Assembly: GCF_019649055.1 (NCBI RefSeq)
Contig: NW_026570247.1
Location: 124,001 to 188,000, forward strand
Length of the DNA: 64,000 nucleotides
Origin: Paramacrobiotus metropolitanus
Lineage: Eukaryota; Tardigrada; Eutardigrada; Parachela; Macrobiotidae
Direction: 5' to 3'
Numbering within the stretch: position 1 is the stretch's first letter; each line of letters begins with the position of its first letter. Below, in pieces: positions 1-64,000 of the stretch. The translations under genes were made by a program, and so were the position numbers. The notes under the pieces are model-generated. The model had not been told where the DNA came from. It saw only the letters and a list, made by a program, of their open reading frames with translations, and did not search any database.

Positions 1-1337
1 GACTCTTTAAGAGCGCTGTTATCACTAATCAGAGTAATTAATTTTCAGGTGTCATCTCCGATGACGTTTAATGATACGTCGCTCCTACGGAATTTTTAGG
101 TTGTGAAGCCGCTTCTTTTTGTATCGTAGCCTACCACGCTGTCTACGCATGTTTGTGCTCGTACGAAATCTGGAGAGAATGCCTGCAGGCTGCATTAGAT
201 GTTAAAATTAAAGGATAACTTGCACTGCAAGTTATCCTTTAATGCATCCAGTGAGATGTGGAAGGAATGCATCTAATTAAATGTGAAAGTGGTGAAGTAA
301 TGTTTTAAATTAAAGATACGGCCCTTCAAAGTTCAGGTGGTTACAAAAAGTTTTTTCAAGATTTAAAAATGAGGTCTAAAAGTTTTTTTGAAAACGGTTC
401 CTTAACAGAGTTCGCTTAGGTTATTTTAAATGCTGTCAGCGCTCTAGACAGCCGCATTCTTTGGCAGCTGCCTGTTAACATACAAGCCTATGGAACGTGC
501 GTATAGCTTTGAGGTCACATTCCCTTAAGCACTGCTGGCTCCAAACTCACATATCAAAAATATATGTTTTGATACTGTTATTTCCAAGAAAAAAGGTTAC
601 ACTGGACAAGTACTAAACTGAAACCAAAATACAGTGGAAATCTTGAAATTACGTATGGGTCTGAAAGGAAAGTGGTGACTTAACAACCAACTCAGTCACG
701 TCTGCAGTTATTCATTCAGTGATGTCTACAAGATAAACGTTCTGTCCAACACTGGTTTATATAGCACACTTGGTAACTTCCCGTATACTTTGTACATTGG
801 TCAGCACTTAACCCAGAAGTCTGATCATCATTAGGGATCGGTGTACAGCACTGGGTGGGACGTTACACTGATCAGCTGTGAAAATAGTACACTTATAGAT
901 CAGTTATTAGAATGATAACGCACACCGGCACACGTAATACATTACTGGTAGATTTACAAAACTGCCCGAACTTGGCGCGACGCCCTTGGATGGACGATTT
1001 CAACGATACTCATGAAAAAAATGCTCTTTTGCCACTCTTCTACGTATCTGTACTGTATACATAATGTTATTCATATATGCTATCCGATATCCGGCTGTTT
1101 TTCTTTTTCAATTTTTCCTTTTGTTCTGTGTTCAGATTTCGGGAAGTTTTTCGGGCTTAATTCAGGTTTAATATGGTTCGGGCTGGCGGGCGGGCTAAAT
1201 CTAGCTCCGTCTAGCCAGCAAAGTTTTTCCATCTTCCTTCTTGCAAAATAAAGTAAAAGTACCTTTTTTCTATCGTAAAATGTTCAGCATTTTTTTCTGA
1301 ATCTTTTAAGTGTAACCTCTAAAGAAAGTGCTTTGAA
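1..1337. other. Non-coding flank
   Basis: No convincing gene is seen here. The only ORF of note (1012-1251) is short, T-rich and has no recognisable motif. The stretch holds a perfect hairpin at 207-243, listed separately. The LINE coding region begins abruptly at its right edge, so part of the segment just before 1338 may be LINE 5' sequence, but no boundary or target duplication is visible. Confidence 0.5.
207..243. repeat. Perfect 18-bp inverted repeat (hairpin)
   Basis: The arms 207-224 and 226-243 are exact reverse complements around a single central base at 225. The core arm reads GGATAACTTGCA. Such a near-perfect palindrome can be the remnant of a small foldback or MITE-type element or simply a cruciform-prone site; no terminal repeats or target duplication were identified. 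Confidence 0.85.
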
Positions 1338-3600
1338 TTGTCGATATGGTTGACCAAAAAACGCTGTGGTCTGTCATCTGTGGCTTATTACCATCTGAAT
1401 ATACAGGGCATTAATAATCGTAATTCAACTAAGCATGATTTGGCTGAACGTATTTTTCTCTCTGACGATAATTTTTCAAAAATTTTCTGTATTTCGGAAT
1501 CTCATCTGTCATCCTCGGATCCTGATCAATTATATGAAGTCCTTGGTTATAAGCTGTTTAGGAAAGATCGCAGTAAGACCACCGTAAGGTCCGCGGTGGA
1601 GGTCTTCTGTGCTATGTTCCTAATTACATCACCTGCAAGCTTGTTGATTCAAAAGAAACTTACGCCCATTGTGAGACCTTGTGGTTATACACGCGTCTCT
1701 AACACAAAAACAAAGAAAAACAACGTGAATTCTCTAAGCTGCACTAAAATTGATACTATGCTGTGCTCCCCACCTTCCCTTTACTCCAGCATGCCCGCTA
1801 TCGATGTCAGTTTTTCTGATCACCGTCTATGTCGTACTGTTGCACAGTATAAGACCACAATTCCCATACATAAGACCATCCAATTTCGGTTGTGGCGCCA
1901 CACGGATGACAGTGAGTTTTTGGATGAAGTAAGGGAAGTTGTTAATCGTTTCGAACAGTATGATGAGCAACATGTTGTGAATGAAGTTGTGGAAAGATTT
2001 GTGCAAGATCTCTCAGCCGTGGTTGATAAATGTTTCCCTGTTCGCACCCGCCGTGTAAAGCGCGCATCTCCACCTTGGATGAATGACGATATAAAAAATC
2101 TTATAAAAATAAAGGACGAATTGTATGAGCAGAAATGCAAGTTGCGTAGTACACCGGCCTATGATCAGCATGCGCGAGAGTACAAACGTGTTAAACTCGA
2201 AGTAACAGCAGCTATTTTAAACGCTAAGGAGGCATTCTTCAAAGAAAATCAGCGCGGAACGGATGTTGTATGGAAAGAAATTGGCATAACGTTGAAAAAA
2301 GAAGCGAATCCTAGTGCAATTGCAGCTAATTTGAACGAAATTAATCGTCATTTCGTGACAATGGGCCAGCACGGATGCCCGCACGAACCTCCATTGCAGC
2401 CGCCCCTGGGTGAGGGCGATAACGCTTTGTTTTCTAGGTTCACGCTCGTTGAAACAGCATTGGTGGCTGGGATACTGCACCAGATGGGTTCAAAGAAGAA
2501 AAGTCCTGAGCCGCAAGGAATGCCACCAAAACTGCTGCAGAAGATCGCACCGCAGGTCGCTCCAGTCTTAACACAGATGATAAACCAATCCCTGAAAGAA
2601 GGAGTGTTTCCTTCTGTCTTTAAACAAGCTGACGTTTATACTTTGCCAAAGAGCAGCAGCCCGCAGTGTGCTGACGACTTCCGTCCGATTTCGTTGCTCT
2701 GTAATTTCTCGAAAGTGTTTGAAAAATGTCTGCAACTGCAATTGGCGCGCTTTTTAAAAGATCAAAATATCCCGTCCCCAAATCAATCTGGATTCAGAAA
2801 CGGCCATTCCTGTGAAACTTTACTACTGAGAACAACGGAAAAATGGAAGAAAACATTGGACAGCACTAGTGTAACGGCAGTGTGTTTTCTAGACCTGAAA
2901 AAGGCATTCGACAGTGTAAGCCATGCACGTTTGCTTGAAAAGATGAAGCAGATCGGAGCCGGGGACATCGTAGTGAAGTGGCTATACAGTTATCTCACTG
3001 GTCGAGTGCAAAGAGTGCGAGATGGCAAGCGAACATCTGACTGGTTGCCATTAACTTCTGGTGTGCCGCAAGGAACAGTGCTGGGGCCAATTCTTTTTAC
3101 TATTTACATGAATGACGTGCTTACTGTTGACGCGGGCGGTTGCGATGTTGACTGTTTTGCAGATGACACGATTGTGCATGCCACTGGCAAAACAAAAACT
3201 ATTGCTGCACCGAAACTGAACGGTGGATTAGCTCGGGTTGGCAGGATTATGGAAGAAAATCTGCTGCACGTAAATGGAAAAAAGTGCCAGGCTATGTATA
3301 TATGTTCTGACCGAAACACACAACCGGATCCGGACATCGTCATCAATGGGTCGGTTGTCGGCATTGCTACTTGTGTTCGTTATCTCGGCGTTGAGATTGA
3401 TAACCACTTGAAGTGGAGCGAGCAGTTCAGAAAGGTACAACGGAAAGGGAATTTTGGCACTGCCACGATTAAGCGCGCACAACAAGGGCTCAGTATTTCA
3501 CAGCGCAAAGGTCTTTATCACGCCTGCTTCGGATGCCATATCGCGCACCAATCGCCGGTATGGTCTGCAGCGTCTTCGACTGAGCGCGACAAGCTAGCCG
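1338..3600 (+). pseudogene. LINE ORF: endonuclease remnant and reverse transcriptase
   Basis: The N-terminal 75 or so residues match the start of a LINE endonuclease (LNIQGINNRN, then a CISESHL motif and GYKLFRKDRS). The middle of the endonuclease is missing and the frame rejoins at a VSFSDHRLC motif, the usual SDH box near the end of that domain. The reverse transcriptase follows at about residues 420-690, with DDFRPISLL, NQSGFR, FLDLKKAFDSVSH, the SGVPQGTVLGP box and the catalytic CFADD motif. The frame stays open to 3725 only because it reads into the inserted F-box fragment. With half the endonuclease gone the protein cannot be competent for normal target-primed insertion. No reliable start codon context is seen; the reading begins at ATG 1338 or nearby. 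Confidence 0.8.
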
Positions 3601-3940
3601 GACTGGGCGTCGGGAGTAGCCGTTCTGGCGTCGTGCGCCACCAGCACGTCATGGGCAATAAAATCCAGTATAATGACCGGGCAAAAGCGGAATGGGCCGT
3701 CTTGCTCGTCGCGCAGCGCTGCTAGTGCTGGCGTACCGAGTCTACCGATATACCCAGGGAACTCTAACGGCCATACCCGTCCCGCATGAATCCAACTGGC
3801 GGGGACCTTTCCGCAGGCAAAGTGGATGAAAGCGCGGTCCCCCACGATGTCCTGAAGGTGGCCCAGCCAGTATGCTCCGTCCTCGTTGCTCACCGCCACG
3901 GTGCTCTGGTAGCTCAGTTGGTCGGCATCCACCAGCACAA
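3600..3940 (-). pseudogene. F-box-family exon 1 fragment inside the LINE
   Basis: The minus strand encodes about 110 residues (LSYQSTVAVSNEDGAYWLGH onward, then DIVGDRAFIHF and LAALRDEQDGPFRF) that align with the N-terminal domain of the F-box-family genes at 20624 and 25414. On the plus strand the LINE reads SSTERDKLAG just before and QRKALKTITD just after, which would be contiguous in a LINE C-terminus, so this segment interrupts the LINE rather than lying beside it. The fragment lacks the rest of exon 1 and the F-box exon and is presumably dead. It could come from the same locus whose exons 3-4 lie at 4398-5344. Confidence 0.7.
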
Positions 3941-4297
3941 CGTAAAGCTCTGAAAACCATTACTGACTACAAGATGCCGGTTACTCCGGAACTGTATCAG
4001 AAGTTGGGTATTCTTCACATATTCGACCGATGGCGTCAGAGCGATGCGGTGTGGCTGTTTAAGATCTGGAACAAAAATCAATTCCCGCTTCCGGCCTACC
4101 TCCTGGATATGGTCCAAGTAAAAGATAACACCATGCGCTATAATTTGCGGAAGCCGGCACGGATCGAAGTTGCCCGGGCCAAGGAAGTAATCGGAGGGTG
4201 GACTATGGAAATGCGTTTAAAACGTCTGCTTGATAAATTTATTGCTGTTAACCCTAAATTCTTGATGCCAGTTCTGTACCTGTCTTTAAGTTTGTGA
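3941..4297 (+). pseudogene. LINE ORF C-terminal tail
   Basis: After the foreign fragment the LINE protein resumes with QRKALKTITDYKMPVT, then LGILHIFDRWRQSDAVWLFK and YNLRKPARIEV, the type of tail seen after the reverse transcriptase in Jockey/CR1-like LINEs. The frame ends at a TGA at 4295-4297. It belongs with the RT region upstream; on its own it encodes no known activity. Confidence 0.7.
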
Positions 4298-4397
4298 TAT
4301 TAAGTCTGTGGATCTCTCTTAACTCTTTACATTGCATTTAAAATGTTTTTGTTCGACCAGACTTGAAGTCCCCTTGGGGTTGTCTGCTCTTCCGCAG

Positions 4398-5344
4398 GGT
4401 GTGTGCTCTATGGCAGTTGCTGCTGAGCCGTCCGCGCATTGCAGAACACGTCAGCATCAACATGGAAAGCTGCTGGCAGCTGCAGGCGGACAGCCACAAC
4501 TGCTTCAAACTGGCGACGCTGCTCAGCCGCTCAATCAATTCCACCACGACCAGCCTCACTTTCCTCGAAACCTTGCCCCCGATGCACTACCTATTTATAG
4601 GGAGATTGCTAAAAAGCATGAAAATCCGACTGCCGTTGATCGTCTTCAAAGGCCAGATCGTCTCCGACGGTGTAACGATAGCGGGAGATGAAGAGCAGCG
4701 ACTGAAGCACCCGGCAATCTATGAGCCGACACTGTGCAAGCACGACTGCGACTTCGTGGCGCTGTACAACTGGAAAGTGACCGGACTGTTTGGCCTGCCA
4801 ATGTACGAATTGTTTCGCTTCTTAAAATTCGCCGATGTCATTCGCTGCTTGCCAGAACACGAGCTGAGCTTCACAAAGCACCTCTCATGGGAGTCCCACG
4901 AACTAGACATCGACAAAGTGCCCATCCGCATTCCGCGGCTCCTTCTGCGATGCAGCGACAGCCGAATGCACATGGCCAGTCGCTTCATGTGCGCCGTGAA
5001 CAACTGCTTCCCGCCGGTCACCGCGGAGATGCTGGCAAAGGTCACGGCGATGCATGCGCGCTGGGTTCGGACTCTGGCCTACCCGGAAGAGTGGCAGACC
5101 GTTCGCAACTATCTTCTGGTGTACGTTGACCCAGTGCATACATGATACAATCATCAGCCTAGACTGCACACTGATGATTGATCCGTTTCGTCGTAAAGTG
5201 AAATTTGCCCGCGCTTTGTAGGTTAGTAGCTTTAATGCCGACGGCAGCCCGCGAGTGTGGGAGGATGTGGACTTGCGGCTCGTGGACATATCCACGCTGA
5301 GCAAACTGGCTATCTATGGAATCAATGAAGTGTTCGCTGTATGA
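4398..5344 (+). pseudogene. F-box-family copy A, exons 3 and 4 only
   Basis: Exon 3 starts after an acceptor ending TTCCGCAG (4390-4397) and reads VCALWQLLLSRPRIAEHVS onward to about 5118-5120, where a GTACGT-type donor follows. Exon 4 lies near 5222-5344 and ends INEVFAV-stop. Both match the F-box-family gene at 20624-22616 and, more distantly, 25414-27440. The F-box exon and N-terminal exon are absent in sense orientation; the LINE occupies their place. The exon 4 acceptor that keeps frame would have to be GTTAG at 5222-5226 rather than the equivalent of the paralogue site, so splicing may be impaired. The 3' flank (to about 5600) is also similar to that after 22660, so the duplication included the 3' UTR. 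Confidence 0.7.
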
Positions 5345-7074
5345 GACCGGCATGCATGGTTTACAAGGTGGACCCCATAATAATGGTTTTTACTTTTATT
5401 TGAGGTCTGCATGGCTGCATCGTGCGCTTCATGATTATCGTTTAATTTATCCGGTTTTCGTTTTTTTTTCTGGTTTTCTTCTTTTAGTTTCTCACCGTAT
5501 AAAGACAAAACTATTTCAGACACTAATAGACAATAATTAAAACAGTCTAACTACATCAAATTAATCAGCAGCGCCACCTTTCCCTGAGAGCAATTTTCCC
5601 GAGGCCGTCGAGAATCCCGACCGAAGTAAACTATGTCTCGACATATCTACCATTCACTTTCTCATCTTAACATAGGTCTTATGACTGAATTCGAGTACTA
5701 GAATGGAACTCGAATTCAGTCATAGTACATGGTACATGGTACTATAGTACGATTTACTATTAACTTGTATTGCACTCCATTACACAGTATGGGATAGTAT
5801 GTAAACTTTTAATTGTTATCTGGCCACGCCCCCTAGACGATGGCAGATGAAAATAATTTTTTAAGCATACTACAATAGTATACTACCTTTTTACAAAAAA
5901 TGAAAATTTTCTGAATTTTGAGGATGCCTGTGTTCCCTGGTGAGTTCTCCGGGGTCGTACGTGTTGAATAAATCCTTCAGCATCACTATTCCCGCAGATA
6001 GCTATTAACGACACTCGACCGATAAAGGAATAAAGTATTTGAATTTCGGGACTGTTGCTGTACGCACTCCAGTGCGTGAAATTGTTCGGCTCGAAAATCC
6101 GTTTCCGGTTATTAGTTATTGTTATTTCCTAGAATATACATTTCGTCTTGCAAGTCTTGGCGTACCAGGTCAGTCAAGTACGGGTACAGATCCAGTGATG
6201 CGATATTTATTCCGCGTTAAGAGTAACAAGCTAATCAAAAATAACTTCAATAAATCAAAATAACTTCTATTATCTATAACTATAACTATAACTTCAAAAT
6301 AACTTCTTCTTCTATAACTTCTTCTTCAATTAATCAAAATAACTTCTATTATTATTGATGATGTAATGTTTATATAAAATACAATAATTGTAGAATATCC
6401 GGGTTGCTGCTCAGACTGTTTCTTTGCAGTTCGGCGGCGCCTGCGGCCCCGTCCTCTGTTGTAGGAGTACCTTAGGAAAAGTGAATTTGTCCAGTGAAGT
6501 GAAGTTGCTTTTCATAGAAGCTACATCTGGTTGAGCGGGACTTCCTATCGGTCTGAAATAACCTATAGGCTAAAGGCCTATGGGCGGGGGGCGGGTTACC
6601 TTGCTGGTGAGAAACGATTCGTGCGTACATTCGGTTAAGTCGGGCGCGACACGTCAAGTACATAAGCTCCATGTTCAGCCACAACGTAAAAGCAGCGGAA
6701 GAAGGAAACTGTTTGAGTAAAGGTAATGCGCTTTTTTCCTTTTTATACGTTTATAACAGTCTGATTCACTGCCTGAGCAACAACGTCGCCCCTTTAAAGT
6801 TCCACTGGTGCCGTGTTGTTTTAACGACCAGGTGAGTGGGGTGACTGTGTGAAGCTAATAAGGGCATTATGCAGAAGCCAGGAAGAGTTTCTCAGTCAAG
6901 TAGGAACGTCCCAACGGAACTACACAGGCATCAATGGTCCCTGTGCTTAACTTTATACATTGCAGGTCCTGGGTGTTGCGAATCGATGTTACCAAAAGTT
7001 CAATCGATAGAACAGGCAATCCGCACATCCACATATCCGGCCAGTGCATCTCGGCTACGGCCAACCCATACCAG
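5345..7074. other. Non-coding spacer with low-complexity DNA
   Basis: No gene is supported. The first 250 bases resemble the 3' flank of the F-box copy at 22617-23050. A 17-bp inverted repeat lies at 5680-5724. The stretch at about 6220-6360 is a degenerate AT-rich tandem array built on ATAACTTC and TATAACT units. The last bases before 7075 are the insertion point of LTR element 1. Confidence 0.5.
5680..5724. repeat. 17-bp perfect inverted repeat
   Basis: Arms 5680-5696 and 5708-5724 are exact reverse complements separated by 11 bases; each arm contains GAATTCGAGT or its complement. It is followed by a run of GTAC-rich sequence that is itself palindromic. Possibly a small foldback element; no other hallmark is seen. 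Confidence 0.85.
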
Positions 7075-7461
7075 TGTCAGAGACCGCTCACTCGAGGCGG
7101 TAGACACCTCTCGTGGCTTTGCTCTGTCGCCCGCCCGCACATGGCTACTCCATTTGTGCCGCGCTATTACGCTGCTTACTCAGCGTATACTTTGTCTACG
7201 CTGACCAATCAGCGCATTTCCCTGCACTCTTGGGGGTGGAGCCCTGCGCCTACGGGCGATTCCATGCTTTGCAGCATCAGCTGTTGCATACCCGCAGCAC
7301 GCGGAATCATTATCACGATTCTGACGAGCGCGCTTGCAGCCACTTTTTTCCACAGCTTTTCCTATCGGGTTTTCTGTTGGTTTTTGTGTTGTTGCTTTAT
7401 TGTTATCACAATAAAGGCTATTTGCCCCATTTTTCCATCTGCTTCTGTGTCATATCTGACA
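7075..7461 (+). repeat. 5' LTR of element 1
   Basis: This 387-bp LTR begins TGTCAGA and ends TCTGACA, a 7-bp terminal inverted repeat with the canonical TG...CA ends. It differs from the 3' LTR only by homopolymer lengths (T run near 7340, C run near 7357, T run near 7382). A CCAAT box (GACCAATCAG) lies near 7203 and an AATAAA polyadenylation signal at 7410-7415. Confidence 0.97.
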
Positions 7462-7471
7462 TGGTAGCAGT
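7462..7471 (+). promoter_or_regulatory. Primer binding site, initiator Met-tRNA type
   Basis: The bases directly after the LTR read TGGTAGCAG, complementary to a tRNA ending CTGCTACCA, the 3' end known for animal initiator Met-tRNA. The tenth base differs from that match. Element 2 has TGGTAAGCAG at the same place, and the 20 bases that follow are similar in both elements. Confidence 0.8.
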
Positions 7472-7630
7472 ATCGTTCGGTTTTCCTTCCTGTGAAACCT
7501 CTGATTCCCAGTGAAGGCATCATCGGTCGAACTACGCTGATTGCCTAAAAGTAGGCCAGCCATTCCGCGACCACCATCTTTCCTGCATTATACAGGCTTC
7601 ACTGGAAGCCTGCTGCGCGACGGACTAATC

Positions 7631-7812
7631 ATACGGGTCGGCGCCTATAAGTAGGTCCCCGCAGCTTTGGCTCCCGCGCAAAAACTGCGTTGGGTACGAT
7701 CCAGTTGTCCAAATAAGCACCCTACCGGGTTGCGTTGATACGGGTCGGCGCCTATAAGTAGGTCCCCCGCAGCTTTGGCTCCCGGCGCAAAAACTGCGTT
7801 CGGTACGGTCCT
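7631..7812. repeat. Direct duplication in leader
   Basis: Two copies of a roughly 72-base segment starting ATACGGGTCGGCGCCTATAA lie at 7631-7702 and 7738-7812. They differ by a few bases, including an added C and G. The unit contains complementary GGTCC/GGACC-like parts typical of the rest of the element, so it may fold. Confidence 0.85.
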
Positions 7813-8169
7813 GCTACACCTTAACGCCCTATCGGGTGCGCTGCGGCCCTCACGGTAGAAGAGGGTGAAGTGGACGACGGAGCAGCACTGTCTGGATCGA
7901 AAAACGACCGGTAAGACCTGCTGTGGCGTCGTAGGTTTTCGTAGAACTCTTGAAAAATTCGAGGTTTTCACGGAGAACCTAAGTTTAAAATTAATAACTT
8001 TCGAACCTTTATCCGATCTGCATAGAAGTTGCTTTTTCGGAATCCTCAAGAAATTCTGCACTAGAAAAGTGTAACAGAACTCTCGTAAAATTTTTCCTAA
8101 TTGTTGGTGAATTTCCGGCGAAAACAGCCGCCATTTTGTCCAGCCGAAATTTTCGCGAAAAAAGTCGCA

Positions 8170-8335
8170 TGACGTCATAATGGCTCATTTCCGTATAAAA
8201 TCGACCAATCAGAATAAGTGGAAAATTCCCCATATTGTAGGCCCGTAATGAGTCATACTTGTTTTTGCATTTTTGCTCACGGCACGCTATTCGTGACGTA
8301 GGCAGTTAATTGCAAAGTAATCTTATGTGACGTCA
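8170..8335 (+). promoter_or_regulatory. CRE/CCAAT/TATA cluster in element 1 leader
   Basis: Perfect CRE palindromes TGACGTCA stand at 8170-8177 and 8328-8335, with TATAAAA at 8194-8200, CCAATC at 8205-8210 and a half-site GTGACGTAGGCAG at 8293-8305. Element 2 has the same order (TGACGTCA 36535, CCAAT 36574, GTGACGTAGGCAG 36661, then ACGTCAC and an AGTA/ATATAGGAC stretch). Conservation of spaced motifs inside the transcribed leader suggests an internal control region, not proven. Confidence 0.55.
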
Positions 8336-8522
8336 CGCTGGTTAGTACAGTAGTATAGGACCATAGGTAGGATAACATACTACCTGAGTTCCAGCACAGT
8401 ACGCCAGCACCCACCATCGATCCTGACCAGATCCTGACCTGATCCATCGTCCAAGAAAGAAGTTCCTGGACCGGACCGTAAACACCCCACAACGTGGTGG
8501 TAGTTCACCGTAGCTCCGTACA

Positions 8523-10360
8523 ATGGGCAAAGTCCAAATGGCTGGGGCCCGGGTGATATCAACCACTAGCCAAAGGCATCTCAACGAGATGGTAGCCAGC
8601 CGGACCAGCGCACAGAGAAGCTGTACGCCAGTCCTATTTGGACCCATCAAACCGCAGGCGACGGACATACGGTCCAACTTGCCGGTCTCAGTGGGTCAGA
8701 GCCAACGGCACTTGGCCCAGTTTGGCCAACCCAGGTGACGCGCCTACGGCGAATCTCACCGGTTGTCCCAGATGCGGACGACAATGGCCACGCGGACATC
8801 CACGACCAAAGCCACGTGGTACCGTCCAACACTGACCGGATCCAACGGCCAAGCCATAACGGTGCGGACCTGATCCGGAGACCGACTGTGACATACCTGT
8901 CGCGAGTCGGATACGGTGAACCGTTTGGTGCCGCTACGCGGACCCAAATGGTGAACGGAGCCGAGGATCTGGTCCACGTCCCACCTTACTTGGACGCGGT
9001 AAGCCAGATCCAATACACCACACCAACGGTCGTGGCTGATCGGCAGACGCCGAACACCTGTCCTATCGGTCAGGCGCCGAATCCACCAGCCAGACCCGGA
9101 ACCATGCCAGACCTGTGTCCCATCGGACCAGGCGGCACTCTTTCGCTGCAACCGGCACAACGTGCAGTGGTACAGCCAATGCACCCGGACCACTTGGTCC
9201 AGACCGGACCCAAGTGGGACCACTTGGCCCAGACCGGACTAAAGTTGGACGAGTTGGCTCAAACCCGAGCCATGTCCAACCATGACTGGCCCAGATGTTA
9301 TAGCCCAGCCAGACCTAGTGGTCCTGCTCAAACTGAGCAGCTCTGGAGAAACATGCACCAAAGCGACCAGGACGGCAGCCACCAGGACCAACGGTTTCTG
9401 GTGGCGGAGCGACGCGACCAACCAGCGCCAATCGATCAGCAGATTGCTGGTCTCGCTGTCCTGCTGCAGAAGAACCACAACGAAACTCTGCTGGCCGTCG
9501 ACGCCGTACACCGACGGAACTCCCAACTGGAGCAACAGCAGCTAGAATTTCTGCTGGTGGTCGACAGATTGACGAAGCGGATCTCTCAATTGGAGCATCA
9601 GTGGTCTGGACCGTCCACACCGGACCCGGGCCAACAGCCAGTCCATAGCATGGACACTTTGCGAGACGTGGTCCAACGGCCCGTCCCGTACTCGGAGACT
9701 TTCCGAGACCATGGCCAACGGCCAGTCCATAGCATGGACACCTTACGAGACGCGGTCCAACGGCCCGTCCAATACTCGGATACTACTCGAGATCAGGGCC
9801 AACGGCCCGTCCATAACATGGACACCTTACGAGACGTGGTCCAACGGCCCGTCCCGTGCTCGGACACTATCCGAGACCATGGCCAACGGCCAGTCCATAA
9901 CTTGGACATCTTTCAGGACGTGGTCCAACGGCCCGTCCATCTCTTAGAAATCTTCCGAGGCCCGGGCCAACCGCTCGTTGGTCACTCGAATTCCTTCCAA
10001 GCCCCAGATGTATTGCGCGGAAGCCAGACATATGGACTGGGATTGGTACCACCCGCCATGGACCAGGGCGGACATCCGGCTCCTACAAGAGCCAAAACTG
10101 ACTCAAACCAGCCCAACCTAGTGGGACCGGTGTTCCTGATCGGAGCACCGCCACAAGGCCAGGCAGTGGCAGGACATGTTGGGCGCCTACGGCGTCGCCG
10201 CATGGTCCAACTGGCCCACTCAACTCAGTGGCGCCACCTGGTCACTCATCACCGAACCAAGGCCAGAACTCGCCACAGCCTACCGGGAGCCCGCATAACC
10301 CAGCGGTGCCGCCCGGACCAGGGATTCAGCTTAACTTGGGCCCAAACGGGTTCCATCTGA
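8523..10360 (+). CDS. Element 1 ORF1, Gln/Pro-rich protein with 28-residue repeats
   Basis: ATG 8523 (MGKVQMAGARV) opens a frame that stops at 8738, but a second frame is open from 8570 to 10360 with the same style, so a one-base shift between 8570 and 8735 probably splits one ORF. It occupies the place of the 906-residue ORF of element 2. The protein is rich in Q, P, R and D. It has a short heptad-like stretch (LAVLLQKNHNETLLAVDAVH) and then four 28-residue repeats containing QRPV and DTLRD motifs. No known domain is recognised. The end overlaps the gag frame by over 130 bases in the -1 frame; no ATG opens gag upstream, so gag may be made by frameshifting from this ORF. Confidence 0.6.
9629..9980 (+). 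repeat. 84-bp coding tandem repeat
   Basis: Four units of 84 bases, each a diverged dimer of 42 bases, encode GQRPVHSMDTLRD-type and VQRPVPYSETFRD-type halves. Each half begins with GGTCCAACGG or GGCCAACGG, the same GGYCC-rich vocabulary as the non-coding hairpins of the element. Confidence 0.85.
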
Positions 10361-11769
10361 TCCCATCACCAGGTGAATGGAGAGTGACCAACGGCGCGAT
10401 CCAGCCCCCACCTGACCCACTGATGAATCCTCAAGTGGGACCTCAGCCACACCAGGCTCAGTTGGCTCAACAGCCACCGCAGCCAAACCAGGGAGCCCAA
10501 CCAGGCCAGCCCGTATTGGCTCAACAGCCACCGCAGCCAAACCAGGGAGCCCAACCAGGCCAGCCCGTATTGGCTCAACAGCCACCGCAGCCAGACCAGG
10601 GAGCCCAACCGGGCCAACCCGTATTAGCGCAGGGACCGCCACAGATTGTGACTGTTGCCCAAGAAGTGGTAAAGTCACTTGTGAATGGCCTGACCATCCA
10701 CCAAATTGAGCTGCCATTCTTTGACGGCGACCGGACCCATTTTGATTTCTGGATTAACACTACCAGACGTATCCTCAGGCAGAGCGCCGACCTGAACCAG
10801 GAAAACGCAAATGTCATGAGTACAATAAGAGCAAGCCTTACAGGCCAGGCTCTCGATTGGTATCAAGGTCAAACGGCACTTGAACCAGAAGAAGGCTGGA
10901 CCGTCAACGAATGGCTCAACAAATTCGCCATACGATTTACCGAGAATAACAAAGCGGTAAAGGCCATGACCGAAATTATTAACCGAAGGTTCAAGCATGG
11001 ACAGGAAACACCCGAAGAATTTTACGATGCCGTCATGCTTCTCGCTCTAAAGGCGCAAATGTCGGACGGCATAGCCCTGCATTTCCTGAACACCCACATG
11101 GTGGAACCAGAACTGCGTTCGGCCCTAAGCATCACAATGCCGAAAAACACGGCTGAGTGGCTGAAATTTGTACGGGAATTTTCCGCAGGCAAAGCGACCT
11201 ATGAAGCCAAGAATAGGGAAACACCTGGCGTCTACGGCGCCAGCCCAATGGCCAAACCGCATAACCAGAACGGTGGCTACAGCGGAAGGCGTAGCGGCGG
11301 TCTAACCTATAACCAGGCTGGAGGCCCTGGCCAGAACGGTCAGAGGTCGTCATCTGGCCCTACCCAAGCCCAACGGAACCTGGACGCCTATATCGACAGA
11401 CAAGAAGGCCTGTTCGAACAGTGGACGTTCCAGAATGCGATTACTTGCAGCAATTGCTGGTGGGGAAACCACAGTAACCGCAACTGCCTGTACGCAACCA
11501 CTGACCCCGCCAGCAACCCAAACCGGCGCTGGTATATGGACTGGCGCTTGAGATATAGCTCTCGAGGCCCTGTTGGAGCAGCAAACCCATACCGCAATGA
11601 ACTCATCGTGGCTGGCAAACCACGCGCACACGGCGCCAATCGGTCACGTTCGGGCGGATTATGGGGACATCAAGATTTCGTCCATGAGGGACGGCATCTC
11701 CCACCTCTGCCCACTGAATGCCTCGGAGCGTACCCAGATTATCATACGGGAAACGCATATGGTCAGTGA
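10102..11769 (+). CDS. gag: Element 1 Gag with capsid domain and zinc knuckle
   Basis: The frame is open from 10102; the first ATG in it is at 10423, and a GTG stands at 10228, so the true start or a -1 shift from ORF1 is unsettled. A Pro/Gln-rich N-terminus includes three 18-residue repeats. The capsid-like region (about 10700-11210) carries LPFFDGDRTHFDFWINT, GQALDWYQGQ, WLNKFAIRF and HGQETPEEFYD, the pattern of Ty3/gypsy Gag. A Gly-rich linker leads to a CX2CX4HX4C zinc knuckle, CSNCWWGNHSNRNC (11445-11486), used by Gag proteins to bind RNA. A segment after the knuckle (RRWYMDWRLRYSSRGPVG) is conserved in element 2. The ORF ends at TGA 11767-11769. Confidence 0.85.
   Translation, partial: LKPAQPSGTGVPDRSTATRPGSGRTCWAPTASPHGPTGPLNSVAPPGHSSPNQGQNSPQPTGSPHNPAVPPGPGIQLNLGPNGFHLIPSPGEWRVTNGAIQPPPDPLMNPQVGPQPHQAQLAQQPPQPNQGAQPGQPVLAQQPPQPNQGAQPGQPVLAQQPPQPDQGAQPGQPVLAQGPPQIVTVAQEVVKSLVNGLTIHQIELPFFDGDRTHFDFWINTTRRILRQSADLNQENANVMSTIRASLTGQALDWYQGQTALEPEEGWTVNEWLNKFAIRFTENNKAVKAMTEIINRRFKHGQETPEEFYDAVMLLALKAQMSDGIALHFLNTHMVEPELRSALSITMPKNTAEWLKFVREFSAGKATYEAKNRETPGVYGASPMAKPHNQNGGYSGRRSGGLTYNQAGGPGQNGQRSSSGPTQAQRNLDAYIDRQEGLFEQWTFQNAITCSNCWWGNHSNRNCLYATTDPASNPNRRWYMDWRLRYSSRGPVGAANPYRNELIVAGKPRAHGANRSRSGGLWGHQDFVHEGRHLPPLPTECLGAYPDYHTGNAYGQ
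10450..10620 (+). repeat. 54-bp coding tandem repeat in Gag
   Basis: Three nearly identical 54-base units encode AQQPPQPNQGAQPGQPVL. High nucleotide identity between units suggests recent expansion or conversion. Confidence 0.9.
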
Positions 11770-12523
11770 GCACCGGTGGCTCGGCTGACCAAACCTTTTC
11801 ACCAGAACCACCGGATAACGGAAGTAGCAATGTTGCGTCGCTACGCGGCGCAGCTGTGACAAGAAGTGTCGCGATAAAAGTGTCGCAAGAAAAGCTGCAG
11901 TGGGAACCACCTCGACGGTCCAACGGCCGGTCCGAGGATCTCTGTCCGATAATAACATCGGACCACGCGGTGTCAAGAGCGACACCGTGCAATCCGGAGC
12001 TAGAACAGCGATCGGATCGTCTGCCGGCAATAACGTCGCCAGACCGGCTGGTGGCAATAACGTCGCCAAGCCGCCCGGACCTGCTGACGTCACTAACGGC
12101 GCCACGGTAACCGGCCATCGTGGTCAAGCGAGACGTCGCACCACGAACTCTCAGGATGCAAGAACGTGTCCTGAAACGCCCACCGCATGCGCAGCGGATG
12201 GACGTCCCGTCAAGAGAACGGAAGGATCCACCCCAAAAACTAAAGGTGGATCATCCGCTAAGGATGCGGACGGGGTAATCTCCACCTACGAGCTCAAGGA
12301 TGGAGTCCCCACCTTGGCAGCAACTAACGCCAAAAGATCAGAAACCAGTGTCCATGTACATCTCGGCGGACTCGCGACCCGTCGGGTGGCACGGAGCATG
12401 GATTACGACCCTCTACAGACCAACAGTCGTGTAGAGCCGTCGCAGAAATGCATCCTCTCGACCAACATAGTGGCAGAAGGTTCCACTCACCAGACTCCAA
12501 GACCATCCATACCGGTGGTGCAG

Positions 12524-12549
12524 TCTATCCCGATACCAGAGGCATCGGG
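12524..12549 (+). other. Conserved CCCGATACCAGAGGC box with stem (element 1, copy 1)
   Basis: CCCGAT at 12529-12534 pairs with ATCGGG at 12544-12549 around a 9-base loop ACCAGAGGC. The same nucleotides occur in element 2 at 43260-43280 with identical stem and loop. Confidence 0.75.
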
Positions 12550-12694
12550 CAGTGCAGGCCATAAAGCTCGGATAAACCGGACTGATCACCCGACATCCAA
12601 GCCCACAACCTACGAGGATAGCCCGCCCTTCGACACGGCAACGGGAGTCCGAGATGCAAAACCAGTGCTGCCACACCGCAGAAGCGCTGTCGCA

Positions 12695-12732
12695 CGGGAT
12701 AGCAAACGCTATCCCGATACCAGAGGCACCGG
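12695..12732 (+). other. Conserved box, copy 2, with alternative stem
   Basis: CGGGATAGC (12695-12703) pairs perfectly with GCTATCCCG (12708-12716) around AAAC, and the second arm runs into ATCCCGATACCAGAGGCA (12711-12728). Here the box is read in a different protein frame than copy 1, so its conservation is not due to the encoded peptide. Confidence 0.7.
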
Positions 12733-13384
12733 CCCAACGGAGCCGGGCGCCTTGCAATGAGCAGCTCATCCGAAAGGAATCGTTACCAGGCACAGGGTCG
12801 ACTTGTCCTATAGCTGGTAAGGACTTTTGGGATCGTTGGAGACATGGGCTGATCCGTTCGAGAGGCAACTGGAACTTACCCGCGGTCTAAGAACCTGAGA
12901 ATCAAGAACGCGGAATTTACTGGAAATCGAAACCTTACTGGCGGCTTCAAACCAAACCGGGTCAGAAGGACCAGTCGCCAAACATGGTCAGAAGGACCAG
13001 CCTGAAACCGAAGGACCAGCAACAATGTGTTCGGACCAGAACGGCACCCGAACCTGAAAACAATGAGCCCCACGGGCTCAAATAAACTCTGTGGACCAGA
13101 AACGTCCACACCTGAACCAGATGAATCATCCTCCAACTGGACCAGACCTGGTAACCAGTTGGACCTCGACCGTTCATGTTCTCTCGCGGCCAACCGGCGC
13201 AGAAAGAAAGTTTCAAGCAGGTTCACCGGGCCCGCTAACTGAACTTGGCACCTATAACCTAGGCCTGCCAGACGGATCCTTAAACATAGGACTGTCTTTG
13301 AAGCTCTCTTTCGGCAAACCGCCGGTAAGATGGTCTTTTAATCGACTCAACGAGTCGTAAAATTTCGGACCTATCCGGACGGAC

Positions 13385-13412
13385 TTTGGACCACCCTACG
13401 GGTCGGTCCAAA
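13385..13412 (+). repeat. GGACC/GGTCC hairpin 1
   Basis: TTTGGACC (13385-13392), A, CCC, loop TAC (13397-13399), GGG, TC, GGTCCAAA (13405-13412) form an 11-bp stem with a small internal bulge. Confidence 0.8.
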
Positions 13413-13555
13413 TGAGATGATCCGTACCCGGAAGTCCAACCCGGAAGTTCCAACCCAGACGCCCACATCTTGGACGTCCACTCACCAGCACTTGCCTTCA
13501 CGATCTAAAAGTCATTGAAGGGCACCTGGACCTGGAACATCGATCCTGGACGTGC

Positions 13556-13583
13556 TTTGGACCGCCCTACGGGTAGGTCCAAA
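13556..13583 (+). repeat. GGACC/GGTCC hairpin 2
   Basis: TTTGGACC, G, CCC, loop TAC, GGG, TA, GGTCCAAA: same design as the hairpin at 13385 with the bulge bases changed and both stem parts kept. Confidence 0.8.
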
Positions 13584-14435
13584 CCACGAAGTCCTGGCCA
13601 ATCCGATGGTCCCGTGAGATCCAGCCACCAGTTGGGTTCGGGCCACTACAGGGCTCCGACCACCGTTTACTTCATGGCTGAAGTCTCAGGGAAATTGCGC
13701 AACCAACGCGCCTACTCGAGGCCTACGGCCTTCGAGATGGACCAAAATAGATTCTACGAGTCTTCAAATATTGGCCCGCCATATACTTTGGCTCGCCTTA
13801 ATATCGTTAACGTTGGCCCGCCATATACCTTGGCGCGCCTTATTACCTTCACCATTTGCCCGCCATGTATAGAAGTTACGTTGGTGCGCCCAAACATATT
13901 CAGCATAGCACTGGTGCGTCCTAATATCCTGGAATTGGATAGTCCCAACCGGACCAGTCCGCGCAAGCAGGATCACCGCACCAGCCCAGAGCTCACCCAG
14001 AGACCGCTCTAACGGGACCGGTCCACCATGAATTAATATGGACGCGCATTATTGTCGCGCTTACGAGCTTATAACATAGGCTCGTCTTAAAGTAGGCCCT
14101 ACGGGTTTACAACATTGGCCCGCCAATAACATTGGATCGCCACCAACTTTGGGCCGCCAACAACTTTGGCTCACCAAACAACACTGACCAGTCATCCACG
14201 TTGGCTCGCCAATAACATTGACCCGCTAACTACAACGGCTCCGCCAGGCACATACTCTGCAGTGGCGCACTTGGACAAATGGAACCTGGACCGTCCAGCG
14301 GCGGATCCACCCAGGAGCACCACTCCTACTTGAACGACCAAGAGCCATAAAGCTAAGACGGCTTCAAGATGCTTGGTCACTTGGAAGGATATGGACCACC
14401 CTAACGGGGCCGGTCCTCCACAATCCAAAAACCAA

Positions 14436-14584
14436 GTCCAAAATCCGGAAGTCCAAACCAGGAAGTCTGGACCCGGAAGTCCAAACTAGGAAGTCCAAAC
14501 TAGGAAGTCCAAACCAGGAAGTCCTAACCCAGAAGTCCAAACCCGGAAGTCCAAACCAGGAAGTCCAAACCAGGAAGTCCATAA
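14436..14584 (+). repeat. 14-bp tandem repeat (GGAAGTCCAAACCA)
   Basis: About ten units of a 14-base motif, GGAAGTCCAAACCA with small variations (AACTA, TAACCC, GGACCC), run head to tail. The array is non-coding on the plus strand; on the minus strand it reads as a repetitive GLPGLDF-like string that I do not regard as a gene. Confidence 0.85.
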
Positions 14585-14865
14585 CATGGACGTCCGTGGC
14601 CTTCAGCAACCCTTGTCCAGCACCCAGCTTGTCGTCAAAAGCTCTCGGGACCAGAACTTACGGTTGTGGATGGACATTGAACGGCCAGAACTTGGCCGGA
14701 CCTAATAGCAAGCCCGAGCCATTAACGCCAAGCCATGACCAGAATCGCAAATCGCCATCAGCTTAGCAATAGCCGTAGTGAACATTTAAAGTTATCTACG
14801 GATTTGGCGTATGGTAGTTAGTAGAATTCTAACACCGCCTAACTGTCTTCTCCGACCACAGAACG

Positions 14866-16612
14866 ATGGAAAGAGAACAACCATCCAGCGGATCTAACCG
14901 AAGCAACCGGACACATCTGCACAGCAGACCGGACTTAAGATCCGGATCAAATCCCATACTACGGACAGCGTCATCATCCACCTTGCAAGCATTCAACCAG
15001 CCACCAAATCTGGCCATCAATCTAACAGCAACGTCTGGTTTGCACAGCTCTGGACAGGGATGGCCATCAGTCCCACCTACGGTGCGGACGCCATCAGGAA
15101 CCCAGACACAAAGTGCGGCACCTGGACAGAACGTTCCAGTGACGCCATATGGACCACCAATGATGCCTGGACCAACGTCCCAGCACAGTTCATGGATGAG
15201 CCCGTACCAGAACCCGTACTGGCAATACCAACCACCACCGTGGCTTTGGTACCCACCATATGGCTATCCGCCACCATACGGTTACCAGACACCGTACCTA
15301 CAAGGACCAGTGAATCCCTACCCAGCACCAAACTCGTCACCAGCACCAAGGCCCACCCACCTGGCTGGCCTTACGGCGCGACCAACGAATCCAGTGTCAT
15401 CGGCACTACTGCCATTAGCGGCCCAACCGGCTGTTACAACGGCATCGGCACACGCTTCCTCCACACGCAAGACGCCGACAGAACCGCGGACAGCAGCCAC
15501 ACCAGATCTCCCGGCAGCACCGACGGTCGCTACAACATCAAAAACCCATTTGGCCCTTCCGCAGGACAAAGCCCCAACAACTTCTTCGATGAAACCATCG
15601 GTTACCGTCCCCTTACCAGTCCCTCCCAACTCAAGTCCAGTTACGGAACCACTAACTGGTGTCCAAGGACATGCACCATCAGGCATCCCACTTACGAATC
15701 CTCAGCCTACGGCTGATCCATTGGAGGAGTGGATGGACGAACTAATGCAAATAAAGGACGGGATCGACGGCCCAACTTGTTCCTTAACCCATCTTGACAT
15801 CTCGGGCATTGTGAACGATTTGCTCGAATCATCACTGGACCTTCCCAGCGAGATGAGTCCAGTGAAAACAACAAGCCCGGCCGGACCCAACAGAGCAGCA
15901 CTCGGCTTACAAACCAGCGCAGCCTTGGCGACTGAAAAGCTAAGTCCACCCGGCCAGCAACGTAGGCCGGTACCTGATCAAGCATCTACATCGTCCGGAC
16001 CAGCCGCACCCACGGTGCCGGCTGGACCCCCTGAGCTGCCTGGATCGGTCTTAAGAACCACAGGATGCGCACCTAAGGCCCTGCCTATAACCGCACCGTC
16101 CAACTACGTTGGGACCGGCACCGAAAACCACTATCGTGGCTCCGGGAGCTACTTTAGTTACTTTGGATGTTCCACTTGGTAACAAACCGGGTTTACCGAG
16201 TGCCGAAGTTCCTGATTACGTCGATCGGAGGAATTGGAAAACAAAGAGGACCATCAGCCGCCCTCTTCCACCCAGAATGATAATAGCCTCCGCCGCCCCT
16301 CGACAAGAACAACTAAGAAGAACGGAACACAAGAAAACGAAAAGACCAGTACGAACGGCTTCTCTGCCAGAAATACCACTTGGACCTGGACCCTTGATTC
16401 CAACATCACCTCAAATTGCATCGTCGGTGGCTCTAACGGTGGCCCGACAGAACCCTCAAGACGGCCCAGATGCGGTGATTCTCCCAACGGAGCAATACAC
16501 TGATTCCGACAAAGAGTCAAGTTCAGACCAGACTACGTCTGGATCCCAACCCGAAGAATCCGGGCCAAAGAAGAATCCTTACCAACTAGAGAAGCCAGCA
16601 AAGCGGCACTGA
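14866..16612 (+). CDS. Element 1 accessory ORF (Pro-rich), split by a frame break
   Basis: ATG 14866 (MEREQPSSGSNRSNR) matches the start of the accessory frame of element 2 at 49621 (DPPSSGSNSGRS and SGSNRSQPYP), so the two are homologous at their N-termini. The first frame ends at TAA 16180-16182; the +1 frame is open from about 16109 to TGA 16610-16612 and continues the same composition with basic and acidic patches, so one indel near 16110-16180 probably divides a single ORF. A Tyr/Pro-rich stretch (PYGYPPPYGYQ) lies near residues 135-150. No enzymatic domain is recognised. It is much shorter than the 10 kb accessory region of element 2, and the long coiled-coil parts are missing. Confidence 0.6.
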
Positions 16613-16791
16613 CCAAAGCGTAGAATTCGCAGAGGTCTAGGGGGTGATCCCGAAATAATTCACCGGGCAAGAAAAGCCTAGTTAACAAATAACATTTAGA
16701 ACCATAGGACGTAAACTGATAGGATTTTTAAAACATAGGGACCAGTTTGCGAAGCAAATTTAACCTTGACTTCGGGATTTAACCACAGAAC

Positions 16792-17562
16792 ATGGCAAAG
16801 ACACCGGAGCAAGCGTTTAACCGGGAATGCGAATCATGCGTCAGCAACAGCCCGTATCAAGAAAGGCGGCTTCCGTGCTATTCATGTTTCTTTGCTGAAG
16901 CAGTGCCACACGACGGTGACGAGTACGCCATCGGCATAGCTTTGGTCAACGAAATCAAACGAGGCAATCCGGCCGTGTACAAACAGGTGGTCGAAACCAT
17001 CTGCCAAAACGAAGACAACGATCTGGGCAAAACGACGGACCGTCTTGCCTTTCTACGGGAGGCTTTCCTGGGAGGAATTCTGTTTGCGTCGGCAACACAG
17101 CCATACATCCCATCAGCGGCTGTCTCTACCGGGACAGCTCAGCAAAACGGTCAGTCACAGCCTTACCTGGCCCAGCACGGACTTCGGGAACCCGCACCCA
17201 CGGTGCTGTCCCAACATCACGGCACACTGAGAACAACCACTACCGTGGCGGCTCAGCCGTCAGCTTTACCAGTACACTCCCTGCGACCTGGGAAAGCAAA
17301 CCGCGCCACTCACCGCCCAAATAATGGCCAACGCTGGAATCGTCACGAGCAGCGCTCAGTAAACGCTCAACACCCACGGTCTATCCACGATAGAACCGAT
17401 GTCGGTGTCCAGAACTGGACACAAGCCCAGCGACACGACCATCGCGAACCGCGTACTTTAGCGGACGAGTTGGAAACAACTGGGCGTGAATTGCTAGAAT
17501 GCCTCGGACGATTCTTGGCCCTGATGTCAGAAGCAGCTACGACGCTGCGCCGCCTGGATTGA
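16792..17562 (+). CDS. Element 1 accessory CX2C-X12-CX2C protein
   Basis: ATG 16792 follows AACC-rich sequence and opens a 256-residue protein. Cys residues 13, 16, 29 and 32 form CX2C-X12-CX2C, a spacing compatible with a small zinc-binding knuckle or ribbon. Element 2 encodes the same pattern at the N-terminus of its last large ORF (60128 onward: CQQC then CALC, also 12 residues apart), followed in both by an acidic/helical stretch. The rest is Gln/Thr/Arg-rich with a C-terminal helix (LADELETTGRELLECLGRFL) near residues 220-250. Its function is unknown; conservation between two divergent elements that otherwise share few accessory sequences argues that it matters. It ends at TGA 17560-17562. 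Confidence 0.7.
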   Translation: MAKTPEQAFNRECESCVSNSPYQERRLPCYSCFFAEAVPHDGDEYAIGIALVNEIKRGNPAVYKQVVETICQNEDNDLGKTTDRLAFLREAFLGGILFASATQPYIPSAAVSTGTAQQNGQSQPYLAQHGLREPAPTVLSQHHGTLRTTTTVAAQPSALPVHSLRPGKANRATHRPNNGQRWNRHEQRSVNAQHPRSIHDRTDVGVQNWTQAQRHDHREPRTLADELETTGRELLECLGRFLALMSEAATTLRRLD

Positions 17563-18442
17563 GCCAACGGCTCATCCAGCTTAGCCCCGAAGACATGTCT
17601 CACCTAGAAGTGGCTGAGACAAGCGCACTGGACAGAATGTTCCAGTGAAAACCCCGGTTACTTAGAAGTGGGACCATAATGCTGAATCGGAACTTGACCA
17701 CCATAATGGGTGCAATCTAACGGTTGTTACCCTCGCCCAACAAACGTGGCTTACGGCCATGCACCGTCTACCTCACCGGACCTAAATCCCTGGATCTTAA
17801 CCGGATTCCCCGGATAGGCTCTGGCTTAGCGGCTGGGACCATGAATTTGGCTCGGCCATCCCAGACCATCCGACGGAGTCCACCGGACCGAACTTGGCAC
17901 AACGCCTAAGTTCACCGGCACGGAAAGGATCCAGCGCCCAGAATGTGGCGACGGCCCGCATAGAAGTCGCGACAAGCCGTGGATCAGCCTGGCTCGCATA
18001 CAAGTTGCGACAAGCCAAGGCCAAGTCCTGGCCCATAGAAGTTGGACCAGGCCCACTATGCGTCTAACCGACCATAGATGGCTCACGAGTCTAGTTGTCA
18101 TACCAGGCAACTGGGACAAGTGAGTTCGGGAGCCACATAGAAGTTGTGGTATACCCATTTTGCATGCCATGTCCAACATCCTCACCACGGACCGCCCAGA
18201 GGCCCATCTAAAAGATGCACCGCCCCGAGGCCAAACGAGGATGCTTCTAGTCAGCAGACCGACTCCTTTGTGGAAAACGCCTACCGGCGCCCACAACTTA
18301 ATTTTTTGGAGTTTGGCCCGGCCAACCTGATGTTTTCGTCAGACGCCACTTAATTTTGTTATGGCCACGGTCTCAGGGAAACCTACCTGACTCATCGGAC
18401 ATGGTAGCCAACTCATGGCCCACGGCCAGTGAGACGGACCAA

Positions 18443-18910
18443 CTTTGGCCCGCCATCAACTTTGGACCGTCGAAAAAACGACTAAGTCCTTTTGGCCCGC
18501 CATACACCTTGGACCGTCGAAAAAACGACTAAGTCCATTTGGCCCGCCATCAACCGTGGACAGTCAAAAAAAAAAAACGACTAAGTCCTTTTGGCCCGCC
18601 ATACACCTTGGACCGTCGAAAAAACGACTAAGTCCTTTTGGCCCGCCATACACCTTGGACCGTCGAAAAAACGACTAAGTCCTTTTGGCCCGCCATACAC
18701 CTTGGACCGTCGAAAAAACGACTAAGTCCTTTTGGCCCGCCATCAACCGCGGACAGTCGAAAAATCGACTAAGTCTTTTGGCCCGTCCAACGACGTGGCC
18801 CACCGAAAATTTTCTAAGCCCTTTGGCCCGTCCAACGACGTGGCCACTGGAAAATCGACTAAGTCTTTTGGCCCGTCCAATGACGTGGCACATCAAAAAG
18901 CGACTAAGTC
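18443..18910 (+). repeat. 46-bp tandem repeat with internal stem-loop
   Basis: Ten units start TTTGGCCCG at spacings of 44-52 bases. Most units hold GTCG-AAAAAA-CGAC, a 4-bp stem with an A-rich loop, followed by TAAGTCC. The last units diverge (GTCCAACGACGTGGCC) but keep the frame of the array. One unit has its A-run expanded (near 18567). Confidence 0.9.
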
Positions 18911-19347
18911 CACAACGGAGAGCCAAAACCGGTTATGCAGGACCCACTCCCCTCCAAAGGCTGCAAGCAAGGCCAAACCATTCCAGAACCCTGTATCCCG
19001 GTCCAGAGCATGTCAGAGACCGAGTTTGGACCGCCCCAACGGGTTTGGCCCATTACACCACTTGGTCCTCGGACTTAGAAATTTTTCCATGCTGGCCCTC
19101 CTGGACTTAGAAGATTTTTGGACCTAGGCGCATGACCAAACCGGCATGCAAGGCCAAAATCGGTCCAAGTTAGAGACCCATAGGGGCCATCCAAACGGAA
19201 TCGGTCCAAGCACACCATTTTGGATAGCAGGAGCACCCCTCCCGCTCAGAGGCATCATATAAAAGCCTTTATGACCACCCTAACGGGTTTGGTCCATTTC
19301 ACTACAGGAGCACCTCTCCTGTCCAGAGACATCACTCTGGCCCACCA

Positions 19348-19373
19348 TGGACCGCCCAACCGGGCTTGGTCCA
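19348..19373 (+). repeat. GGACC/GGTCC hairpin in 3' region
   Basis: TGGACC, GCCC, loop AACC (19358-19361), GGGC, TT, GGTCCA. Compared with 13385 the inner stem is one pair longer and the loop differs, so pairing is kept while sequence varies. A shorter version stands at 19273-19294 (GACC-A-CCC-TAAC-GGG-TTT-GGTC). Confidence 0.75.
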
Positions 19374-20008
19374 CCATAATCAGGAAGGGGACAACTTGTC
19401 CTTGCGCATGCAACCGTGCCTTCCTCATACAACTCCGCTGGAATTACTTCACTGGACCCCTGTGGACATCTCTGGGAACCGTCGCCCCGGATTCACAGGA
19501 CCAGACATATCCTACCGGATAAAGCGGACCGTTGACTAGGACCCCTGTGGACAAAAGCGGCCCTGTGGTATACCTAGTCGGAATAAGCCTTTTGTTTCGT
19601 CTAGTTTTTTAACCAAACCTGGTTTTTCTAGACTTTAATAACCAAAGATGATGTTTTTATTTAGCCATTTAACCAAAGGAATTGGCTTTGGGATCTCTAA
19701 CTATGATCTTACTTTCTTTAATTCTCACCGGAATTGTGATCTTTTTATTTCGATGTTTAACCTACGAGCCTTATAAACTTTATTTTTTTACTTGTTCGAC
19801 CAACCAAGCCTTCAAAACCCACTGGAACCCCCTGCAACCAGAGTGCACTCCAGATTTCGGCCGTTCGGTGCACTGCACCGCGGGTCTGGAGGAAGCGAGA
19901 CAAAGTGGCATCCGGCCCTACCGGGTATCGGATCCTGGCACCCTACCGGGTTGGCCAGGGGCAGAGTCGGAAGGTGCTCGCAGGAGCTCCCACTCCCGCC
20001 CAGAGGCA

Positions 20009-20397
20009 TGTCAGAGACCGCTCACTCGAGGCGGTAGACACCTCTCGTGGCTTTGCTCTGTCGCCCGCCCGCACATGGCTACTCCATTTGTGCCGCGCTA
20101 TTACGCTGCTTACTCAGCGTATACTTTGTCTACGCTGACCAATCAGCGCATTTCCCTGCACTCTTGGGGGTGGAGCCCTGCGCCTACGGGCGATTCCATG
20201 CTTTGCAGCATCAGCTGTTGCATACCCGCAGCACGCGGAATCATTATCACGATTCTGACGAGCGCGCTTGCAGCCACTTTTTTTTCCACAGCTTTTCCCT
20301 ATCGGGTTTTCTGTTGGTTTTGTGTTGTTGCTTTATTGTTATCACAATAAAGGCTATTTGCCCCATTTTTCCATCTGCTTCTGTGTCATATCTGACA
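20009..20397 (+). repeat. 3' LTR of element 1
   Basis: This 389-bp copy is identical to the 5' LTR except for +2 T, +1 C and -1 T in three homopolymers. AATAAA is at 20346-20351. The following CCAG (20398-20401) repeats the bases before the 5' LTR. Confidence 0.97.
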
Positions 20398-20623
20398 CCA
20401 GCGATCTACATTTGAAAAGACAGACTAAAATCATTGCGTTGATGTTATTGTTCACAATTACTTACGTTAATTGTAAATGCGTTGTTGACGGTAATAAGTA
20501 GCGCAGTTCCGCGGAAATGTTGTTACTTTGATAGGTAAACATACTGCTGCTTCAGGCCGCTGCAGCAGCAGCATTTGTAATTTTGCATCAATAAATAAAT
20601 GGCTTCTGAACACTTTGATAGAT

Positions 20624-22616
20624 ATGAATTCGCCATGGAGATTGATGCCGCAATATCGGCCGCTGCTGGCGGATGTCAACCAGATGAGCTACCAGAATAC
20701 GGTCGTTGTCCGTAATCCCGATGACTCTTGGTTGCTCGGATATATTCAGGATATGGACGGAGACCGTGCCCTTATCCACTTTGACTCCAAAAAGGTCACA
20801 CCGCGCTGGTTCCACTTGGGCAGCGTGTGGTTGCTGCCGTTCTTCTTTAACGAACCTGGGCAACCCAGCTACAAGAACGCCCCAGCATTCGTGGCGTTGC
20901 GCGACGAAGACGACGGCCCGTTGCGTTTCCGCGCCGCCGTCATCCTGGGCATCCTTATGGTTAGCAAACCTCAAATGTTCTACATTAAATCCGTTACGCT
21001 CACCGCCAACGGGACAGTCCCCGCCCCCGCCGAACTGGTGGATCTCGGGCAAGTGCTCGCGCATCTGCCGCCGCGTTATCCGTCTTTGCTACAGCGCCAC
21101 AGCGGTGCGCTGTACACGAAGCACTTCGTTGTCTGTGCCGGGGCGCAGAGCATCCTGAGCGATGCCGCCGACAAATTCCGCCTCATAAAGCACGTGCGCG
21201 ACGCCTTTTCGCGCGATTTGGAGCTGGTAGGTCTGTGGGACTGCTCTCGTTTTCATCTGCGCATCGAGCGAGATGGCTGCCTGTTGATCACCATCAATAT
21301 CGCCAAGGCGGGCACGGCGCAGATCACGACGACGGCGCTGTCGCAGGTGCTGGACACCCATCTGGCTGACCGGGCCAGTCTACCGGCCAACGTGTTGCCT
21401 CGATTTCGTGCAGGTGAGACCTCCCTCTTTGAAACGGGTCAGATAAGTTAGCTGGCCCGGGCCGTGCATCGTAACCTTAGTAAAGTGGAAAGCCATAGTA
21501 AACTTTCCAGGAGGATTATTACTCTTCTCTCGAGATGGAAATATTCTTTCAGTTGCGAAGACCGAGTGCAATTGCACTCACACCATAATTACCCAGTAGT
21601 GCTGACATTTGGAACACAGTTCCAGTCGTTTCGGTAGCGCGGGTGTGATAGTTGCATCTCAGAGCAGGACTGCTTTAACGCCTAGCAACCAGATAAAGCG
21701 ATGAGCACGTCGTTTTTTAACCTGTTAATTTCGGAATTAATTTCGGAATTTAGATTGCCGAATACGGAAAGTGTTTTTGCATTAAACGATCTTAGAAGTC
21801 GATAACTTCAGCTTAAGCGCTCGTAGCGCACTTTGAATTTAGCAAGTTAGTTGTTTGTGCGAGTATTCGTCATGTTTTCCTTGCGCAGATTTGGAAAGTG
21901 AGGCCCTGCAGCCTGAGCCGGGCACCCGTATCGCTCACCTGACGCCATGGCTCTTGAGCGAAGTGTTGGCCAATCTGGACCCGCAATCACAGATGCAGGC
22001 CAAACGGTAAGCGCTGGTTATGGTCAACTCTGTTCAGCTGTTAATTGTAGGAGACTGCTTGGATCAACTTTTATGCGACACCAGAGAGTGCACATTTCAT
22101 ATAAGCCTGTGCCCATTCACACTACTTAAAAGGATCAATTTTAACATTTAAATTTAAGCACCCAAATCGGTAGAGCACTGTGTCCTGGCGCGCACCCGGG
22201 CATTTGCATAAATGTGGCAGCTCTGAACGGTGTCGTTGTTGCGCAGGGTGTGCGCTCTGTGGCAGTTGCTGCTGAGCAGTCCGCGCATGACGGACCACAT
22301 CAGCATCCACGTGGACGCCTGCTGGCGGCTGCAGGCGGACATCAGCAACTGCTTCAAACTGGCAGTGCTGCTCAACCGCTCAATTAATTCCTCCACAATC
22401 AGCCTCACCTTCTCCGGCGCCTTCCTTCCGGCGTATGGGATGTTTATAGGACAACTGCTGGAATTCATGGATATCCGGCTTCCGCTGATCGTCTTCAAAG
22501 GCCAGATTATTTGCCAGCCGAAGAGTTTGGCGGGACAGAAGGAGCACCGGCTGAAGCACCCGGCCATCTGGGTGCCAACAGAGTGCAAGTACGGGTCGTT
22601 GGTGTTTCCACGCTGA
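20624..22616 (+). CDS. F-box-family protein B, three exons, C-terminally shortened
   Basis: Predicted exons are 20624-21413, 21889-22006 and 22247-22616, giving 425 residues in frame across both introns (donors CAG|GTGAGA and ACG|GTAAGC; acceptors CGCAG). Start is ATG 20624 (MNSPWRLMPQ). Exon 1 has an N-terminal domain (SYQNTVVVRN, LLGYIQDMDGDRALIHFD, VALRDEDDGPLRF) of unknown fold, perhaps Tudor/Agenet-like. Exon 2 encodes an F-box (HLTPWLLSEVLANLDPQSQM, then VCALW from exon 3), the motif that binds Skp1 in SCF ubiquitin ligases, so a role in substrate selection for ubiquitination is inferred. Relative to copy A, exon 3 jumps at about 22600 straight into exon 4 sequence (STLSKLAIYGINEVFAV equivalent) out of frame, removing most of the C-terminal domain. 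It lies 227 bases after the 3' LTR of element 1. Confidence 0.7.
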
Positions 22617-23203
22617 GCAAACTGGCCATCTACGGCATCAACGAAGTGTTCGCTGTGTGAGACCAGCAGCACGTCCTTTGTCGACCATCACGCTCTGCTG
22701 TGGATAAAATTTTCTGCCGTATTTAAAAACTGAATCTTAGCGCGGAATACTTCTAGCACGAACAATGTTAAACTGCTACTATGAGTGTAACCCCATGTCT
22801 CCATATCTGTGAAAACATATCACGTGATCTTCTTGAATCTTATGCATGGATTACAAGGTTTGTATGGTTTTCTTTAAGGTTTGCATCATTGCATCGCTTG
22901 CTACTCGGAGTATCGTGTAATGTTCTCGTTCCCGCCTTTTGGTTTTCTTTTTTAGCTTTTTGCTTTTATACAGATAATGCAATTTCTGTCAAACGACGTT
23001 GACGAAAACAGCCAACTTCAAATTGATCAGCAGCCACGTTTCACTGTGAACAACAATCGCTGGACCTTTGGTCGCAGAAAAGTTCATCTCAAAGCGAGAT
23101 CGCGGAGAATTTGAGCTGACAGGGCATCACGCAGCGAGACATTTCGTCGCAAGGCCGTTTCGACGATAGAGACATTTTATTTATCACGCAAACCCTTTAT
23201 TAG
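22617..23203 (+). other. 3' flank of F-box gene B
   Basis: The first bases retain exon 4 coding remnants (to TGA at 22658-22660). The following 400 bases resemble the 3' flank of copy A (ATGCATGG-TTACAAGG, GGTTTGCAT and TTGGTTTTCTT phrases), so the UTR was duplicated with the gene. A 73-codon ORF at 22781-23002 falls in this UTR-like region and is not regarded as a gene. Confidence 0.5.
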
Positions 23204-23206
23204 TAA

Positions 23207-23572
23207 AAACATTTTTACTGGTCGGCTGGTTTCGGCGAACAGTCGTTCGTCTGCAGCCAGGTCAACTACCGACCGCGGCCCAATGCCTCGGCGCCGGTGG
23301 TGGATCTGTACGCGATTAACTGTCTGTGCAGGCGCAGTTTGTGCAATGTGGACCTGGTGAGCGTGGGCGTCGTGCCGCCGCCCTCGGGGCCGGATACGGA
23401 CAGGGACCTGCTGATCAAGGATCTGTTGAACAAACCGATTAATGCCAGTGCCCCGCAGCTGGTTCGCGTGTGGACGCCCGCGTCGCCTAGCACCGCGTCG
23501 GTCAACATCACCAGCCCCGCGACGACCTACGAATGCGGAATTCATCCCGACAGTCGAAGACTGCCGGAATGA
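23207..23572 (+). CDS. Possible terminal exon of an unknown gene
   Basis: A frame open from after TAA 23204-23206 to TGA 23570-23572 encodes about 120 residues with ordinary protein composition, unlike the T-rich flanks, and high third-position GC. It includes SFVCSQVNYRPRPN, DLYAINCLCRRSLCNVDL and a Thr/Ser-rich end. Four or five Cys residues suggest an extracellular or zinc-binding piece. No start codon fits and the acceptor could be CTTTATTAG at 23195-23203. I do not recognise the family. It may be an orphan exon of a broken gene or the 3' exon of a gene whose other exons I cannot see. Confidence 0.35.
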   Translation, partial: KHFYWSAGFGEQSFVCSQVNYRPRPNASAPVVDLYAINCLCRRSLCNVDLVSVGVVPPPSGPDTDRDLLIKDLLNKPINASAPQLVRVWTPASPSTASVNITSPATTYECGIHPDSRRLPE

Positions 23573-25413
23573 CACAGCGGCCACACGGGCACCAGCACCG
23601 CGGAGTCGTCCGCTATTTCTTCTGCGACTGACACATGGGATTCTGTGGTTTCTTTGGCGTGGAGCGTCTGGACGCTGTCAGCAGCGATATTGTGATTGGT
23701 TCATTATTTGTGATTGCCCAACGGCAGTAAACGTTATCTTTTGAACTTCGATAAATTAAATAAAGCGTAATTCCGGGCGCAAACGAACTGTAAGTGTAAA
23801 CTTGGGGGGTTCTTCTGTAGATGTATCTGTATCCACAGTAGTCTGTCTGCGCAAATGTTTCCCAAAGTATCGAGAAATAGGAAATCAGCCTTTCGGCCAC
23901 GACAGCTGGACAATTACTACAGACAGGAAGGTCACAATAAAGACTGTTACGTATTATCGTTGCTTTCCTGGCTATCTATCTTTGCCCGCATACTGCGTGC
24001 CACTGGTTCCTTTATTTATCCAAATACAGGTCTGGACATGACGCCGAAGCGCTTGCCTGTTACAGTAACCTGCTTCTGATCGAAGCGATAGGTACCAAGG
24101 CAGCCGGTGGGCGCAGCGGAACCCTCTGAGCACGACACAATAAACGAAAGCGCATTAGATACGGGACAACTTTGAGGGAAAGGACACAATTTGCGACCGA
24201 TGTTTTTGGCATACAACCTCTTGGTGATGCGCATCGTCTAGATGCTAATACACTGAGCGATAATCAGCTATTCAAAACGGTCTTTCATGTTGTGCACTTC
24301 ACCCTCTTGGGCCTCCTCCAGTCCACAGGGTACATAACCACGAGCCTCCTCGTAGCATTGAATACGCCATTGCAGTTAACTTGTCCCAAGCCGCATGGTT
24401 TTGTATTTACGATATTCTGTTTCCTAATAGAGCATTTTTGGCGGGACTGCTTTGGCTTAACTTTACTGGAAAAGACTACGGACTGGGCGTGGCTTTCGCT
24501 CATCCTATTGATTTCTATTTACGTCGCTTATTTCAATTGGGTTAAACTGCGCCATCGGACTTTACTTGTTAACATTTGCTGGTGTTTCCCTTTTCACTTA
24601 CGGTCACATTGTAATTCTCAAATCATTCATGCCAAGTGTTTGATATTGTCCAAGTTCCAAGTTTCTCTGTTATACTGAATAACTCTTCGACTGTTAAATA
24701 AATGGGCTTTTGGCTGACTACAGGTTAAAAGAGTAACACGAAAAGCGAGAGCAGACTGGCTGATTGGTAGTCTATGTAGTTTTACACTATTCCTCAAGAA
24801 CATGTGAACATGCAGCACATGTGTGCTTGCTGTAGTTCATATTCAGCCTGTGCACACTATGCGCAGGCTGAATATTTGGACAGTGAAACATCCACCTCCT
24901 CCGCCAGTCGTGCAGCAACGGCGCCCGCTTCAATTCTAAGCTGCGCCAAAAGCAGTCATTCAGTGCCTCTGGTCAGAGTAGCCAGCGACACTGATGCTTC
25001 CTGATTGACCCACATGGCACTGCACCGCGGCCAAATTAAACAGACAGACAGGGAGCGCTCTATTCAGCTGGACTACGACTGAATCAAAGCCGATAGAATA
25101 TTGAAGAACACTAACCTTCAAATTAGAACGGTATAAATGCAGTACCTTGTTTAGTTATGGGAATGATCTTTATATTACATTCAAACCGAACCCTTTACGT
25201 ACGCTTAAACAAACTCTTTTGCCCTCGTTCCCTGCCACTTCTGAGTTCTGACACACCAACCGTGACCAACGCACCAGCTCCTGGCCAGTAGCCTCATCTT
25301 GCTACCAAATTAGTTATTCTATACAACTGCACATCTAGCCAGCGCATTATTTCGGCATAAAAATCGGTCCACTGCAGTGCAGGGTGCGACAATTACAACG
25401 TGAACAGGAACGA
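23573..25413. other. Non-coding spacer before F-box gene D
   Basis: Contains a 12-bp inverted repeat at 24839-24875 and an open frame at 24172-24678 with hydrophobic runs but no ATG at its start and no recognisable motif, which I do not call. AATAAA-like motifs lie near 23759 and 24138. The last 30 bases before 25414 match the region before the start of pseudogene F on the other strand, so they belong to the F-box duplication unit (5' UTR or end of an upstream intron, AG at 25382). Confidence 0.4.
24839..24875. repeat. 12-bp perfect inverted repeat
   Basis: ATATTCAGCCTG (24839-24850) and CAGGCTGAATAT (24864-24875) flank a 13-base loop that is itself nearly self-complementary (TGC...GCG). Confidence 0.85.
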
Positions 25414-27440
25414 ATGTCTTTACCAGCAGCGTTGCCACCATTCCGGCGGATGAAGGTGGAGGCCTATGGGCGCTCCTTTGGCTACCAGAACACGGTGGTG
25501 GTGCGGGGTGGCAGCGACCTCGATGCCTATTGGCTGGGATACATCCAGGACATCTCCGACGGCGGTGATTATATTCTCATTGATTTCGACTCGCAACGGA
25601 TGGATGCGAGCTGGACAGAGGCCAGTCGCGTGTGGCTGGCGCTGTTTGCCGGCAGTGTGGCTTCAGGTCGCACCTGGTATGATAAGGCGCCAGTGCAGGT
25701 GGCGCTGCGGGATGGCGACCAGGGGCCCTTCCGCTTCCGAGCGGGGATTATAACGGGCAGTGTCTGGGCGGACCTTTGTCACACGAGGATGTTCTTTGTC
25801 AGAACGCCGCCTTCCACGACGGATAGCGAGTTTTCGGACTTTGGCAAGGGCTTCGAAGTGGTCGATCGGTGTCAGGTCGTCCCCGATTTACCGTCCGCCC
25901 AAACAACCGGCGCCATCGCCACCAACGGCTTCCATTATGCCAAGCACGTTATTCCTTTTCCCGGCGCGGCGTCTGTCCTCCAAACAGCCGCTGATCGAGA
26001 CCGTCTCGTCCAGCGGCTCCGTAGGGCAATGAAAGGCCACGCCCAGCTAAAGGAACTGAGCGATAGCTGCCGCTTCCACCTGCGCATCGGAACGGACAGC
26101 TGCACTTTCATCGTGTTGAGCGCCCCGACAGAGATCATGTCGGCGGAGTGGACGACCGCCACGCTTCTGCAGGTGGTGCAACAGCACCGCGCCGAGCAGA
26201 TCAGCCTCGCCACGCAACTGGTCAGTCCAGCGTTCATGGAGGGATGGAGTCCGGGTGGAAGAAAAAGAAGCATTTGTGAGATCGAAGAACAGGGTAAGGG
26301 GAATAACTGTTTAATTAATTGCCGCTTCAGTACACTGTACTTGTGTTTTCCATAAGCCGTTCTAACGTCGACCGAGCTGCGAAGCGTCGCCTTCTGTTAT
26401 CTGCCACCCTCGCTGTGGAATACAGTCCTCCTTCTGCTGGATCTCCAGACGCAAGAAACCGCGAAAAGGTAAGCGGCTATGAGCATTGACGCCGGTAAAA
26501 AAGAGCGGATGACCTTTGAGCATTTTGACGCTCCTTTGCAGGGTGTGCGTTTTGTGGCAGCAGATCCTCAACGATCCCAACAACACGGAGCACATCATCT
26601 TTCATTGCCACTCCTGTCACACGGGAGCAGCACACTGCCGGGCCAAAAGTGACCACGCCGCGTTGCTGCTTCTAAGCCGCTCCATCACCTCCAACACGAA
26701 AAGCCTCACGATCATCGGCCCGCGCAACAACTGCAACCAGTCTTCCGTGTGGTACGGATTTTTCGAGACCCTGATGCCCCGCCTACCGCTGCTCATCCTG
26801 CGCGATTACGACCTGCACTTCGGCGGTGGCAGCCCATGGCATTTCTTCGCCATGGAAGTCATCCCGTTCCACCCGTACTGTCAGCGCATCATCGTCCGCA
26901 ACTGGAAGCTACGCAATCTTTTCGAAAGCGTCATGTACAAGATGCTTTACGGATTTCCCTCCACGGCACTGCCATTCGAGGAGAAGCAGTTCATGCTCCC
27001 GTTAAAGACTTTGGAATCCCCGCTGGCCATCGACCGGATGCAGATTACGCTGGATCACGCGGAATTCGACTGCACCGCGCACGACGACGACTCCTTGGTC
27101 AGCCGCTTCATGTGGACCGTCAACGTCGCCTGCCCACCAGTCAGCGATGACGTTTACGCCAAAGTGGCGCACATCCACGAGCGTTGGGTGCGGAATCTTG
27201 TCTATCCCGATCAGTGGGAAGGGATTCGGGAATATCTCAACGTGTAAGTGTCCGCGCAGTTCATTTTATTCCGCTGCGCAAAGCTTTTTGCTAATGGCTT
27301 TTAAAATCGACAGGTTTAGTCCCTTTTTTAGCGACGGAAGACCAGGATGGTGGTATTCCGAGGACTTGTGGACGGCGGACGTTGACGAACTGAGCAAATT
27401 GGCAGTGCTGGGCATCAGCGAGGTCTTCCGTGTCGAATGA
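25414..27440 (+). CDS. F-box-family protein D, four exons, intact
   Basis: Exons 25414-26293, 26357-26468, 26542-27243 and 27314-27440 sum to 1821 bases, 606 residues, with phases that agree at every junction. Donors are CAG|GGTAAG-type, AAG|GTAAGC and CGT|GTAAGT; acceptors ATAAG, TTTGCAG and GACAG. ATG 25414 (MSLPAALPPFRRM) is preferred because pseudogene F has ATG at the same place while upstream codons differ. Exon 1: N-terminal domain (YQNTVVVRGG, YWLGYIQDISD, VALRDGDQGPFRF) and a second conserved part (HYAKHVIPF, CRFHLRIGTDSC). Exon 2: F-box (YLPPSLWNTVLLLLDLQTQE) completed by RVCVLW in exon 3. Exons 3-4: substrate-side domain (SLTIIGPRNN, LRDYDLHF, RFMWTVN, ERWVRNLVYPDQWEGIREYL) ending LSKLAVLGISEVFRVE. 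A Skp1-binding ubiquitin-ligase adaptor is inferred from the F-box; the target is unknown. Confidence 0.8.
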
Positions 27441-29703
27441 GTCGAGTCAACGGAGACTGCGCCGTCTTGGCGAATTCTTGCGAATACTTACAGCCTTTCT
27501 TCGAGCTTATTTAATCCAGTTTCTGCTGCTTGTACGCGGTCTATTTTCTGCATCTGTTTTTAGTGTGTTTATTTGCGCACTGTACTTGCCATGAATGAAT
27601 TATTTAGTTTTGTAGTCTGGTTTGTGTGCATGTTTTTACATATTATTATTATGCGCTGTTCGTACGCGTGGATTTAGTTAGCTTGCCCTAATCCGGAAAT
27701 AGCATTATATAGCTGATTGGTTCACTTTACGGAAATAAAACAGGTAGTAGCACGACTAATAATCGGAGAGCGGTCAGTGGTGCTAGTTTCCCATAATTCT
27801 GCTTCGCTACTTTGTAATAACTGGTGGAAACCTATTTTAATCGAGGACAATAATACTGGTATCGGTCCTTTGTTCATTAGGGTTGGTCGGTAGATACACT
27901 AGTGTGATTTTTTGGATAATTCCATTCAGTCAGTCGGCAGCACTGACGTGTGAGTGTGTAGTGATAACGAGCAACAGAGATCACGTTGTCCTAATCACCG
28001 AACAAGCAATAGCAGCAATAGCAGGTCCTGTAATTTCCCTTTACGCAGCAGCCCTGATTAGTGATCTCTAAACGCTGGTATGACCTATGGGTTTGCCCTT
28101 TCTGACTTTCGATTGTTACCGGATACTTGTTTCCAAAAAATTTTTTGACAGAGATTTTAAGCATATAATGGCGTTAGCATTTATACGGGATGCCGTCCTA
28201 CCCGGTGCTAGGTAGTTAAAAATTTTTGTTCTTTTGGCAACAGCCACCAACAAAACAGAAACACCCCTCGCGGCCACACACTCTGTTTGTAGTAAGGGGT
28301 GGTATGGCCGGTGGTAAATTGAGGATCTCGGACCATGGCGACCGTTCCCTTTATTCAGTAGGATTGGTCGGTGGGTAGACATGCCAGCTTTTGCACAGTT
28401 CTGTTCGTTTGACAGCTGGAGCAGTAGCGTTGTGCTGGAAAATGACAACTTGAGCTTCCGTGCACTCTACAGGCAGATCGATAGTCAGTATGTTTTTTGT
28501 AACACAGTAGGTCTGGTTAGTGGACAGTGTAACCTTTGTGCGGTTCTGTTCATTCGACAGCTCAAGAACTTTGTTAGCATCGAGCAGTGGGTACTGGCCA
28601 TGGGCAAGAGTTCCGTTGGGTACCGTTCTCATATTATGGTCTGGTCAGTACGTTTTTCATTGCATAGGAAAACTCACGGTCAGTTAACTTTCGCTTGCAA
28701 ACTATGGTCAAACACTACCTGTTTTCTCATTACCACCGAGTGGACGAAGTGTGATTTCGCCTTCTACCAACTCGTGAAGGAACTATGCAGGTAAATTGGA
28801 ATACATGTTCGCAAACTTTCGCTTTCGCATCCTCAAACACTTTTTTAGTTCCATTGCTTTCATAATGATCGCCTAAAGCCAAAGGATTTGTACTTTATAA
28901 ATCGGTGTGAAAATTGTTTATAGATAGATGTTTTAAATGCATTCACGTGGCATTCAAAAGCCTCATTATAACTGATATTTTATCCAAAATTGCATGTAAA
29001 CGCGAGAGTATGAGTAGTATAAGATCGTTTCACACCGAATGGGGTCCGAACCAAACACCTTTTTTGGTATTTAGGTTATTTTTAAATTTTATATTTATTG
29101 TATCTATTGGCTGCTCCGCGCAACAGTGTTTTGTGTAAAAGGTCTTCCAAGGTCACCTTGAACTGATGCCTGTACCGCTACCGGCATCCGAGCGATGGTC
29201 CCAGGGCAGATATTTTTGAAAATAAAATGCATGTGGGACCCTTTTGGAACATGCTGAGTTTAATGGTGAAATCGGTTTTTTAATTATTTTGCTTAGCGTT
29301 TTTTTCTAGCCAAGTTGCACGGGGCGGCCGATCATAATATAGATCTATTTCCTTGATAAGCTCACGGCGAAAAGTTATCTTACGGGCTCCGTATAGTGTG
29401 GGCAACATTGCAGCAGCGTGACCGCAAAGTGGCAGTTGTGGGATACTACGGCCGCAGCGAACGGCGCAGCGACCGACGTATAGACTCTGGCTCCGACATC
29501 GACAACACAACCAAAACAGCCCAGCATCAACACAAACCGACACTTTCTTGTAATCCTTGTTCTGACTGATGATGTGGATCAGTCCCGGTGAGCAGCTGCT
29601 GGGAAGGGTTAATTCAGAAGAGCTCCCATCCATAACTGTCAGGCGTTCCCGACTGTTTGTTAATTTTATTCTCGAGTGCTTTTCGAATGCTAAACCACAA
29701 TTA
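27441..29703. other. Spacer, mostly without recognised genes
   Basis: AT-rich in its first 500 bases with AATAAA at 27735. The phrase TTGGTCGGT plus GTAGA occurs near 27885 and again near 28364. A possible minus-strand exon (28351-28632) is listed separately. Near 29700 the sequence changes abruptly into the middle of F-box exon 1, marking the breakpoint of pseudogene E. Confidence 0.4.
28351..28632 (-). CDS. Possible exon, unknown protein
   Basis: On the minus strand a 93-codon frame has balanced composition with PNGTLAHGQYPLLDANKVLE, a QNRTKVTLSTNQTYC stretch and potential N-glycosylation sites, suggesting an extracellular segment. A diverged second copy of the ELSNEQN motif is found in another minus frame at 28116-28448 (LQLSNEQNCAKAG), so the segment may be internally duplicated. 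No start, splice sites or family are recognised; the opposite strand is open too. Confidence 0.2.
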   Translation of the reverse strand: MRTVPNGTLAHGQYPLLDANKVLELSNEQNRTKVTLSTNQTYCVTKNILTIDLPVECTEAQVVIFQHNATAPAVKRTELCKSWHVYPPTNPTE

Positions 29704-31241
29704 ACAAGAGCAAAGCTCCGCCCAAACAACCGGCGCCATCGCCACCAACGGCTTCCATTATGCCAAGCACGTTATTCCTTTTTCCGCCGCGGCGTCTGTT
29801 TTCCGAACAACCGCTGATCGAGACCGTTTCGTCCAGCGCTTCCGTACTGCCATGAGTGGCCATGCCCAGCTGAAGAAGCTAGAAGACTGCTGCCGCTTCC
29901 ACCTGCGCATTGGAAAGCACAGCTGCACTTTCATCGTGTTGAGCGCCCCGACAGAGATCATGCCGGCGGATTGGACAACCGCCACGCTTCTGCAGGTGCT
30001 GCAACAGCACCGCGCCGAGCAGATCAGCCGCGCCGCAGTTGGTCGGTCCAGCGTTCATGGAGGGATGGAGTCCGGGTGGAAGAAAAAGAAGCATTTGTGA
30101 GATCGAAGAACAGGGTAAGGGGAATAACTGTTTAATTAATTGCCGCTTCAGTACACTGTACTTGTGTTTTCCATAAGCAGCTATAACGTGGACCGAGCTA
30201 CCAGGCGTCTCCTTCTGCTACCTGCCACCCTCGCTGTGGATTACAGTCCTCCTTCTGCTGGATCTCCAGACGCAAGAAACCGCAAAAAGGTAAGCGGCTA
30301 TGGACATTGACGCCGGTCAAAAAGAGTTTGATGACCTTTTTGCCTTTTAACGCTCATTTGCAGGGTGTGCGCTTTGTGGCTGCAGATCCTCAACGATCCC
30401 TACAACACGCAGCACATCATCTTCAATTGCCAATCCTGTCACAAGAGAGCAGCACAATGCCGCGGCGACAGCGACCACGCCGCGTTGCAGCTTTTAAGCC
30501 GGTCAATCCGCTCCACCACGAAAAGCCTCACGATCATCGGCCCGCGCAACAACCGCCACCAGCGTTTCGTGTGGTATGAATTTTTCAATGCCCTGCTGCC
30601 CCGCCTACCCCTGCTCATCCTGCGTGATTACGACCTGCACTTCGGCGGACACAACACCTCGTGGCATTCCTACGCCATGGAAGTCATCCCGTTTCGCGCG
30701 TACTGTCAGCGCATCATCGTCCGCAACTGGAAGCTACGCAATCTTTTTGAAAGCGTCATGTACGAGGCGCTATACGGATTTCCCTCCTCCACGGCCCTGC
30801 CACTCGAGGAGAGACAGCTGATGCTCCCGCTAAATGCGTTAGACTCCCCGCTGACCATCGAACGGATGCAGATTACGCTGGATCACGCGGAATTCCACGG
30901 CGCCGCGCACGACGACGACTCCTTGGTCAGCCGCTTCATGTGGACCGTCAACGCCGCCTGTCCGCCGGTCAGCGATGACCTTTACGCTAAAGTGCAGCAA
31001 ATCCACGAGCGGTGGGTGCGCAACCTGGTCTATCCCGATCAGTGGGAAGGGATTCGGGAATGTCTCAACGTGTATGTGTCCGCACTGTTCATGTTCTTCC
31101 GCTGCGCAATGGCATTTGCTAATGCCTTTTGAAATCGACAGGTTTAGTCCGTTTTTTGGCGACGGGAGAGCCGGATGGTGGTATGACGAAGACTTGCGGA
31201 CGCTGGACGTCGGTCAGCTGAGCAAGCTGGCAGTGCTGGGT
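29704..31241 (+). pseudogene. F-box-family pseudogene E (5' truncated, frameshifted)
   Basis: The copy starts in mid exon 1 (SAQTTGAIATNGFHYAKH equivalent) and keeps exon 1 end (to 30114), exon 2 (30178-30289), exon 3 (30364-31071) and most of exon 4 (31142-31241), all close to gene D. A 2-base deletion near 30030-30040 relative to gene D shifts exon 1 into an early stop at 30098-30100. Exon 3 itself is fully open, with small in-frame insertions. The first half of exon 1 and the start are missing, and exon 4 is cut at 31241, where the inverted copy F begins. Expression as a shortened protein cannot be excluded, but the F-box exon is out of frame with exon 1. Confidence 0.75.
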
Positions 31242-32109
31242 AGTATGCTCCGTAACGAGTCCCTCCTGGTCGGCGTAATGCTGTTGCAGCGCCTGCAGAA
31301 ACGTGGAGGTTATCCTATCCGCCGGCATGAGATCCGCCGGGGCGCTTATTACGAGGAAACTACAGCTGTCCGTTCCGATGCGCGGATGGAAGCGACAGCA
31401 GTCGCCTAGCTCTTTCAGCTGGGCATGGCCGCACATGGCATCACGGAGACGCTGGACGAGACGACCTACATCAACGGCTGTCCGAAGGAACGACGCCAGG
31501 TTGGGAAAAGTAATAACGTGCTTGGCATAATGGAAGCTGTTGGCCGCGTTGGCGCCGGATGTTTGGGCGGACGGTAATTTGGGGATGGCCTGACACCAGT
31601 CGACCACTTCAAAGCCTGCGTTACAGGCAAACGACTCGCTATCCGCCGTGGACGGCGGCGTTTCGACAAAAAGCATACTCATGTGACTGAATTTCGGCAA
31701 GACTTGGCCCTTTAGAGCGGCAGCTCGGAAGCGGAGAGGCCCTTTGTCCTCTTCCCGCAGCGCCATCTGTACCGGCGCCTTCCGATGCAAGCTTTTGTCA
31801 GAGGGCAAATCGTCGGCAGAGAGCTCCAGCCGCACGCGTCTGGCCTCTATCCAAAACGGCTCCATCCGCTGCACGTTAAAGCCAACGAGAACAGAATCAG
31901 AATTCGATCGCCGTTGTCGGGGATGTCCTGAATGTATCCCTACCAACAGGCATCTGCGTCATCGCCAGACCGCACCACCACCGTGTTCTGGTAGCCAAAT
32001 CGTTCTCCACCACCATCCGCCGGATGGGCGGTAACGCTGCTGAGGAAGCCATGATTTTCTGTTCACGTTGTAATTGTCGCACCTTGTTCGGGTCGCCGGT
32101 GTCAGTCAA
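31242..32109 (-). pseudogene. F-box-family pseudogene F (inverted exon 1)
   Basis: The minus strand encodes an exon 1 similar to that of gene D, from ALPPIRRM-like start (ATG near 32053) to a segment equivalent to TLLQALQQHYADQ. A frameshift near 32010, an in-frame TAG in place of the Leu codon after the conserved Trp (near 31945), and other indels break it. Its 3' end is fused at 31241-31242 to exon 4 of pseudogene E in opposite orientation, so a 275-codon minus-strand frame (31119-31946) is a chimera of exon 1 sense and exon 4 antisense. Exons 2-4 are missing. Confidence 0.75.
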
Positions 32110-33289
32110 TTTCTGTGCATGCTGGACAAATGTGCCGACAAATTTTCAGTTCTACCGCTTCTACTCTACGTAATAATTTGGCGAATGGGTGGTTTAACGG
32201 TTGGTAAAGCGTTCACTTACAGCCGTCAGACTTTACTGTAAAGGACATTCCAAGAACTCAATCATTAATATTGACACTTTATACCGCAATCATCCTTTGG
32301 TCATCCTTTGATCATCCTTTGGTTGTTTCTTAGAGTTTATTCTAAATCGGAATACTGTAGATTTGCGCACAGTAAGTGAATGAACAGAGCCGAATCGGTT
32401 CATTTTCCGTAAATGCTGTGCTTAAGCCAACCTCTTGTCTTCACCTCTGAACTAAAATTTACAAATACAGATACTGTGTGTTGCGAGCGGTAAACTGTAT
32501 TTGGAACAGAAAACGACTAAGAGCGTTCAAAAGAACGGACGCAGTACGCAATTCGGACCGTTTCTTGCCGGGATCCGAATTCAGCTACCAAAACTTGTTG
32601 ACTTTGTTCAGCCCATTGCTTTTCATACGGGGATGCGCTACTAAAGGTGAACGGCTATTAAAGCATACCAGACGGACACAACAGCAAGCGAAAATCTTTT
32701 GATATATTGGTCATAATTGGTGAATCACCTTCAACAGGGGCAATAGTTCAATAACACTACTCTGTAGTTGCAAGCGCGGGCAAAATACTTTACAGATGAC
32801 AAGCTAAACGTTAAAAACCACCACAATCCTGTCCTCCCGTGGGTTAAACGGGAACGCATATCCACATTCTCCTGCAGCTACGACGCGGCACAATGCCGTA
32901 GGTTTGTCGACTTATCGTACGTTAACTTTCGATACGGTGCATAAATGAACTGTGATATTGATAGCTGCAGCCTGTAACATTATTACGTTACCCTTGTTAC
33001 CGCGTCTTGATTGCAGGCCGTCGCTCTTCGCGGCGCCGTGCTTCGGAACGGTGTCATACTCATGGGAAGAATTTGTGGCTGTCGTATAACAAGTGGTCGT
33101 CTGACTGTCTGTACCACCAGTTGCCTCTGTTCTTACAAGGGAGTAACCAGAGAGGTCTTCTGCTGCCGCAGCTGCTTCTTCACCTGACCCACATGGAACT
33201 AAGGAATCGTAGTCAAGTTGAACAGAAAGACAAGCACACTCTCGGTTCAGTTTAACTACAGCCGTTTAATGTACGACATCCCCAGCTGC
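32110..33289. other. Non-coding spacer
   Basis: No gene is supported; ORFs at 32478-32702 and 33007-33255 lack recognisable motifs. A phrase CATCCTTTG(G/A)TCATCC repeats near 32285-32320. The piece at 33180-33245 (CTGACCCACATGG-AACT onward) loosely resembles 25005-25075 upstream of F-box gene D, so a diverged duplication may lie here. Confidence 0.4.
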
Positions 33290-34613
33290 GTGGTGTATCA
33301 AGCTCCACTTTGACGCTGCTCGGACCCCCGTGCTGGATACGCGATTGGGCCATCGCTCATTGAAAAAGCTGCAACACTGACAAGAATGTGCGAGCGACTT
33401 CAACTGCTTCCACGTCACCATGCGTTGTACCTTCTCAGGTTTTGTCTTGGCGCGCCAAAAGTCATATACATGTTACGATGCTGTAATGCGTGGAAGTATC
33501 CAGAGAAACTGTACGAGATAGATGGAAAGCTACGCTCCTGTTTCCAGACGCTGTGCAACGTAAGAACCGCTCATGATGACTACCCGTGTTGGCGCCAGGC
33601 TAGCCTTCCCGTTTGCAGAGGCGGTATTGGGATACGTCGGTCGGAGGAATTAGCACTTCCAGCCTTTCTGGCTTCGATTTTCTCCGTATCCGATATGGTA
33701 TCCTTATTACTACCTGGACATGCGGCCGTCGACCTCACAGGCGCTCTCGAGTTGTGGAAGAAAAAACGCCCGACAACCTGAACTGCCTGAACCTAATTTC
33801 CGTAAGCAACAGAGGACCTGGGACATCCCAATGTGTAACATATCTTTGTCCACGCTGCTGGAGATTTACCGCGACGACGAAATTAATAAAGCCCGCCTTC
33901 TTGCCCAGTCAACACCGGAAGCCGGCATCTGGTTAAATGCATTGCCTTCTGCCCATATTGGCAACCTCCTTGATGACGATACTCTGAAAATCTCCGTCGG
34001 TCTGAGACTTGGAGTTGCAATATGTGAACCCCACGAATGCATGAAGTGCCAAAAGCATGTAGACAAATACGGACACCATGGTCTGTCTTGCGCGTTCTCT
34101 GCTGGTAGACTCCCACGACATGGTGGATTAAACGACATCGTTTGTCGCGCGTGTGTTTCAGCTGGGATTCCGGCAAAACTGGAGCCACGTGGCACGTCGC
34201 ATACGTCTGAACGACGCCCTGACGGATGCACAACTTTTGCCTGGCAGAGAGGGTTGTGTTTAGCGGGATGTCACTTGCGTAGACACTGTTGCCCCTTCTC
34301 ACATCAAGAAAACAGCAACTCACGCAAGTGCGGCTGCGGTGGAAGCAGAACAGAAGAAGTCTCAGTTGTACTCGTACTTAAACGGCAGATACACTTTTCT
34401 CCAATTGCTTTCGAAACAATGGGCCCATGGGGACCGTCAGCCATTGCCATTATTAAAGAATTGGGCAAACGACTGGAGCAACACACAGGCGAAAGACGTT
34501 CCCATGAATTTCTACGTCAAAGACTGTCACTACTGATACAACGAGGAAACGCTGCATCAGTTTTGGGAACGATGGAAGGAGCAGAAAAGTTAAATGAAAT
34601 TTTCATGTTGTAA
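33290..34613 (+). mobile_element. 5'-truncated second LINE, C-terminal region
   Basis: Only the C-terminal part of a non-LTR retrotransposon protein remains, beginning near AIGPSLIEKAATLTRMCERL and running to LNEIFML at TAA 34611-34613. Features are the PVCRGGIGIRRSEELALPAF block, ARLLAQSTPEAGIWLNALP, GLRLGVAICEPHECMKCQKH with HHGLSC, a zinc-finger-like CX2C...HXXXXC cluster, and TSERRPDGCT. This arrangement is known after the reverse transcriptase in a group of invertebrate LINEs; I do not assign the clade. The 5' truncation at about 33290 is typical of aborted reverse transcription. Unrelated in sequence to the LINE at 1338. Confidence 0.75.
33386..34613 (+). pseudogene. LINE C-terminal ORF with two frame breaks
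   Basis: The first frame runs to 33781 (LELWKKKRPTT-stop). The -1 frame from about 33760 takes over with QPELPEPNFRKQQRTWDIPM and the Cys/His region. A second break near 34230-34350 shifts out of a frame reading VEAEQKKSQLYSYLNGRY and back into SPIAFETMGPWG near 34400. RT, endonuclease and 5' region are absent, so the copy is dead. Confidence 0.75.
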
Positions 34614-35242
34614 AATTGTGTTGTTTTAAGCTGTTGCATAACCGTTGTACCACAGGTAATAAACTACAGCCGGTAGCAAACTCACGGATAGAGGCTTAAT
34701 TACCATTAAGCCTCTCGCAACCTGAAACTGTTGAAATCCACAATGGCCAACGGGCAGCATAATTACTAGATCATACAACCGAACGCCTTGCCAGCACATT
34801 ATGCCAAAACACAGAAGTAAATCCCCCAGGTTTCTGACGATATACTAGTCTGCCGGACGGTTTTGTCGAGAGAGCATTTCTGATTATAGTATACTTGTAT
34901 CTGACCTTTATTGACCTACTGTAGTTTGTAGATTTGTTTCTGCAAAATGTTGCATGAGATTGCAGATAATATTGTATATCCGGGTGTTTTGACCCGGGTG
35001 ATACATTTGTGTCCGGTCGTTCAGATGTAATTTTACCACATAGTTTAACCATCCGGATATAAGTCTACTTCCTCGCCGCTCTGTCACTTTATAATCATTC
35101 TAATAGTGCGTGTGTTTCCATCTCGCAGTTTACGACTGCGAACAAAGTTATGAGCGTTTTGTAAAAGGGTTAATTGTACTTACAGAGCACTTTAAAATTC
35201 GAAACTATTGGCTGGTTTCTTTAAACCAAAATCCCACTTTCC
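34614..35242. other. Spacer left of element 2
   Basis: No gene is seen. It contains an 11-bp hairpin at 34690-34715. The LTR of element 2 begins at 35243 after ATCCCACTTTCC; its target duplication partner would lie beyond the window. Confidence 0.5.
34690..34715. repeat. 11-bp hairpin with 4-base loop
   Basis: AGAGGCTTAAT (34690-34700) pairs with ATTAAGCCTCT (34705-34715) around TACC. It lies 77 bases after the LINE stop codon and could be part of the LINE 3' end, where hairpins often guide the enzyme, but this is inference. Confidence 0.8.
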
Positions 35243-35679
35243 TGTCAGAGGCACACGACTGCGCCTGGTGCATACGGCCCACCATGGACGTACTTGCACT
35301 CATGCTTGCCGTATCGCCTCTCTCGCTGTACGTACGTGTGTTGCTGCACTGCACTCATATCCGCTGAAGCGGATATACGCGGCGCACACACTGAGCATAC
35401 TTGCTCTCTCGTTCCTCTCTCGCAGTATGACTCAGCGTTCATACGCTCGCGTTGGATTGAGTCCAGTCTGCGCATCATCACACAGCTGATGGCACACAGC
35501 ACGTGCTTGCCGCCAGTTGCTTTTTCACGCCTTGGCGAACGCTCAAGAGCTTTTCTAGCATTGACTTGCTTGCTTAGCCATCAGAGCTTTGTTTTGGCTT
35601 CCCTGCTATTACGCAGCATTGTTCCCCCTTTATTTGTCAATAAAGAGCACTCGTGATCTCCTCGCGCTTGCCTGTTACA
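35243..35679 (+). repeat. 5' LTR of element 2
   Basis: Starts TGTCAGAGGC, like the element 1 LTR (TGTCAGAGAC), and ends CTGTTACA just before a primer site. AATAAA lies at 35639-35644, 35 bases before the LTR end. The rest is unlike the element 1 LTR. A 6-bp palindrome (ATATCCGCTGAAGCGGATAT core) is near 35357-35376. Only one copy is in the window, so the left boundary rests on the TG start and the resemblance to element 1. Confidence 0.8.
35357..35376 (+). repeat. Hairpin CCGC-TGAA-GCGG in LTR
   Basis: ATATCCGC (35357-35364), TGAA, GCGGATAT (35369-35376) form a perfect 8-bp stem with a TGAA loop. The same loop and CCGC/GCGG closing pairs recur at 43483-43502 inside the protease ORF. Confidence 0.8.
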
Positions 35680-35689
35680 TGGTAAGCAG
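35680..35689 (+). promoter_or_regulatory. Primer binding site of element 2
   Basis: TGGTAAGCAG follows the LTR; with one extra A it matches the element 1 site TGGTAGCAG, proposed to pair with initiator Met-tRNA. The next bases (AATCGTTTGGTTTTC) also match element 1 (TATCGTTCGGTTTTC). Confidence 0.7.
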
Positions 35690-36185
35690 AATCGTTTGGT
35701 TTTCTTTCGACGGACCCTTTGAGGAGACGGTGAAGGCTCAATTTACGGAGAACTCGTGAGGAACCTGAAAGTCACTGTCAGATAGATTGCTGAAGCAATC
35801 TCTGCCCTTGACTTTGATCGGATTGATCGCATCGTCTTACAGCTGAGGAAAACGAGGATCACTGAAGTGATTCTTGCCCAGCTGGTGAGCACAGTTTTCT
35901 TGGTCTCTTCCACATTGAAGAGCGCATTCCCGAACGTACGGACTTTTCTTCTCCCAACTGACGGATCAGACTCGAACGAGAGTCTGCAGCGCGATAGGAT
36001 TAATCCAATAATACGGGGACCTTCGCTTTGAACAGCGACCCGCAACTTTACTCGCGGATTTTAGCTCGGAAACGACGGATTTCCGACCTCGGACGGAGGA
36101 AATCGAGCGGAACCGACACCGACACCGACACTGGTAAAGTAACGGTTCTAGGTCGATTTTAGCCGAAACTAGGTCGGCTTTTCAC

Positions 36186-36510
36186 TTTCTAGCGGTAGAA
36201 AACAATTTCTATCCGTAAAATTAAAATTTCCAACGGTGAAAAAGTAATTTCTGACGGAGAAACCGACTCGGAATTTTGCTTTTGGTCGAGAACCGACCTG
36301 CTAGGTCAACGAACCTGTCTAGACAGTTAGACAAAGGCTAACCGGCAACAGGTCGGAAATTCTCTTTATTTTGATTTCTAACGGTGTTTCGACCACCAGA
36401 AAATTTTCTTAATTAATAAAAATAATTTCTAACGGTTAAAAACTTAAAAATCCGAGCTAGATCGACCTTCTAGCCGAGCAAAAATAATTTGTTTTTCTAA
36501 CGGGAAATAG
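36186..36510 (+). repeat. Seven TTTCT-ACGG-type mini-hairpins
   Basis: The motif TTTC-YN-(A/G)CGG recurs near 36186, 36206, 36227, 36249, 36375, 36426 and 36495. The clearest is TTTCTA-GCGG-TAGAAA (36186-36201); another is TTTCT-GACGG-AGAAA (36249-36263). Others keep only part of the stem. Spacing is irregular. Confidence 0.6.
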
Positions 36511-36534
36511 CGCGAAAATTCTCGAACTTCCTTG

Positions 36535-36730
36535 TGACGTCATAACGACCGCTTATCAGTACTTAAGAGGCAGCCAATCAGCGTGCAGGGGAAAGTTCCC
36601 ATAGCTTAACATAGGCGTGATTCATCGTTTTTTGTAAACTTTGCACGCGGCTCGCATTCTGTGACGTAGGCAGAGGTGCAAGACCACTTAACCTGTTACG
36701 TCACACTGGTCAGCACAGTAATATAGGACG
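36535..36730 (+). promoter_or_regulatory. CRE/CCAAT cluster in element 2 leader
   Basis: TGACGTCA at 36535-36542, GCCAATCAG at 36573-36581, GTGACGTAGGCAG at 36661-36673 and TTACGTCACACTGGTCAGCA near 36697-36716 follow the same order and spacing as 8170-8360 in element 1. Intervening sequence has diverged, so the motifs appear to be under selection. Confidence 0.55.
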
Positions 36731-36984
36731 TACTACACCGTACTACTATTACGTACTGTACTGTACCATAGTACTGTATCCTAATACCCTGTGTACTGAG
36801 CCACCAACAGAAACATCAACAACAACAACAACATTTCACCGGACGGTCCTGACACTCGGAAGTTCCTGAGCAAAAAGACATTTCTGATTTTGACGAACAT
36901 CTTCACACAGAAGATTGTTCGACTTTCTCTTTCTAACTGATTAAACCTTTAAGGCTCCACCAGAGCCGACCTGACTCGACAACA

Positions 36985-39705
36985 ATGTCGAATCCCCGAG
37001 AAGATCAGTACGCGAGAAAGTTCAACACGGACTATTCTCGGCGTGCGAACATGACCGGGAAGTACTCACTTCGGTACGCCGGTCAAGACAAAAGTCAGCC
37101 GTCCTCAACCGACTCGACTAAGTCGGCCGAAGCAAGGGAGAAGCGCAACGAGCGGATCCTCCTTGCCGACTCGAATCCGACTTCGGATGACAGTTTCGAG
37201 GACGCCCGGGATAAAACATTCCTGGAAGCCCCAGCTGACACAGCAGCCCCGTCCCACCCGACCAAGGGGGATGTGGAACAGCTGCAAGCTGAGACCACAT
37301 TGTCTCATACCGACCTGGAGTCGAGCTCACACAGAGCTCAAGGCTCGGTAGTCACAAAGACAACCGAGCTCGGACGGCATTCACCCAACAGGACGGAAGA
37401 GGTGCCGAAGCCGACTTCGCCCAACATGGACGTTCCGACTAACCAAGTCGGAAGGAAATCGCCGACCACACAGGCCGAGCGAAAATCTCCGACTAAGCAA
37501 GTCGGTGAACAACAACCTACGGTGGCCGACCAACAAATGGTCGACCAGCCGCCGGCAAAAGAAGTCGGTCAACAGCAGGCCGACCTGCCACAAACTCACG
37601 GGGCCGAACAACCGACTTCGACCGGAATGGATAAGCCGACAACAGAAGTCGGCAACGTCCAACCGACCACACAGGTCGGAAGGATTTCACCGACCTCGAA
37701 AGTCGGAGAAAAGGAAGTCGGCAACAAGCAACCGACTTCCCTGGAACGGCAACCAACCGACACAAAGTCGGATGCGGCCGTCCAGCCGACTAAACTACCG
37801 ATCGGAACAGAAGATTCCGAGGTACCGCCACAGAGCGGCCCTCACCCAGCTGGATCGCCGACCAGCATACCGGCGCCCACCGAACGGATCATTTCACCGT
37901 TGAGCCGACCTTCGCCAACTGGAAGCGAGTCGACTCGAGTAACTGAAGCTCAACAAACGGTGAAGTCGACTAAGGCGACACAAAGTCGACCTGTCGACCT
38001 GAAAATCAGATCGTCACCACCGATGTTCGAAACGGGCGAACTCTGTAGTACTCCGTCACCGACAAACGAAGTCTTTGACGCAACAACAGCGTCAAGACCG
38101 AATAGTGCGGACGGATTCTTCACGATGCCACTGGGGTCCAACAAGGACGACCTCCCTCATCAGGCCACTTCACTCGAATATACGGCCGAGAAGTGGATAG
38201 CGGCAACACCGCCCGAAAGGATCGTAGACGTCGACCTACTCCGCTCGAGATGCCGTAGACTGATCACTCAGATCGCTTTGGCAGACAGAATTATCGACTC
38301 GGCGGGAAAATCGCTCCGAAACTCGGAAGATACCCATCGGCTCGAACGAAGCAAATGGGAACGCGAAATGGCCGACGCCAACAAAGGCATCGCCATCCAA
38401 CAACGGGAAATCGACCGGCTGAATGCCATATTGAAGCGTACCGACCAACCGTGTCGGCACGACATCGACGAAGCCACTACACTTAAGGGCATGTTGGATC
38501 GATCTATGGATGCGGTCCACGAGTTAAACCAAGAACTCGCCGAAGCGAACAAAGCGCTTGAAGAAGCCCAGAAAGACCTGGCCGATGTACAAACTGCATT
38601 GGTCGAGTCGGAGCAGGCAGCCGGAGCGTTCCACCAGCAATTTAACACGGCCAACGAAGAGGCCGAGGTCTATCGAAACGAAGTCGATAGATATGTGGTG
38701 GAATTGAAGAAGGCCGATGACGAGATCGACCGCCTAACGCACAGAGTTGACGAGCTCGAGTCGGAAATCGAACTTGTCTTCACCAGAATGGGACGACGGT
38801 TCATCGATGAGAACGCTCGGGACATGGGCTTTCCTAACCAAAGGACGGCCGATGTCGACCTAGTGGAAGCAAACGCTCAGCTAGCCGACCAGGTCCATGG
38901 ACTGAACAAAGTCCTTAAGGAGGAACAAAAACTCCGAGCCCAATTGGAATACAACTTGAACGAGGCCCAAAAGGTAAACGAGGCGCAACACAGCCGCATC
39001 CTTTACCTGGAGGCCCGTGAAACCGAGCTGTACGAAGTCGGCGAACAAGCCGCCCGCAACCTCACGGAAATGATGAGGCAAATGGACGAGATGGACACCG
39101 AGACACGGTGCCTGAGGGAGGAAAAGAGACACCTGGAACAAAGCCAGGTCGAACTTACCTCACACCTGGAACAAAGCCAGGTCGAACTCCCTTCATACCG
39201 GGAGCAAAGTCGGGCTGAACCTCCTTCATACCGGACGTCCATGGCACAGGATCAACAGCCGTCACGAACAATCAGTGACATCCTGTGGGGAATTAACCCG
39301 ACTCAAGAAATGGTGAAGAAGGAGAACAATACCTCCTACTTCGTCGGAGTCATAACCACTGACCCGAGTGTGGGAACAATCCCACAGCCACCAACAGTAC
39401 CGAGTGCTCCGGAACCGGAACACAATACGTCGACCGCGGTACCACGAGTACCAACGTCGAACGTGCCGACGACGACGTCGGCCGGTGCATACACCAGCAC
39501 CTCGTACGCGACGCGAACAACAATGTACGCGCCGGTACCTAATGCCAGAGGAGACCGGACAACGGATGCCGAACGACACCAATCCAGCCACCACGACCTG
39601 GCATGGAGGCATATCGCCCACCACGGACGAACTCCAACCCAAACTTCCTCCGCCAGAACCCGCAGTTCGACTCGGAACGCGGGCGAGCTCGGTCATTCAA
39701 CATGA
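36985..39705 (+). CDS. Element 2 ORF A, coiled-coil protein
   Basis: A 906-residue ORF from ATG 36985 (MSNPREDQYARKF) to TGA 39703-39705. Residues about 130-260 are a run of short PT-x-QVG and PT-x-EVG repeats, the protein reading of CCGACCACACAGGTCGG-type hairpins. Residues about 415-755 form a long coiled coil rich in E, L, A and Q (QIALADRIIDSAGK, LNQELAEANKALEEAQKDLA, LNKVLKEEQKLRAQLEYN), followed by two copies of LEQSQVEL. The end is Thr/Pro-rich. No known domain is recognised; a structural or Gag-partner role is inferred from the position before Gag and the homologous place of ORF1 in element 1. Its stop codon overlaps the Gag start as ATGA (39702-39705). Confidence 0.8.
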   Translation: MSNPREDQYARKFNTDYSRRANMTGKYSLRYAGQDKSQPSSTDSTKSAEAREKRNERILLADSNPTSDDSFEDARDKTFLEAPADTAAPSHPTKGDVEQLQAETTLSHTDLESSSHRAQGSVVTKTTELGRHSPNRTEEVPKPTSPNMDVPTNQVGRKSPTTQAERKSPTKQVGEQQPTVADQQMVDQPPAKEVGQQQADLPQTHGAEQPTSTGMDKPTTEVGNVQPTTQVGRISPTSKVGEKEVGNKQPTSLERQPTDTKSDAAVQPTKLPIGTEDSEVPPQSGPHPAGSPTSIPAPTERIISPLSRPSPTGSESTRVTEAQQTVKSTKATQSRPVDLKIRSSPPMFETGELCSTPSPTNEVFDATTASRPNSADGFFTMPLGSNKDDLPHQATSLEYTAEKWIAATPPERIVDVDLLRSRCRRLITQIALADRIIDSAGKSLRNSEDTHRLERSKWEREMADANKGIAIQQREIDRLNAILKRTDQPCRHDIDEATTLKGMLDRSMDAVHELNQELAEANKALEEAQKDLADVQTALVESEQAAGAFHQQFNTANEEAEVYRNEVDRYVVELKKADDEIDRLTHRVDELESEIELVFTRMGRRFIDENARDMGFPNQRTADVDLVEANAQLADQVHGLNKVLKEEQKLRAQLEYNLNEAQKVNEAQHSRILYLEARETELYEVGEQAARNLTEMMRQMDEMDTETRCLREEKRHLEQSQVELTSHLEQSQVELPSYREQSRAEPPSYRTSMAQDQQPSRTISDILWGINPTQEMVKKENNTSYFVGVITTDPSVGTIPQPPTVPSAPEPEHNTSTAVPRVPTSNVPTTTSAGAYTSTSYATRTTMYAPVPNARGDRTTDAERHQSSHHDLAWRHIAHHGRTPTQTSSARTRSSTRNAGELGHST
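37433..37679 (+). repeat. CCGAC/GTCGG hairpins in ORF A
   Basis: Four clear stems: TTCCGACT-AACCA-AGTCGGAA (37433-37453), CCGACT-AAGCA-AGTCGG (37489-37505), GCCGAC-AACAGAA-GTCGGC (37635-37653) and CCGACC-ACACA-GGTCGG (37663-37679). The last stem pair switches between T-A and C-G together on both sides. Confidence 0.85.
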
Positions 39706-41593
39706 CTGACCAGCAGCAGAGCGGACGAAATGGAGAGGATAGCTCCGACCAACAAGGCCGGAGGCCTCCATACCGACCTACACAAGGTCAGATGCCGGCT
39801 CAGGGAACACAGCCCGACCGGTACGGAAGAGTCTACGACCAGCCAAGTGGATTCTACCCGCAGGCGCCGAGACAAAATCGAGCGCCACCTCCACCGCAGA
39901 ATCAGTACGGAGGACAGCCACAACAGCCTCGTCACCCAGACCAGGCCCGGTATCCGCAACAGGACGGATACGATGGGTACGACGGCGAAGCCTACCCACA
40001 AGGAGCATACGAGGACCAACAAGGTCACATGCCATACGCTAACCCGCCACCTGCCCCGGCTGCACAACAAGCTGCGCCGGCTGCGATTCCTCTCGGACAG
40101 GACCCGACACACGTCGCCCTTATACGTGCAATGACCCACGGACGTCGGCAACCCTTACCGCCGTTCGATGGCGACCACACTAAACTTCAGGGGTGGCTCA
40201 AACAGATCCGAAGCCTGTATCGTCAAGCCCAACGTTGGTACGAAGACGATCAGACCTTCATGTCCGACTTGATAGCCGAACTGGACGGCCAAGCGAAAGA
40301 ATGGCATACTCTCGAAGCCGCCGGAGAACCACTCGGCGGATGGCCAGTCAACTTATGGCTGACCAAATTCGAGCAGCGATTTGCGGACAAGAACAAAGAA
40401 GTCAACATGATATCCCGAATTAACAAACGGATATTCCGTTTCGGTGAAGAAACGCCGGAACAATACTACGACGCGATGATGTTCATGAAGTCCCAAGTCC
40501 CAACCATCACCGATAAGATAATCCTGTACCATCTCAAGGAGAACATCCATGAGCCCAAATTAAGGGAGGCCCTGGAAATCAGGATGCCGTCAACGCCGAT
40601 CGAGTTCCGCGACTACCTGCGGGACTTCGTTAACGGCAAGGAAATGTACGAGGTGCGCAAGTCACGCGACGGTGACTATGCCAGAGTCCGGGCAGCAACA
40701 CCTGCACCTGCTTTGGCTCCACCTCCGGCGATACCGCAACAGACCGGATATCAGCCCCACATGATGCCGGGATATCAGACTCCGACGGCACAGTACGGAC
40801 AACTAAGCCCGGCTCCGACGCCACCGGTGCAACAAGCACCAGTCCAGCAACAGACTTGGGCAGGCGCGGCAGCAGCAAACCTGAATCCCCGGCACCTGGA
40901 GTTGGAGCCCCCGTTAACAACTACGGCGGCCCAGGTTATAGCCCGGGTGGTAACCAAAACAACACAGGTTTTGGTTACGGACAGAATTTGAACCAGGGGT
41001 ACTCCGCTTACGGACAGTATCCACCACAAGGATACGGCGGCGGAGGTTATGGTCGCGGAAGAGGACGCGGCGGCGGGAATCGCGGCCGTGGGAACTTCCC
41101 TAACCGCGGCGGAGGCGGCAACCAACAAGGGAACCGACCTCCCCAGGCACAACAAAGTGCTCGGCAAGGGACAACGTATGTCGACAAGATGGAGACAGCC
41201 TTCTTCCAGTGGACGAAGGACAAGACCTTCCGGTGCAGGCACTGCATGTTCAACAACCATGACGAGTCGCGCTGCATCTATGGCTCGGACAACAATCCGA
41301 ACCTTCGGTGGTACGACGACTGGTACCGCCGATACTCGACGAATGGCCCGGTTGGCTCGGCTAATTCTTTCTGGAAGGACATCGTGCCGCCGCCGCGCCA
41401 ACGCCAACAGGCAGGAGGCTCGGGTAGCCCCGGTAACGGAAACCGGTCGCCCGGCCAGTGGAATGGCGGTGGGAACCAACAAGGTTCCCCGGTATACAGA
41501 GAACCGTTACCGCCCCGCCAGTCGCTGAACGCGACGCCGCCCAACAATGGGCCGGCTCGGAATAACTCCCCGGGAAACGCCCAAGGTCGATGA
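39702..41593 (+). CDS. gag: Element 2 Gag, split by a frame break
   Basis: ATG 39702 (MTDQQQSGRNGEDSS) overlaps the ORF A stop by ATGA. A Pro/Gln/Tyr-rich N-terminus leads into the capsid region (about 40140-40660) with LPPFDGDHTKLQGWLK, GQAKEWHTLE, WLTKFEQRFADKNKEV and GEETPEQYYDAM, homologous to element 1 Gag. This frame stops at 40991. The -1 frame, open from before 40856, carries on with a Gly/Tyr/Arg-rich stretch (RGG-like, YGRGRGRGG) and the zinc knuckle CRHCMFNNHDESRC (41234-41275), then NLRWYDDWYRRYSTNGPVG. Element 1 has both parts in one frame, so an indel or sequencing error between about 40830 and 40991 is likelier than programmed shifting. It ends at TGA 41591-41593 overlapping the next ATG. 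Confidence 0.85.
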
Positions 41594-43653
41594 GCTCCGG
41601 TGACTCATTCGACCTCCAACATCCGACCGAACCACCTGACAAGGATAACCCCATTAACCAGCCGCTTACTCCTCGGAACGAGCCGAACTTCGATCAGTTA
41701 CAACAACGGATGGTAACAGCCCTAAACACATTAGGACTGGATTGGATCAGTTGCACGGAGGACGAATTCCTCACGGCACTGTCAGCCCCCACAAAGGAGG
41801 CAGAGGCCGCCCGAACTAAGGCAGCCGAATTTGGTATTTTCATCAACAACGGTGAAATCGAGGTCCGGACCGGAACGCAAGAAATGCCCGGCCAAATCGA
41901 TACAGCGCACCGACAAGACGCTGGAACGTCTAAAGTCCGGAACGAAATGGACTCCCCCATAACGATTGAGGAGGGCACTCAACAGATAGAAGTCATCCTC
42001 CAACTACTCGGACTGAACGAAAACAGTTCAGAGGAGGACTTCGCAAAAGCGATGTCGACCTCCACAAAGGAGGTAGAGACAGCTCGAAAGTTAGCCGCTC
42101 GGCTCGGCGTGTATGTCAACAACGGCACCGTCGAAGCCTGGCCCGGGATACAACAGGTACTCGAGGCAACCGACCCAGCGCATCAACTTGCCGCAGGAAC
42201 GTCGGAGGTCGGAACGCAGGAATTGCCCGACCCAAGCAGCGCAAACAATGCGACTGCGCCGTCCGTCACACAAAGTGACGTAGTACGGCCCGGCCACGGA
42301 AGTTGGACTGGATTGCCGGTGAGGATAAACTCAACCGAGCAGGCCAGACGATGCCCAAGACGCGGAGGACCGGGACGCCGATTCACGCACCGGGGCAACA
42401 GAAACTACCCCAATGTATCACCCGCACGCGCAACGGATAGATACGCTGCGACAATGGCAGCCATCGACCTCACCGAAGAATCGGAAGGAGAAGTCGAAGA
42501 ATGGGAAACAGTCCCATTGGGAGCACAGGTACCCGTTTACTCTCGGCCGGGAGAAGCGGACCTCTTCCAGCCAAAAGAGCGACCAGCCAGAACGATAGCC
42601 AGCTCAAGAACATTCCTCAACATCGACTACATGTGGTCGAAATTGAGACCAACAGACGACTCAATTGAGGAAAGGATATTGGCTCAGGCACAACGGTTCA
42701 GAACCGCCAAATTACCGGGGGACGGAGTAGCTAACCGACCCAAAGTACAGGAAGCGGGAGAAGTCGGAGTCGAACTTACACAAAGTTCAACTCAACAGCC
42801 AGCCGACCACGGACCGGTGTCATTAATCCCCATCAAACCAACGGTGCGGGAAGTGACATTTGAGAAAGGAACCCATAAGAAACCGAAGACAGTTCGAGCT
42901 TGGACACACGAAATCCAAGTCGGATCCACGCCCACACTGGCGATGCTCGATACCGGAGCGGAGACTTCGCTCATCGAACAACGGTTCTGCGAGAGGAACG
43001 GTTTAACGATGCAACCCCTCGGACATTACACCAAAATACTCGGTGTAGGCGGACAAGTCGCCTTCATGGTGTCTCACTGCTGTACTGCACCTGTAACAAT
43101 GCAGGGCTTTACTAGCCACCATACATTCCATGTCCAGCCGACTGAAGCGGACATTCCAGTACTGCTCGGATGCGACTACCTGCATTCGAAGTTCACCTTC
43201 GTCTTAACACCGATCCCTACAACGGAACAACCGGTAGGAACCACGGTAGTGCAGTCTATCCCGATACCAGAGGCATCGGGCAAGTTACCAAGTGAAGCAA
43301 GGATAAGTCGGATTGATCACCCGTCGAACCCTTCGCGAATTTGCCGTGACTGCCGGAACAACAACCGGACTCTGATCGAGGAACTTAAGCTGCACAACGC
43401 CATCGAAGCGTACGAAGGACGGAAAAACACCGGTACATTACGACCGGCCAAGACAGTACTGAAGTCTATCCCGATACCAGAGGCATCCGCTGAAGCGGAT
43501 GCTCGGAACTTAGAAGAGGTACGACAGAGGTACCGAACTTGGTTCTCGGGAGCTCGACACTTTCTCGACCAACGGACGTTGGAGTTGGTGACCACTCTGC
43601 GACAGAACGGAGCGGTAACCTACGGGACGCACAACAAACGTGCGAACCCGTAA
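41590..43653 (+). CDS. Element 2 aspartic protease ORF
   Basis: ATG 41590 overlaps the Gag stop as ATGA. The 687-residue protein has two related N-terminal blocks (residues about 30-100 and 120-200; LNTLGLDWISCTEDEFLTAL and LQLLGLNENSSEEDFAKAM, each followed by KEAEAARTKAAE-like helix and FINNGEIEV/YVNNGTVEA), an internal duplication not usual for such elements. A retropepsin domain follows with active site LDTGAETSLI (Asp 454), a GVGGQVAFMV flap-like strand and VLLGCDYLHSKF. After it come two copies of SIPIPEAS (about residues 555 and 625) encoded by the conserved CCCGATACCAGAGGC box. The frame ends TAA 43651-43653; pol begins 8 bases later. Confidence 0.85.
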   Translation: MSSGDSFDLQHPTEPPDKDNPINQPLTPRNEPNFDQLQQRMVTALNTLGLDWISCTEDEFLTALSAPTKEAEAARTKAAEFGIFINNGEIEVRTGTQEMPGQIDTAHRQDAGTSKVRNEMDSPITIEEGTQQIEVILQLLGLNENSSEEDFAKAMSTSTKEVETARKLAARLGVYVNNGTVEAWPGIQQVLEATDPAHQLAAGTSEVGTQELPDPSSANNATAPSVTQSDVVRPGHGSWTGLPVRINSTEQARRCPRRGGPGRRFTHRGNRNYPNVSPARATDRYAATMAAIDLTEESEGEVEEWETVPLGAQVPVYSRPGEADLFQPKERPARTIASSRTFLNIDYMWSKLRPTDDSIEERILAQAQRFRTAKLPGDGVANRPKVQEAGEVGVELTQSSTQQPADHGPVSLIPIKPTVREVTFEKGTHKKPKTVRAWTHEIQVGSTPTLAMLDTGAETSLIEQRFCERNGLTMQPLGHYTKILGVGGQVAFMVSHCCTAPVTMQGFTSHHTFHVQPTEADIPVLLGCDYLHSKFTFVLTPIPTTEQPVGTTVVQSIPIPEASGKLPSEARISRIDHPSNPSRICRDCRNNNRTLIEELKLHNAIEAYEGRKNTGTLRPAKTVLKSIPIPEASAEADARNLEEVRQRYRTWFSGARHFLDQRTLELVTTLRQNGAVTYGTHNKRANP
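43254..43280 (+). other. Conserved CCCGATACCAGAGGC box (element 2, copy 1)
   Basis: CCCGAT (43260-43265) pairs with ATCGGG (43275-43280) around ACCAGAGGC, exactly as at 12529-12549 in element 1. Confidence 0.75.
43464..43502 (+). other. Conserved box (element 2, copy 2) joined to TGAA hairpin
   Basis: The box TATCCCGATACCAGAGGCAT recurs, but its second half enters a different stem: GCATCCGC (43483-43490), TGAA, GCGGATGC (43495-43502), a perfect 8-bp hairpin like the one in the LTR at 35357. Confidence 0.75.
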
Positions 43654-43661
43654 TCGCCCTC

Positions 43662-46600
43662 ATGAACGATATAGAGAACGAAGCTTGGGAATGGGAAGAC
43701 GAACGAATTCCGATCCATCGACAGTACATGGAATACGGACTCCCCGTCCCACGGCCTTTAGAAATGCCCTGCCAGGAACTAGGCTTTCAACTCTTTGCCT
43801 ACATGCAGCGAGTTCAGTTGCACGGAGAATCGTCAACGACCGCATTCTGGCAACGGTATGGCGAGGACACCGCTATAACGCGATACGTACCCGACCCATT
43901 ACCGCCAATAGAAGAGCATACTCCGACCACAGTGCACTTCGCGAGTAGCCCACCGAAACCCCAGGACGACGTAATCCTGGAAGAAACTGATAAACCTTAT
44001 CAGTGTACCATCTGCAAGGATAACATTGACGGAGTGGTACGGGCCATAAAGGCTCATCACGACCTGACTTGGTCGAACGACAGACCGTCGTCACCGTCGC
44101 CTCCGCAACAGGAACGGAAGGTAGACCGTTTTCGGAAGCCCCGACCGGCGGGCATCCGATGGCTAAGTAACATGGACTTACAGCCAGCCGACCTCGAGAA
44201 TCAAGTCGAAGCGAGTCGACCAACCCAGCAGAAGGACATGGCCGACCGAGCCGAACCGACCACACAGGTCGAAGTCGGTAATACACCGCAAGTCGGAAAT
44301 GGCAACACGCCAGAAGTCGACCTCGAAAACGGATCGGAAATCGAATTCGAGGACTACCAGTCGGACGACTCGGATATACAAAGTACGAGTGATTCGGCGG
44401 ACACGGACTCTGATAACCGACCTTCAGAAGAATCTGAGGAAGAAGACGACGAAGAATTCGATCCGTCAGTCCGACATTGCAAGACGGACAAACCGAGCAG
44501 AAACGACTCGGACGATTCGTCATCGGAGGACGAAGAACCGACCTACGAAGTACGGCTAACTACAGCATTGCGAACTATAGTTCACACAGAATTTATAGTT
44601 GAGCAACCGGAACAAACCGAACAACCTAAGCCAGTCGACTCCGAACAACAGGAGGAACTCGATCAACTTAAGGCTTTGTGGGAATTCGGGGGAGGTAAAT
44701 CGGAGGAAGACGATTTCCGACCTCCAACCATAGTCGTCCAGCAGTTGTCAACCGAACAACCGACCTTGGCTAACTTAACCGACCAACAGCATTTCAACAC
44801 ATGGAAGGCACGAGTCGCCAAAGTAACGACGATTGACGAGTTGGACCTGGACAACAAATGCCCAGAAGTCCACCACCTAAAACTGGACTCCCACATAGAG
44901 ACGAAAGCGTTAGACCGACAAGTCGTCTTCAACAGCGAACGAGTCTCTCTCCCACCATGGTCAACATGTTCGATCAAGGCACGGACGGCCAAACCAATGG
45001 ATCCGAGAAGACCAATTTACTTCTCTACCCTACAACGGGTAGTCCGACCTATTCGGCCAATCGAAGCCAAGATCGACATCCGACCGACAAACGACACGGA
45101 CTGGATAAACATTCAGAATACGACTCACCAAACGAAGGTGCTGAAGAAAGGCGTTCGACTCGGACATATGCAGTATGCCGACGTTTACGAACCGGAAATC
45201 AACAACGCGTTCGTCGAATGGGAACTCCCACACAGAGTGGCGAAGACTTGGCCCCCAACTCGGGAAGTGAAGCCAAAACCCCAGTTCGAAGTTTTCGAGG
45301 CAACAGGAGTTCGATCTCAACGGAAAGTCAAACTCATCCCTCGAGCCGTAACTATGGTAGAAGTCGTCCTGGACGTACCGGTATCCAAGGACCAAAAACT
45401 GATGTACCTCGGTGAATCCGACCCTAAACGAGACGGAGTCGAATTCATGGACGGCGTAACCAAGCACGACGGGAAACGATTCACCGTCATGGTAGCAAGC
45501 CACACCCATCGAGAGGTAACCTTACGCAAAGGTGCCCCGATGGGTCGAGCTGAAGCATTCACAATGATGACGGACGACCAGAATGTCGAAGAAGCACGAA
45601 TCAACACGGCTGAGGTAGAAACGGAAGACGCCGAATCCCAGGAGGAGCGAAGAAGAATCATCGACTCCATGAACTTCGGTAAAAACTTAACCGACGAGCA
45701 ACTAGCCAAACTGAAGGCTGTTGCATGGGATTACCGGACCGTATTTCCGACCTCGAAGAAACCTTATGGAGACGTCAAAGGGGTAATACATACCATTGAT
45801 GTCCAAGGGGCGCAGCCGATTAAGATGAACCCCACCAGGACAAGCTGGAAGGGACGTGAATTCATCCAGAAACACGTGCAGGAGATGCTCGACCAAGGAG
45901 TCATCGAACCGTCATCGGCTGCATGGAGCTTCCCCGTCGTCTTAGCCGCAAAACTGAACGGAGACGGCACGGTAGGAACACGCTTCTGCATCAACTATAT
46001 CAAGTTGAATGCCGTTACAAAGAAGAATAACTATCCACTACCGAACCCGGACGAGCTGCTGGACCGATGTGCCGGAATGGAATACTACGGCAAGGTAGAT
46101 TGTCAGTCCGGCTTCTGGCAAATTCCCATGGATGAACAATCCAAGGACTACACGACCTTCGTTACACCCGAAGGCATGTGGCGATTTAACCGTATGCCGT
46201 TTGGAGTCTGCAACGGACCAGCAACCTTCCAAATGCATATGGATAAAATCACGGCATCAGCTCGGAAGAAGGGTGTGTTCGCCTATATTGACGATATCAT
46301 CTTCTTCGGCAAAACGTTCGAAGACTTCCTAGAGGCTTTCCGAGCGACTCTCGAATGCCTCCGCGATGCTGGATTTACGGTCAAACCCTCCAAATGCGAG
46401 ATCGGAACGGACAGACTGCTGTTCCTCGGACACGTCCTTAGTAAGAACGGAGTCCAGACCGACGATGAGAAAGTGGCCTGTATCGCAGAACAAAGCTGCC
46501 CGAGAACCGAACGGCAACTTAGGTCGTTCCTCGGACTGGCCAACTATTACCGGAAGTTCATTAAAGGATACGCCCAAAAGACATCAAAAATGTACGAGCT

Positions 46601-48509
46601 CCTCCGGAAGGATAAAAACATCAAGCTTGATTGGACGGAAGCCCACACGGCTGAGTTCAATGACATTAAGAAGGCGCTAACAGAAGCACCTGTTCTGGCA
46701 AAGTTCGACCCGACTAAGAAGACCGTCATCGAATGTGACGCAAGCGGAGCCGGACTTGGCGCGGTGATCTCACAAGACGATCATCCAATCGCCTACGCCA
46801 GTCGAGTCCTACGTGGACCGGAACTCAACTACGGAGTTACCGAATGGGAATGCTTGGCCGTGGTATGGGCTGTGCAGAAATTTAAGCACTTCATCGACCA
46901 CGGACCATTCACCGTAAGAACGGATCACCGAGCACTGCAGAATCTGCTCCGATGCGAGTCGAACCGACCTGGCATCAACCCTCGACTAACGAGATGGGCA
47001 CTGGCTTTACAAGGACGGGACATAACCATCGAGTATAAGCCAGGAGTTTTCTGCGACAATGCGGACGCCCTGTCGAGATGGCCACTCGAACGTAGTGACG
47101 ACAAAGATCCACACGAAGAGTTGGACCAAGTCCCCAACTTCGAGGACTTCAAGGACGAAATTAAGGTTTGCACAATACGGACTCTTAGACGTCTGAAGGC
47201 AAATGCCTCGAAGAAAAGGAAGAAGGATCTAAAGGAACCACCGAAAATCCCCCTTCCACCGGTCCTCCCCGGATGCAATGTCATAACCGACTGGGACGAC
47301 TTGAGCACGGCAGAAGTCCGAGTCATTAACATCCCAGCACCGGAGACACCGGAACCGACAGTTCAAACCGTCAACACGGCGGAAGACGAGGAGCTGGAAG
47401 TCGAAAAGACACTCCCACCCCCACCCGAACCGAACGTAGAACTTCGGAAAGCGCAGTTGCGAGACCCACAACTACGCAAAATTATTGATGAACTGGAACA
47501 CCCAGAGAACCTTGACCATAAGTCGCAACATCTGGAACATTACCAGATGGCGCAAGGAGTCTTGTACAGACTGAAGACCATCAACACAAAGTTGGAACGG
47601 TGCTTCGTCGTACCACTCTTTATGCGCAACCAAATTATCCGATCGCTCCACGACGGAAAAACCGGAAACCATTTCGGACGGGAGAAGACGATCGAAGCGC
47701 TGAAGCTACGCTACTACTGGCCAAGGATGAACAGTGACGCCATTTCCTACATCGAGAAATGCCGACAGTGCATCATGACGAACAAACAACGACGCCCACC
47801 ACCCGGCAAACTCCAAAAGATGGAAGTCGGTGAAGCTTGGTATCGCATATATGCGGACTTCAAAGGTCCTCTTCCTCGGACGGAGACGAAGGGATACCAG
47901 TACATCGCAGTGGTAACCGACCAGCTGACGAAGTTCACCATAGCCCGGGCGACAAAGACGAACACCGCAAGAGAATTCGAACGGTTCTTCGTCAAGGACG
48001 TCCTCCTAAAGTACGGAATGCCGACCTTCATCCACTCGGACAGAGGGACTCACTTCACGGCGAAGACGTTCGCCAAGGTCGCACGGATATTTGGCATCCA
48101 ACATACACTTGGAACTGCCCATCACCCGGAAGGACAAGGACAAGTCGAACGGCAAATGCAAACGATATGGGACGGAATCAGGAAGTTCTGCGACGTAAAA
48201 GACGGACACCGATGGCACAGAGCCTTGGATTATGTCGTCTGCGGAATGAACCGAGCCGTCCACGCCGCGACTAAGTTCTCACCATTTTATATGATGTATG
48301 GTCGAGAAATGACCATGCCACAGGATATAGTGGCCGGAACGAACACACCGGAGACCTTTACGGATAAGGAACAGTATATCCGACGGAAGAACGACTTCAG
48401 CGCTCGCACGAGATTGCCCGCATCAACATCGATGAAGCATTCGAACGGAACGCCGAGCACTACAACAAGAAGAAGTCGAATCCGACCTTCAAACCGAGGG
48501 ATAAGGTAA
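43662..48509 (+). CDS. pol: Element 2 Pol: reverse transcriptase, RNase H, integrase
   Basis: ATG 43662 lies 8 bases after the protease ORF stop; the frame is also open back to 43539. The N-terminal third is unusual: a CTICKDNIDG...KAHH C2H2-like finger (about residue 114), a PTTQVEVG segment, and an acidic Ser/Glu/Asp tract (residues about 225-300). A diverged region leads to the reverse transcriptase (about residues 700-930) with TRFCINYIKLN, CQSGFWQIPMD, MPFGVCNGPATF and catalytic YIDD at residue 875. RNase H begins at VIECDASGAGLG (Asp near 1026). Integrase has an HHCC finger (His 1330, then CRQC) and D1399, D1460 and E1496, the D,D-35-E spacing. The order RT-RH-IN is that of Ty3/gypsy. 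The frame runs out at 48509 after a -1 break in the integrase C-terminus. Confidence 0.92.
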   Translation: MNDIENEAWEWEDERIPIHRQYMEYGLPVPRPLEMPCQELGFQLFAYMQRVQLHGESSTTAFWQRYGEDTAITRYVPDPLPPIEEHTPTTVHFASSPPKPQDDVILEETDKPYQCTICKDNIDGVVRAIKAHHDLTWSNDRPSSPSPPQQERKVDRFRKPRPAGIRWLSNMDLQPADLENQVEASRPTQQKDMADRAEPTTQVEVGNTPQVGNGNTPEVDLENGSEIEFEDYQSDDSDIQSTSDSADTDSDNRPSEESEEEDDEEFDPSVRHCKTDKPSRNDSDDSSSEDEEPTYEVRLTTALRTIVHTEFIVEQPEQTEQPKPVDSEQQEELDQLKALWEFGGGKSEEDDFRPPTIVVQQLSTEQPTLANLTDQQHFNTWKARVAKVTTIDELDLDNKCPEVHHLKLDSHIETKALDRQVVFNSERVSLPPWSTCSIKARTAKPMDPRRPIYFSTLQRVVRPIRPIEAKIDIRPTNDTDWINIQNTTHQTKVLKKGVRLGHMQYADVYEPEINNAFVEWELPHRVAKTWPPTREVKPKPQFEVFEATGVRSQRKVKLIPRAVTMVEVVLDVPVSKDQKLMYLGESDPKRDGVEFMDGVTKHDGKRFTVMVASHTHREVTLRKGAPMGRAEAFTMMTDDQNVEEARINTAEVETEDAESQEERRRIIDSMNFGKNLTDEQLAKLKAVAWDYRTVFPTSKKPYGDVKGVIHTIDVQGAQPIKMNPTRTSWKGREFIQKHVQEMLDQGVIEPSSAAWSFPVVLAAKLNGDGTVGTRFCINYIKLNAVTKKNNYPLPNPDELLDRCAGMEYYGKVDCQSGFWQIPMDEQSKDYTTFVTPEGMWRFNRMPFGVCNGPATFQMHMDKITASARKKGVFAYIDDIIFFGKTFEDFLEAFRATLECLRDAGFTVKPSKCEIGTDRLLFLGHVLSKNGVQTDDEKVACIAEQSCPRTERQLRSFLGLANYYRKFIKGYAQKTSKMYELLRKDKNIKLDWTEAHTAEFNDIKKALTEAPVLAKFDPTKKTVIECDASGAGLGAVISQDDHPIAYASRVLRGPELNYGVTEWECLAVVWAVQKFKHFIDHGPFTVRTDHRALQNLLRCESNRPGINPRLTRWALALQGRDITIEYKPGVFCDNADALSRWPLERSDDKDPHEELDQVPNFEDFKDEIKVCTIRTLRRLKANASKKRKKDLKEPPKIPLPPVLPGCNVITDWDDLSTAEVRVINIPAPETPEPTVQTVNTAEDEELEVEKTLPPPPEPNVELRKAQLRDPQLRKIIDELEHPENLDHKSQHLEHYQMAQGVLYRLKTINTKLERCFVVPLFMRNQIIRSLHDGKTGNHFGREKTIEALKLRYYWPRMNSDAISYIEKCRQCIMTNKQRRPPPGKLQKMEVGEAWYRIYADFKGPLPRTETKGYQYIAVVTDQLTKFTIARATKTNTAREFERFFVKDVLLKYGMPTFIHSDRGTHFTAKTFAKVARIFGIQHTLGTAHHPEGQGQVERQMQTIWDGIRKFCDVKDGHRWHRALDYVVCGMNRAVHAATKFSPFYMMYGREMTMPQDIVAGTNTPETFTDKEQYIRRKNDFSARTRLPASTSMKHSNGTPSTTTRRSRIRPSNRGIR

Positions 48510-49444
48510 CGGTGGAATTCCCGACTAAGGACCCAGCTCGGAAGGAACGTTATGACGGAGTTTGGACGGTCATCAACTATGTTGGCCCAAACAACTTGCT
48601 CCTCCGATGCGAAGACGGACGTGAAGATACGGTAGCCGTCGACCGAGTTAAACATTGCCGAGTCGAGACAAGTCGACCAGCAACTCGGTCAACAGGCCCG
48701 GTAGCCGACCCGACAGAAGGGAAAGCTACTCGGAAGCCGAAGAAGAAACCCGATGAAACCGCGGAGAAACCTTCGGATCCGACAAACGACGTGGGTAAAA
48801 CCGAACTGAAGGTAAAGAACAAGCGAGGTCGACCTCGGAAGAAACCTCCGACCGACTTCGAGACACCTGCACTGAAGGAACTTCAGAAGCAAGATGTGAT
48901 AGCCGCTGAACCAGCACCGACCTCGGAAGAAGTCGCTGACGACAAAGTTCAGCCGACCACCGAGCAACCGAAGAAGTCGGATGAGAAGTCGGAAATGCCG
49001 GTCCAGCTAGCCAACCAACCAACAGAGGAACCGAAGTCGGCAACAAGGCCAGCTCGGAAAAAGAGAACGGTTAAGAAAACCGACTCGTCGGCACCGACCA
49101 CAGAGGTCGCTGTAACCGACTTGGCAGTCCAACCGACCAAGCCAAAGCGCAAGTACACGAAGCGGAAGGTCGACTTACCTAGCACATCGGCGCCGACCAC
49201 AGAAGTCGTCGCAGCCGATCAGGCAGTCGAACCGACTAAGCCGAAACGGAAGTACGGAACAGCTAAGAAACCGAAGCTGACGGCACAACAGATGCTGGAG
49301 AAAACTGAAGTCGCTGAAGACGAAGCCCATAAGGAAATCCTCGAACGAATTACCGAAGGACGGGCAGACTCGGAGAAACCAGTCAAAACAACAAAACCCA
49401 AGACACCCAAAACATCAGTCACCACAGCACAGACTCAGTCATAG
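48368..49444 (+). CDS. Integrase C-terminus and basic AT-hook-like tail
   Basis: After a frame break between 48368 and 48509 the integrase continues in the -1 frame with EIARINIDEAFERNAEHYNK, FKPRDKVTVEFP and YDGVWTVINYVGPNNLLLRC, the usual SH3-like end domain. A Lys/Pro/Thr-rich extension follows with KNKRGRPRKKP (AT-hook core GRPRK, which binds the minor groove), RPARKKRTVKK, and two KPKRKY units separated by PTTEV repeats. Such a tail could direct the integration complex to AT-rich DNA; this is inference. The frame ends at TAG 49442-49444, with further stops soon after in the same frame. Confidence 0.75.
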   Translation, partial: GTVYPTEERLQRSHEIARINIDEAFERNAEHYNKKKSNPTFKPRDKVTVEFPTKDPARKERYDGVWTVINYVGPNNLLLRCEDGREDTVAVDRVKHCRVETSRPATRSTGPVADPTEGKATRKPKKKPDETAEKPSDPTNDVGKTELKVKNKRGRPRKKPPTDFETPALKELQKQDVIAAEPAPTSEEVADDKVQPTTEQPKKSDEKSEMPVQLANQPTEEPKSATRPARKKRTVKKTDSSAPTTEVAVTDLAVQPTKPKRKYTKRKVDLPSTSAPTTEVVAADQAVEPTKPKRKYGTAKKPKLTAQQMLEKTEVAEDEAHKEILERITEGRADSEKPVKTTKPKTPKTSVTTAQTQS

Positions 49445-49620
49445 GGCCATAGGTGTAAAACTTAGAATAAGTTTTAGGTAGCTTAACAGTAGTTAGGTAT
49501 AGATGGACCTTTGGTGTCGAAATGGAATCTCTTCAGTTAACCGGAACATCTTCAGTTGAATGTACGGGAGTTGGTAGAATTCTAACGCGCCGTATTTCCT
49601 CTCCTTGACAGCAAGCAACA
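49445..49620 (+). other. Spacer between pol and accessory region
   Basis: No gene. It includes AACTTAGAATAAGTTTTAGG (49469-49488), an imperfect AACTTA/TAAGTT palindrome, and the phrase GGTAGAATTCTAAC (49571-49584) that also precedes the accessory ORF of element 1 (near 14820-14833), marking a homologous junction. Confidence 0.5.
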
Positions 49621-52094
49621 ATGTCAGGCCGTCATCGACACGACCCACCTTCCAGCGGATCTAACAGCGGACGTAGTGGCAGCGGATCAAACCGATCACA
49701 GCCCTACCCGACTCATCGCGATCGGATAATTCGCGGTCGGCCACACAGACGCCTTTACCGCAGGTAGATAATCCTAGTGCTAACTTAACAGCTAATGTGT
49801 TAGCAGGTCTTACGGTCGGGCCCCAACGAGGAGCCATACCGCCACAGATTTTGCCGCCGAACACAGCGGTCGATAACACAGGCTGCCTGTGGAATCTCGG
49901 CACGGGAACGAGTCAAACGACTCTGACAACGGCAGCAGACCCACATGGTCAAATGTCACCGTATCAGTGGTCGGCACCGACAACAATAGTCGGACCAACC
50001 AGCTCGGCATCGACAATGATGACCGGAGCAGCTTACCTGTCACCGACAATGGTGCCAGGGATGGCGAACACGCCTGCGACGATTTACATGGTGCCCACAA
50101 TGGCGCCAGGAATGGCTAACACGGCTGGCCCGATCTACACGACGCTCACATTGGCGCCAAGTAGCTTCCCATACAGCCCATCGGCGATGCGATTCGCATC
50201 AATCCCACCAACGTCGGGAATGCCACCTCCACAAATTGCGACGATCAGTATGATCAACCCGGATGGCACAATTTCGCCACCGAGGCCAATATTGCTCACG
50301 CCACCGACTTCGCCGACTCGCCTCAGACCACCCGGACAACAGAATTCCTGGATGGATCCGAATGCGACAGCTCACTTACTAAATCGGCTGAATCAACATA
50401 GAAGTCAGGTCGGAGGACAGAGCCAACAAGCGCCTGTCTCGACGACGGCCACACAGGTCGTAACGTCGATGCCTCCACCTTTCGTGGTCGTCCAAGAAAT
50501 TAACACAAACGGAAGGACGGACGAAGAACTGCGCCAACAAGCAAAGCTGGCTCGTGCTCACATAGACACGATTAACCAGGCGCTGACGCAGACTTCGCAG
50601 ATGGACCCAACCCATGCTGACTACCGAGCGGCGTTATTGAATCAGCTCTCTTACATCGAGACACGCCTGAACGACACAAACAAGACGCTTTACCAGAGAG
50701 AACAGCAGTCTTTTCGAATTTCCCAACAAGCGGTAGCTCGACATGTGGCTCAACGATTGGGAGATCCTGATCCTGGACCTCCACAGACAAATGCACCAAT
50801 CGTCGTGCCGACGTCCCAGCCAACTCCGTCGACTTCGGCAGGCCAACAAGTGCCTGGCCGAACACCGTCGTTGGAGATCGGAAAACTTCGTATCCGAAAG
50901 GAAGATGCGATGAAGGAAGCGGTGAAGCTCAGAATGAGCTACACAAGAGTCCCCCACACAGCAGACAACTACACCGCTGAAATGGGAAGGATAGGCCGAG
51001 AAGAATCGCACCTCACCGACGTAGCTGCTGAAATGGAAAGACGGATACGAGCGGAAGAACAAATCTTGCGCACATCCGGAATATTGGCACCGACCACACA
51101 GGCGGTGATTGACGAAGAAATCGGACTAGCCCGGTTGGACGCCTTAGCGCAGAAACGCAAGGAATACCTTCATGAGATAAATACGACGAAGGAACGTCTG
51201 GCCACTCTCGATTCGACGAAGGAACACTACCATCAAGCCGTCCAGGGCAATCTCGAGCTGATTGACCAATGGACGAAGAAATATATGGAGAAGGAGAACG
51301 AAATCCGAGCACTCCAGCCGACAACGACTCAACCAGTAGTCGTCCCAACAAGTGGACCGCAACAACGAATAGCGGTGAATGTAGGCTCGGACGCGCCACC
51401 GATAATGGTCCCGGCCTTCCAGCCGAACCCGATACAGCAAGTCCCACAAGGACTACCTGTATTGCCGCTCCCAACAATGCAGAAGCTACGGGCATTCTTA
51501 CGAATGGCTGGAATAGTCGTGGAACGAATGGGAGCGGTTATGGAAGACACACAAGCCGGAACTCCTGAATGGCAAGCCCTTGAACACAACGGGAAAGTCA
51601 TTCGTGACTACATGGCCGGACTTCAGTCATACCTGACTACCGGACGGCCAGCAACTACGGCAGAACTGACCGTCATCCGAACAAGGATGCAGAATGCGCA
51701 AAACCGAATCAACCGGCACCATCATTTGACCCAAAATTTGGAGGCAGCGGAACAAAGGTCGTTAGCCGTACCAATGCCTCAAATAACAGACGTACGAGCC
51801 GCCATCCAGGTCGGAAATCGAATCCTCGATGGCATAAGGATGACACAAGGTGGAGACTTACCAGCTATCGCCAACAGAGCCCAGATAGTTAACGACCTCC
51901 ACCGAAGTTTGCGCATCGCTCGCCAATTACTCGAACAACGAGACGGCATAACTACAGACGATCAAGCCGTCCGACTGAACATGCATTACCGACGGATTCA
52001 ACAGATAATCCAGAGCCAGACGGGTGGAACCGAACAACAGGTTCCCCAGCTCCGGTATCATGCTATGGCACTTCAGATCGGACAGGATGACTAG
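49621..52094 (+). CDS. Accessory frame, part 1 (to first TAG)
   Basis: ATG 49621 starts a protein (MSGRHRHDPPSSGSNSGRS) whose first residues match element 1 at 14866. The first frame stops at 49767 and the next frame, open from at least 49683, takes over, so one indel near 49710 is likely. The body has a Pro/Thr/Met-rich N-terminus with MVPGMANT-type repeats, then helical segments (IDTINQALTQTSQMDPTHAD; LDALAQKRKEYLHEINTTKE) predicted as coiled coil, and a C-terminal repeat-like helix pair. The frame meets TAG at 52092-52094 and continues open without shift to 53564. No enzyme motif is seen. The region has no counterpart in ordinary gypsy elements. Confidence 0.7.
52092..52094 (+). other. In-frame TAG 1
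   Basis: GAT GAC TAG ACG ACC; the reading frame before (to 49683) and after (to 53564) is the same and open. The downstream codons keep the composition of the protein. Confidence 0.85.
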
Positions 52095-53567
52095 ACGACC
52101 GAAGTCTGGAAGACCATCCTCGACGGCAAAGAAGCCCTCCAAGCCATTTACGGAAGAATCGCCGAAGGAACCCAGGATTTCACCGAAGTAGATCCAGTTC
52201 GGAAAATTAACGATCTCATAGCTCACATAGGGCTAACTGAAGATCTTACTCGGTACGGTTTGCCCACCACAGAGGTGGACAAACACCGACTCCAAACAGC
52301 CATGGATCAGGTGAAGACGGCTGTCTTAATGGAAAAATCTCCGACCTCACAGATGGATAACGTCCAACCGACGACGTTACAACCAGGAGCCATTAGGACT
52401 TCACCGATATCATCGCCTCCACTGCCGACCACACAGGGCGACAGCGGAGCACACCCGCCGAATACACAAGTGTTCGACCCGACACGACTTCGGACGCTCG
52501 AAACACTGAAACGGAAGCGGGACGAGGTGATTAACCAGGCGAACGCGATCAAGGAACGGATGTACAATCTCCCAACAAGTGGAGCCGACCATCCTCAAGA
52601 CTTCCAAGTCTTGCTGAACCAGTACAAACAAGCGTACAACCGCCAGAAGGAACTCGACAAAATAATCCATGTCGAGCAACAAATGGTTCAGCTGACCGCA
52701 ACACCACGGTCTCCACAGACGATGCAGGCATTAGCGACGCCAGCCACGAACGGTGAGAAGACAATCACCGACGCCAGGAGAGCCCTACGAGAGGCAAAGC
52801 AAATCCTGGAGAAGATACGCGAACGCTCGCAACAAGGTTTGGAACGCTATGCCCTACAGAAGATCGAAGACTTCACAGCTTACATAGAGCTCGTTGAAAG
52901 TCTAATCCAAAACGGGACGCCACAGATGATGGCACATCAAAGGCTACTAGAGCCAGGAGTCGCGTTACTATCCAAGCTCAACGAGGAGCATCGAAGCCTT
53001 TTACCCGCATCGTCGACGACGACCACACAGGCCGTAACGTCGAACACTTCACCCGACAGGACAATCCTCTACGCCAAAGGTGCCATCAAAGAGGCGGAAC
53101 GCGCACTGAGACGAATCAGGCGACGCGGGGCGAGGGGAATCGAACCGAACGTGCAGAAAATAGCTTCCGAGTTCGACACTCACATACAACTAGTGAGAAA
53201 CCTGATACAACCAGGTACAATTGAACCGGAAGCCCATTTTCAACTCACGATGGACGCCATCAACCGGCTGAAGGATTATAGCCGAAAGCAGAACCGACTA
53301 CCCGACTCCGACACGGAGACTTCGGACGCATTACCGTCGACCTCATCGGCAGCGGAAATGCATTCGGCGATGCGGAAAAGCCGCAGGGAAAAGATGGCGG
53401 GAATAATAACCGACGGGTGGAATCTACTGGAACACCTCCAGCGATCCTTTGTCAACGAGACACCGTCCGATCCCGAAACCCTCAAAGTGGCGAGACAGAA
53501 GATGAACGACCTGATGGCCTACCTGAAAAAGGCTGATATCCTTATTGGCAAAAGTGAACCAACTTAG
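52095..53567 (+). CDS. Accessory frame, part 2 (between TAG 1 and TAG 2)
   Basis: About 490 codons in the same frame as part 1. It has no ATG until the MDQVKTAVLMEKSP segment near 52302. It includes two related helical units: ITDARRALREAKQILEKIRE...GLERYALQKIEDFTAYIELV and ILYAKGAIKEAERALRRIRR...GIEPNVQKIASEFDTHIQLV, an internal duplication of about 80 residues. Part 1 ends with similar helices, so the whole frame seems built from repeated helical bundles. Between the two units lies a CCGACCACACAGG-like stretch. It ends at TAG 53565-53567. Confidence 0.7.
   Translation, partial: TTEVWKTILDGKEALQAIYGRIAEGTQDFTEVDPVRKINDLIAHIGLTEDLTRYGLPTTEVDKHRLQTAMDQVKTAVLMEKSPTSQMDNVQPTTLQPGAIRTSPISSPPLPTTQGDSGAHPPNTQVFDPTRLRTLETLKRKRDEVINQANAIKERMYNLPTSGADHPQDFQVLLNQYKQAYNRQKELDKIIHVEQQMVQLTATPRSPQTMQALATPATNGEKTITDARRALREAKQILEKIRERSQQGLERYALQKIEDFTAYIELVESLIQNGTPQMMAHQRLLEPGVALLSKLNEEHRSLLPASSTTTTQAVTSNTSPDRTILYAKGAIKEAERALRRIRRRGARGIEPNVQKIASEFDTHIQLVRNLIQPGTIEPEAHFQLTMDAINRLKDYSRKQNRLPDSDTETSDALPSTSSAAEMHSAMRKSRREKMAGIITDGWNLLEHLQRSFVNETPSDPETLKVARQKMNDLMAYLKKADILIGKSEPT
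52258..52284 (+). repeat. ACAGA-loop hairpin with altered stem
   Basis: GTTTGCCCACC (52258-52268), ACAGA, GGTGGACAAAC (52274-52284): 10 of 11 pairs. The inner CCACC/GGTGG replaces the usual CGACC/GGTCG by changing both strands, 170 bases after TAG 1. Confidence 0.85.
53565..53567 (+). other. In-frame TAG 2
   Basis: CCA ACT TAG GCT GAC; frame open on both sides, next stop TAG at 54258. The codons directly after (ADERQLRSVVERI) continue a helical style. Confidence 0.85.
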
Positions 53568-54260
53568 GCTGACGAACGACAACTCAGGTCGGTAGTCGAA
53601 CGGATCACAGAGGTCCTCGACGCGGAACCGGCATATACTAAACGGATTCCGACTCCATCACCACCTCGCCGAGCAGCACCGACCACGACAGCGGTGATGA
53701 CTCTAGTCGGTACGACACCGATGGAAAACCTAATTGCCAACATGGACATAATTACCCAAGCTGGACAGGACTTAGCCGATATCTTCTTTCACCGACTCAG
53801 TGGAACCTTAACGGAACAGGAAGAAACCGACCTCACCCGAATCGACCGAGCATTACGACTCGAGTTGGATTGGGCCGATACTCTAGGCTCATGGGAAATT
53901 CCACCGCCAGGTCCGAACCGAGACCGGCTAACTGAGGCACTTCAGGCGGTGATTGACTACGTCAAACAGTACTTGGCCAACCCGAACAAAGCGGGAGCGC
54001 CAGTACCAGCTCGGGAGAGAACACCTTCCCCAGTCCCATCAGTTGGACTCGACGTTGAACTCCCATTCACCGAAGTAGTTGAACAAAAAGAAGTCAACAT
54101 CGGCGAAGTCGAAGATCAGTACCGAGAGGCGGTCGAAGTTATGGAGAAGCTCGGAAAACAACTCCGGGAGCTCGACCCTAACAACGCTATGGAGAAACAG
54201 ATGCGTGACGCCTTGGATCAGCAGTATAACATCTGCTCAAGGCGGGTCGAAGACTTGTAG
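53568..54260 (+). CDS. Accessory frame, part 3 (between TAG 2 and TAG 3)
   Basis: About 230 codons in the same frame; first ATG at 53697. It carries a helical block (NMDIITQAGQDLADIFFHRL, TEALQAVIDYVKQYLANPNK) like those upstream, a PTTTAVM stretch from a hairpin-like GACCACGACAGC sequence, and a C-terminal coiled coil (QYREAVEVMEKLGKQLRELD). It ends at TAG 54258-54260. Confidence 0.65.
   Translation, partial: ADERQLRSVVERITEVLDAEPAYTKRIPTPSPPRRAAPTTTAVMTLVGTTPMENLIANMDIITQAGQDLADIFFHRLSGTLTEQEETDLTRIDRALRLELDWADTLGSWEIPPPGPNRDRLTEALQAVIDYVKQYLANPNKAGAPVPARERTPSPVPSVGLDVELPFTEVVEQKEVNIGEVEDQYREAVEVMEKLGKQLRELDPNNAMEKQMRDALDQQYNICSRRVEDL
54258..54260 (+). other. In-frame TAG 3
   Basis: GAC TTG TAG AAA ATC; frame open before and after with no shift, next stop TGA 56154. 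Confidence 0.85.
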
Positions 54261-56156
54261 AAAATCCTCGAGGCTAACCCACAAAGGGTTCAGCCGACCT
54301 CCACCCAACCGCAGCCGACTGCTTCGCAACAACCGCTAGAGCCCACATTGGCAGAACAGCGAACAGCTCTTAACGACCAATTGGCGCGTACACAGAGGAT
54401 TGCCGACAGCCTGCAACGTCAAGTTGATAATATGGACGGAACAGATCCGACCATCCGTAACATTCGGACGGCAATCGAGGACCAAATTAGAGTCTCCCAG
54501 ATGCATATTCAAGACCTGCAAGTCGACCTCGAACTCTTACGGCGAAAGGAACTCGAACAACATCGGAAGAAAGCGGAACAACGCGCATCCGGTTCGCAAC
54601 AGCCGAACACTTCGAGTCAGCCGACCTCGACAACAGCTCGGACTAACCCCCAACCGACTCCGACAGCAGGCTTGATTCAACCGAAACCGATGGAAATGGC
54701 CGACCGGCCCATGTCTCCAGCTACAGAAGCTCGGATCATGGAAGCCATACCGGACACTGACGAATTGCCGAGTACGGTCGCGCCACATATAGTCAAACTA
54801 TTGGCTAGAGTAGCGGAACTCATCACAGAGATGAGAGCCCGCAGAAACTTTTGCGTTGACAATAGCCAAGAAGCAAATGACTTGGATGGAGACATCCTAG
54901 CTTGGGGAAATAACGCTCGGTTCATACGACGACTCTGTCATCCGGACGCCCCCCAAACGACCAGGACTCGACAACACTTAATTCGCACCACATCTTGGTT
55001 GGAAACAAGGGTGAACGAGTACGAGGAAGAGAAGGAACGGGACAAAGAACAGGAATCGACCAGCGTGGTAACGAATGCCATGGTTGAAGGTCGATCGTCT
55101 CGGATCACAAAGATCCAGACGGCTCGGAAACCGAATTTTGATTCAGTCCGACTTCCCCCTCCTACCCCACCAGCCAAACCCGACCTTGAATGGATGAAAG
55201 GAGTTAACACACAGTTACTGCGAGCGGACGCCGTCATCGTCGAACTGCGTAAAATGATGGACGAAACCGACCAGCGGAGTCCACAGTATTGTCAGATCGA
55301 CATTAACCTCGGACACTTGGAGAATAACACCAAGGAAGCCCGATTCATCCTCCGACCAACAACAGTCTGGTCGGCTAAGAATCAGGAACGGCTACAGACA
55401 TTGGTAGCCATGATTCAGTCCTTCGTAGACGACTTCTACAAACGGAAGGAAGCAGAGGAACAGAGGAAATCGAAGAGACCGCCATCAGCCAAAAAGCCAA
55501 AGGTACAACCTGTTAAACCGACACAGGTAGTTTCACCGGTGAGTCACCAAGACGAGCCGATGGACGAAGTGCCAGTACCTCCACTCGAAGGCGACGATGA
55601 ACCAATGGATACTTTGGAGGAAGTCGGAACAGTCGGAACAACAGAAGTTAGCCGATCTAAACCCACGGAACGACCTACAACGTTACCTGGGCTCTCACAA
55701 AGAGAACCGCAGAGTGAACGAACACCTGATGGTCGACTTATCCTCCAACCAGGTGGATCGAACTCGCCAAAATTCGTACGGAAGCCAAAATCGACGAGTA
55801 ACGTCGAAGAGCACGGACCACGCAGGCGGCTCTTCCCGTCGAAGTCGCCATCACCAGTCAGGACCAAGGAACAACTCTTGGAAATCCTGAAGGCGGCTCC
55901 GTCTTCCTTACCACCGACCGAAGAGAAGCCGAGCCCGTCACGGAAAGTGATGGGAGCGCAAGCCTTGTTTACACCGGCCGTCCACAAGAAGTTAGTCGGC
56001 CAAGCTAAGACGCTGGATCTTCAACGAATACTCTACGAAGCACAACTTCAAGGAGGTATTCGAGATCGGACCATGACAGAAGAGCAACAGACTCAGATGG
56101 CCCAGAAGATCCATGCTACAATTCAGGACAGAGACAAGTTCTTAGAAGGTTGGTGA
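54261..56156 (+). CDS. Accessory frame, part 4 (TAG 3 to TGA)
   Basis: About 630 codons in the same frame, first ATG 54432. A coiled coil at the start (RTALNDQLARTQRIADSLQR, then VDLELLRRKELEQHRKK) continues that of part 3, which supports reading through TAG 3. Two further helical blocks follow (HIVKLLARVAELITEMRARR; MKGVNTQLLRADAVIVELRK), then a Pro/Ser/Glu-rich linker and a C-terminal helix ending DKFLEGW at TGA 56154-56156. The next frame (-1) overlaps this end by a few bases. Confidence 0.7.
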   Translation, partial: KILEANPQRVQPTSTQPQPTASQQPLEPTLAEQRTALNDQLARTQRIADSLQRQVDNMDGTDPTIRNIRTAIEDQIRVSQMHIQDLQVDLELLRRKELEQHRKKAEQRASGSQQPNTSSQPTSTTARTNPQPTPTAGLIQPKPMEMADRPMSPATEARIMEAIPDTDELPSTVAPHIVKLLARVAELITEMRARRNFCVDNSQEANDLDGDILAWGNNARFIRRLCHPDAPQTTRTRQHLIRTTSWLETRVNEYEEEKERDKEQESTSVVTNAMVEGRSSRITKIQTARKPNFDSVRLPPPTPPAKPDLEWMKGVNTQLLRADAVIVELRKMMDETDQRSPQYCQIDINLGHLENNTKEARFILRPTTVWSAKNQERLQTLVAMIQSFVDDFYKRKEAEEQRKSKRPPSAKKPKVQPVKPTQVVSPVSHQDEPMDEVPVPPLEGDDEPMDTLEEVGTVGTTEVSRSKPTERPTTLPGLSQREPQSERTPDGRLILQPGGSNSPKFVRKPKSTSNVEEHGPRRRLFPSKSPSPVRTKEQLLEILKAAPSSLPPTEEKPSPSRKVMGAQALFTPAVHKKLVGQAKTLDLQRILYEAQLQGGIRDRTMTEEQQTQMAQKIHATIQDRDKFLEGW

Positions 56157-57151
56157 CTCTAAGATGCGGAAAGCAGGAGCTACGACAACTCCCGCTGGAT
56201 ACCAACATGATCCAGACGATTCAACGTCTCCGTAATCCGAGCATCAACCCGGGTGCTTACACACTGGAAATCCAACCTCGGCCCGGAGAAGAGGTGACCG
56301 AGAAGATTCCGATAACAATGTCGGACAGTAGTGAAGAAGAGGAGAACGCGGACGACAATGACTCCGATGACTCCACTAAACAAAAGGCAGCGGGACCAGC
56401 GAAGGGATCTACACCGAAACGCGGCAGATCACCGGTAAAACAAATCTCGCCGACTCGATCAGCATCTCAGCCGACTAAGCTGCCAAGCCAACCGACGATT
56501 GAGAAACCACTTAGGTTCTCACCTCGGAATACCCCCACGAAACCGAAGAAAACCGAGGAAGAAATGGACACAACATCCCCCTCGGAAGCGCGAGTCGGAA
56601 TTACGGTCGAAACGTCACCACAAAGGGACGAACCGACCTCCATTCACTCCGGTCCACGTCTGACCATAGACGAGTCTCGAACGAACGAGTCGACGACTGA
56701 GTTGGCCAACATACCAACCAAACGGAGTACGGTAAAGGAGAAACCACCTCAGGACTCGTCGCGGGAATTTCATGACGACCTAGCCTTACAACATGTAAAG
56801 GACTTAACGAGGTCGGAACAGGATGCCTGCATCGACATGGCATACCCGGAGGATAGGGAACTCTGGCACTCGTTGAGAATCCGACGTGCTAGTATAGCTG
56901 GAAACATCACGGAAGCTGGGCGTGACCACGACCGACTTACCGAGAAGATGGCCGACGTGATGAAACGTATGGGAGAACATTACCGAACGGAAAGGAGCCG
57001 ACCTAAAGCCCTACAAGCGGCTACACCGACTCCACGCAAAGATACCGCCCCGGAACCCAAGTCGACCAAGAAGACGGCACAGCCATCCGTCGTTAAAATG
57101 AAAGTTCCCCTCCCGACCAGACAACCTTCCGTTCAGATCGACGACGATTAG
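56150..57151 (+). CDS. Accessory frame, part 5 (to TAG 4)
   Basis: About 333 codons in a new frame that begins without ATG (TTG 56150; first ATG 56207), suggesting that it is a continuation of part 4 after an indel near 56150 rather than an independent gene. The first 50 residues (LRCGKQELRQLPLDTNMIQT) look like the end of a globular domain. A Ser/Glu/Asp tract (SDSSEEEENADDNDSDDS) and basic Pro-rich linker follow, then a helical part (LALQHVKDLTRSEQDACIDM). It reaches TAG 57149-57151 and remains open beyond. Confidence 0.65.
   Translation: MVTLRCGKQELRQLPLDTNMIQTIQRLRNPSINPGAYTLEIQPRPGEEVTEKIPITMSDSSEEEENADDNDSDDSTKQKAAGPAKGSTPKRGRSPVKQISPTRSASQPTKLPSQPTIEKPLRFSPRNTPTKPKKTEEEMDTTSPSEARVGITVETSPQRDEPTSIHSGPRLTIDESRTNESTTELANIPTKRSTVKEKPPQDSSREFHDDLALQHVKDLTRSEQDACIDMAYPEDRELWHSLRIRRASIAGNITEAGRDHDRLTEKMADVMKRMGEHYRTERSRPKALQAATPTPRKDTAPEPKSTKKTAQPSVVKMKVPLPTRQPSVQIDDD
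57149..57151 (+). other. In-frame TAG 4
   Basis: GAC GAT TAG GAC ATA; frame open before (to 56150) and after (to TGA 59867). The Lys/Pro-rich composition is the same on both sides. Confidence 0.85.
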
Positions 57152-59869
57152 GACATAAAGGTCATCAACTCGGCCAACTCCGCGAAATCCCACAAGGACA
57201 AACGGAAGGCCAAGAAGGAAGCAGCAAAACAGTCTGCCAAGCCGCAACCAACGGAAGTTCTGAAGAATTCAGTCAAGTCGGAAGCCAAGGAGCCGGCCAA
57301 ACCGAAGTCGGACTCCACGGTTAAGACGCCGAAGCCCAACCCGGCCAAGCGGCATAAGTCATCTGACGACTTGGACATTTCGGATGCCGGCCCACAAAGG
57401 ACCGAGCAGAAGGAGAAGGCTCAGGAACCGCACGACAAGGAGGCGGTCGAACGGAAATTTAAAGAAGTCATGGAACGAGCAGGCACAAAGCCGGCTAAGA
57501 CTTCAGGAGGTCGGCTACGGAACCCACCAAGACAGCCGACTCCGCCTGAACAACCTCAGCCTTCAACATCCAAGCAACAGCCAGATGCAGAATCCGACCA
57601 GGCCTCGGACATCGAAGAAAAGGATTCAATCTCCGACCACGGAGAGGGCGATCCTTACGAAGGATATAAAGGCGACCTGAAGGAAATGTTCGACCACGGA
57701 GCGGACACCGACGAATCACAGTGGCCAGCCCCGGACGATGTACGCGAACGCCTTCCGGACGAACAGCCGGACGATCCGGTCGACACGCTAATTCGTAAAG
57801 TCCGAGTACACGTCGAGGTCGTCCGTAGCATTCGGAACGCCAAGGAAAACGCTAAGGACATTTACCAGTCCTTAGTACAAGATTTGTCGAACAACATACA
57901 AGTTGAAGGCGAAACCGGAAAATGGTTAACGCATCAATTCATGATGCAGATCGTCGCTTGGACCCTCGATTATGGACTAGCGGTCGCCGTTCATCGACAA
58001 TGGGGACGGATGGCTGAACTTATCCAACCGGACCTCATCAAGTCACTTAAAAGTGCAGCGGCAAGAAACGCGGACGACACACCGACTAGAATTGCACGGT
58101 GCATCGGATACATTCGGAACCCTCGCGGATCGAACTTGGTCCAAATTGCCCGTGTATATAACGTGATGTACATGGACAAGAAGGGCAACATTGATGAAAT
58201 CATCAGCCATATCGAGGGCCGAGTAGAAGAATTGGTTACCGCACATACCCTTCAGACGACAAATGCGGAACGCGATGTCCCTGTTCGGTATACCGTGCCG
58301 AACTTCATACCGGAACAACATCGGCGTGAATTCAACCTCCGGATGTCCTATGTCAACACAGACAAGCCTCCGGCAGGCACGGAACCGACCAAAGAATACA
58401 GCGACTCCAACGAACAACCGTCGGAAGACGCAGCCCAATTGCTGCATATAGCTCGTACGGCTGCACAGTCGTCAAAAAGACGAGTCCAAGCCCTAACCAG
58501 ACCTCGAGCACCGCACGAACCGACAACATATGTCGGCACGGCATCGGCTCCGGCGGGACGAGCAAGTACGGCCAAACCAACTCGGAGTGCGAAAGGACGG
58601 TTTATACCGAAGGACGTACAGTCGCTTCCACCGCCCTCGCCGATGGAGATTTCGCCGGAACCGGAAGACTCCACCCAACAGAAGGGAAAGTCCAAGTCGA
58701 CCAAGACAAAGTCGACTAAGCCGGCAAAGAAAAAGGAACCAAAGTCGTCCGAGCTGATCTCGTCATCCGAGGAAGAAACCGAAGATGACGATGACGACGA
58801 GGATTTCCAAACACCTGGAAATGGCTCGCCCAGGGACGACGATGACGATGACGACGGAAACGGTAGACCTCCACCACCGTCGAACTCGGCACCTCAACAG
58901 CAGGCCGAACCGGAGATACCTGATAAACAACCGGAAGAAAAGGATAGCGGCGACAAGGCCGACGATTCCAAGAGTAACGAGGATGATGGCGGAGTATACG
59001 TTCCCCGTCAGTACGGTAAACGAGTACCACTGACGCCCGACTCCGACCACCAGCCACTTCGCTCGGACTTCCATGACGACATGATAGAAGTCCTACCAGA
59101 CGACATTCCCCCATTGGTCAACGTTAGGTTGAAGTACACCGGCATTAAATCGGCCTCGAAACCCAAGCCGAGCGTCTCGGAATATGACGCCGGGTGGATG
59201 TACACATTCGCCGCCCTGAAGGCCTTGGCTACACGTGGACCAAAGTTCGCCACACCAAGGATCGCCTTCAAACTCCTCCAACACTGGAAGGTAGATGAGA
59301 CAGGCGATTGGCGACAACTTAGCCAGAACAACGTACGACATTACTGCGACCTAGGATACCATGCTGGGAAGCTGATACGTACATACACCAGCGGAAAGCG
59401 GATGTACTACGAGTTCCCACCGGCTAAGAAAGACCCGGCTCCTTCAACATATGAAGGATGGATACACGCCATTGAAGCGCGCATGGAAATGTCCTGGCAC
59501 CCCGACGGACTTACCCGCGGAGAAATACTCCACCAACTCATAGCGCGGTTTGAGTTCCAGTGGACATCAGCCGAACCGCAGTTGGTCGACCCTAAATACA
59601 AGGCTAAACCGGACACAGTCGCCGGACGGAAGAAGTACTCCCTGGATGACGAACTAGAATTCGTCATATCGAAGGCGCTCCACCAACAACGATTCGCCAC
59701 AAATACCGATAAAACCCAAGGCGGTCAACGGTTTATCGCCTTAAACCCGTCAACCCACCGTTATGGACATTTACCGAAGGAACGACCTACCTCGGCACAA
59801 TCGACCGAGTTGGCCGATTCGCGCCAAGCAAGTCGGCTCGGGTCGCCAGAAGTACCCACACGGGAATGA
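57152..59869 (+). CDS. Accessory frame, part 6, two unknown globular domains
   Basis: About 905 codons to TGA 59867-59869, in the same frame as part 5; first ATG 57470. A basic Lys/Ala/Pro N-terminus is followed by a helical domain (about 57770-58350: TLIRKVRVHVEVVRSIRNAK, MQIVAWTLDYGLAVAVHRQW, RCIGYIRNPRGSNLVQIARV). A disordered acidic/basic middle holds SSEEETEDDDDDEDF and DDDDDDDGNG. The last domain (about 59070-59720) has DAGWMYTFAALKALATRG, RIAFKLLQHWKVDETGDWRQ and a KRMYYEFPP strand, with a helix-helix-hairpin feel that could be a winged-helix nucleic-acid binder; this is only an impression. No homologue is recognised and element 1 lacks it. Confidence 0.7.
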   Translation, partial: DIKVINSANSAKSHKDKRKAKKEAAKQSAKPQPTEVLKNSVKSEAKEPAKPKSDSTVKTPKPNPAKRHKSSDDLDISDAGPQRTEQKEKAQEPHDKEAVERKFKEVMERAGTKPAKTSGGRLRNPPRQPTPPEQPQPSTSKQQPDAESDQASDIEEKDSISDHGEGDPYEGYKGDLKEMFDHGADTDESQWPAPDDVRERLPDEQPDDPVDTLIRKVRVHVEVVRSIRNAKENAKDIYQSLVQDLSNNIQVEGETGKWLTHQFMMQIVAWTLDYGLAVAVHRQWGRMAELIQPDLIKSLKSAAARNADDTPTRIARCIGYIRNPRGSNLVQIARVYNVMYMDKKGNIDEIISHIEGRVEELVTAHTLQTTNAERDVPVRYTVPNFIPEQHRREFNLRMSYVNTDKPPAGTEPTKEYSDSNEQPSEDAAQLLHIARTAAQSSKRRVQALTRPRAPHEPTTYVGTASAPAGRASTAKPTRSAKGRFIPKDVQSLPPPSPMEISPEPEDSTQQKGKSKSTKTKSTKPAKKKEPKSSELISSSEEETEDDDDDEDFQTPGNGSPRDDDDDDDGNGRPPPPSNSAPQQQAEPEIPDKQPEEKDSGDKADDSKSNEDDGGVYVPRQYGKRVPLTPDSDHQPLRSDFHDDMIEVLPDDIPPLVNVRLKYTGIKSASKPKPSVSEYDAGWMYTFAALKALATRGPKFATPRIAFKLLQHWKVDETGDWRQLSQNNVRHYCDLGYHAGKLIRTYTSGKRMYYEFPPAKKDPAPSTYEGWIHAIEARMEMSWHPDGLTRGEILHQLIARFEFQWTSAEPQLVDPKYKAKPDTVAGRKKYSLDDELEFVISKALHQQRFATNTDKTQGGQRFIALNPSTHRYGHLPKERPTSAQSTELADSRQASRLGSPEVPTRE

Positions 59870-60085
59870 GGAAACGCAGGAAGCGTTGGGAGAGAGGCTT
59901 AACCGACCTCCTCCCATTGACACCACGTAGGCGTCATCGACCAACAGAAGTCGACTTACCTCATTAGACGACCACAAAGGCGTCTTGGACCAGTTCGAGA
60001 ACCGACCTGGCCCGACCGTAGTAACTATAGGGTGTAAATTATAGGATGCAACCGAGAAACGGTTTGCTGACTTTTGTTTTGACAG

Positions 60086-62281
60086 ACTCGTACAGAGGAG
60101 CCCCGAACGGAAGCCTTTAAGGTGGACTGCCAACAGTGCATGGATAATGCGACGAGGGACAACAACAGAATGCCCTGCGCGCTGTGTATCGTATCCTTCA
60201 CGAACGAACGAATTTCCGGCACCGGAGCGCAACACCGAGCTCAGGCAGCGGCACTCTACCTTAACGTTGTCGCTGGTAACCTGAGTGCATACCGGTACCT
60301 GGCCGGCAGAGAGTACCTGATCAATCAGCTGGAGTCATACGAACAGGACAATCTGGCCACAATTCAGCGACAACGAGCTCGCGACCCGAGATGGGAAGAA
60401 ACTCGACCACCAGTCTTAACAAATAGGCTGTTCGAGTATCGCCAGATGCTGGACTTACAGCGTCAACTTGAGGACCAGAAGAAGATAAAGGAGGTCGATA
60501 GGAAGATCGCCACAATGCGAGTCCATCCACCACCGACTGATTACGAACCGGAAATAAAGATTCGGGTACAGACACCCACACAGGGTCTCCCGACAGCCGG
60601 AGAACTGATCCCCACTATACGTGATGTTTTCGTCGGAGATCCGAACCGACCGATCACGGGCGCATCCATAACGATGATGATGAATATGCCGGACGGAACT
60701 CAACAGCCAGTCACCTTTACACCGGCAACTCAGGAACAGTCGATGGCAATCCCACACAGGGCAACGCCAGTGGTCACACAGGCCCGTCCAACTGTTTCCC
60801 AGCAGATTCCCCAACAAGGAACTCGGACTCAACCGGCGGCTCAACAACAGCAGCGCCGATCCAGCAAGAATCTTGCAGGATATGATCTTCGACACCGGAT
60901 AGGCCCAGTTGATCTTCGAGATAGAATCGAAGCGCAACGAGCCGTTATCCGGGAAGCGGGAAAGGAGCCAACCAGAGCTCCACCAGGAAAACGCACTGGA
61001 TCTGGAGAAACAGGAATCGGACTTACGGTTGACTTAACAAATAAGTCGAAACGTAACTTTATCCCACCCGAACAGCAGATGGAAGCTCAACAAGCGGAAC
61101 CGGCGGCAGAAGTCCAAGCCGAACCAGCGGCTCAACAGGAGCAGATGGACGTGGATGTAGCGGACCAGATGGCACAACTGCCACATGTGGAAGTGCCGAT
61201 CCGAGAAGACCCTCGCTATGATCGAGCTCGACAACAAGGAATCGAGGTCGTCATGCTACACCCCACTGAACGGACGAACCACATTATGAACGTCATGAAC
61301 TACGAGGAACGTTACCGACCACAAATTTGGCGGATGGTAGAAAACCTTCGTCAATTCCTCGTCCGATCCGGATATCAGATGCTGCTCGAACAACACCAGT
61401 GGCGAGCCGACTTCAACATGAACGCGCACACAGCGCCGAATGTTGAACACCCGTACACCAGATCGAACGCGTTGCCGTCGATGACCGATCCGGTCTTGCT
61501 GAATGTACCATTGTACAGCCCGGATGGAACACGTGCGAGCCAACTAGGAGCTCGGGAATACTCCCATGACGAGTTGGAGAGTGTTGCCCAATTCGTCATC
61601 ACGGACGCCCACCCAGCATTCGTGATCACCGCGGCTCGGGCAGCACTGGATCTTACCCAGCATCTCCCAGAAGGTGAAGTCGATATGGCCCAGGACGGAG
61701 TCACGGCATTCCTGCGATTCATCTTCGCAGCTCGACTTGGCAATTACTTTTGCCATTACACCCTGTACGGACTGTACTACAACAAAGCGATACCAGCGGC
61801 TGTGGAAACCCTCGTGGCCCAACTCGGCACACCGATGAGAAGTGTCATCCTAGCCGTCTGGATGCGCGACTTGCTGTACACCCACGAACGGTATGCGACA
61901 AAGTATGCCTTCCGTGAGGATCACATAGATCCCAGCGACGACGCGACCAGATTTATTAGCTGGTATCGACAGAAGAAGACTTTGCCTAGTGGATTTAACT
62001 CATCCCCCTACGAACCTTGGATGTCGGATGACATAGCACCCGGCGCACAACCGTACGCGCTGCGGCTTCGCAAACAGGCGGCCAGGGAATCGAGGAGGGG
62101 CAGAGCGGAACGCCCAGGCCAGGAAACAGATGAGACCGACGAGATGTCTCAACGGAGCGGCCCGGCGACTTGTAAACCTAGGGACCCGAATATACGGCCA
62201 CATAACCGACCTGGCCCGGACGATGACGAAGAAGAAGATTACTTCGGCGGCGATAAACCCGTCGAAGTTCCACTTAGCTAA
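60086..62281 (+). CDS. Last large ORF, CX2C-X12-CX2C protein of element 2
   Basis: The frame is open from 60083; no ATG occurs until 60140, inside the Cys motif, whereas element 1 has an ATG 12 codons before its first Cys, so the start codon may be lost or non-standard. The Cys pattern CQQC-X12-CALC (60128-60187) equals that of element 1 at 16828. A coiled-coil-like helix follows (LFEYRQMLDLQRQLEDQKKI), then a Gln/Ala-rich linker and a globular C-terminal domain (about residues 390-640 from 60122) with MNVMNYEERYRPQIWRMVEN, HDELESVAQFVITDAHPAF, LRFIFAARLGNYFCHYTLYG and WMRDLLYTHERYATKY. The tail is acidic and ends at TAA 62279-62281. Function unknown. Confidence 0.75.
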   Translation, partial: TRTEEPRTEAFKVDCQQCMDNATRDNNRMPCALCIVSFTNERISGTGAQHRAQAAALYLNVVAGNLSAYRYLAGREYLINQLESYEQDNLATIQRQRARDPRWEETRPPVLTNRLFEYRQMLDLQRQLEDQKKIKEVDRKIATMRVHPPPTDYEPEIKIRVQTPTQGLPTAGELIPTIRDVFVGDPNRPITGASITMMMNMPDGTQQPVTFTPATQEQSMAIPHRATPVVTQARPTVSQQIPQQGTRTQPAAQQQQRRSSKNLAGYDLRHRIGPVDLRDRIEAQRAVIREAGKEPTRAPPGKRTGSGETGIGLTVDLTNKSKRNFIPPEQQMEAQQAEPAAEVQAEPAAQQEQMDVDVADQMAQLPHVEVPIREDPRYDRARQQGIEVVMLHPTERTNHIMNVMNYEERYRPQIWRMVENLRQFLVRSGYQMLLEQHQWRADFNMNAHTAPNVEHPYTRSNALPSMTDPVLLNVPLYSPDGTRASQLGAREYSHDELESVAQFVITDAHPAFVITAARAALDLTQHLPEGEVDMAQDGVTAFLRFIFAARLGNYFCHYTLYGLYYNKAIPAAVETLVAQLGTPMRSVILAVWMRDLLYTHERYATKYAFREDHIDPSDDATRFISWYRQKKTLPSGFNSSPYEPWMSDDIAPGAQPYALRLRKQAARESRRGRAERPGQETDETDEMSQRSGPATCKPRDPNIRPHNRPGPDDDEEEDYFGGDKPVEVPLS

Positions 62282-62740
62282 GGTCGAGTTCAAATTGGAA
62301 CTCGATTCCCCACTCGGAATAACTACGGACACTGCCGAGAAACGGCACGGTCGAGAACCGACCTTCCGACTGAGAAACAGTCTAGCTGAGAAACAGCGCC
62401 GTCGAGAACCGACTTCGGAATGGATACTTTTTTTAGTTCTTTCCATGGAAATCGACTAACCATGTACGCGGCGGACGTCAACGACGACTTTGCCAGAAAA
62501 GTTGACTATACAAGTCGGCCGGATTCTTTGGTCGGACCCGGAAACGCGTGGTCAGACCTGGGTATTTCGGTTCTCTCACCGTACCGGTACGTCCTCCAAT
62601 GAATCCCCTGGAACGAACTGGGCAACCGACCCCAGTTCCCCAGCATGGCAAGGACAGATCGTAACCACATCTGCTAACATAGCAGATCGTCAACCACTTC
62701 TGCGACCATCGGAGCCAACAGAAGCCCCAATCCGCGTTAC

Positions 62741-63157
62741 ATGGAGATTACTCCGGCCAACCGACTCCGGAGAAGAAACCGAGAGGATTACGCTAACATG
62801 GCGCGGAACACGTCGCTGCGCGCGTTCCACGCCATGTTTGCCAAGCACCCGTGGCCAACTTCGGAACCGGGTAGCCGAGCAGCCTTCACCATTGTAAACA
62901 GCGGAAAATCCCTCGGCCGAGTCGCCAACAGCGCAGGAATACCCGGATTTGACTATGCGTACTCGAGTCGACCACAAAGGCCGACTTTGTACTTTCCCCA
63001 TAACTTGGAGACATTACGGATACAGTTGCATCAACCGACCACACAGGTCGGTTGTGCAAGCCGACTACACAAGTCGGCTCTGGAAACGATAGCCAGATCG
63101 ACTAACGAAAAATCGATATCATGGCCGACCACACAGGTCGACCATAGCGGCCAATAG
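62741..63157 (+). CDS. Possible small ORF of element 2
   Basis: ATG 62741 opens 138 codons to TAG 63155-63157. The first 85 residues look protein-like (NTSLRAFHAMFAKHPWPTSE, AAFTIVNSGKSLGRV, GFDYAYSSRPQRPTLYFP). The end is the translation of two hairpins (PTTQVG, PTTQVD), so coding and structural signals overlap. No family recognised. Confidence 0.35.
   Translation: MEITPANRLRRRNREDYANMARNTSLRAFHAMFAKHPWPTSEPGSRAAFTIVNSGKSLGRVANSAGIPGFDYAYSSRPQRPTLYFPHNLETLRIQLHQPTTQVGCASRLHKSALETIARSTNEKSISWPTTQVDHSGQ
63026..63145 (+). repeat. Cluster of covarying ACACA-loop hairpins
   Basis: Three stems in 120 bases share the loop ACACA: 63032-63040/63046-63054 (CAACCGACC with GGTCGGTTG, extended 5 more pairs outward to 63026 and 63059 past a bulged T), 63059-63066/63072-63079 (AGCCGACT with AGTCGGCT), and 63121-63130/63136-63145 (ATGGCCGACC with GGTCGACCAT, one mismatch). 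Stem bases differ on both sides together. Confidence 0.9.
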
Positions 63158-63622
63158 AAGTCGACTATGGAGAATGGATGGAAGCTGGCAGTAGTTACGT
63201 GGCGATTCAGCCGGATTCTCCGCTTGAATCCAGACCTACAGGCTCTGTACCTGGAGATCAACCGCAGTCTCCCCCGGGCGACATCGGGTAAACCAGCCGA
63301 TTCACCGGTGACCACGACTACGCGCGTCTTTGAACGTGCTGCCATTCCCTGAAGAGGAACAGCGACGGTGATTTGGATACTGGTGTACCAACGACTCCGC
63401 CGCGACCTGCTTCCCCATGTCTTTAATGGAACACCCTAGGCGGACCGTGTTAGAATACGCGATCTGCACCTCTTGAATGAACCCCGCTGACAAGGACCAT
63501 GCGGCCGCAACACCAGCGGCAGCATTGCCTTTGTCAGCGGCAACGAAAAATTCCCCTCGTGGACGTGAGTCGTCTACCCCCAACAGAAGCGGCTAGGCGT
63601 CACAGGTTCGCGACAAAAGAGA

Positions 63623-63931
63623 ATGGAAGAAACGGATCTGCGGATCTCAGGGACTTGCATGTGCATGAAATTTGAACCAAAGAGCTCGTCTTGTAAACCG
63701 GGGCCACAAAGACCCTTAGTGTTGCGAGCGAGCGCAGTGCATGATGAAACGCCAGTCAATCGGCCAACAGACGCCAAGGAACCTCTACCTCGCAAGACTC
63801 GGCGACCCAGAAGCAAGTTATTCGGATTGACCGACCTCAACAGTAGCTCGGATCCGACCTGGAGTTCACGTCAGAAATCACAGAAGGAACGGAGTCGTGC
63901 TGCCGAACATCCTTCTGCCAGTACGAACTGA
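63623..63931 (+). CDS. Possible small basic ORF near window end
   Basis: ATG 63623 opens 102 codons to TGA 63929-63931 with many Lys, Arg, Ser and Pro residues (PLPRKTRRPRSKLF) and five Cys in the first half (ISGTCMCMKFEP, SSCKPG). It is in the style of other element tails, but the length is within chance for this open composition. Confidence 0.3.
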   Translation: MEETDLRISGTCMCMKFEPKSSSCKPGPQRPLVLRASAVHDETPVNRPTDAKEPLPRKTRRPRSKLFGLTDLNSSSDPTWSSRQKSQKERSRAAEHPSASTN

Positions 63932-64000
63932 CCGTAGGATGTCTAGACAACGGAGACCCGGTCAACTGTAGCCGGATGCACAGAACCCCTAAGAGTAAGT

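What the first reader, a model, noticed from the sequence alone, without database searches (positions are those of the whole stretch)
37433..63145. Dispersed covarying hairpins with a constant ACACA-type loop across element 2
Stems of the form (N)CCGACY-loop-RGTCGG(N') recur in ORF A, pol, accessory frames and the 3' region. Loops are mostly ACACA, ACAGA or relatives. Stem bases change in pairs: T-A for C-G at 37440/37446, CCACC/GGTGG at 52264-52278, AGCC/GGCT at 63059-63079, CAACC/GGTTG at 63032-63054. They occur in different reading frames and in non-coding DNA. This points to selection on RNA (or cruciform DNA) structure, possibly a repeated binding site for Gag or an accessory protein.
Basis: seen in the sequence. 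Interest (0 to 1): 0.88.

Follow-up and report, generated by a model that had tools for sequence, protein, structure and literature searches.

The report
Loop-coded hairpins stud giant tardigrade retroelements
A 30.8-kb virus-like jumping element in a water-bear genome, and its relatives, carry dozens of small RNA hairpins whose stems vary freely while the loop keeps a signature that differs between element families, which looks like a tag by which each family recognises its own RNA.

Summary
The host is almost certainly the tardigrade Paramacrobiotus metropolitanus. Element 2 is a 30.75-kb Ty3/gypsy-type LTR element (5' LTR 35243-35680; 3' LTR beyond the window, 99.3% identical). Stems are not the constant part: exact CCGACY/RGTCGG stems number 7, in ORF A and the 3' region. 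The loop is: ACANA, AACANNR or NAACANNN over unrelated stems. Inside 12 ORFs, stems of 6 bp or more with ACA loops number 32 against 3.8 under synonymous shuffling. Between copies, changed stem pairs are compensatory in 15.4% against 4.0% of controls. Ten of ten further Gag-region pieces show a hairpin excess; several families have their own loop word: CAAYA, CACANAA, NAC triloops. The words occur on the sense strand only, 82 against 0, which favours sense RNA over cruciform DNA. G-U preference is absent between close copies and weak between families. Best explanation: many dispersed cis recognition sites on the genomic RNA, probably read by the element's own Gag for self-selective packaging. 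Binding is untested.

The parts
35243..35680 (+). 5' LTR of element 2 (438 bp)
   Evidence: matches the 3' LTR at G000:C27:189558-189995 (window numbering 65558-65995) at 99.3%
36985..39705 (+). ORF A (906 aa), rich in hairpins; no Pfam family above its cut-off
39603..40991 (+). Gag-like ORF (capsid part); 205 aa at 36% to element 1
40856..41593 (+). RG-rich part with CCHC knuckle CRHCMFNNHDESRC (41234-41275), in another frame than 39603-40991
41590..43653 (+). ORF with aspartic protease
43539..48509 (+). pol: RT, RNase H, H2C2, integrase core
36899..36915 (+). hairpin, loop ACACA (leader)
37323..37339 (+). hairpin, loop ACACA
37527..37543 (+). hairpin, loop ACAAA
37635..37653 (+). hairpin, loop AACAGAA
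37663..37679 (+). hairpin, loop ACACA
37757..37771 (+). hairpin, loop ACAAA
38075..38095 (+). hairpin, loop AACAACA
38543..38559 (+). hairpin, loop AACAAAG
39131..39149 (+). hairpin, loop AACAAAG
39164..39182 (+). hairpin, loop AACAAAG (33-bp tandem copy of the one before)
39775..39789 (+). hairpin, loop ACACA
39950..39971 (+). hairpin, loop CAACAGGA
40950..40978 (+). longest hairpin, 11-bp stem, loop AACACAG, in the Gag frame overlap
   Evidence: little changed in 20 further copies
41721..41735 (+). hairpin, loop ACACA
42058..42074 (+). hairpin, loop ACAAA
42264..42280 (+). hairpin, loop ACAAA
42772..42788 (+). hairpin, loop ACACA; paired change T-A to C-G in a copy
44164..44180 (+). hairpin in pol, loop AACATGG; two paired changes in copies
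44257..44271 (+). hairpin in pol, loop ACACA
47529..47549 (+). hairpin in pol, loop AACATTA
49095..49109 (+). hairpin, loop ACAGA
49977..49993 (+). hairpin, loop AACAATA
50839..50856 (+). hairpin, loop CAACAAGT
51994..52011 (+). hairpin, loop CAACAGAT
52026..52045 (+). hairpin, loop GAACAACA
52694..52711 (+). hairpin, loop CAACACCA
54276..54290 (+). hairpin, loop ACAAA (between ORFs)
54819..54835 (+). hairpin, loop ACAGA
55102..55116 (+). hairpin, loop ACAAA
55864..55881 (+). hairpin, loop GAACAACT
56308..56325 (+). hairpin, loop TAACAATG
58520..58536 (+). hairpin, loop ACATA
59440..59458 (+). hairpin, loop ACATA
59937..59954 (+). hairpin, loop CAACAGAA (between ORFs)
61031..61047 (+). hairpin, loop ACAAA
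61918..61932 (+). hairpin, loop ACATA
63032..63054 (+). hairpin, 9-bp stem, loop ACACA (3' region, outside ORFs)
63059..63079 (+). hairpin, loop ACACA (3' region); up to two paired changes in copies
63126..63140 (+). hairpin, loop ACACA (3' region)
63504..63520 (+). hairpin, loop AACACCA (3' region)
7075..20397 (+). element 1, a related LTR element with another loop word: 19 NAC-triloop hairpins (starts 8577, 9324, 9712, 9796, 9809, 9880, 13064, 13343, 13719, 14123, 14577, 15702, 16006, 16100, 16528, 17194, 17380, 17560, 18416); CCHC CSNCWWGNHSNRNC at 11446
   Evidence: LTRs; Gag; 19 against 1.16; CCHC; list

Best explanation
The sense-strand RNA of these giant Ty3/gypsy-type elements carries about three recognition hairpins per kilobase along nearly its whole internal length. 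The stem only presents the loop, so its sequence is free as long as it pairs; the loop is the recognised part, and element families differ in their loop word. Shown here: the excess, the loop word, its sense-only polarity, conservation and covariation between copies, and different words in several other families. Many weak sites acting together would let Gag pick and condense its own 30-kb RNA, not a sister family's, into particles. I put about 0.9 on selected sense-RNA hairpins with a loop word and about 0.5 on the Gag packaging step.
For: Excess and loop word; 92 hairpins with stem >=5 and an ACA loop of 4-9 nt in 28.3 kb, 41 of them with the strict words. Words differ between families: ACANA in el2 22 against 0.22 (6/0.05 and 16/0.17 in its two parts), 0 or 1 in each of seven other pieces; CAAYA 8/0.00 in L038 and 4/0.01 in L040, 0 in el2; CACANAA 4/0.00 in L041; NAC triloops 19/1.16 in el1; L063 and L064 share el2's words, L065 has CAAYA (3/0.01), L066 NAC triloops (4/0.44). 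Sense only: 82 against 0. Covariation: 69 of 449 changed pairs against 1720 of 42893 control, 36 of 233 against 435 of 8885, 55 of 509 against 1085 of 17478. ACA kept in hairpin loops in 386 of 493 comparisons, elsewhere in 2405 of 3674. Folding: 41 word-bearing hairpins, mean pair probability 0.93, 98% above 0.5 (hairpins of shuffled sequence 0.56 and 59%); mean folding z -1.27 in el2, -1.34 in el1, 0.10 outside. Knuckle and word go together: the three pieces with ...NQASC (L038, L040, L065) have CAAYA; el2, L063, L064 and L042 have C..C.F.NH and ACA-type loops. Element 1, in which no pol was found by Pfam scan of five ORFs or by tblastn with el2's pol, keeps its hairpins, as a cis signal used in trans would.
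Against: No binding or packaging data. G-U is not favoured over A-C between close copies (109 of 255 = 0.427, control 0.418) and only modestly between families (50 of 95 = 0.526 against 0.406; 109 of 235 = 0.464 against 0.400). Word-bearing 6-bp stems with one mismatch have A-C 10, G-U 3 in el2 and A-C 33, G-U 10 in its copies; in the five other families A-C 2, G-U 8. Ty3 can lose most of its interior in cis (nt 429-4979; PMC4974528, passages), so dispersed signals are not the rule in this superfamily. The knuckle/word correlation is confounded by descent. In L038 5 of 8 words encode PIG in one reading phase, so a peptide repeat contributes there. L037 and L039 have no single clear word. Two of three random genomic pieces show a raw hairpin excess near z 2.9, though without the words.
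Confidence: 0.5

Rival explanations
1. The same sense-RNA hairpins are read by another protein, element-encoded (ORF A or an accessory product) or host, for nuclear export, stability or translation of the long multi-ORF RNA rather than packaging.
For: Hairpins run through ORF A, Gag, pol and the accessory ORFs; about a dozen ORFs on one RNA need some expression device; most downstream ORFs scanned have no Pfam family above cut-off.
Against: Words that differ between families in one genome fit a host reader poorly; nothing singles out an accessory product.
Confidence: 0.2
2. General large-scale RNA structure: the hairpins compact or shield a 30-kb RNA (genome-scale ordered RNA structure), and loops are A/C-rich only because unpaired positions collect A.
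For: Mean folding z -1.27 and -1.34 against 0.10 outside; element 2 is A-rich.
Against: Fixed loop lengths and positional words, different in sister families of similar composition; loops of hairpins in shuffled sequence show no motif.
Confidence: 0.12
3. Mutational origin: reverse transcriptase switches template within a hairpin and copies one arm from the other, so stems are perfected and appear to covary without selection.
For: Paired changes and the lack of G-U tolerance between close copies are what arm-to-arm copying gives.
Against: The RT piece is 82-100% identical in the 97 places scored while the loop words differ completely; word-bearing loops are conserved; outside stretches, one with another RT gene at 1338-3725, show no excess.
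Confidence: 0.08
4. The structure acts in minus-strand cDNA (or in DNA) during reverse transcription or integration, not in RNA.
For: A fixed polarity also fits minus-strand cDNA; A-C mismatches, which read as G-T on the minus strand, outnumber G-U in el2 and its copies.
Against: Between families G-U is favoured over A-C and folding z is lower in sense than antisense (-1.27/-1.14; -1.34/-1.02), both weak; dsDNA or cruciform forms are excluded by 82 against 0 polarity.
Confidence: 0.08

Closest known systems
Multiple dispersed packaging signals of ssRNA viruses and HBV (PMC6281560, passages seen; PMC7612645, abstract opening seen in the listing)
   Same: many stem-loops across the genome, variable stems, a short shared loop motif
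   Different: no report for an LTR retroelement appeared in my searches; here the word is visible from sequence alone, differs between sister families in one genome and runs along 30 kb; protein binding unproven
Ty3 and Ty1 of yeast (PMC4974528, passages seen)
   Same: Ty3/gypsy gene order (RT, RNase H, integrase); Gag with one CCHC finger needed for genomic RNA packaging in Ty3
   Different: Ty3 cis sequences lie at the ends (nt 429-4979 dispensable in trans assays); here candidate cis sites run through the interior
Burro, giant gypsy-like LTR elements of planarians (PMC6431247, passages seen)
   Same: giant LTR elements over 30 kb with extra coding capacity
   Different: Burro interior up to 25 kb with one huge polyprotein; element 2 has an interior of about 29.9 kb, 438-bp LTRs and many separate ORFs; Burro not scanned for hairpins here
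Genome-scale ordered RNA structure of RNA viruses (listing only)
   Same: folding energy below dinucleotide shuffles along the whole genome
   Different: here with positional loop words of fixed length

Membership tests
Ty3/gypsy LTR retroelement | protease, RT, RNase H and integrase in that order | tested here: met
Ty3/gypsy LTR retroelement | flanking LTRs | tested here: met
   438 bp, 99.3% identical
Ty3/gypsy LTR retroelement | Gag with capsid fold and nucleocapsid | tested here: inconclusive
   CCHC knuckle present; capsid only by a sub-threshold DUF4939 hit and an all-helical low-confidence model
Dispersed packaging signals | many stem-loops across the genome with a shared loop motif, beyond chance | tested here: met
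Dispersed packaging signals | structures conserved or covarying between relatives | tested here: met
Dispersed packaging signals | loop motif binds the capsid or nucleocapsid protein | not testable with these tools
   needs binding assays
Dispersed packaging signals | changing the sites impairs assembly or packaging | not testable with these tools
   needs experiments
Genome-scale ordered RNA structure | mean folding energy below dinucleotide shuffles along the genome | tested here: met
Described RNA family (Rfam 15) | match at gathering score | tested here: not met
   0 matches in the window
Burro-type element | sequence relationship to Burro | not tested
   no Burro sequence compared

The most novel reading that the evidence does not exclude
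A distributed self-identity code in LTR retroelements: each family of giant tardigrade elements writes a short loop word, presented on hairpins with freely varying stems, dozens of times through its coding RNA, and its nucleocapsid knuckle co-evolves with that word so that families sharing one genome package their own RNA and not each other's.
Probability: 0.45. Interest if true: 0.92.

Novelty: new variant of a known kind. Interest (0 to 1): 0.82.

Why it matters
The idea that RNA genomes carry many dispersed weak packaging signals is still argued over (reviewed by its proponents in PMC6281560, passages seen). Here sequence alone shows loop words repeated over unrelated, covarying stems, with sister families in one genome using different words: a natural experiment in which words can be matched to Gag proteins. 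If true it would also suggest how a 30-kb retroelement RNA is selected and condensed, and how families sharing one cell stay apart.

Tried and rejected
CCGAC stems as the motif: rejected, 7 exact stems and none in pol or accessory ORFs. Cruciform DNA: rejected by strand polarity. Amino-acid coding as the cause: rejected for el2 by synonymous shuffling and by loops in all three phases, phase 0 commonest; partly true in L038, where 5 of 8 words encode PIG. A statement in my notes that el2 has no CCHC knuckle came from scanning only 12 ORFs and was wrong; corrected. Known RNA families: none at gathering score. Viral contigs, one scan: 3 stretches matched a pattern, none encodes a relative. PDB sequence searches of four proteins (ORF A and the ORFs at 52260, 57371, 60122): no hit. 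Gag model: pLDDT 47, not searched further. Gag homologues: 2, both P. metropolitanus, among 7993 candidates scored.

Results against or beside the reading: L029, a 68.7% relative, has 54 hairpins against 41.2 and no ACA word to speak of; L033 beside it 87 against 91.3. Random pieces: L034 45 against 47.7, L035 62 against 45.3, L036 64 against 48.0; other fetched pieces L001 29/26.1, L004 43/29.6, L030 61/57.4, L031 58/48.7, L032 36/45.9. So a raw hairpin count is not diagnostic alone; the loop words are (0 of the ACA, CAAYA, CAACC and CACANAA words in the three random pieces, 1 NAC triloop against 0.98 expected). G-U results against RNA. The strict word patterns were chosen after looking at el2 and the family pieces, so their counts lean that way; the loop-length spectra and ACA counts are less affected. 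L037/L039 (92.6%) and L040/L065 (88.4%) are near relatives, so the ten pieces are not ten independent families. Covariation counts use each alignment in both directions and are not independent events. Dropped before counting: alignments under 300 bases, those touching the LTR, and L001-L003 and L012 (one long L029 alignment was kept); alignments under 150 bases. The 12 ORFs were trimmed where they overlap. Strict-word hairpins number 41 and 40 because the loop range for resolving overlaps differed. Literature searches; their listings show no dispersed loop-coded hairpins in an LTR element, but I saw only listings with abstract openings, and passages of PMC11071193, PMC6431247, PMC6281560 and PMC4974528.
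Full report
Setting. The genome held for the window has 169.8 Mb in 533 contigs and the window is C27:124001-188000. The best relatives of the pol protein are from the tardigrade Paramacrobiotus metropolitanus (65-67% in the four listed rows P0001, P0002, P0004, P0005), and the contig length listed for two of them, 4,484,719, equals that of contig C1 of this genome, so the host is almost certainly that species. Element 2 has a 438-bp LTR at 35243-35680 and a second at C27:189558-189995, 99.3% identical: 30,753 bp in all, interior about 29.9 kb, a young insertion. It encodes aspartic protease, RT, RNase H, H2C2 and integrase core, a Gag-like protein with a CCHC knuckle in another frame, and several long ORFs without a Pfam family above cut-off among those scanned.

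The observation. The cited hairpins are all there. The exact CCGACY...RGTCGG form occurs 7 times against 0.11 expected, in ORF A and the 3' region. A search that fixes neither stem nor loop shows more: in element 2 (35681-64000), stems of at least 5 bp number 354 against 219.6, and the excess lies at loop lengths 5 to 10, strongest at 5 (53 against 17.3) and 7 (43 against 16.8); lengths 11-15 show none. Outside the elements there is little (221 against 202.5). Element 1 has its excess at loop 3 (30 against 11.5) and, for stems of 6 or more, at loop 12 (13 against 2.6). Loop profiles are A-C-A-N-A at length 5, A-A-C-A at the start of length 7 and C-A-A-C-A at length 8, whereas hairpins of shuffled sequence have no motif. 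ACA in a 5-9-nt loop over a perfect 6-bp stem: 52 placements against 4.4. Twelve ORFs with synonymous codons shuffled give 3.8 on average (largest of 100: 10) against 32 observed. Loops fall in all three reading phases, phase 0 the commonest, and 7 of 41 strict-word hairpins lie outside the listed ORFs.

Conservation and covariation. Three copies and part of a fourth, at 83-87% identity, and one stretch of a 68.7% relative were compared piece by piece. Pairs in ACA-loop stems are unchanged in 83.7% of 2762 cases against 71.7% of 151,633 control pairs. Of the changed pairs, 69 of 449 (15.4%) changed on both sides to another Watson-Crick pair, against 1720 of 42,893 (4.0%). Between family pieces at 64-93% identity the figures are 36 of 233 against 435 of 8885 and, with four more pieces at 66-88%, 55 of 509 against 1085 of 17,478. 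ACA in hairpin loops is kept in 386 of 493 comparisons, ACA elsewhere in 2405 of 3674.

Polarity. The family words occur on the sense strand 82 times and on the antisense strand never, over seven families or elements. That excludes a strand-symmetric DNA structure. The second expected mark of RNA, tolerance of G-U over A-C, is absent between close copies (0.427 against 0.418) and weak between families (0.526 against 0.406; 0.464 against 0.400). Element 2 even has more A-C than G-U mismatched word-bearing stems (10 and 3; its copies 33 and 10), the five other families together fewer (2 and 8). I take sense RNA as most likely, with minus-strand cDNA not excluded.

Folding. Mean folding z in 100-nt windows is -1.27 (element 2, 283 windows) and -1.34 (element 1, 125 windows) against 0.10 outside (147 windows); antisense values are -1.14, -1.02 and -0.14. 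The 41 strict-word hairpins form with mean pair probability 0.93 in a context of 60 nt on each side, 220 other hairpins of element 2 with 0.66, 668 hairpins of shuffled sequence with 0.56.

Families. The RT search scored 97 places of 1668 candidates, at 82-100% identity with most at 94-100% or 82-87%; a Gag search scored 150 of 690. Ten of ten pieces of about 5 kb from the ORF A/Gag region of other copies have a hairpin excess: L037 z 7.5, L038 4.3, L039 4.1, L040 4.1, L041 4.0, L042 8.8, L063 5.9, L064 4.6, L065 3.6, L066 3.2. The loop words differ: L038 and L040 CAAYA (8 and 4, expected 0.01 or less), L041 CACANAA (4, expected 0.00), L042 7-nt loops of the AACANNR (2), CACANAA (2) and [AG]ACANAA (3) kinds, el1 NAC triloops (19 against 1.16); L063 and L064 share el2's words, L065 has CAAYA (3 against 0.01), L066 has NAC triloops (4 against 0.44) and 12-nt loops (7 against 2.61); L037 and L039 have no clear single word beyond 12-nt loops (6 against 2.47, 7 against 2.88). 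The CCHC knuckles go in step...NQASC in L038, L040 and L065; C..C.F.NH in el2, L063, L064 and L042; others in el1, L066, L039 and L041. These families are related by descent, so this is suggestive only.

Mechanism. Free stems, fixed loop, one polarity, words that differ between families, spread through nearly the whole RNA, and retention in element 1, for which no pol was found, together look like cis recognition sites acting in number. The likeliest reader is Gag's nucleocapsid, the part of Ty3 Gag whose zinc finger is needed for packaging (PMC4974528, passages). The working resemblance is to dispersed packaging signals of RNA viruses (PMC6281560, passages); membership in that class is not claimed, because binding and assembly are untested.

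Limits. The strict word patterns were defined after inspecting the sequences. Covariation counts use both directions of each alignment. Two of three random genomic pieces show a raw hairpin excess near z 2.9 without the words. In L038 5 of 8 words coincide with a repeated peptide, PIG.

Noticed in passing
window 35243-64000 and C27 up to 189995: Element 2 is an LTR element with an interior of about 29.9 kb and 438-bp LTRs, larger inside than the 25 kb given for planarian Burro (PMC6431247, passages); no 19-residue stretch in its 12 listed ORFs exceeds a mean hydropathy of 1.36, so no clear envelope-like membrane span.
   Followed up: partly
window 40856-40991: The Gag capsid ORF and the RG-rich/CCHC part lie in different frames in this copy, with the 11-bp hairpin inside the overlap.
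   Followed up: no
window 7075-20397: Element 1 has LTRs with 275 identical bases and a Gag but no pol found by Pfam scan of five ORFs or by tblastn with el2's pol; it looks non-autonomous.
   Followed up: partly
window 9623-9978, 14434-14581, 18444-18910: Tandem arrays in element 1 with 42-, 14- and 47-nt units; the first and last repeat hairpin-forming units.
   Followed up: no
window 25380-32086: A nest of direct (87-93%) and inverted (75-82%) repeats around 25.4-27.3, 29.7-31.1 and 31.3-32.1 kb.
   Followed up: no
window 4390-5352 and 22239-22668: Two places 78-81% alike, 17.3-17.8 kb apart; DNA beyond the 3' end of element 2 (L012) also matches these surroundings.
   Followed up: no
window 1338-3725: A separate reverse-transcriptase ORF (RVT_1) inside the outside stretch that shows no clear hairpin excess.
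   Followed up: no
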